From: a virus
DNA length: 25,110 bases
Strand: one strand, 5' to 3'
Virus record (IMG/VR): IMGVR_UViG_3300026518_000056
Location: 1 to 25,110 of that record
In this document: positions 1-25,110 of the stretch, piece by piece
Position numbering within the stretch: the first letter of the stretch is position 1
Layout: every line of letters begins with the position of its first letter
The notes under the pieces: generated by a model
The model's database searches: none
What the model was told of the DNA's origin: nothing
The model's input: the letters and a program-made list of their open reading frames with translations, nothing else
Translations under genes and position numbers: made by a program

Positions 1-354
1 GAGCTTTTTGCACAAGGGAAAAGCCCCTCTTTAATTGCTTTAGATTTACAAGTTTCTACACAAAGTGTAAACAATGTTTTAGGACTTAAAAAAGTAAAGA
101 AATTTCTTAAAGATGTTATTAATGAGCAATTCAATGTATTAAAAGAGGGTAGATTAAGAATATTAAATAAAATTATAAATGATAAGCTAGCAAAATTAGA
201 AAGAGATAATGGTGGTGATTTAGCAGACTCTACAAACAAAGATATAGTAGATTTAATGAGAGAGATGGATAATATGCTAAAAGAGAGAGAAAAAAAAGAG
301 TTAGGTACAAATGATAACACATATATTAATATTTTAAAACAGGTTCTTGATTGA
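1..354 (+). CDS. terS: Terminase small subunit (C-terminal part)
   Basis: This reading frame is open from the left edge to a TGA at 352-354; its start lies outside the window. The visible 117 residues begin with a helix-turn-helix-like stretch (SPSLIALDLQVSTQSVNNVL, about residues 8-27). A charged, helical lysine- and glutamate-rich region follows (KLAKLERD, MREMDNMLKEREKKE). Small terminase subunits bind the phage packaging site through an N-terminal helix-turn-helix and oligomerise through helices, so both features fit. The identification rests mainly on position: its stop overlaps the start of the large terminase gene (TGATG). It was too incomplete to compare with a family by length. Confidence 0.7.
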   Translation, partial: ELFAQGKSPSLIALDLQVSTQSVNNVLGLKKVKKFLKDVINEQFNVLKEGRLRILNKIINDKLAKLERDNGGDLADSTNKDIVDLMREMDNMLKEREKKELGTNDNTYINILKQVLD

Positions 355-1703
355 TGAAAACTGCTATTTCTGTAGATGTTGCACAATATCTTGAAGTTAA
401 AAAAAGATTAAATTATAACAAAGCTTGCAAAACTTTTAAATTTTTTCCACATAAGACTCAACAAATTATTATAGACACTTTTCAAGAGGGTTTATTTAGC
501 TGTATGTCTTTAGTGTGTGGTCGTAGGTGGGGAAAAACAGAAGTAATATCTTCAGTAGCCAGTAGTGAGATGCTTGTTCCTTTTGGGAGTGTTTTAGTTA
601 TTACACCAGTGTTTGCTAATGCTAAAGCTATTTTTGAAAAAATAGAGAGAAGATTATTAGATAGTAAAATACCTATTAAATCAAAAGATTCAAAGGCTCT
701 CACATTTACAACTGCTTATAATAGTAAAATAGTTGTAGCAACCCCTAAAAGTATTGAAAGTGCTTTGGGATTTATGTATTCTCTAATTATTTTTGATGAG
801 GCTCAATCTATCACAGATTTGATAAATATTTTTGAAAACTACCTTGAACCAGCTCTGGCAGATTTTGGAGTAAATGAAGAGACAGGGTTTTTTAATGCTA
901 AAACAGTTTTTATAGGAACTGCTAGAGATGAATCAGCTGATTTATTTAAAATTGTATTAAGAGCTAAGAATAAAAAGAAATATGCTGGGTATGTAAACTT
1001 TACTATGAAAACAGAGGATAATCCATACATTCCAAAATCTTTTTTAGCTACAAAAAGAAGAGAATTAGACCCAATAACTTTTGGAAGAGAGTATGAGGGT
1101 ATTTGGTCTAAACTTAATAATAGCCTTGTTTATTACTCTTTTGACTCTGTAAAGAATGTTATAAGTAAAAAAGAAGCTGATACAAGATTGGCAGGAAAGG
1201 GAATAGTTATAGCTGGGATTGATATGGGATATAGTGATAACTTTGCATGTTTATGGGCTGGGGTAGAGCCTTTAACAGGTAAAATAATTATAACAACAGA
1301 ATATAGACAAAATAAAACACCTATAGAAATACACCATAAAAACTTGATAAAGCATGAGAAAAATTTAACATATGGAAAGATACTTAGATTTGGAGACCCA
1401 TCTGCCCCACAAGTTATGTCTGACCTATCTTACACTTATAAATACAATATAATACCAGCTATAAATGATATTGATGAGGGTATTCAGCTATGTAATCAAA
1501 AATTTTATAGGGGTGATTTATTAGTAAGTGAGGAATGCAGTGATTTAATAGAGGAATTAACTAACATGGTTTGGAAAGATGCTACAGAAAAAACAGTAGC
1601 TAGAACAGCTTCTTTACTACACTTTGACTTAGCTTTAGCTTCTTTACGATATATGATTATAACATGGGCTGTTCAAAGCAATATGCAGATTTCGGTAGTA
1701 TAA
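354..1703 (+). CDS. terL: Terminase large subunit (packaging ATPase/nuclease)
   Basis: This motor pumps phage DNA into the prohead and cuts the concatemer. Counting from the ATG at 354 (449 residues), the N-terminal ATPase has a Walker A-like CGRRWGKT (about 55-62), a Walker B LIIFDEAQS (about 144-152) and a coupling-motif candidate FIGTARDE (about 186-193). The C-terminal RNase H-like nuclease has acidic residues in GIDMGYSDN (D290), FGDPSAP (D348) and HFDLALASLRY (D425). Length is normal for the family. An in-frame TTG directly upstream at 351 could also start it; I prefer the ATG because it overlaps the preceding stop as TGATG. A CGATATAT element lies near its 3' end at 1647. The packaging mechanism (cos or pac) cannot be told from this. 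Confidence 0.95.
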   Translation: MKTAISVDVAQYLEVKKRLNYNKACKTFKFFPHKTQQIIIDTFQEGLFSCMSLVCGRRWGKTEVISSVASSEMLVPFGSVLVITPVFANAKAIFEKIERRLLDSKIPIKSKDSKALTFTTAYNSKIVVATPKSIESALGFMYSLIIFDEAQSITDLINIFENYLEPALADFGVNEETGFFNAKTVFIGTARDESADLFKIVLRAKNKKKYAGYVNFTMKTEDNPYIPKSFLATKRRELDPITFGREYEGIWSKLNNSLVYYSFDSVKNVISKKEADTRLAGKGIVIAGIDMGYSDNFACLWAGVEPLTGKIIITTEYRQNKTPIEIHHKNLIKHEKNLTYGKILRFGDPSAPQVMSDLSYTYKYNIIPAINDIDEGIQLCNQKFYRGDLLVSEECSDLIEELTNMVWKDATEKTVARTASLLHFDLALASLRYMIITWAVQSNMQISVV

Positions 1704-1713
1704 AGGACATTTA

Positions 1714-3084
1714 TTGAGTTTTTTTAAAAATCCATTTAAAAGCAAAAAACCTATACAAAAAACCCTTAGTGCTGTAGCAATAAATAGAACAAAATCTACA
1801 AAAGCACAAGATAAAATTAATGAAGCTTACAAAGATGGTAATGGTAATTTAGCAAAAAGTACAGAAGAAAACTCTTTGCATACCTCTGAATTGGTGTTTT
1901 CTTGTGTTGATTATATTAGTAAAGCTGCTAGCCAAGCTACTCCACGCCTTTATTCAGTAACTGCTAACAGTAAAGAAGAAAAGCCTGTAAAAAATAAAAA
2001 ACTACAAGCATGGTTACAAAAACCTAACCCTTTTTGGTGTTGGGGGGATATAATAGAAGTTATAATTCAAGAGCTTTTATTGTCTGGGTCGGGGTATATG
2101 ACTTTAGAAACTAATAAAGGGGTTTTAGAATCTTGGGTACTTCCTTCTCCTTCTAATATGGAAGTTGTACCAGATGCTAAAAAGTTTATAGCAGGATTTT
2201 TATATAATAAAAAAATAGCTTATAAACCTAATGAAGTTTGTATGTTTAGAAACCCAACTTTGAACAATGCTTTTTATGGGCTACCAGCTGTAAAACCTTT
2301 GATAGATACTTTAAAATTAGAGGGAAGTTCTATTGATGAACTGTACTCTTTTTACACAGATTCTACAATACTTAGTGGAGTGTTACAATCAGAGACTTTT
2401 GTTTCCCCAGAGCAGACAGGGGAATTGAGAGAGCAATTTAATGCTCTTTACAAAAAGGGTGGTTCTGGACATAGAGGTGTTGCTGTTCTGCCTTATAAAA
2501 TGGCATATTCACCAATACAAGCAAACCCTAAAGATTCTTTATTATTAGATTCTATAAATGTTTCTGCACAAAGAGTTATGAGAGTTTTTAAAGTAAATGC
2601 TTTAGTATTAGGTGGGGAGAACACTTCTACAACACACCCAATGGAATTGATGAAAGTTGTTTATAACACAGCTGTAAGACCATATTTATATAGAATACAA
2701 GACCAATTAACTTTGTTTTTAAGAAACACTTTTAAAGATGATACCCTCTTTTTTAAATTTGATTTTGATAGAGTTGTAGAGTTGGATACCTCTTTGGATA
2801 TAAAAGCTTCCTCAGCTAAAACTTTATATACTACAGGTGTAGCAAGTTTAAATGAAGCAAGAGATTTAGTAGGATTACCTAAACTTACAGAAGCAGCAGC
2901 AGATAAAAATGTTTTAGCAGCTTACTTGCTAGGTACAGGTTTTAGTTATATACAAGATTTAACAGATGGTGTAGTTCCTACTGCCACAGCAACTACAACA
3001 CCTCAACCAGCAGGTAGTACAGACCCTAGTGGCGGAGCAGCAGACTTAACACAAACAACAAACACAGGAGCAACAAATGGATAA
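1714..3084 (+). CDS. Portal protein (HK97-type)
   Basis: The portal is the dodecameric ring at the capsid vertex through which DNA enters and to which the tail is joined. The 456-residue protein has the HK97-type portal signature in its second half: MRVFKVNALVLGGENTST (about residues 289-306), then a helical region VYNTAVRPYLYRIQDQLT that would form the stem and wing, then DFDRVVELD. The C-terminal 40 residues are a low-complexity Thr/Pro/Gly/Ala tail. The start is TTG at 1714, with an AAAGGA ribosome binding site six bases upstream (1702-1707); no ATG gives a comparable start. It sits between the large terminase and the prohead protease, as in HK97-like phages, and overlaps the latter by 8 bases. 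Confidence 0.93.
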   Translation: MSFFKNPFKSKKPIQKTLSAVAINRTKSTKAQDKINEAYKDGNGNLAKSTEENSLHTSELVFSCVDYISKAASQATPRLYSVTANSKEEKPVKNKKLQAWLQKPNPFWCWGDIIEVIIQELLLSGSGYMTLETNKGVLESWVLPSPSNMEVVPDAKKFIAGFLYNKKIAYKPNEVCMFRNPTLNNAFYGLPAVKPLIDTLKLEGSSIDELYSFYTDSTILSGVLQSETFVSPEQTGELREQFNALYKKGGSGHRGVAVLPYKMAYSPIQANPKDSLLLDSINVSAQRVMRVFKVNALVLGGENTSTTHPMELMKVVYNTAVRPYLYRIQDQLTLFLRNTFKDDTLFFKFDFDRVVELDTSLDIKASSAKTLYTTGVASLNEARDLVGLPKLTEAAADKNVLAAYLLGTGFSYIQDLTDGVVPTATATTTPQPAGSTDPSGGAADLTQTTNTGATNG

Positions 3085-4222
3085 GAAAAAAGTAGTTAAT
3101 TTAGTAGTAAAGGATTTAACATTTACACAATCAGCTGAAAATGCAGATGTAGTTATTATAGCAGGATATGCAAATAAATATTTAGCTGATGGGGGAGGGG
3201 TTTTGATAGACCATTCTCAAGAATCTGTTCTTCCTAGCAGTTATGATTTAAGCACTTTTAAAAAGAACCCTATAATTTTGTATAACCATAGCACTTATGA
3301 CCCTGTAGGAAAAGCTATTAATATAGATATTAAACCAGAGGGCTTGTACATAGAAGCTGAAATACACAAACAGATGGATGAAAAAGTTTTTTATGGGGCT
3401 AAAAATGGTATTTTAAAAACACTGTCTATTGGCTTTAACTTTAAAGATGGGAAATATGTAAATGATATTTTCTACTATACAGATTTAGAGTTGTTTGAAA
3501 TATCTATTGTTGCTGTTCCTGATAACAATGAGGCTATTTTTGGGGTACTTACTACCTCTCCTTGTGCAAATGGTGGCTCTTGTTTGTTAGCCTCTGTACC
3601 AACTAACAAAAAAGATTTAGGCACTGTCTATACAAAATCAGCAGAACTCAATGTAGGAGCTTGGAAAGACACAGATAAAACAGAGTTAAAGAAAGCTTTA
3701 ATAGCTATAAACGACCAAGCTTTATTATCTGATGCTTTTTTAATATATGATGAAAAAAATACAGAACTTTGTAAGTTTCCACACCATATTCTTACAGACA
3801 AAGGGTTACAAGTAAGTCAAGAGGGATTAGCCTCTGCAATGTCTGCACTAAATAGTTTACAAGAAGATAGCCCATATAGTAAAGAAGTTCAAAAAGGGGC
3901 ATGGGAGCATTTGCAAAAACATTATTCAGAGCTAAAAGATGTAGAAATGCCTGATATAATTTTATCTAATTTAGAAAGATTTAAAGATAATGAACAAATA
4001 GACCCGAATACTACGATAAATACTACAACAGGTGATACTTCTGCTCAAAACCCACAGACAGACGGTGGTGAGAAAAAAGAAAATAAGCCGGATTTGTCAG
4101 ATAAGGAAGTTCTTTTAAGTACTTTAGAAGAGCTAAAAGGTTCACCAGAAGGGTTAGACACCCTACTTGAGGTGTATGCAAAAGTAGAGGATGTACTTAA
4201 TAGTACATTACTAAATGAATAA
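3077..4222 (+). CDS. HK97-type prohead protease with extended C-terminal region
   Basis: This maturation serine protease trims the capsid protein inside the prohead. Residues about 20-160 match the prohead protease fold. Candidate catalytic residues are His71 (ILYNHST), Ser117 (KTLSIGF) and a supporting Glu141 (ELFEISIVAVP). The protein is 381 residues, roughly double a minimal protease. Residues about 190-290 hold a second region with KFPHH (233-237), an amphipathic helix set and WEHLQKHYSEL (276-286). I recall this arrangement as an extension on other phage proteases but cannot assign a function. The last 80 residues are acidic and polar, as expected for a scaffolding tail, and no separate scaffold gene is present. 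AGGAG at 3066-3070 supports the ATG at 3077, which overlaps the portal gene. Confidence 0.9.
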   Translation: MDKKKVVNLVVKDLTFTQSAENADVVIIAGYANKYLADGGGVLIDHSQESVLPSSYDLSTFKKNPIILYNHSTYDPVGKAINIDIKPEGLYIEAEIHKQMDEKVFYGAKNGILKTLSIGFNFKDGKYVNDIFYYTDLELFEISIVAVPDNNEAIFGVLTTSPCANGGSCLLASVPTNKKDLGTVYTKSAELNVGAWKDTDKTELKKALIAINDQALLSDAFLIYDEKNTELCKFPHHILTDKGLQVSQEGLASAMSALNSLQEDSPYSKEVQKGAWEHLQKHYSELKDVEMPDIILSNLERFKDNEQIDPNTTINTTTGDTSAQNPQTDGGEKKENKPDLSDKEVLLSTLEELKGSPEGLDTLLEVYAKVEDVLNSTLLNE

Positions 4223-4232
4223 GGGAAACGAT

Positions 4233-5447
4233 ATGGGATTACAAGTAATAAAAGATATGGATACTAAAGTTAAGGCTTTAGAAGAGGCAATGGCTACACA
4301 AAAAAGTGATGCTGACAATCTTATAGAAGAGCTTAGAGGTGAGATGAAAGACTTGGTAGCTGAAAGAAAGACAGGGTTTGGGGATGAGAAAGTTTATTCT
4401 GATGGGCAAGTTGCACAAGCTAGAAAAAAGGGTAGTAAACTCTATTTGAAATCTTTGCTTTCTGGCAGAGATATGGCAAGTTTTGATGAGTATAAAGATA
4501 TTGAAAACATAATTAGTAAGGCACTAAAGCCTACTGATGTTTCAGCATGGTTGGCGGAAGAGTTTAGTTCCGATGTAATTGCAGAATTAGAAGCTGTACT
4601 TAAGGTGGAAGCTCTTTTTGGTAAAGTTACTATGCCAGCAAATAGAAATACTTTTTCAATTCCAGGAAAGACTGGTGATGCAGTGGCTTATCTTATAGCC
4701 CCAGGTGATGATGCTATTGAATCAGCTATTGCAGCTGCTAAAGTTAGTTTTACAACACAAAGAATTAAAACTCTTATAGGTGTTACTGACCAAGCTGATA
4801 TAGAGTCTATAACAGCGATAGTAGATTTAGTTAAAAAAGAATTAGCAAGGTCTTTAGCAAGAGCTACAGAAAATGCTATTATAATGGGAGATACTACAAC
4901 AGCTACAGCAAATAGTGTTTTAAAAGCTTTTGATGGGGTCTTAAAAATGGCTGTAGATGCTGGGAACACTTTTGATAATGGTGGTGGAGTAATTACTGCA
5001 GCTAATATAGCAAATACACGAGCAACTTTGGGTATATATGGTGTAATGGCTTCTGATTTAGCTATTGTTGCTCCTGTCAATTCTGCTTATGCAATGCTAC
5101 AGTTTCCTGAAGTGCTAACTATAGATAAGTATGGTGTTAATGCAACTATCTTAAAAGGTGAAATTGGAAAATTGTGGGGAATGCCTATAATAGTTACAGA
5201 TTTTATTGCAACTAACCTAGATGCTAGTGGTAAGGTTGATACTACTACTACTCCAGGCACAAAAACTGCTGTTTTAATTGTGAATAAAAACTATCTTGCT
5301 GTTGCAGATAGAGGGAGTGCCTCTCTTGAGACAGAAAGAAAAGCTGTATCAAGCACAACTTTATATGTTGGGTTTAGAGATGTTGATTTTAAAAAATTAA
5401 CCATCACTTCAACACCTGTTGCTGCATTAGTAAATGTACAAGCTTAG
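4233..5447 (+). CDS. Major capsid protein (HK97 fold)
   Basis: This is the main shell subunit. I choose the ATG at 4233 because AAGGGA at 4221-4226 sits six bases upstream. An in-frame ATG at 4215 overlaps the protease stop but lacks that spacing. The product is 404 residues. The first 50 or so are a charged coiled coil (VKALEEAMATQK, LIEELRGEMKDL) that looks like a scaffolding delta domain, probably removed by the upstream protease. The body has the usual features of this family: a P-domain-like helix and sheet region and TENAIIMGDTT in the middle, and an A-domain-like stretch (GEIGKLWGMPIIVTD) followed by RDVDFKKLTI near the end. A stem-loop follows the gene. Codon use strongly prefers AGA for arginine. 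Confidence 0.93.
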   Translation: MGLQVIKDMDTKVKALEEAMATQKSDADNLIEELRGEMKDLVAERKTGFGDEKVYSDGQVAQARKKGSKLYLKSLLSGRDMASFDEYKDIENIISKALKPTDVSAWLAEEFSSDVIAELEAVLKVEALFGKVTMPANRNTFSIPGKTGDAVAYLIAPGDDAIESAIAAAKVSFTTQRIKTLIGVTDQADIESITAIVDLVKKELARSLARATENAIIMGDTTTATANSVLKAFDGVLKMAVDAGNTFDNGGGVITAANIANTRATLGIYGVMASDLAIVAPVNSAYAMLQFPEVLTIDKYGVNATILKGEIGKLWGMPIIVTDFIATNLDASGKVDTTTTPGTKTAVLIVNKNYLAVADRGSASLETERKAVSSTTLYVGFRDVDFKKLTITSTPVAALVNVQA

Positions 5448-5450
5448 TTT

Positions 5451-5459
5451 TGATATATT
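5451..5459 (+). promoter_or_regulatory. Weak candidate -10 element TGATATATT
   Basis: This is a one-base variant (TGATATATT instead of CGATATAtt) of the motif found before the genes at 7190, 8511, 14958 and 23670. It sits about 47 bases before the ATG at 5499, further than in the others, and directly before a stem-loop. If it is a promoter, transcription would begin inside the hairpin. It lacks the conserved CG. Confidence 0.35.
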
Positions 5460-5480
5460 TGGGGGTTAAAATCCCCAAAT
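5457..5480 (+). terminator. Stem-loop after the major capsid gene
   Basis: ATTTGGGG at 5457-5464 pairs perfectly with CCCCAAAT at 5473-5480 around an eight-base loop. The following bases are TTAATAT rather than a long T run, so this may be a partial terminator or an mRNA 3'-end stabiliser that leaves capsid mRNA more abundant than the downstream neck genes. Confidence 0.6.
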
Positions 5481-5498
5481 TTAATATAAAGGTTACTT

Positions 5499-5696
5499 AT
5501 GGTAAAAATTAAATGTATTGGTGCAGGTATTACAAGTAAAGGTATTCGTTTTACAAATGATGGCGATGCACTATATGATGTAGATGATGCTACTGCTTCT
5601 TATTTAATAACTACTTTTCCTAAAATGTTTATAAAAATAGAAAAGATAGTAGCAAAGAAAGCAGTAAAAAAAGTTTATAAAACAAGTAAAGAATAA
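5499..5696 (+). CDS. Small protein following the capsid gene
   Basis: This is a 65-residue basic protein with an AAAGG ribosome binding site at 5488-5492. Residues 1-45 look like a small beta-rich domain (MVKIKCIGAGITSKGIRFT, then DGDALYDVDDATASYLI). The last 20 residues are strongly lysine-rich (IEKIVAKKAVKKVYKTSKE). Small open frames in this position, between capsid and connector, are common in siphophages. They are often head-decoration or completion proteins or of unknown role. I do not recognise a specific family. It reads on into the next gene with a two-base gap, so it is co-expressed with the neck genes. Confidence 0.7.
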   Translation: MVKIKCIGAGITSKGIRFTNDGDALYDVDDATASYLITTFPKMFIKIEKIVAKKAVKKVYKTSKE

Positions 5697-5698
5697 AT

Positions 5699-6256
5699 AT
5701 GTGGGAATTGCTACTACCAGATGCTAAAAAGTTTTTAAATATTACAGACATAGAAGCAGATGGGTTAATAAAACTACTGTTACAGTATGTCGAAGATTAT
5801 ATATTTGCTTCTTTTGGAGTAGCAATAGAGCAACGCACAATTATTGAGTACCCAACATCTGATTTTGGGGTTAGTGTTATATACACAAATTCTGGTATTA
5901 TACAAAGTGTTATAGAGTTTTTAGTAGACAATGTTGATAATACTACAAACTTGACTACTTACTCATTCTTTAAAAATAATTCTATAAAACTAACTAAAAA
6001 CTCTCCAATTCTTTTATCTCCTGCCTCAGAGTATAAGCTTACTTATATAGTAGGGTACAATGACCCAGATAAAATACCAAGAGGCTTAAAAGGTGCTTTT
6101 TTTAATATTGTAAAAAAGATTTATATAGATGTTACAAAAAATACAGACTCTTATACTGCAATTAGTACGGGAGTAAAAGAGAGTGTAAAATTAATAGATA
6201 GTATTCCTTTAATAGCATTACAAACTTTACAAAGCTATAGAGTATATAAGTTATGA
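5699..6256 (+). CDS. Head-tail connector / DNA packaging adaptor (gp6-like)
   Basis: This is the likely adaptor ring that docks under the portal. The 185-residue protein starts with a helix-rich region (LLLPDAKKFLNITDIEADGL, then IKLLLQYVEDYIFASFG) typical of the HK97 gp6 family. A beta region follows, and then a long amphipathic helix (PRGLKGAFFNIVKKIYIDVT) and a second helical end. This helix, loop and helix layout, together with its place after the capsid gene, is the basis for the call; sequence identity to known adaptors is low by eye. The next gene starts inside its stop codon (ATGA at 6253-6256), so the two are translationally coupled. Confidence 0.75.
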   Translation: MWELLLPDAKKFLNITDIEADGLIKLLLQYVEDYIFASFGVAIEQRTIIEYPTSDFGVSVIYTNSGIIQSVIEFLVDNVDNTTNLTTYSFFKNNSIKLTKNSPILLSPASEYKLTYIVGYNDPDKIPRGLKGAFFNIVKKIYIDVTKNTDSYTAISTGVKESVKLIDSIPLIALQTLQSYRVYKL

Positions 6257-6726
6257 TTTCACAAGACTTTACTCAAAAGTCTTGGAAAAACTTTAGATTT
6301 TCTCTTGAAAAATATAGTGATGAGCTTATATCAGAGTATTTAAAATATGCTACAAAAGCTACAAATAAGTGGGAACAAAGCGTAAAACATGCTGTTGGCA
6401 AACAATTACCCAAACAATACTGGCACAGCAAAAGACCTAATAGTAGAAAACTATTTCCTTACAAAAATACAGGTAGCCAACAAGACTCTGTCTTAGCTGG
6501 TGTTACTAGGCGTGTTTCTGGGCAAGGTAATATCAATATCACAGCTTGGGGGCAGATTAAAGCTCCTTATGCCCACTATACAAATGAGGGCAAACCTGCA
6601 AGAGCAAAAGGCAATGGTGTTGCTTGGAAAGGTTGGGAAACAGATGTTTTTGAGGGTGGCAGAGGGAAACTAACAGGAATGTCCGATATATTTGATAAGA
6701 TAGCTGGAATGAGGAGTATTTTATGA
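6253..6726 (+). CDS. HK97 gp10-like neck / tail completion protein
   Basis: This 157-residue basic protein opens with a helical region (FRFSLEKYSDELISEYLKYA) and then has the recognisable ending of gp10-type proteins: IKAPYAHYTNEGKPARAKG (about residues 102-120), comparable to the YA-x-YvE-x-GT pattern in that family. Such proteins sit at the head-tail interface. It overlaps both neighbours by four bases (ATGA at each end). A CGATATATT element and an AGGAG site for the next gene are embedded near its 3' end. The function is inferred from this motif and from gene order. Confidence 0.65.
   Translation: MISQDFTQKSWKNFRFSLEKYSDELISEYLKYATKATNKWEQSVKHAVGKQLPKQYWHSKRPNSRKLFPYKNTGSQQDSVLAGVTRRVSGQGNINITAWGQIKAPYAHYTNEGKPARAKGNGVAWKGWETDVFEGGRGKLTGMSDIFDKIAGMRSIL
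6684..6692 (+). promoter_or_regulatory. Intragenic candidate promoter element CGATATATT
   Basis: This is a copy of the CGATATA motif inside the gp10-like gene, read there as Ser-Asp-Ile. It lies 39 bases before the ATG of the tail terminator gene (6723), close to the 33-36 base spacing of the four intergenic copies. TATATT at 6687-6692 would be the -10 box. An intragenic promoter is plausible but could be chance. Confidence 0.45.
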
Positions 6727-7133
6727 GAGTAAAACTAGTTGAGGCAATTTTATCCGATTTAAAAAAGTCAAAGAGGTATAAAAATTTATATAAAAATATA
6801 GTGCCTTTATGGACAGATATACCCAGATTTCCTGCTGTGTCTGTTCTATATGAAAGTGAACATAAAGATTTAAGTAGACTTTCTGGCAATAGATTTTATT
6901 ATGAGGGAATTATTTTAATATATCTTTTTAACAAACAAAAATCAGCAAACTCTTATGAAGATGTTTTGTCAGATTTTATTACAGAAATATATACATTGAT
7001 AAAAAATAATACATATTTAAGAAATAATACGATTGACTGTTCAGTGGCAGAGATGAAAAGAGAGGGTGGTATTGTACATCCATATGCAATAGCACAAATA
7101 AAAATAACTGTAAAGTACCAGCAAACTGTTTGA
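6723..7133 (+). CDS. Tail terminator-like protein
   Basis: This 136-residue protein is placed where siphophages encode the tail terminator, the hexamer that caps the finished tail tube and joins it to the head: just before the major tail protein. Visible features fit the small alpha/beta fold of that group: an N-terminal helix (VKLVEAILSDLKKSKRY), a central beta region with PAVSVLYESEHKDLSRLSG, a second helix (SYEDVLSDFITEIYTLIKN) and a final strand (AIAQIKITVKYQQ). It starts inside the previous gene with AGGAG just upstream. No catalytic motif is expected or seen. A structure prediction would settle whether it has the gpU/gp17-like fold. Confidence 0.65.
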   Translation: MRVKLVEAILSDLKKSKRYKNLYKNIVPLWTDIPRFPAVSVLYESEHKDLSRLSGNRFYYEGIILIYLFNKQKSANSYEDVLSDFITEIYTLIKNNTYLRNNTIDCSVAEMKREGGIVHPYAIAQIKITVKYQQTV

Positions 7134-7153
7134 GCAATTATAATACAGTTTGT

Positions 7154-7162
7154 CGATATAAT
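7154..7162 (+). promoter_or_regulatory. Candidate late promoter, CGATATAAT, before the major tail gene
   Basis: TATAAT at 7157-7162 is a perfect -10 box, preceded by the CGA shared with the other copies and by T-rich sequence. It is 36 bases before the ATG at 7190, leaving room for a start site about seven bases downstream and a short leader with AAGGA (7179-7183). No -35 box is evident at normal spacing. Confidence 0.7.
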
Positions 7163-7189
7163 TTATAGAAAACATATTAAGGATAAAAA

Positions 7190-8431
7190 ATGGGAATTTA
7201 TAGAACCACTGGGGCAGTGTATGCTGTCATAAAAGAAGCTAGTTTTAATGTTGGAGGCACTTTTACTGATAGTGATGTAGTTAGTGTTACTTCTGATACT
7301 TCATTAAAACCAGAAGTTGATTCTATTGAGAGAAAAGCTACAACAGCTTCTTTCATAGGTTTGCCAGCACTAGCTGGAAAAGAGCATGGCTCTGGTACTT
7401 TTGGGGTTGAACTAATCCCAGACTCTGCTGTAGCCCCCGCTAATGTAGTTGGCTCTACTATTTTAGAAGTAGCTCTTGGTATTAAATCAATTCCTGGGGC
7501 AGGGACAGGAGCAATAATCGGAAAAACTGTAACAGGAATAGATTTTACTTTTGCTGCTGCTGACAGTTCAGTTGCATGGACTTCTACAGATTTGTCATAT
7601 ATGATAACAGGGGATAAAGTTAATATATCTGGCTCTACCTCTAATGATGGTAATTATACTGTAGCTTCTGTAGATACTGCTAACTCAAAAATTATATTTA
7701 ATGAAACTGTGGTAGATGAAGCTTCTGGGGCAACAGTTACAATTATTGATAAATCTTATCCAATGATTGAGGATTGTACAAGAACAGGCTCTACTGGAGA
7801 TGCCTTTCTTTATAAGTTAAATAAAGCTTGTGGCTCACAAGATAGTCTAGCAATTAAAATGATTTTAGGCTGTACTGCTAGTGATAGTCAAAGCTTAATA
7901 TTTAAAGGCATTGTTCCAAACTCTAGTAAGTTCACTTTTCCTGTAGCTGATGTAGCAACTGTAACTTTTGATGTTGGTGCTTCTAGTTTTCAAACAAAAG
8001 CTGGGGAAGCTGTTTTAACAAGCACATCTCTTACTACCAACCCTTATGTTGGCAAGAATGCAGCATTTAAAGTGGATGGTGTTGTTTATGAAGCTAAGGA
8101 TGTTGAGTACACTATTACCAACACTGTTTCAGATAGAGAGTCTTTAACAGGTAGTGGGATAGATAGTAAAGCCGTCACTAAAAAAGAGATAAAAGGTACT
8201 TTATCAGTAACTTTTCAAAATTGGGATGAGCTTAATAAGTTTAAGGGTAATACAAATGCAAGTATTTACCTAGAAACTGATTCTGGTGATAGTCTTTTTG
8301 CAACATATTTACCTCTTGTTAGGTATTCTGCTGTTGATGTGGCAGATGATAGTGGTATTTTAATTAACAAAATTGAGTTTACAGCATATGAAGATGCTTA
8401 TGGTGAAGCTCTTTACATAGCTCACAAATAA
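7190..8431 (+). CDS. Major tail (tube) protein
   Basis: This is the repeating subunit of the tail tube. The 413-residue protein has the usual tube organisation: an N-terminal strand region (SLKPEVDSIERKATTASFIG), a central part (GSGTFGVELIPDSAV), and a C-terminal half with SLIFKGIVPNSSKFTFPVAD followed by strands. About residues 107-187 form a separate Thr/Ser-rich beta insert with GDKVNISGSTSNDGNYTVAS and EASGATVTI, a pattern I recall as a recurrent small domain in phage tail tube proteins. It has its own candidate promoter (7154) and is followed by a GC-rich stem-loop, consistent with high, separately tuned expression. It is larger than lambda-type tube proteins because of the insert. Confidence 0.85.
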   Translation: MGIYRTTGAVYAVIKEASFNVGGTFTDSDVVSVTSDTSLKPEVDSIERKATTASFIGLPALAGKEHGSGTFGVELIPDSAVAPANVVGSTILEVALGIKSIPGAGTGAIIGKTVTGIDFTFAAADSSVAWTSTDLSYMITGDKVNISGSTSNDGNYTVASVDTANSKIIFNETVVDEASGATVTIIDKSYPMIEDCTRTGSTGDAFLYKLNKACGSQDSLAIKMILGCTASDSQSLIFKGIVPNSSKFTFPVADVATVTFDVGASSFQTKAGEAVLTSTSLTTNPYVGKNAAFKVDGVVYEAKDVEYTITNTVSDRESLTGSGIDSKAVTKKEIKGTLSVTFQNWDELNKFKGNTNASIYLETDSGDSLFATYLPLVRYSAVDVADDSGILINKIEFTAYEDAYGEALYIAHK

Positions 8432-8436
8432 TGTTT

Positions 8437-8453
8437 GGGGGTTTTATGCCCCC
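8437..8453 (+). terminator. Terminator-like hairpin after the major tail gene
   Basis: GGGGG at 8437-8441 pairs with CCCCC at 8449-8453 around TTTTATG, followed by TTTCACTTCCTTTTAC. The T-rich but interrupted tail suggests a moderate terminator. A CGATATA promoter candidate restarts transcription 24 bases further on. Confidence 0.65.
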
Positions 8454-8476
8454 TTTCACTTCCTTTTACACTTTCA

Positions 8477-8485
8477 CGATATATC
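8477..8485 (+). promoter_or_regulatory. Candidate late promoter, CGATATATC, before the tail chaperone gene
   Basis: This copy of CGATATA is 34 bases before the ATG at 8511, preceded by TTTCA. A second AT-rich box (CTATAAAAT, 8488-8496) follows. The leader ends in AGGAG at 8500-8504. It lies just after the tail-protein hairpin, so the tape measure operon would have its own promoter. Confidence 0.65.
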
Positions 8486-8510
8486 TTCTATAAAATATTA
8501 GGAGATTACT

Positions 8511-8933
8511 ATGGCATTAAAACGCAAACTAGATATACCACTTACCTTTGAATATATTCCAAACTCTCAAAAAGGAGAGAAAGACCCGTTTACGGTTTCT
8601 TTAAAAAGACTATCACCAAAAGAGTATGCTCTTATTGAAGATAAATTAATACAATACCATCAAGATGAGGTTATGACCTTTTCAACTTCTATAACTAATT
8701 TTACAGCTGTGCAAAATAGCCTTATAAACTGGAAAAATATGCTTGGAGAAGATAATAAACCAATCTCTCCAAAATTTAATAATGGGCTTTTGGATGAAAA
8801 ATCTTTAGAGCTAATACCAATGCCTATGATAACAGAAATAGCAAATGTAGTTGTGGGCATTTCAAAAGACCCAGAAAATGCTGACCAGTATCTTGGGAAT
8901 ATAAAAGACCCAGCTCTTGCTACAAGTATGTAA
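8511..8933 (+). CDS. Tail assembly chaperone, first frame (gpG-like)
   Basis: This 140-residue protein sits between the tail tube and tape measure genes, where siphophages encode the chaperone that coats the tape measure protein. It begins with a short basic/beta segment (LKRKLDIPLTFEYIPNS) and has the pattern NWKNMLGEDNKPI (about residues 74-86) followed by a helix ending in ITEIANVVVGIS. I recall this as typical of this phage protein group. The start is well supported by AGGAG. The end overlaps the next frame: this frame stops at 8931-8933 while the next is open from 8905, an arrangement that recalls G/GT pairs, although here the second frame is +1 (or -2) relative to the first rather than -1. 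Confidence 0.7.
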   Translation: MALKRKLDIPLTFEYIPNSQKGEKDPFTVSLKRLSPKEYALIEDKLIQYHQDEVMTFSTSITNFTAVQNSLINWKNMLGEDNKPISPKFNNGLLDEKSLELIPMPMITEIANVVVGISKDPENADQYLGNIKDPALATSM

Positions 8934-9576
8934 AAACCATTTATATTTAAATATACATTCTGCTAAAAGTGGTCTGCCATATACTATTATATGCAGACCA
9001 CTTTCTTATAAAGAATTACAAACTTTAATAACTTTAACAGATACTAAAAACATAGAGCATGAAACAGTGTTGAGGGTTTGTCAGATGGCTATTATAAAAA
9101 TAGAATCTCCTTTTGGAGATACTTTACATTTGCATGAGTTGCCTTATAAAGACTTACCTATAATATCAAAATTTATCTTAAACAATTCTGCTGTAACCCC
9201 AAAAGACTCTGAAATTTTATACAATAGTGTTACAACTTATTTTTCTTATGAACTAAAATCTAAAACTTGGGATTGTGAGTTGTGCAAAAGCAAGAAATTA
9301 GATAGGCAGAGAAATTGTGGTTTTAGAAATGAGCAGCATAAAAGAGATGATTTTGCAATACAAATTGGGGAACATTTATATACCTCTTGTCCGATATACT
9401 ATGTAGATAAAAAAATTTTAAGCAAAGCTATAGAGTGCTTTAATGTATATGAATCTGGGTTCTTGCCTGATGCTGGTGGATTTTTTGACCAGACATCTTT
9501 TTTTGTGCAAGCCTCTCAATTAGTACAACGAGCAATTAGGGCTAAAGAAAAGAAAGAAATGGAGAACATTTCTTAA
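8917..9576 (+). CDS. Second tail-chaperone-region protein with four-cysteine motif
   Basis: This 219-residue product overlaps the previous gene and precedes the tape measure. The only plausible start is TTG at 8917; the frame is open back to 8905, after a TAA. There is only a weak AAAAGA upstream, so expression may depend on coupling to the upstream gene or on a +1/-2 frameshift. Cys120, Cys123, Cys134 and Cys158 (CELC, RNC, SCP) look like a zinc-binding knuckle. The C-terminus FLPDAGGFFDQTSFFVQASQ is a pattern I recall in proteins encoded just before phage tape measures. The N-terminal half (RPLSYKELQTLITLTDTK) is alpha/beta. Role inferred: tape measure chaperone partner. Confidence 0.65.
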   Translation: MLQVCKNHLYLNIHSAKSGLPYTIICRPLSYKELQTLITLTDTKNIEHETVLRVCQMAIIKIESPFGDTLHLHELPYKDLPIISKFILNNSAVTPKDSEILYNSVTTYFSYELKSKTWDCELCKSKKLDRQRNCGFRNEQHKRDDFAIQIGEHLYTSCPIYYVDKKILSKAIECFNVYESGFLPDAGGFFDQTSFFVQASQLVQRAIRAKEKKEMENIS

Positions 9577-9585
9577 AGGGGATTT

Positions 9586-12500
9586 ATGTCACAGCTATCC
9601 GATAAAACATACAAAGTTAATATAAATTTTAGACAAATAGGTTTAAATAAGTTAGATGGAGAGTTGGCAAAAATACAGACAGAACTCCCACATATTCAAA
9701 ATGCTTTAAAAAGTATAGGGGCAGATAATAGCTTAACTAGAACTTTTGAAAACTCTTTTGCACAATTAGAAGAGAATATTGCAGCTGTTGAAAGACTTAA
9801 AAAAGTTATTAATGCTTTAAGTTCTGATAATCCTAAAGCACAAGCTGGAGCTGCTTCTCAGTTCGGTATTACAGACCCTAACAACTCTGAAGCCATTTAT
9901 TTAGCATTAGCAGAAAAAATGGATGTAATAGCCAAAAAAGTATTACAAACTAAATCTAACTTTAAAGCTTTAGAGCAAGCTAGTTTAAACTATTTTAGTG
10001 CTTTAAAAACAAGTACAAAAGAGTATATATCAACTTTAAAAAAGCTTGGACTAGAGGAAAAAACAATTTCTAAGTTATCTTTAAAGCAAAAACAGCTCTT
10101 TGAAAGTGCTAAAAAGCTAGGTGATACTAAGTCTTTAAAAGCATACAACACTTCTTTAAAAACAAGAGTGTTGCTGTTAGGTAAATTACAACAAAAACAA
10201 CACTATTTAGGTAGCACCTCTTTGCCAAAAAGTATTTCTGGCACTATGACTAAACAAATAGAACAGCTTAAAAACAGCTTAAACAATTTATCCATACCTC
10301 TTGAAACAATACAAACTAAATTTGCAGGATTAATACCAGACTCTTATATTAAGAAAGCAGAAAAAACTAGAACTATAAATGCTGCTTTTATAAAGACTTT
10401 TAGAAAGCTAGGTATTGCTTCTACCGTTTTAGTAAAAATGCGTACAAATATGGATGCACTACTAAAAACATATATAAAAACAGGGAATGCTACACAGCTT
10501 GATGGATACATAAGTTCTTTAAAAATTAGAGAATCTATTTTAAGAGAAACAAAAGTTTTACAAGATAAAGTAAATGCCTCATTAGCCACAGAGCTGGAAA
10601 AAGAGCAAGCTTTAAAGAATATTAGGTCTGCCACAAGTGCTGCACAAAATGTAGGGGCTTCTAAACAAGATTTAGCAGACAAATATAATGCTGCTAAAGA
10701 TGCTGTCAATAACTTAGACCAGGCTTTAAGGCAGCAAGCCAAATTAGAGAAAGAATCTTTACAAACATTACAAAGATATGAGCAAGAGTTAGCAAGTTTA
10801 GAGAGACTTAAGCAAATTAAGTCTCTTTGGGCAACCCCAAGAAGTAAAAAAGAGGCTGCAGAAGCTATAAAAGATATAAAGATTATGATAGCAAAAGTAC
10901 AAGAGTATCGTAAAACTCTGAACTCTGCTTCTGGGCAAGCTTCTGTAGCAACCCCAAAAGGATTTAAAGAGTCTGAGGCTTCGTTATCTAAACTTAAAGG
11001 CTCTTTAACAGGAATTGTGGAAAAAGCTAGAGAAGCAAAAGCCTCTTTATCTAATATGGGCTTAGTACAAGTTGCTAAAAGAACTGCCGCTTATGCTAGT
11101 GCTTATGCAGGATTTTACCAAGTTATACAAGCTTTTAGAAATGGTATAGGGTTTGTAGTAGAGTTTGATAAAAATGTACATGTAATGGCTGCTGTTTTTG
11201 ATGTTGCTATCACAAAAGCAAGGCAGCTACAAAAAGGTTTAGTAGATTTAGGTAGAACTTATGGTGGAGATATAAAAAATATTAATGAGGCTGCTTTAGC
11301 ACTAGGTAGAGCCGGTCTGGCTGCAAGTGATGTAGTTAAGGCTACAGAAATAGTTATTAAGATGGCAAAACTCACTGGGGATACTATTGGAGTTTCTTCA
11401 AATGCTTTAATCACTTATAAACAAGATTTTGAAGATGCTGCTCATCCTATAAGTGTTTTAGGAGACCAATTAGCATATGTTGCAAACCAATCTAGGTTAA
11501 GCACACAAGATATAGGAACTTTTTCAAACTATGCCCTTGCTAGTGCAAAAGCTGCAGGACTATCTGTAGAAGCTATAAATGCTATGGCAATCTCATTATC
11601 TAACGCTGGTGTTAATGCCTCAACTATTGGTACAGAAATTAGAAGGTTTAGCTTCTTACTTAGAGATAGTTCAAGCTCTGTTCAAAAGTTTTTTACCTCT
11701 TTAGGTACATCACAACAAACACTAGCTGCTAGAATTAGATATAGTACAGATAGTGCTAATAAAGCTCTTTTAGAATTAATTACAAAAAGTGCTGCTATGA
11801 GTGATGCAGCTTTTGCTAAATCTCTACAAGGTATGGATATTAGAGCAGCAGAAATTTTAACACTACTTAGAAACAATAGTGAGTCTTTTAAAGCACATTT
11901 CAAAGATTTGTTAGATGGGGTTAATGGAGAGTTAGATAAATCAAACTATATTGCAGACTCTTATGCCTCTACTTGGGAAAGGGTTAAAAACTCTTTAGGC
12001 TCTGTTTTTGAGGCTTTGTCTAGGTCTGGTTTTCAGACAGTAAATGGGCAATTACAAACTTTTAATGATATGCTTATAAAAATTAGCAACAATTCTGATA
12101 AATTTATGCAAAACATATTACACTATTTTAAAATGATTGGGTATGCCTTGTCTGGTCTTTTTGCTTTTAAAGGCATAGTCTCTTTGTGGGAAGCTGCAGC
12201 AGTGCCTCTAAAAAATATAAAAACCTCTTTAATAATTGTAGAGGGTGCTATGGCAAGAAGTAAAACTATAATGTCAGGTCTTTTTTCAATAATTAAAAAG
12301 ATAGCTATAGTTGTGGCATCATTTTTTATAGACAATCCTATAGTCCTAGCAATAGCAGCTATAGGAGCGGCAACATATTTTGCTTACACCAGTTTGAATA
12401 AAACAGATAAAGTTATGGCTCATCTCACACAGACACAAAAAACTTTGAATACACAAATTAGATTAGGTAGTGATTTACACAAAGAAAAACTATATAAAGC

Positions 12501-14916
12501 ACAACAAGAGTTATCTCTGTCTAAAGCTATAAAAAATGGCAATCAAGCTGAAATAAATAACATAATAGAAGCTATAGCTTTAACAGATGTTAGGATAACT
12601 AAGTTATTAACACAAAAAAATATAGTTGATAAAACTGTGACAGCTATTGAAAGACAAAATACTTTATTAGCACTACAATCTAAAATAAAAATATTAGGAA
12701 AAGAGAAATCTATTCTGTTAGATATTAATACTACAGAAGCTAAAAATAGAATTAAACAAATAAATACAGAGTTGTCTAAAATACATAAAACTGTAGTAAT
12801 AAAGGTAGCAATAGCAAACAAAATAAATGCAAAAACTACTTTAGCAAATGTTATAACTGAAATAAACAACATAAAAAATAATTTAAACTTGCCTACTAAA
12901 GTTAAAAATAATATATTACGAATGATGAATTTGCAATTAGTAGCAGCAGAAAAACATTTGACAGAAGTTAATAAAAAAATTAGTAAAGTTAAAAAAACTG
13001 GTGGGATACAAGGCTTATTTACAATCTCTTCTAAAGATATTCAAAACTTCACACACTTGACCAGAACTATTAAAACTTTATATAAAATTGGAGAGAATGT
13101 TGATGTACTAAAAGGAACAGCAAAACAAACTTTAGAGCATTCTATAAAAGGGTATACACATACAGTTCAAAGTGTTTTAACAAAAGCTTTAGGTGATTTA
13201 AAAGTAAATACAGGAGTGTTAGATACCCTACCAAAGAATGTTAAAGACACTTTAAACACTATTGTAAAAGAGAGTAAACACTTAGATACAACAAAAGGAG
13301 TTGCTAATTTTAATGCCAGTTTAGAAAATATGACTATTTTGTTAAAAAATACTAAAACAAATGACCCTAAAGCTTTAAATATTTTAACTACTATTATAGA
13401 AAATGCACAAAAAGGTTCAAGTAATTTACAACAACTTTTAGTTTTGTATAAAGAGCTTTCAGTTATTGGAAAGTTAGACCAAAGTAAACTAAAATTTACT
13501 CCTTTTGACCAGACAGCAAGCTCTAAAACTGCTATGGCAAGTATTAACAAAGCTTATGCTACTTTATTACAAAAACAAAAACAATTAACAAGTTTGACTA
13601 CAGATAGAACAACACATTTAAATAAAGTTGCTTTAATAGAGAGTAAATTAGTTCAAAATGAAAAAACTCAAAATGCAAGTGTTAAAGTATACTTAAATTT
13701 GTTAAAGAAAAGAAAACAGATAGTAATAGCCTTAAAAAAATTAGATGGCACAGGCACTTTAGATGCTCAAAAAGAAAAAACAAAAGAATTAAACACAATT
13801 AATAAAGAGATTAACAACACAGAGAGACAGATTTTTAATACTGAGAAAGATAGGCTTAACCTTGCTGGAAGTCTTGTTAGTGCTAAGATAAAAGAAGCTG
13901 AAGTTATTAAAAAAGTAAATGCAGAAACACAATCTATTAGAGATAAAACATCTTCTACAGTAGCTAATCCTTTTGTTACACATTCTTTACAAGTAAAGAA
14001 AGAGCTTAATTATGACCCATCTAATAGCTTGCCTCAAGACAAAGAAAAAGCAGATGCCTATTTTTCAAATATGGGTGCTTACTTAGATAAAAAGAAACAA
14101 GACTTATACAATAAAAAATATTCAACAGAGGGGGCTGTAGCTCCTGGGCAAAGTATGGCAGCATACAGCCAAATAGGTACTGATGCTGCTCAAAATGCTA
14201 ATGCACAACAAACAGACAAACTAACCTATTTAAAAGACCAACAACAAGTTTTACAGGAGCAACAACAAGCTGGGTATATTACTATGAGTGAGATGCACTC
14301 TGCTTATAATGCTTTAGAACTAGAGAAAACAAAAGCTCATGCAGATGCTACAAACCAGATATATAAAACTAGGTTTAATGCTACTATTGGTTTATATGGG
14401 GGGGCTGCTGCTACCTTGGCAGGAACTTTAGATAATTTACAAAAATCTGGTTTAATTAAATCAAAAAGTGCTTTTAGGGCTATGCAAGCACTACAAATTG
14501 TTTCTGCAATATCTAGTACCTATTTGGCAGTTACACAAGCTTTAGCAAATCCTCCTGGACCTCCATGGTCATATGTTATGGCAGCAGGGGCTTTAGCAAC
14601 TGGAATGGCAAATGTTGCACAGATAAAAGCACAAAAATTTCATACTGGGGGCTATGTAAGTGGGCAACAAAGTGGTTCTATGGGTGGCTTAAGAGATGAT
14701 GAAATTCCAGCCATTCTTAAAAAAAATGAGTATGTACTAACTCAAAATGATATAAAAGGCATTAAAAGTGGTAATAACACTTCTGCACAAGTACCTCAAC
14801 AAGCACCTATTAAGAATGAGACAGTGATTATAAATAGTATTGACCCATCTGTAATAGATGAGTGGGCTACTTCAAGGGCTGGTAGAGAAGTAATAAGGAA
14901 TGTTGTAAATGCTTAG
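9586..14916 (+). CDS. Tail tape measure protein
   Basis: This protein sets tail length and is later ejected into the host. It has 1776 residues, with a strong AAAGGGG site before the ATG. Residues 1-500 are largely helical and coiled-coil. About 525-720 match the TP901-type tape measure core (EFDKNVHVMAAVFDVA; INEAALALGRAGLAASDVVK; SNALITYKQDFEDAA). Hydrophobic segments lie near 845-865 and 905-935 (IAIVVASFFIDNPIVLAIAA) and near 1600-1680. A second long charged helical region fills about 940-1530. The C-terminus has GGYVSGQQSGSMGGLRDDEI followed by LKKNEYVLT, a common tape-measure ending. At about 0.15 nm per residue the tail would be near 265 nm. I see no lysozyme or peptidase domain within it. 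Confidence 0.95.
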   Translation: MSQLSDKTYKVNINFRQIGLNKLDGELAKIQTELPHIQNALKSIGADNSLTRTFENSFAQLEENIAAVERLKKVINALSSDNPKAQAGAASQFGITDPNNSEAIYLALAEKMDVIAKKVLQTKSNFKALEQASLNYFSALKTSTKEYISTLKKLGLEEKTISKLSLKQKQLFESAKKLGDTKSLKAYNTSLKTRVLLLGKLQQKQHYLGSTSLPKSISGTMTKQIEQLKNSLNNLSIPLETIQTKFAGLIPDSYIKKAEKTRTINAAFIKTFRKLGIASTVLVKMRTNMDALLKTYIKTGNATQLDGYISSLKIRESILRETKVLQDKVNASLATELEKEQALKNIRSATSAAQNVGASKQDLADKYNAAKDAVNNLDQALRQQAKLEKESLQTLQRYEQELASLERLKQIKSLWATPRSKKEAAEAIKDIKIMIAKVQEYRKTLNSASGQASVATPKGFKESEASLSKLKGSLTGIVEKAREAKASLSNMGLVQVAKRTAAYASAYAGFYQVIQAFRNGIGFVVEFDKNVHVMAAVFDVAITKARQLQKGLVDLGRTYGGDIKNINEAALALGRAGLAASDVVKATEIVIKMAKLTGDTIGVSSNALITYKQDFEDAAHPISVLGDQLAYVANQSRLSTQDIGTFSNYALASAKAAGLSVEAINAMAISLSNAGVNASTIGTEIRRFSFLLRDSSSSVQKFFTSLGTSQQTLAARIRYSTDSANKALLELITKSAAMSDAAFAKSLQGMDIRAAEILTLLRNNSESFKAHFKDLLDGVNGELDKSNYIADSYASTWERVKNSLGSVFEALSRSGFQTVNGQLQTFNDMLIKISNNSDKFMQNILHYFKMIGYALSGLFAFKGIVSLWEAAAVPLKNIKTSLIIVEGAMARSKTIMSGLFSIIKKIAIVVASFFIDNPIVLAIAAIGAATYFAYTSLNKTDKVMAHLTQTQKTLNTQIRLGSDLHKEKLYKAQQELSLSKAIKNGNQAEINNIIEAIALTDVRITKLLTQKNIVDKTVTAIERQNTLLALQSKIKILGKEKSILLDINTTEAKNRIKQINTELSKIHKTVVIKVAIANKINAKTTLANVITEINNIKNNLNLPTKVKNNILRMMNLQLVAAEKHLTEVNKKISKVKKTGGIQGLFTISSKDIQNFTHLTRTIKTLYKIGENVDVLKGTAKQTLEHSIKGYTHTVQSVLTKALGDLKVNTGVLDTLPKNVKDTLNTIVKESKHLDTTKGVANFNASLENMTILLKNTKTNDPKALNILTTIIENAQKGSSNLQQLLVLYKELSVIGKLDQSKLKFTPFDQTASSKTAMASINKAYATLLQKQKQLTSLTTDRTTHLNKVALIESKLVQNEKTQNASVKVYLNLLKKRKQIVIALKKLDGTGTLDAQKEKTKELNTINKEINNTERQIFNTEKDRLNLAGSLVSAKIKEAEVIKKVNAETQSIRDKTSSTVANPFVTHSLQVKKELNYDPSNSLPQDKEKADAYFSNMGAYLDKKKQDLYNKKYSTEGAVAPGQSMAAYSQIGTDAAQNANAQQTDKLTYLKDQQQVLQEQQQAGYITMSEMHSAYNALELEKTKAHADATNQIYKTRFNATIGLYGGAAATLAGTLDNLQKSGLIKSKSAFRAMQALQIVSAISSTYLAVTQALANPPGPPWSYVMAAGALATGMANVAQIKAQKFHTGGYVSGQQSGSMGGLRDDEIPAILKKNEYVLTQNDIKGIKSGNNTSAQVPQQAPIKNETVIINSIDPSVIDEWATSRAGREVIRNVVNA

Positions 14917-14924
14917 TATTTTTA

Positions 14925-14933
14925 CGATATACT
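14925..14933 (+). promoter_or_regulatory. Candidate late promoter, CGATATACT, after the tape measure gene
   Basis: TATACT at 14928-14933 is a good -10 box preceded by a T run and CGA; it is 33 bases before the ATG at 14958. AAAAAGG (14945-14951) is the ribosome binding site. This would drive the whole tail-tip operon. Confidence 0.68.
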
Positions 14934-14957
14934 TAGTAACAATGAAAAAGGCTTTAT

Positions 14958-16883
14958 ATGGCATATAGAATAGAAAGTAATAAAACCCCAAAAGAGATGA
15001 TGGAGAACCTGTATGATTTTTTAACAACTACTATTTCAATAGATGACCCTGATTATAGTTCTGCTGCTGGAAATGGTTCTTTCACTAATTTACACTTTGA
15101 TAGAACAACAGCAAAAAGCGAGACTTGGACTTTACAATGTACTGATGAAAGTGCTGGTACATTCTCTGTGCAAGGCTCTATAAGTGGTGTAAAAGCAGAT
15201 GTAACTGTTGGAACTGCTTATGATAATGGCATAATGTCTTTTACTTTAACAGCTGGCACACAAGCTTTCCTATTAAATGATATTATTAATATTACTATGT
15301 ACACTAATTTAACAACCCCTTTCAAACCTTTAGAATACTTTAAAGGTAGTGAATATAATTATTATAAATATGGTACAGATATTAGCATTTCTGGTACAAA
15401 TGGTAGAAGAATGTTGCCAGCTCCTGATGGAACAAATTCAGCAATTTCAGAAGCTGGACAATGTGTACAAGCAAACTTCATCACAGCTGACTATAATGTC
15501 GGAGACTCTTATACATACCTTACTAACATAGGCTCTCAAAATATTTTAACAACCACTGATTTTACTGTCAATTTTTGGGTCAAGAACTTAACAAGTGGTG
15601 TTTGTTTTACACAACCTAATGGGTATAATGATGGTAATGCAACAGGGCAGTATAATAAAATTGGGTTTTCTATCACAGCGGATGATATTAGGCTGACAAG
15701 AGGCACAAATAATAATGTGTATGACTATACCACCTTTTTAACAAGTCTTAGAGGTAGGTTACTAATTGAGGGCATTAATGTTGCAGATTGGATGTCTTTT
15801 ACTTTTGTAGTAAATAGAACAACCTCTACATGTAAAGTGTTTGTAAATGATGTTTTATTAGAAACAATAGTGAATGATTACTTTGCCATTAACCATGATT
15901 TCTTTATGACAGTATTGATAAGTAGAAATAGGGCTAATGATGGAGACCAGTACTGGGGTGGGACAGTTTGGAAGAGACAGCTGTCAGATATAGAAGCGAA
16001 ACAAATATATACTGACAAAGGTGTTGAACAACTTAATGATTATAGCCAAACAATGATGTTTCAAGGTATGAAAACACCCCCAACATTTCTTTTAAAGTAT
16101 AAAAGTGGTTATTTAAAGATGGCTATACAACAAAACAAATGCTTATATGGGCAATACTTACAAAACCTAACTTTAAATTATGCCCCAAGTATTTTAGGTT
16201 TAGATGAAGTAGCACTATCACACGGTACACAATCGGCAAATTACTACCACAATAGTCCTACAAATTTTTATGGGCTTATGCCAGATTTTGAAGCAAATAT
16301 TGAAAAATATTGGTTTATTACTGATGGAGAGACTATTATAATTAGTTGGAAAATATTTGACCCATCTACTTCACAACCTAACCCAGTGTATCAAACATAT
16401 TATGTAGGAATTACAGAGGGGATTGATTATCAAAAAATAGCTCCTGATTTTTATGGAACAAGAGATGGTGTAGATGTCTGGACAACAACCTCAACCTCTT
16501 TCAGATTTGGGGCATTGTTTACACAAAACTATGTAAGATGGAATAATGCTATATCTTCTTGGGTTAGAAGTAGAACAAACACAGGAAGTACAACTTACCC
16601 AACAAACTTTGATAAAATAAATTTAAGTGAAAATTCAATACCTTTATCAAGGCTTTGTGCAAGAGGGGAATATTATGCTGGTCAATATTATGCAAATGGC
16701 ACATCTTATAGTACTTATGGCACACAACCTTATGAAACAGTGCTAAAACATATCTATCAAGCTCCTAAGGCATCTTTTGTTCCAGAAGATTATCTTTTAA
16801 TAGATGGTATTAAGTATGTAATATTACAAGATTGTAACAGAGCTGACTCAACATCTATGTTTGCTTTAAAATTATTTAATTAG
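14958..16883 (+). CDS. LamG-domain virion/tail-tip protein
   Basis: This 641-residue protein appears to have three parts. Residues 1-30 (MAYRIESNKTPKEMMENLYD) begin with a short helical lead. About 56-112 form a beta domain (TWTLQCTDESAGTFSVQGS; SFTLTAGTQAFLLNDIINI) of a kind I recall in phage tail proteins. About 192-352 look like a concanavalin/LamG sandwich: FTVNFWVKN, WMSFTFVVNRTTSTCKVFVN, then WGGTVWKRQLSDIEAKQIY, the usual closing pattern. The C-terminal half (WFITDGETIIISWKI; PEDYLLIDGIKYVIL; SMFALKLF) resembles another virion-protein domain seen in tail-tip operons. A role in surface or sugar contact is inferred from the LamG fold. It is the first gene after the tape measure and has its own candidate promoter. 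Confidence 0.75.
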   Translation: MAYRIESNKTPKEMMENLYDFLTTTISIDDPDYSSAAGNGSFTNLHFDRTTAKSETWTLQCTDESAGTFSVQGSISGVKADVTVGTAYDNGIMSFTLTAGTQAFLLNDIINITMYTNLTTPFKPLEYFKGSEYNYYKYGTDISISGTNGRRMLPAPDGTNSAISEAGQCVQANFITADYNVGDSYTYLTNIGSQNILTTTDFTVNFWVKNLTSGVCFTQPNGYNDGNATGQYNKIGFSITADDIRLTRGTNNNVYDYTTFLTSLRGRLLIEGINVADWMSFTFVVNRTTSTCKVFVNDVLLETIVNDYFAINHDFFMTVLISRNRANDGDQYWGGTVWKRQLSDIEAKQIYTDKGVEQLNDYSQTMMFQGMKTPPTFLLKYKSGYLKMAIQQNKCLYGQYLQNLTLNYAPSILGLDEVALSHGTQSANYYHNSPTNFYGLMPDFEANIEKYWFITDGETIIISWKIFDPSTSQPNPVYQTYYVGITEGIDYQKIAPDFYGTRDGVDVWTTTSTSFRFGALFTQNYVRWNNAISSWVRSRTNTGSTTYPTNFDKINLSENSIPLSRLCARGEYYAGQYYANGTSYSTYGTQPYETVLKHIYQAPKASFVPEDYLLIDGIKYVILQDCNRADSTSMFALKLFN

Positions 16884-16892
16884 GAGTGTAAA

Positions 16893-17804
16893 ATGAACCA
16901 AATATTTTATGAAAAATACACAGCAGTACAAGCTAGTCCTCTAAATTTACTCTCTTTGGTGTGTGACCAGCACCCTGTCTGGCAAGTAGACAAGACAGTT
17001 TGTAATAATGAAGGCAATGTGGTAGAGTTGTATTTACACTTGGCACACCCTGTAACAGGGAGATTATCTTATTTTTCTTTTGAATGGATAAATAAAGCAA
17101 CCTTAAATTGGTATATGAACACAGGTTTTGATAGTAATTTGACAGCCTCTACACAGCCTGGAACTCTTCCTTATAATGGAAGTAGTACGGCTGCTATAAA
17201 TATAGGCTTTACAAATACATCATTACAACTAAGAGAAATTTATATAACAATAACAGACACTATGATATGGTTTACTATAAAAAGATATGATAATGTTGAT
17301 GATGTTGCTTTATATTTTGGAGCATATCATAACACAACCTCAATAGGCACTAACGACTCCTTTATGTGTTCTAATAAAAATAACTGGTTTCAGTTTAATT
17401 ATAATGGTACAATATATGTAGACAGCACACAACATAATGATACCTCTTTTTTACAAGGCACTTTCAATTTAGATAGAAATTCACAATTCTTTTATTTGCC
17501 AGCTTTAGTTGATGGTTCTAAACAAGTAACTACAAACACTTTGTGGGTAAACAATGATAATAGTGTAGACAATGTATCTTTCAACTATGTTGGATATTTT
17601 GATGACCAAGTTGCTTATGTTGATAGCACCTTAATAACACAAACTAAAACAGGGAATACAGAGTTTTTAGTCATACCTTTAAACCAAACTATATTTCCAA
17701 AAACAGGTATTTATATTGATTTAGCAACTTTAGACCAGCCTACTTATATATTTTCAAATTTTGTGCACAACCCTAATGTAATATCCAACACAGATTGGAT
17801 ATAA
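16893..17804 (+). CDS. Virion protein, possible partner of the upstream LamG protein
   Basis: This 303-residue product is not assigned to a named family. It starts nine bases after the preceding stop with AGGAG upstream. The sequence is beta-rich, with many Asn, Thr and aromatic residues and no signal peptide or membrane segment, as expected for a virion surface protein. The stretch REIYITITDTMIWFTIKRYD followed by ALYFGAYHN (about residues 112-146) resembles in layout EKYWFITDGETIIISWKIF followed by YYVGI in the preceding protein, so the two may share a domain. The next ATG follows its stop directly (TAAATG at 17802-17807), so it is coupled to the repeat protein downstream. Confidence 0.6.
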   Translation: MNQIFYEKYTAVQASPLNLLSLVCDQHPVWQVDKTVCNNEGNVVELYLHLAHPVTGRLSYFSFEWINKATLNWYMNTGFDSNLTASTQPGTLPYNGSSTAAINIGFTNTSLQLREIYITITDTMIWFTIKRYDNVDDVALYFGAYHNTTSIGTNDSFMCSNKNNWFQFNYNGTIYVDSTQHNDTSFLQGTFNLDRNSQFFYLPALVDGSKQVTTNTLWVNNDNSVDNVSFNYVGYFDDQVAYVDSTLITQTKTGNTEFLVIPLNQTIFPKTGIYIDLATLDQPTYIFSNFVHNPNVISNTDWI

Positions 17805-19583
17805 ATGTCTGATATAGTTAAACTAGCTCCTTTAGAAACTATCAACAATAGTGAGCTAGTAGATTATACTATACCTAACACTAGTATTACAAAGCCTGTG
17901 TTAGAAATTTTAAACACCACAGAAAACAATATTTATGTATATGCCTGGCAGTTTGATACAGTTAAAACAATAGATATAATTGAGCAAATTTATAAACATC
18001 TGGGTATAAACAAAACAAAAACAAATGTAGAAGCAATCACAGAGTATGTTGCATACTTAAAACAACAGCATATACCTATAATAGAAAGTATACAAAATAC
18101 AGAGGCAGTTGCTTATGTAGTTACCACTGGTGTACCAAAATCTATTTTAGAGAATATCTCAGCCACTGAAACAGTTATAAAAAGTTTAATTAGCACTAAA
18201 CAAAGTATAGAAACAACAAATTTAACAGAAACTGTAGACTACTTTGTAAACACTTCGCCAGTATCTAAAAACCCTTTAACAGAAGTCACATCTTTAGCAG
18301 AGCTTCCTGTCAAAGTTTTACAACATAAATTTAAAAGCTTACAAGAACAAGAGAGTTTATTAGAAATAGTAGAAACAACTATTAACCACTTTCCTAATAT
18401 AAATGAAGCAATAAATTTATCAGAGCTAGTAGACTATTTTATAAATAGTTCTGTATTTGTTCAGCACAGTCAAAGAATATCAAGAATACGAGAAGCTGTA
18501 AATAAAACAATTGTAAGTTATATCAAAGCTAGGATTGAATACTTTGGTATAATAGATACGGGAATGCCAAAACCCCAAACTTTAATAGCTATGCCAACAG
18601 CATCTACTCATGCATATACTCTTACCAAATATCAGAAAGAGTTTTTAACACATACCTATACAACAGCTGTAAGTAATGAAACATTAAACACAATACAGGT
18701 AGCACTAAGTAGTAGCAACCCTACAATCTCCATACTATACACACACAACCAGTTAAGGCTATATCCTGGGAATATATACTGCTCTTTTGGGTTAATTGCA
18801 AAAGACATAGCACAAGACTTTATAATAAAATCTGGATACTTGCAAGATTTAATAGTAACTGCTATAAACATCCCAAACTATTTAGGGGGAAGTATAACCT
18901 TAAATGTTGGGGATATAATCCCTGCTTTATCTGATGTAACTTTTGTATTAACATTATTTTTAGATAAAGGAGCTGTTGTTTTAGATAATGCCAATTTCTC
19001 TATTGAGTTGAATAGCTCTATTATAATTCCTATATATGTGTCTGCCACAAGACAAACGGGGATTGTTAATTCTTTTGACCCAGATTACAAGACTTATAAA
19101 TCTACTTTACAGTATTCTACTAAAACTTTTAGAACAATGGTTGGGGTTGAAAAAAGAAGAGCTTTACTTATGACTCCAAAAAAAGGGGTAGAATACACTA
19201 GAACTTTTCATACATCTGCTGCCTATGAACAAGCTAAAAGCTCCTTAGAACAGAATTTATATAAGCTGAATTATCAACCTTTGTGGGGTTCTGCAGTCCA
19301 TCCTACAACTACTGATGTAGGTAAAGGAATACCTTATATAAATAACAAATATGCTTTTAAGATAGGGGATTATTTGTGTGTATGGACATCTCATTTAGAT
19401 TATAAAGTTGTTAAAATCACTAATATTACAGATGTTACAATACTTGTAAACATTACTGTATCATGGACAACAGATGATTTTATCATTCCATTAATAAAGG
19501 TTATGGCTGAGACAAGCACTTCTGCTACATATACACATAATTTAGACCAAACTATAAAATATAAGTTTAGGACTTTGACATGA
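17805..19583 (+). CDS. Virion protein with tandem 21-residue repeats
   Basis: This 592-residue protein has two halves. Residues about 9-240 are built from roughly eleven degenerate repeats of 18-24 residues with the pattern hhE-x-h-x-x-T/S-E-h-V-x-Y-h-h. Clear units start near 9, 31, 91, 113, 134, 157, 178 and 198 (for example PIIESIQNTEAVAYVV and NINEAINLSELVDYFI). The second half is beta-rich and ends with KRRALLMTPKKGVEYTRTFH and LNYQPLWGSAVHPTTT followed by FKIGDYLCVWTS. I recall this layout from structural proteins upstream of DUF2163 hubs in siphophages. It starts immediately at the previous stop and its own stop overlaps the next ATG (ATGA at 19580-19583). It probably forms an elongated part of the tail tip. 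Confidence 0.65.
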   Translation: MSDIVKLAPLETINNSELVDYTIPNTSITKPVLEILNTTENNIYVYAWQFDTVKTIDIIEQIYKHLGINKTKTNVEAITEYVAYLKQQHIPIIESIQNTEAVAYVVTTGVPKSILENISATETVIKSLISTKQSIETTNLTETVDYFVNTSPVSKNPLTEVTSLAELPVKVLQHKFKSLQEQESLLEIVETTINHFPNINEAINLSELVDYFINSSVFVQHSQRISRIREAVNKTIVSYIKARIEYFGIIDTGMPKPQTLIAMPTASTHAYTLTKYQKEFLTHTYTTAVSNETLNTIQVALSSSNPTISILYTHNQLRLYPGNIYCSFGLIAKDIAQDFIIKSGYLQDLIVTAINIPNYLGGSITLNVGDIIPALSDVTFVLTLFLDKGAVVLDNANFSIELNSSIIIPIYVSATRQTGIVNSFDPDYKTYKSTLQYSTKTFRTMVGVEKRRALLMTPKKGVEYTRTFHTSAAYEQAKSSLEQNLYKLNYQPLWGSAVHPTTTDVGKGIPYINNKYAFKIGDYLCVWTSHLDYKVVKITNITDVTILVNITVSWTTDDFIIPLIKVMAETSTSATYTHNLDQTIKYKFRTLT

Positions 19584-20200
19584 TTTTTTATAAAAAATAT
19601 CCTATGCTACCAAAAGAAATTATAAATATAGGGAAAATTGATACAAGTATAAAACACAAACACCTCACTGTTGGAAAAAGCTATACCAAAGAAGATTACT
19701 ACTATACAGAAGAGGTATACTCTTCCTTTTCTTATAATTTCTCTTTTACTAATAGAACAGAATATGTAGTTATAGAAGATTTTTTTAATCTTCAACTGGG
19801 GAAACTAAACAACTTTTGGGGAAGAACTTTTAAAAACACTTTTGAAATGTATAATCTTTTGGGTTTAGGGAGTAAAATAAATGTTAAATATAGTGAACAG
19901 CATAAATTACTGGATTATGGATATATATTTATATATCTACCTGATTATGACTTTGCTACAAGAGTGCTAGCAGCAGAAAGAAAGACAGATTTAAATGGTA
20001 TAGATATTTATACAGAGTTTACTTTAGAGAATATACCACCAGCTGTTACAATGGATTTAAAAATAGAGCCAATTCTTTATGGACACTTTAACACAGACAC
20101 TTTAACTGTACAATATGACGATATAAATATTGGAATGGTGACACTTCCTTTTGTAGAAAATGTGCCTACTCAATATAAGATAGATTTGGAGCTTGCTTAA
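19580..20200 (+). CDS. Distal-tail-like protein (candidate Dit equivalent)
   Basis: This 206-residue protein lies directly before the tail hub, the position taken by distal tail proteins in gene transfer agents and related siphophages. The segment EDFFNLQLGKLNNFWGRTFK (about residues 68-87) resembles the F...G....FW.P pattern I recall from proteins at this locus. The rest is beta-rich and aromatic. It overlaps the genes on both sides (ATGA at its start, TAATG at its end). No other motif identifies it, so the call is positional. An alternative is a non-Dit structural protein of the Mu-like siphophage tip. Confidence 0.55.
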   Translation: MIFYKKYPMLPKEIINIGKIDTSIKHKHLTVGKSYTKEDYYYTEEVYSSFSYNFSFTNRTEYVVIEDFFNLQLGKLNNFWGRTFKNTFEMYNLLGLGSKINVKYSEQHKLLDYGYIFIYLPDYDFATRVLAAERKTDLNGIDIYTEFTLENIPPAVTMDLKIEPILYGHFNTDTLTVQYDDINIGMVTLPFVENVPTQYKIDLELA

Positions 20201-20946
20201 TGGAATTATTTGATATTACTTTTAATAATTATACATATAGATATAATAATTCTACCGAGTCTGTAACAGATTCTGGTGGGTATGTCTATGCTCCTTCTTC
20301 TATTATTAGAAAAGACTTAGTTACTGATATTGAAAAAGCAGCCTGCAATATGGTAGCTAGTATGGAAACTAAGCCCTTTAATACAATGCTATATCAAACT
20401 TCTATAGTGCCTGTTCCAATAACTATAAAAATATATCCAGAAGAGACAGTTCTTTTTGAAGGTGTTGTTGCAGGGCTGAAATATGATATTGAAAAAGGTT
20501 CTGTAGCTATATCTGTAACTTCTAAAATTTCTTTAGATGAGATAACATTACCTAAAGTAACTTATAGTGAATACTGCTCATGGGAGTTATTTTCCACAGA
20601 GTGTACCAAAAATAAACTAAACTATCAACTCCTCCTTAATACATCAGATAGTACTTATGACAATATAGTTATCACTAATGCAGCTTTTGCTTCATATGTA
20701 ACAGGATATTTTACTAATGGGTATATAAAAATGGATAATGGAGAAGCTATGCTTATTACAGCTAGCTCTTCAAATACAATAACACTTTTAACTTCTATAA
20801 ATACTTTTAATACTGCAAACAGTTTTAAAGTATACCCTGGATGTGATAAAACAATAAACACTTGTATTAACAAATACGATAACTTAATAAATTTTAGTGG
20901 GTTTCCTTATATCCCAGACAATAACCCAGTAACACAGGAGTATTAA
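20200..20946 (+). CDS. Tail hub, BR0599/DUF2163 family
   Basis: This 248-residue protein has the family's closing signature GCDKTINTCINKYDNLINFS followed by GFPYIPDNNP (about residues 214-243). Four cysteines, Cys126 and Cys135 (YCSWELFSTEC) and Cys215 and Cys222, are in the places where the family keeps conserved cysteines. In the gene-transfer-agent hub I recall these bind an iron-sulfur cluster; that it does so here is inference. The N-terminal half is a beta domain (FEGVVAGLKYDIEKGSVAIS) as expected of a hub ring at the tube tip. The length is close to the usual size for a hub lacking extra domains. No NlpC/P60 peptidase gene follows, unlike in many relatives. Confidence 0.85.
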   Translation: MELFDITFNNYTYRYNNSTESVTDSGGYVYAPSSIIRKDLVTDIEKAACNMVASMETKPFNTMLYQTSIVPVPITIKIYPEETVLFEGVVAGLKYDIEKGSVAISVTSKISLDEITLPKVTYSEYCSWELFSTECTKNKLNYQLLLNTSDSTYDNIVITNAAFASYVTGYFTNGYIKMDNGEAMLITASSSNTITLLTSINTFNTANSFKVYPGCDKTINTCINKYDNLINFSGFPYIPDNNPVTQEY

Positions 20947-20947
20947 T

Positions 20948-21175
20948 ATGCCATTATGGGGAATATTTTTATTAGTTACAGCCGCTATGGTTATGGTCTT
21001 ACTTATAGCTATGCCACAAATGACTGGAAATGAAAACACACAATTAAATGATATAAACTTTCCAGATAATAGTAATAGTAAAGCTGTTCCAATAGCTTTC
21101 GGTACTGTATGGATGTATGGCAATATATTATTTTATACAAACCCTAAGCATAGGGGTATACAAGCATGTCAATAG
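20948..21175 (+). CDS. N-terminal piece of a split J-like tail tip protein
   Basis: This 75-residue frame starts one base after the hub stop. Residues 4-24 are hydrophobic (WGIFLLVTAAMVMVLLIAMP), followed by NDINFPDNSNSKAVPIAFGT and VWMYGNILFYTNPK. In related phages I recall this as the amino-terminal part of one continuous tail tip protein (DFxFPTxxEGxPIPVxFGT, then a GGKGGG linker). Here it ends with TAG TGA in tandem at 21173-21178, and the remaining two frames are closed by TAA at 21180 and 21184. The second half begins as a separate frame at 21189. I infer that the two products are made separately and assemble together, or that this is a relic of a disrupted gene. Confidence 0.6.
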   Translation: MPLWGIFLLVTAAMVMVLLIAMPQMTGNENTQLNDINFPDNSNSKAVPIAFGTVWMYGNILFYTNPKHRGIQACQ

Positions 21176-21188
21176 TGAGTAACTAAAT

Positions 21189-23261
21189 ATGGGTGGTGGT
21201 AAAGGTGGTGGAAGTTGTTCTAATGTTGGTTTTGGATATAGTCTAACTTTTGGATATGCTTTTTGTGATAAACTAGATGAGCTTTTATCATTTAATATGA
21301 ATGGCAAAAATAGGTGGACAGGAAGTATTATAAACACAGGTAGCTTTACTGCATGGACAGGAAATTTAGGCACAACTTATTCATCAAATTATGGGCAAAC
21401 CTCTGTAATTGCTTCTTTAGGCACACAAACTGATGCACCAGCAAATGTTGCAGGACTCTTTCCACATGATTTAAGTTATAAAAACTTATGTTGGTTATTT
21501 TTTGATAATGCTTTTATAGGTGATAATGTTATGTCTGTTCCAAAATACAGAATAAAAGGTAGACGCACAGATATATATAACATTACTACATACTCTAACA
21601 TAGATGGAACAGCAAACCCCGCCTATGTTATTTACTATATTTTAAACAAATTATTAAACATCAATGATACACATATAGACATACATTCTATAGATTATGC
21701 AGCACAGTTACTATACACAGAAGGCTTAGGGATTTCATTTCTTTTATCTAGGAGTCATAAAGTAACTAAATGGATTAAAGAAATATTAAGACATATTGAT
21801 GGTATTTTATACTTTGATATATTTAATGGTAAATATGTTTTAAAATTATTAAGAGCTGATTATGATACAAATAATGTAATAACTCTAACAGAAGCTGATG
21901 TGGCACGAGTATTAATAACAAGAGGCACATGGAAAGATATAATCACTACTTTTATTTTTACATATACAAACACAGATTCTGGAAAGCCAGCCTCCATCAC
22001 AATCAGCAACACTGCTGCAAGAGAGGTTTTAGGGTATGATAGACCTAAAAAATACTCTTTTCCTATGATTTCTACTAATACAGCATTAGATAAAATAATT
22101 AGTAGCACGGTCAAGAAAGAGGGCTTTCCAAAATCTAGTGTAAAACTTAGAGTATCTTTAATGGATTTTCCAAATATATATCCTGGGGATGTCTTTAGCT
22201 TTGAATATGTATCTAAAGGAATACCAAAAACTGTTTATCGTGTTGTAAAACTTGCTGGTGATAGCTCAGACACTTCATACTTAGAGATAGAAGCTATAGA
22301 AGATATTTTTGCCAACTCTTTAGGTTTAAACACAACTATTACACCACCAGTAAGCAACACTGTAAATTATGCTATAACAAGCATTCCAAATACTTATGTA
22401 CTACATGAGCTAGATAATGAATTTACTACAATAGAGGTTTTAATATCTATTGTAGGAAAACCAAGCACTACAGAAATAATTACACAAGTGGTTATGACAA
22501 ATACTGTAAATGGTGTACAAACAAATACACCTGTTGTTAGTGCTTTTTTATTAAATACAGATATACCACAAAACTATAGCTATGAGGCAGATGCTATTTT
22601 TAATATAACAGATAATAGTAATAATATATATGATAAGACTTACACAGATGAGGAATTTCAAAGACATCAAGGGCTATTATTTATAAACCACAAAGTGTTT
22701 ACATATAAGAGTATAAGTAAGCAGCCAAATGGCTCTTTTAACATCACAGGGCTTATGGCATTATCAAAAGATATACCATTACTACCTCAAGCTACTACAA
22801 CAGGCTTTATAACAACACAAAATATTATATCTAATAGTTATTTAGCTTTGTTTAACACAAGTATATATAACTACTCATTAGCTTTTAAAAACCTTTTCAC
22901 CAAAGGTAATTCTATAACTAATACAAAAAACAGAACTAACTATGCACAATACCCTTTACCTTGTTCTAATTTAAAATACTATGACAGTGGTACTTCTAAT
23001 ATATTGGTCTTTTCACCAAGTGTAAGAACTAAAGGGGCTTCTTATATTAGTTGTGATAATATAATAGCAGGGAATGATGAAAATACTTATGAAGGCACTT
23101 TCATAATAAAGTATAATGGTTCTAAAGTTTATGAAATAACTTCTCCCACTTTTGTAAATGGGTATATAGAGTATGATACAACCAATTATAATACAGGCAC
23201 TTGGGAAGTTGTTCCTAAATTAAACAGCTTTCAAACAGCATCCTCAACAATAACTATTTAA
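21189..23261 (+). CDS. J-like tail tip / host-specificity protein
   Basis: This 690-residue protein forms the distal tip and probably contacts the host. It begins with MGGGKGGGSCSNVGFGYSLT then FGYAFCDKLDELLSF, matching the internal segment of continuous homologues. Residues about 230-375 carry the baseplate-hub-like region of the Phage-tail_3 type: TFIFTYTNTDSGKPA, YSFPMISTNTALDKI, FPNIYPGDVFSFEY, YRVVKLAGDSSDTSYLEIEA then IEDIF. The C-terminal 300 residues are Asn/Thr-rich beta sequence and probably the variable receptor-contacting part. Only a weak GTGAG precedes the ATG, and the frame opens just after a TAA at 21180. It is much shorter than lambda J and lacks obvious fibronectin repeats. 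Confidence 0.8.
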   Translation: MGGGKGGGSCSNVGFGYSLTFGYAFCDKLDELLSFNMNGKNRWTGSIINTGSFTAWTGNLGTTYSSNYGQTSVIASLGTQTDAPANVAGLFPHDLSYKNLCWLFFDNAFIGDNVMSVPKYRIKGRRTDIYNITTYSNIDGTANPAYVIYYILNKLLNINDTHIDIHSIDYAAQLLYTEGLGISFLLSRSHKVTKWIKEILRHIDGILYFDIFNGKYVLKLLRADYDTNNVITLTEADVARVLITRGTWKDIITTFIFTYTNTDSGKPASITISNTAAREVLGYDRPKKYSFPMISTNTALDKIISSTVKKEGFPKSSVKLRVSLMDFPNIYPGDVFSFEYVSKGIPKTVYRVVKLAGDSSDTSYLEIEAIEDIFANSLGLNTTITPPVSNTVNYAITSIPNTYVLHELDNEFTTIEVLISIVGKPSTTEIITQVVMTNTVNGVQTNTPVVSAFLLNTDIPQNYSYEADAIFNITDNSNNIYDKTYTDEEFQRHQGLLFINHKVFTYKSISKQPNGSFNITGLMALSKDIPLLPQATTTGFITTQNIISNSYLALFNTSIYNYSLAFKNLFTKGNSITNTKNRTNYAQYPLPCSNLKYYDSGTSNILVFSPSVRTKGASYISCDNIIAGNDENTYEGTFIIKYNGSKVYEITSPTFVNGYIEYDTTNYNTGTWEVVPKLNSFQTASSTITI

Positions 23262-23270
23262 AGGATTTTT

Positions 23271-23633
23271 ATGGCAATTTTAACAAATGGAATAGAAACT
23301 ATTGAAGTTGGCTCTACTACATGGAGAGTGATATTTAACAGTAATTTCTCTAAAATATATACTAAAACAGAAATAGACACAGCATTGTCAAATAAAGCAG
23401 CTGTAGCCACAACAATAGCTGGATATAATATTTTAGATGCTTATACAAAAACTGAGAATGATACCAATTTAAGTAATCACAATACTTCAGCTACTTCTCA
23501 CAACTTAAATAGCAGGACAAGAGATATATCTTTTACAGACAACACTAAAGGAGTTGTACTAGCAGATAGAACCAATGGAAACAATTATAGAATATATTCA
23601 GATAGTGGTGTTTTAAAAATAGAGCAGGTTTAA
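23271..23633 (+). CDS. Small tail fibre-type protein with YTKTE repeats
   Basis: This 120-residue protein has AAAGGA before its ATG. The N-terminus (STTWRVIFNSNFSKIYTKTE) matches the pattern of phage fibre proteins that begin with a W..I.N.NF.KI anchor. Two copies of a fibre repeat follow: IYTKTEIDTALSNK at about 29-42 and AYTKTENDTNLSNH at 57-70. The C-terminus KGVVLADRTNGNNYRIYSDS then GVLKIE is a common fibre ending (GVVLxDxxxGxxYRL). It is probably a trimeric short fibre or tip plug. It ends the large tail-tip operon that begins at 14958; a promoter candidate lies directly after its stop. Confidence 0.7.
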   Translation: MAILTNGIETIEVGSTTWRVIFNSNFSKIYTKTEIDTALSNKAAVATTIAGYNILDAYTKTENDTNLSNHNTSATSHNLNSRTRDISFTDNTKGVVLADRTNGNNYRIYSDSGVLKIEQV

Positions 23634-23634
23634 A

Positions 23635-23643
23635 CGATATATA
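23635..23643 (+). promoter_or_regulatory. Candidate late promoter, CGATATATA
   Basis: This copy of CGATATA begins two bases after the stop of the fibre gene and is 35 bases before the ATG at 23670, with AAAAAGG at 23657-23663 as ribosome binding site. TATATA/TATAAA would be the -10 box. Confidence 0.65.
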
Positions 23644-23669
23644 AATAAGACAAATAAAAAGGTTAAAAA

Positions 23670-24164
23670 ATGAAAAAAACAGTTAATGGTAAAGAAAATA
23701 TCACTTGTGTTATAAAAAAAGCAGACGGTACAACTGAGATAGTAAAAGGAAAGAATATAGTCACAAACAACGGTGATATAGCATATGCTCAAAAAGTAGT
23801 TGGAGAAGCCACAGATTTTGATAACCCATATTTAAGATTAGGCACAGGGACAACAGCTGTAGATAAAACAGACACAGATGTCACAACTTTTATAACAGGT
23901 AGTGATAAAGCTGTTGATACAGGATTTCCACAAAGAAACAACACTGACCCTGGAAACACAGATGGTGGAGTAAATATAGTAACTTGGAAAATATCCTATG
24001 CTTTAGGAGACCTTAATGTCACAGGAATTGCAGAGGGTGCTATAACAAATGTTGGAACAAATCCATCATATGCTTTAAATCACTTTCTATTTGCTAGTTC
24101 ATTTGATGTTACAAGTTCAGACCAATTAACAGTTTATATAAATCACAAGCTCGAAGGAATTTAG
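23670..24164 (+). CDS. Virion-associated protein, fibre or tip type
   Basis: This 164-residue protein has AAAAAGG before the ATG. The middle segment NPYLRLGTGTTAVDKTDTDV (about residues 52-71) resembles the LGTGTTAPTxxDTAL pattern found in small phage tail and fibre proteins. The C-terminus is beta-rich and ends in LTVYINHKLEGI. It has no signal peptide or membrane segment. As the last + strand gene before a strong terminator and with its own candidate promoter, it can be expressed apart from the tail-tip operon. The function is inferred from the pattern and context only. Confidence 0.6.
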   Translation: MKKTVNGKENITCVIKKADGTTEIVKGKNIVTNNGDIAYAQKVVGEATDFDNPYLRLGTGTTAVDKTDTDVTTFITGSDKAVDTGFPQRNNTDPGNTDGGVNIVTWKISYALGDLNVTGIAEGAITNVGTNPSYALNHFLFASSFDVTSSDQLTVYINHKLEGI

Positions 24165-24167
24165 TAA

Positions 24168-24190
24168 AAAGCCCCTTAAACAGGGGCTTT
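24168..24190. terminator. Bidirectional intrinsic terminator
   Basis: AAAGCCCCT at 24168-24176 and AGGGGCTTT at 24182-24190 form a perfect nine-base stem with a TAAAC loop. Read on the minus strand the stem is followed by TTTTTAC; on the plus strand the tail is TTT then A-rich. It separates the + strand structural genes from the minus strand resolvase gene and can end both transcripts. Confidence 0.85.
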
Positions 24191-24209
24191 AAAAACTATA
24201 AAGTTAATT

Positions 24210-24668
24210 TTATAATAATGTAGCTATTGCATAAGCATCTATCAAATCATCTATCTTCTTATACTTACTCTCAAAGTATTTAATAACCTCTTTATCAGTT
24301 GCTTCAAGCATATCTTCTTTTTTTGCATTCCCTTTTCCACTATATAACTTTTTTATGTGAGAAGGTGTAAAAAGTTGAGTATCATACCCAATCTCTTTTA
24401 AAGAGAAGTAAATATACCCTAACAACATTGAAAGCTGTGCAACCCTACCTTTACTACCAAATGAAATACTTTCCATACCTATCTTAAGCTCTGTTTGATG
24501 ATAGTGTGTAATGAATTTTAATAGCTGTAATTTAGTATATAAAATTCTATCTTCTATTTGCATCTTTTTTGGTGGAGTTATTAAAGAGAATGTTTCAATT
24601 TTTTTATCATCTGTAAGCACAACTACTCCAGTATTAGTTGTGCTTTGGTCAATGCCTATGTAAGTCAA
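24210..24668 (-). CDS. RuvC-like Holliday junction resolvase (phage type)
   Basis: This 152-residue nuclease resolves branched DNA, probably before packaging. The RNase H-like active site is visible: Asp7 (IGIDQSTTNTG), Glu66 (IGMESIS) and Asp141/Asp144 (KKIDDLIDAYAIA). The length is close to bacterial RuvC and phage versions. Other family-like parts are GRVAQLSMLLGYIYFSL and FTPSHIKKLYSGKGNAKKED. The start is TTG at 24668, overlapping the stop of the upstream LamG gene as TTGA, so it is translated by coupling. It lies on the strand opposite to the virion genes, convergent on the terminator at 24168. Confidence 0.88.
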   Translation of the reverse strand: MTYIGIDQSTTNTGVVVLTDDKKIETFSLITPPKKMQIEDRILYTKLQLLKFITHYHQTELKIGMESISFGSKGRVAQLSMLLGYIYFSLKEIGYDTQLFTPSHIKKLYSGKGNAKKEDMLEATDKEVIKYFESKYKKIDDLIDAYAIATLL

Positions 24669-25110
24669 TTTGTTGTCTTTGTAACAATACTTGCAAAAGC
24701 TGTACCTGCTGTGTTTCCTACTACTTTATTTATTAGCAACTTACCTTTTTTAGTATTTGTATTACTTGTGTAAGTTTTTTTATAATTTCCTGTAACATAA
24801 TCTATAGTCTCAGTATCTAAAGTATTAGGGGCATAATTTTTAGTATCTGCTCTTTCCTCCACTATAGCTGTTTCTAAAGTGATGTCTGGTTTTACCATAA
24901 TATTTGTTGGGGGAGCTGAAAGGTTGTTTGAAGAAATATCTATTTTATTAGTTTGTTCATTATATAAGAAATCTACTTCCTCTGCTGTTAAAGCCTTGTT
25001 AAAAACACGAACTTGGTCATATATATCTCCACTTGTTACATTTGTGTATGGGGCACACCCTATACCTACAACATTTCCCGAATTGCTTGTGCCTGTTACA
25101 GTAAAAGCAG
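24665..25110 (-). CDS. LamG-domain protein (C-terminal part, runs off the window)
   Basis: The minus-strand frame ending in TGA at 24665-24667 is open without a stop to the right edge, so the ATG at 24898 is internal and the gene starts beyond the window. The first visible residues, SGDIYDQVRVFNKALTAEEV followed by DFLYNEQ (encoded at about 24950-25030), are the characteristic closing segment of a LamG/concanavalin A-like sandwich (G.iDevriynraLsaeEv..ly). After it comes an Asn/Thr-rich tail of about 95 residues. It is probably a virion surface or fibre protein that binds host carbohydrate. It overlaps the RuvC-like gene by four bases. Confidence 0.75.
   Translation of the reverse strand, partial: AFTVTGTSNSGNVVGIGCAPYTNVTSGDIYDQVRVFNKALTAEEVDFLYNEQTNKIDISSNNLSAPPTNIMVKPDITLETAIVEERADTKNYAPNTLDTETIDYVTGNYKKTYTSNTNTKKGKLLINKVVGNTAGTAFASIVTKTTN

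Follow-up and report, generated by a model that had tools for sequence, protein, structure and literature searches.

The window analyzed here is the whole of a 25,110-bp IMG/VR fragment, whose genes encode siphophage terminase, portal, protease, capsid, adaptor, tail terminator, tail tube, tape measure and tip proteins. Distributed among these genes are eight copies of the word CGATATA, all on the plus strand and none on the minus strand. The copies and the elements near them are as follows:

1647..1653, plus strand: CGATATA within the end of terL, 67 nt before the portal gene (TTG 1714)
4242..5447, plus strand: major capsid protein gene (PHROGs major head protein), the query used for finding relatives
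5451..5479, plus strand: TGATATA with a terminator-like hairpin after the capsid gene, where the relatives g1 to g6 have a candidate CGATATA promoter
6684..6690, plus strand: CGATATA within gene 6253-6726, 39 nt before the tail-terminator gene at 6723 (phrog_3907)
7154..7160, plus strand: candidate CGATATA promoter, 36 nt before the tail-tube gene; predicted transcription start ~7167
8436..8456, plus strand: terminator-like hairpin GGGGG-TTTTATG-CCCCC between the tail-tube gene and the candidate promoter at 8477, assigned from sequence and fold
8477..8483, plus strand: candidate CGATATA promoter, 34 nt before the tail-chaperone-like gene at 8511; predicted start ~8490
9392..9398, plus strand: CGATATA within gene 8917-9576, 194 nt before the tape-measure gene; predicted start ~9405
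14925..14931, plus strand: candidate CGATATA promoter, 33 nt before gene 14958 and 3' of the tape-measure gene; predicted start ~14938
20119..20125, plus strand: CGATATA within gene 19580-20200, 81 nt before the tail-assembly gene at 20200
23635..23641, plus strand: candidate CGATATA promoter, 35 nt before gene 23670, called from position and spacing; predicted start ~23648

A recount confirmed all eight positions given in the original prediction and its five start distances of 33 to 39 nt, together with its claim that the word occurs far more often than chance allows. In same-dinucleotide shuffles of the window, CGATATA appears 0.49 times on average and at most 4 times; it is also the top 7-mer of the window under an order-2 Markov model (8 observed, 0.61 expected), and eight of the window's 76 CpGs fall within its copies. 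The zone lying 30-41 nt before start codons, which makes up 1% of the window, holds five of the eight copies (binomial P ~6e-9). The word occupies four of the five gaps longer than 25 bp, as first described, while the fifth (5448-5498) contains a hairpin and TGATATA in place of CGATATA.

The capsid search recovered four viral contigs, with 46-67% identity between the window capsid and the relatives, and later scans contributed one contig from a MAG and one more viral contig. All six (g1 to g6) carry CGATATA. Over the window, g1, g2, g4 and g6, it is the most over-represented 7-mer on the strand read (43 observed versus 5.06 expected), and on both strands of these five contigs it occurs 21 times, versus 0.53 expected, 28-45 nt before starts preceded by a ribosome-binding site. 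None of its 21 one-mismatch variants is enriched in that zone. Gene calling was simple, combining the longest frames with a ribosome-binding-site filter, and some start distances are approximate.

The positions of the word are conserved along with its sequence. Across the relatives it lies ~35 nt before the starts of orthologous genes (tail tube, tail chaperone and post-capsid gene). The tail-tube gene is preceded by CGATATA in the window and in g1 to g6, that is, in every contig of the clade containing the gene, and the tail-chaperone site is common to g1, g2, g5 and g6. Similarly, the first gene after the capsid gene has the word upstream in all contigs of the clade but the window, the g1 tail-terminator gene is preceded by a copy at 12296, and a copy in g2 (12778) follows its tape-measure gene, matching the window copy at 14925. 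A minus-strand copy in g6, at 6349, precedes a holin/lysozyme cassette.

Conservation also extends to the copies at 1647, 9392 and 20119. The original prediction had placed these inside genes at other distances from the next start, which is correct (67, 194 and 81 nt); yet they are not noise, because relatives have a motif before the same genes. For instance, the portal gene is preceded by CGATATA in g1 (7021) and g6 (13077), and by the variant ACGATWAT in three longer genomes described below (g15, g16 and g18); the tail-assembly gene has CGATATA upstream in g1 and ACGATWAT in the same three genomes. The coding copy upstream of the tape-measure gene is kept in g1, g2, g4 and g6. It reads CCG ATA TAY in the window, g2, g4 and g6, with CCG being rare among the window's proline codons (4 of 233), whereas in g1 the codons are CCT ATT TTC GAT ATA, so that the word is shifted by 6 nt and falls in another codon phase. 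The persistence of the word across this shift, and the use of a rare codon, point to selection acting on this copy as a DNA word rather than for the protein.

Two distant relatives with ~30% capsid identity (L014 and L015) are without CGATATA, and L056 (terminase identity 30%) has six copies in 67.6 kb, without strand bias. Scans with MazG-like, RuvC and terminase queries gave no more complete CGATATA genomes. A capsid scan of genomes matched one 6-kb contig in a Desulfobacterales MAG, which may be misbinned, and the search of that MAG for the phage sigma factor described below returned only weak matches in frames of 329 and 650 aa and no phage sigma.

The three longer genomes form a sister clade. 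A portal scan led to g15 (89.7 kb) and g16 (83.4 kb), and a sigma scan to g18 (82.1 kb). Two of them look complete on account of their terminal repeats, near-exact over 3,047 bp in g15 and exact over 116 bp in g18. Their head-tail genes are syntenic with those of the window (capsid 57-59%, portal 53-55% and terminase 43-44% identity in the three genomes). CGATATA itself is at background level in these genomes. An unsupervised word search in g15 and g16 yielded ACGATTAT, which inspection of upstream regions extended to ACGAT(A/T)AT, with g18 serving as an independent check; in all three genomes ACGATAATA precedes the tail-tube gene. The start zone of the sister clade holds 22 copies of ACGATWAT versus 1.09 expected and none of CGATATA; the window clade shows the opposite, with 22 copies of CGATATA versus 0.97 expected and none of CGATWATA. 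Some of the promoters that carry ACGATWAT are shared with the window clade, such as those of the portal and tail-tube genes. The sister-clade element also lies before protease, tape-measure and tail genes. A few replication genes have it upstream too, which makes middle as well as late use possible.

All seven letters of CGATATA are fixed, and the strongest downstream signal is position +13 counted from the C, which is A in 24 of the 29 start-linked sites; the corresponding position is a purine in 23 of 26 sister-clade sites. This peak suggests that the purine 13 nt from the C marks the transcription start, in which case the C would lie near -13 and transcription would begin 6-7 nt past the word. 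The original prediction had seen no -35 element, and our searches with TAAA, TTTAAG and general gapped words likewise gave nothing clear upstream of CGATATA, the sole trace being a weak TTACAA/GTTTAA-like signal near -22 to -27. Strong hairpins lie directly upstream of many CGATATA sites, most notably those 3' of the capsid and tail-tube genes. Together with the minus-strand lysis cassette of g6, they fit a promoter whose role is to start transcription anew for separate late units. Conservation at orthologous genes, rigid spacing, orientation, terminator-like hairpins and the opposite-strand lysis cassette thus lend strong support to the phage late promoter originally proposed, although the label "late" may be too narrow, given that a few replication genes carry the element in the clade with the sigma gene.

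All three sister-clade genomes encode a sigma factor of 187-190 aa in the gene following an SbcC-like gene. It matches Pfam Sigma70_r2 (E 2.5e-13 and 3.4e-12) and Sigma70_r4 (4e-8 in g16, weak in g15), and FliA models are among its best specific families (E ~1e-12). Its best PDB relative is FliA, with E 3e-8 over region 2. The predicted structure, at a middling pLDDT of 66, consists of two helical domains with a low-confidence linker between them, and for this model Foldseek gives as best matches sigma factors from RNA polymerase holoenzymes, along with related models. Region 3 is not recognizable, with no Pfam match and only the low-confidence linker in the model. No relatives of this sigma were found in the INPHARED phage set, and our literature search found no papers on a FliA-type sigma in phages. 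No sigma gene was seen in the CGATATA contigs; as these are fragments without the replication region, a sigma factor of the window clade's own stands as a prediction.

Taking these observations together, CGATATA is probably a -35-less phage promoter read by the host RNA polymerase with a FliA-like sigma factor of the phage. The word would form the whole promoter core, a -10 element whose C lies at about -13, with the purine ~13 nt from that C as the first transcribed base. The reader would be the host core enzyme carrying the phage-encoded sigma, made earlier in infection. A FliA-type factor suits a CGAT core, as the sigma28 of C. jejuni reads CGATwt 6-8 nt before the start (PMC3847290). These promoters would mainly drive head, tail and lysis genes and would restart transcription past the terminators located after the capsid gene and the tail-tube gene. 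We infer that the phage sigma is what reads the motif and that the phage of the window has a homologous factor, and likewise the transcription start and the timing. The original prediction had left the choice between a host sigma-70 variant and a phage factor, and the evidence moves it toward the phage factor: since relatives with complete genomes have a flagellar-type sigma of their own together with a slightly different, clade-specific word, our findings suggest that the virus rather than the host does the reading. Several observations count against a phage sigma as the reader: none of the fragmentary CGATATA contigs shows a sigma gene, the structural model is of middling confidence, and the searches turned up no -35 box even though the protein includes a region-4-like domain (weak in g15).

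In principle, the flagellar sigma28 (FliA) of the host could itself read the promoter, with the phage having adopted a motility promoter of its host for its late genes. The -10 element of C. jejuni sigma28, CGATwt located 6-8 nt before the start (PMC3847290), fits both the motif and the predicted start. In addition, an outer-membrane beta-barrel gene of g1 looks epsilonproteobacterial, though without a supporting database match; a search among phages and plasmids gave none. However, the start zone, where only CGATATA is enriched, contains no CGATTTA, CGATAAA or other FliA-like variant, and TAAA is found at -21, the sigma28 -35 position ~17 nt upstream of CGAT, in just 1 of 26 sites. The sister clade, moreover, has a changed motif at the same promoters, and all three long relatives encode a sigma of their own. 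Host FliA is an unlikely reader.

That the promoter belongs to host sigma70, as those of T5 do, with TATAnT serving as the -10 box and a phage activator or the conserved CGA extension assisting, is very improbable. The motif does contain TATA, and the terminase and capsid match those of T5-like phages, T5 relying on host sigma70 throughout (PMC7472727). However, the final T of TATAnT is present in 13 of the 29 start-linked sites, which makes a sigma70 box unlikely, and the C and G are irreplaceable, none of the one-mismatch variants being enriched; a -35 element is missing as well. The division into a TATAnT box and a CGA extension, part of the original prediction, is accordingly not supported.

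The word is short, rigid and asymmetric and lies at gene borders, properties that an RNA processing site, a repressor site or a recombination boundary sequence might share. Such readings are extremely improbable: the hairpins directly upstream need transcription to restart, a coding copy precedes the tape-measure gene, purines peak at +13, and a sigma gene correlates with the word in the sister clade. Finally, a phage single-subunit RNA polymerase of the T7 or N4 type would explain a rigid consensus without a -35 box, but is likewise extremely improbable, since the motif is short, an alternative sigma is present and a search for T7-type enzymes in the three long sister-clade genomes gave no RNA_pol family match, with a T7 positive control at 1e-109.

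Returning to the phage-encoded sigma, on balance we favor a broader account in which uncultured T5-related siphophages adopted a FliA-type factor as a late switch, and two clades have since changed the word in concert at orthologous sites, to CGATATA in one and ACGATWAT in the other. Phage sigma factors are usually too diverged for promoter prediction. In the phages studied here, sequence alone suffices to match the factor to the word in one clade, and the match is predicted in the other. The two clades would provide a test of a shift in FliA-like -10 specificity with every orthologous promoter shifting along and, if the account is true, a natural comparison for following the joint change of specificity in a sigma factor and the whole set of its promoters. 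CGATATA also provides a seven-letter tag for spotting fragments of this phage group in metagenomes.

Among known systems, the closest working parallel is phage phiEco32. Its middle and late promoters, tAATGTAtA, are read by the phage sigma phi32_gp36 (PMC8948821, PMC4331800); they consist of a single element with the start 6-8 bp downstream, and the related phage 7-11 uses a different word at similar genome positions (PMC8948821). The promoters described here likewise have a single, highly conserved -10-like element before structural genes, no -35 and a predicted start downstream. However, their word differs, and the sigma is FliA-like with a region-4-like domain and without significant BLASTP similarity to gp36. 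The late promoters of T4, TATAAATA, also lack a -35 and depend on gp55, whose gene in T4 lies near 46/47. The rigid -35-less element before late genes and the position of the sigma gene after a gp46/SbcC-like gene recall that system; the word CGATATA is unlike TATAAATA, the sigma has a region-4-like domain, and no clamp dependence is known. With sigma28/FliA promoters, our sites share the CGAT core and the spacing to the predicted start, and region 2 of the phage sigma is closest to FliA, whereas the FliA -35 is missing, the word is fixed as CGATATA or ACGATWAT, and the factor is encoded by relatives of the phage. Lastly, T5-like phages are distantly related through terminase and capsid, at about 23-25% identity. 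T5 itself uses host sigma70 for all gene classes (PMC7472727), in contrast to the phage sigma of the relatives studied here, which adds such a factor to the T5-related group.

The gap that follows the major capsid gene (5448-5498 of the window) holds TGATATA at the place where all close relatives carry CGATATA, the putative late promoter word, which possibly represents a lost promoter. The same gap contains a hairpin, and a conserved hairpin-like element occupies the position of the promoter word in three sister-clade genomes.

Features of the window and of related genomes
Window 5458-5479: hairpin in the gap after the capsid gene
Before 21884 (g15), 19402 (g16r) and 18504 (g18r): CCGAG...TGAGTTAAGA element, upstream of the first post-capsid gene
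Window 8511-8933 and 8917-9576: two overlapping reading frames, flanked by the tail-tube gene and the tape-measure gene
Window 24210-25108, minus strand: RuvC-like resolvase and truncated reading frame
L009:5142-5714 (g1, a contig of the window's clade): OmpA-like outer-membrane beta-barrel gene, flanked by small terminase-like and large terminase genes

Among the sister-clade genomes, g15 (L078-L082, G015) has a near-exact terminal repeat of 3,047 bp with internal repeats, and its gene content includes ribonucleotide reductase, Thy1, PhoH, DNA polymerase A and Clp protease. The OmpA-like gene of g1 is preceded by its own CGATATA copy; searches of phage and plasmid records found no relative of it.

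At the right end of the window, the resolvase and the truncated frame are oriented against the late genes, from which a terminator-like hairpin near 24170 separates them. The two overlapping frames, offset by +1 relative to each other and also present as a pair in relatives (g1), likely encode tail-assembly chaperones joined by a frameshift, whose direction, +1 or -2, would be unusual.
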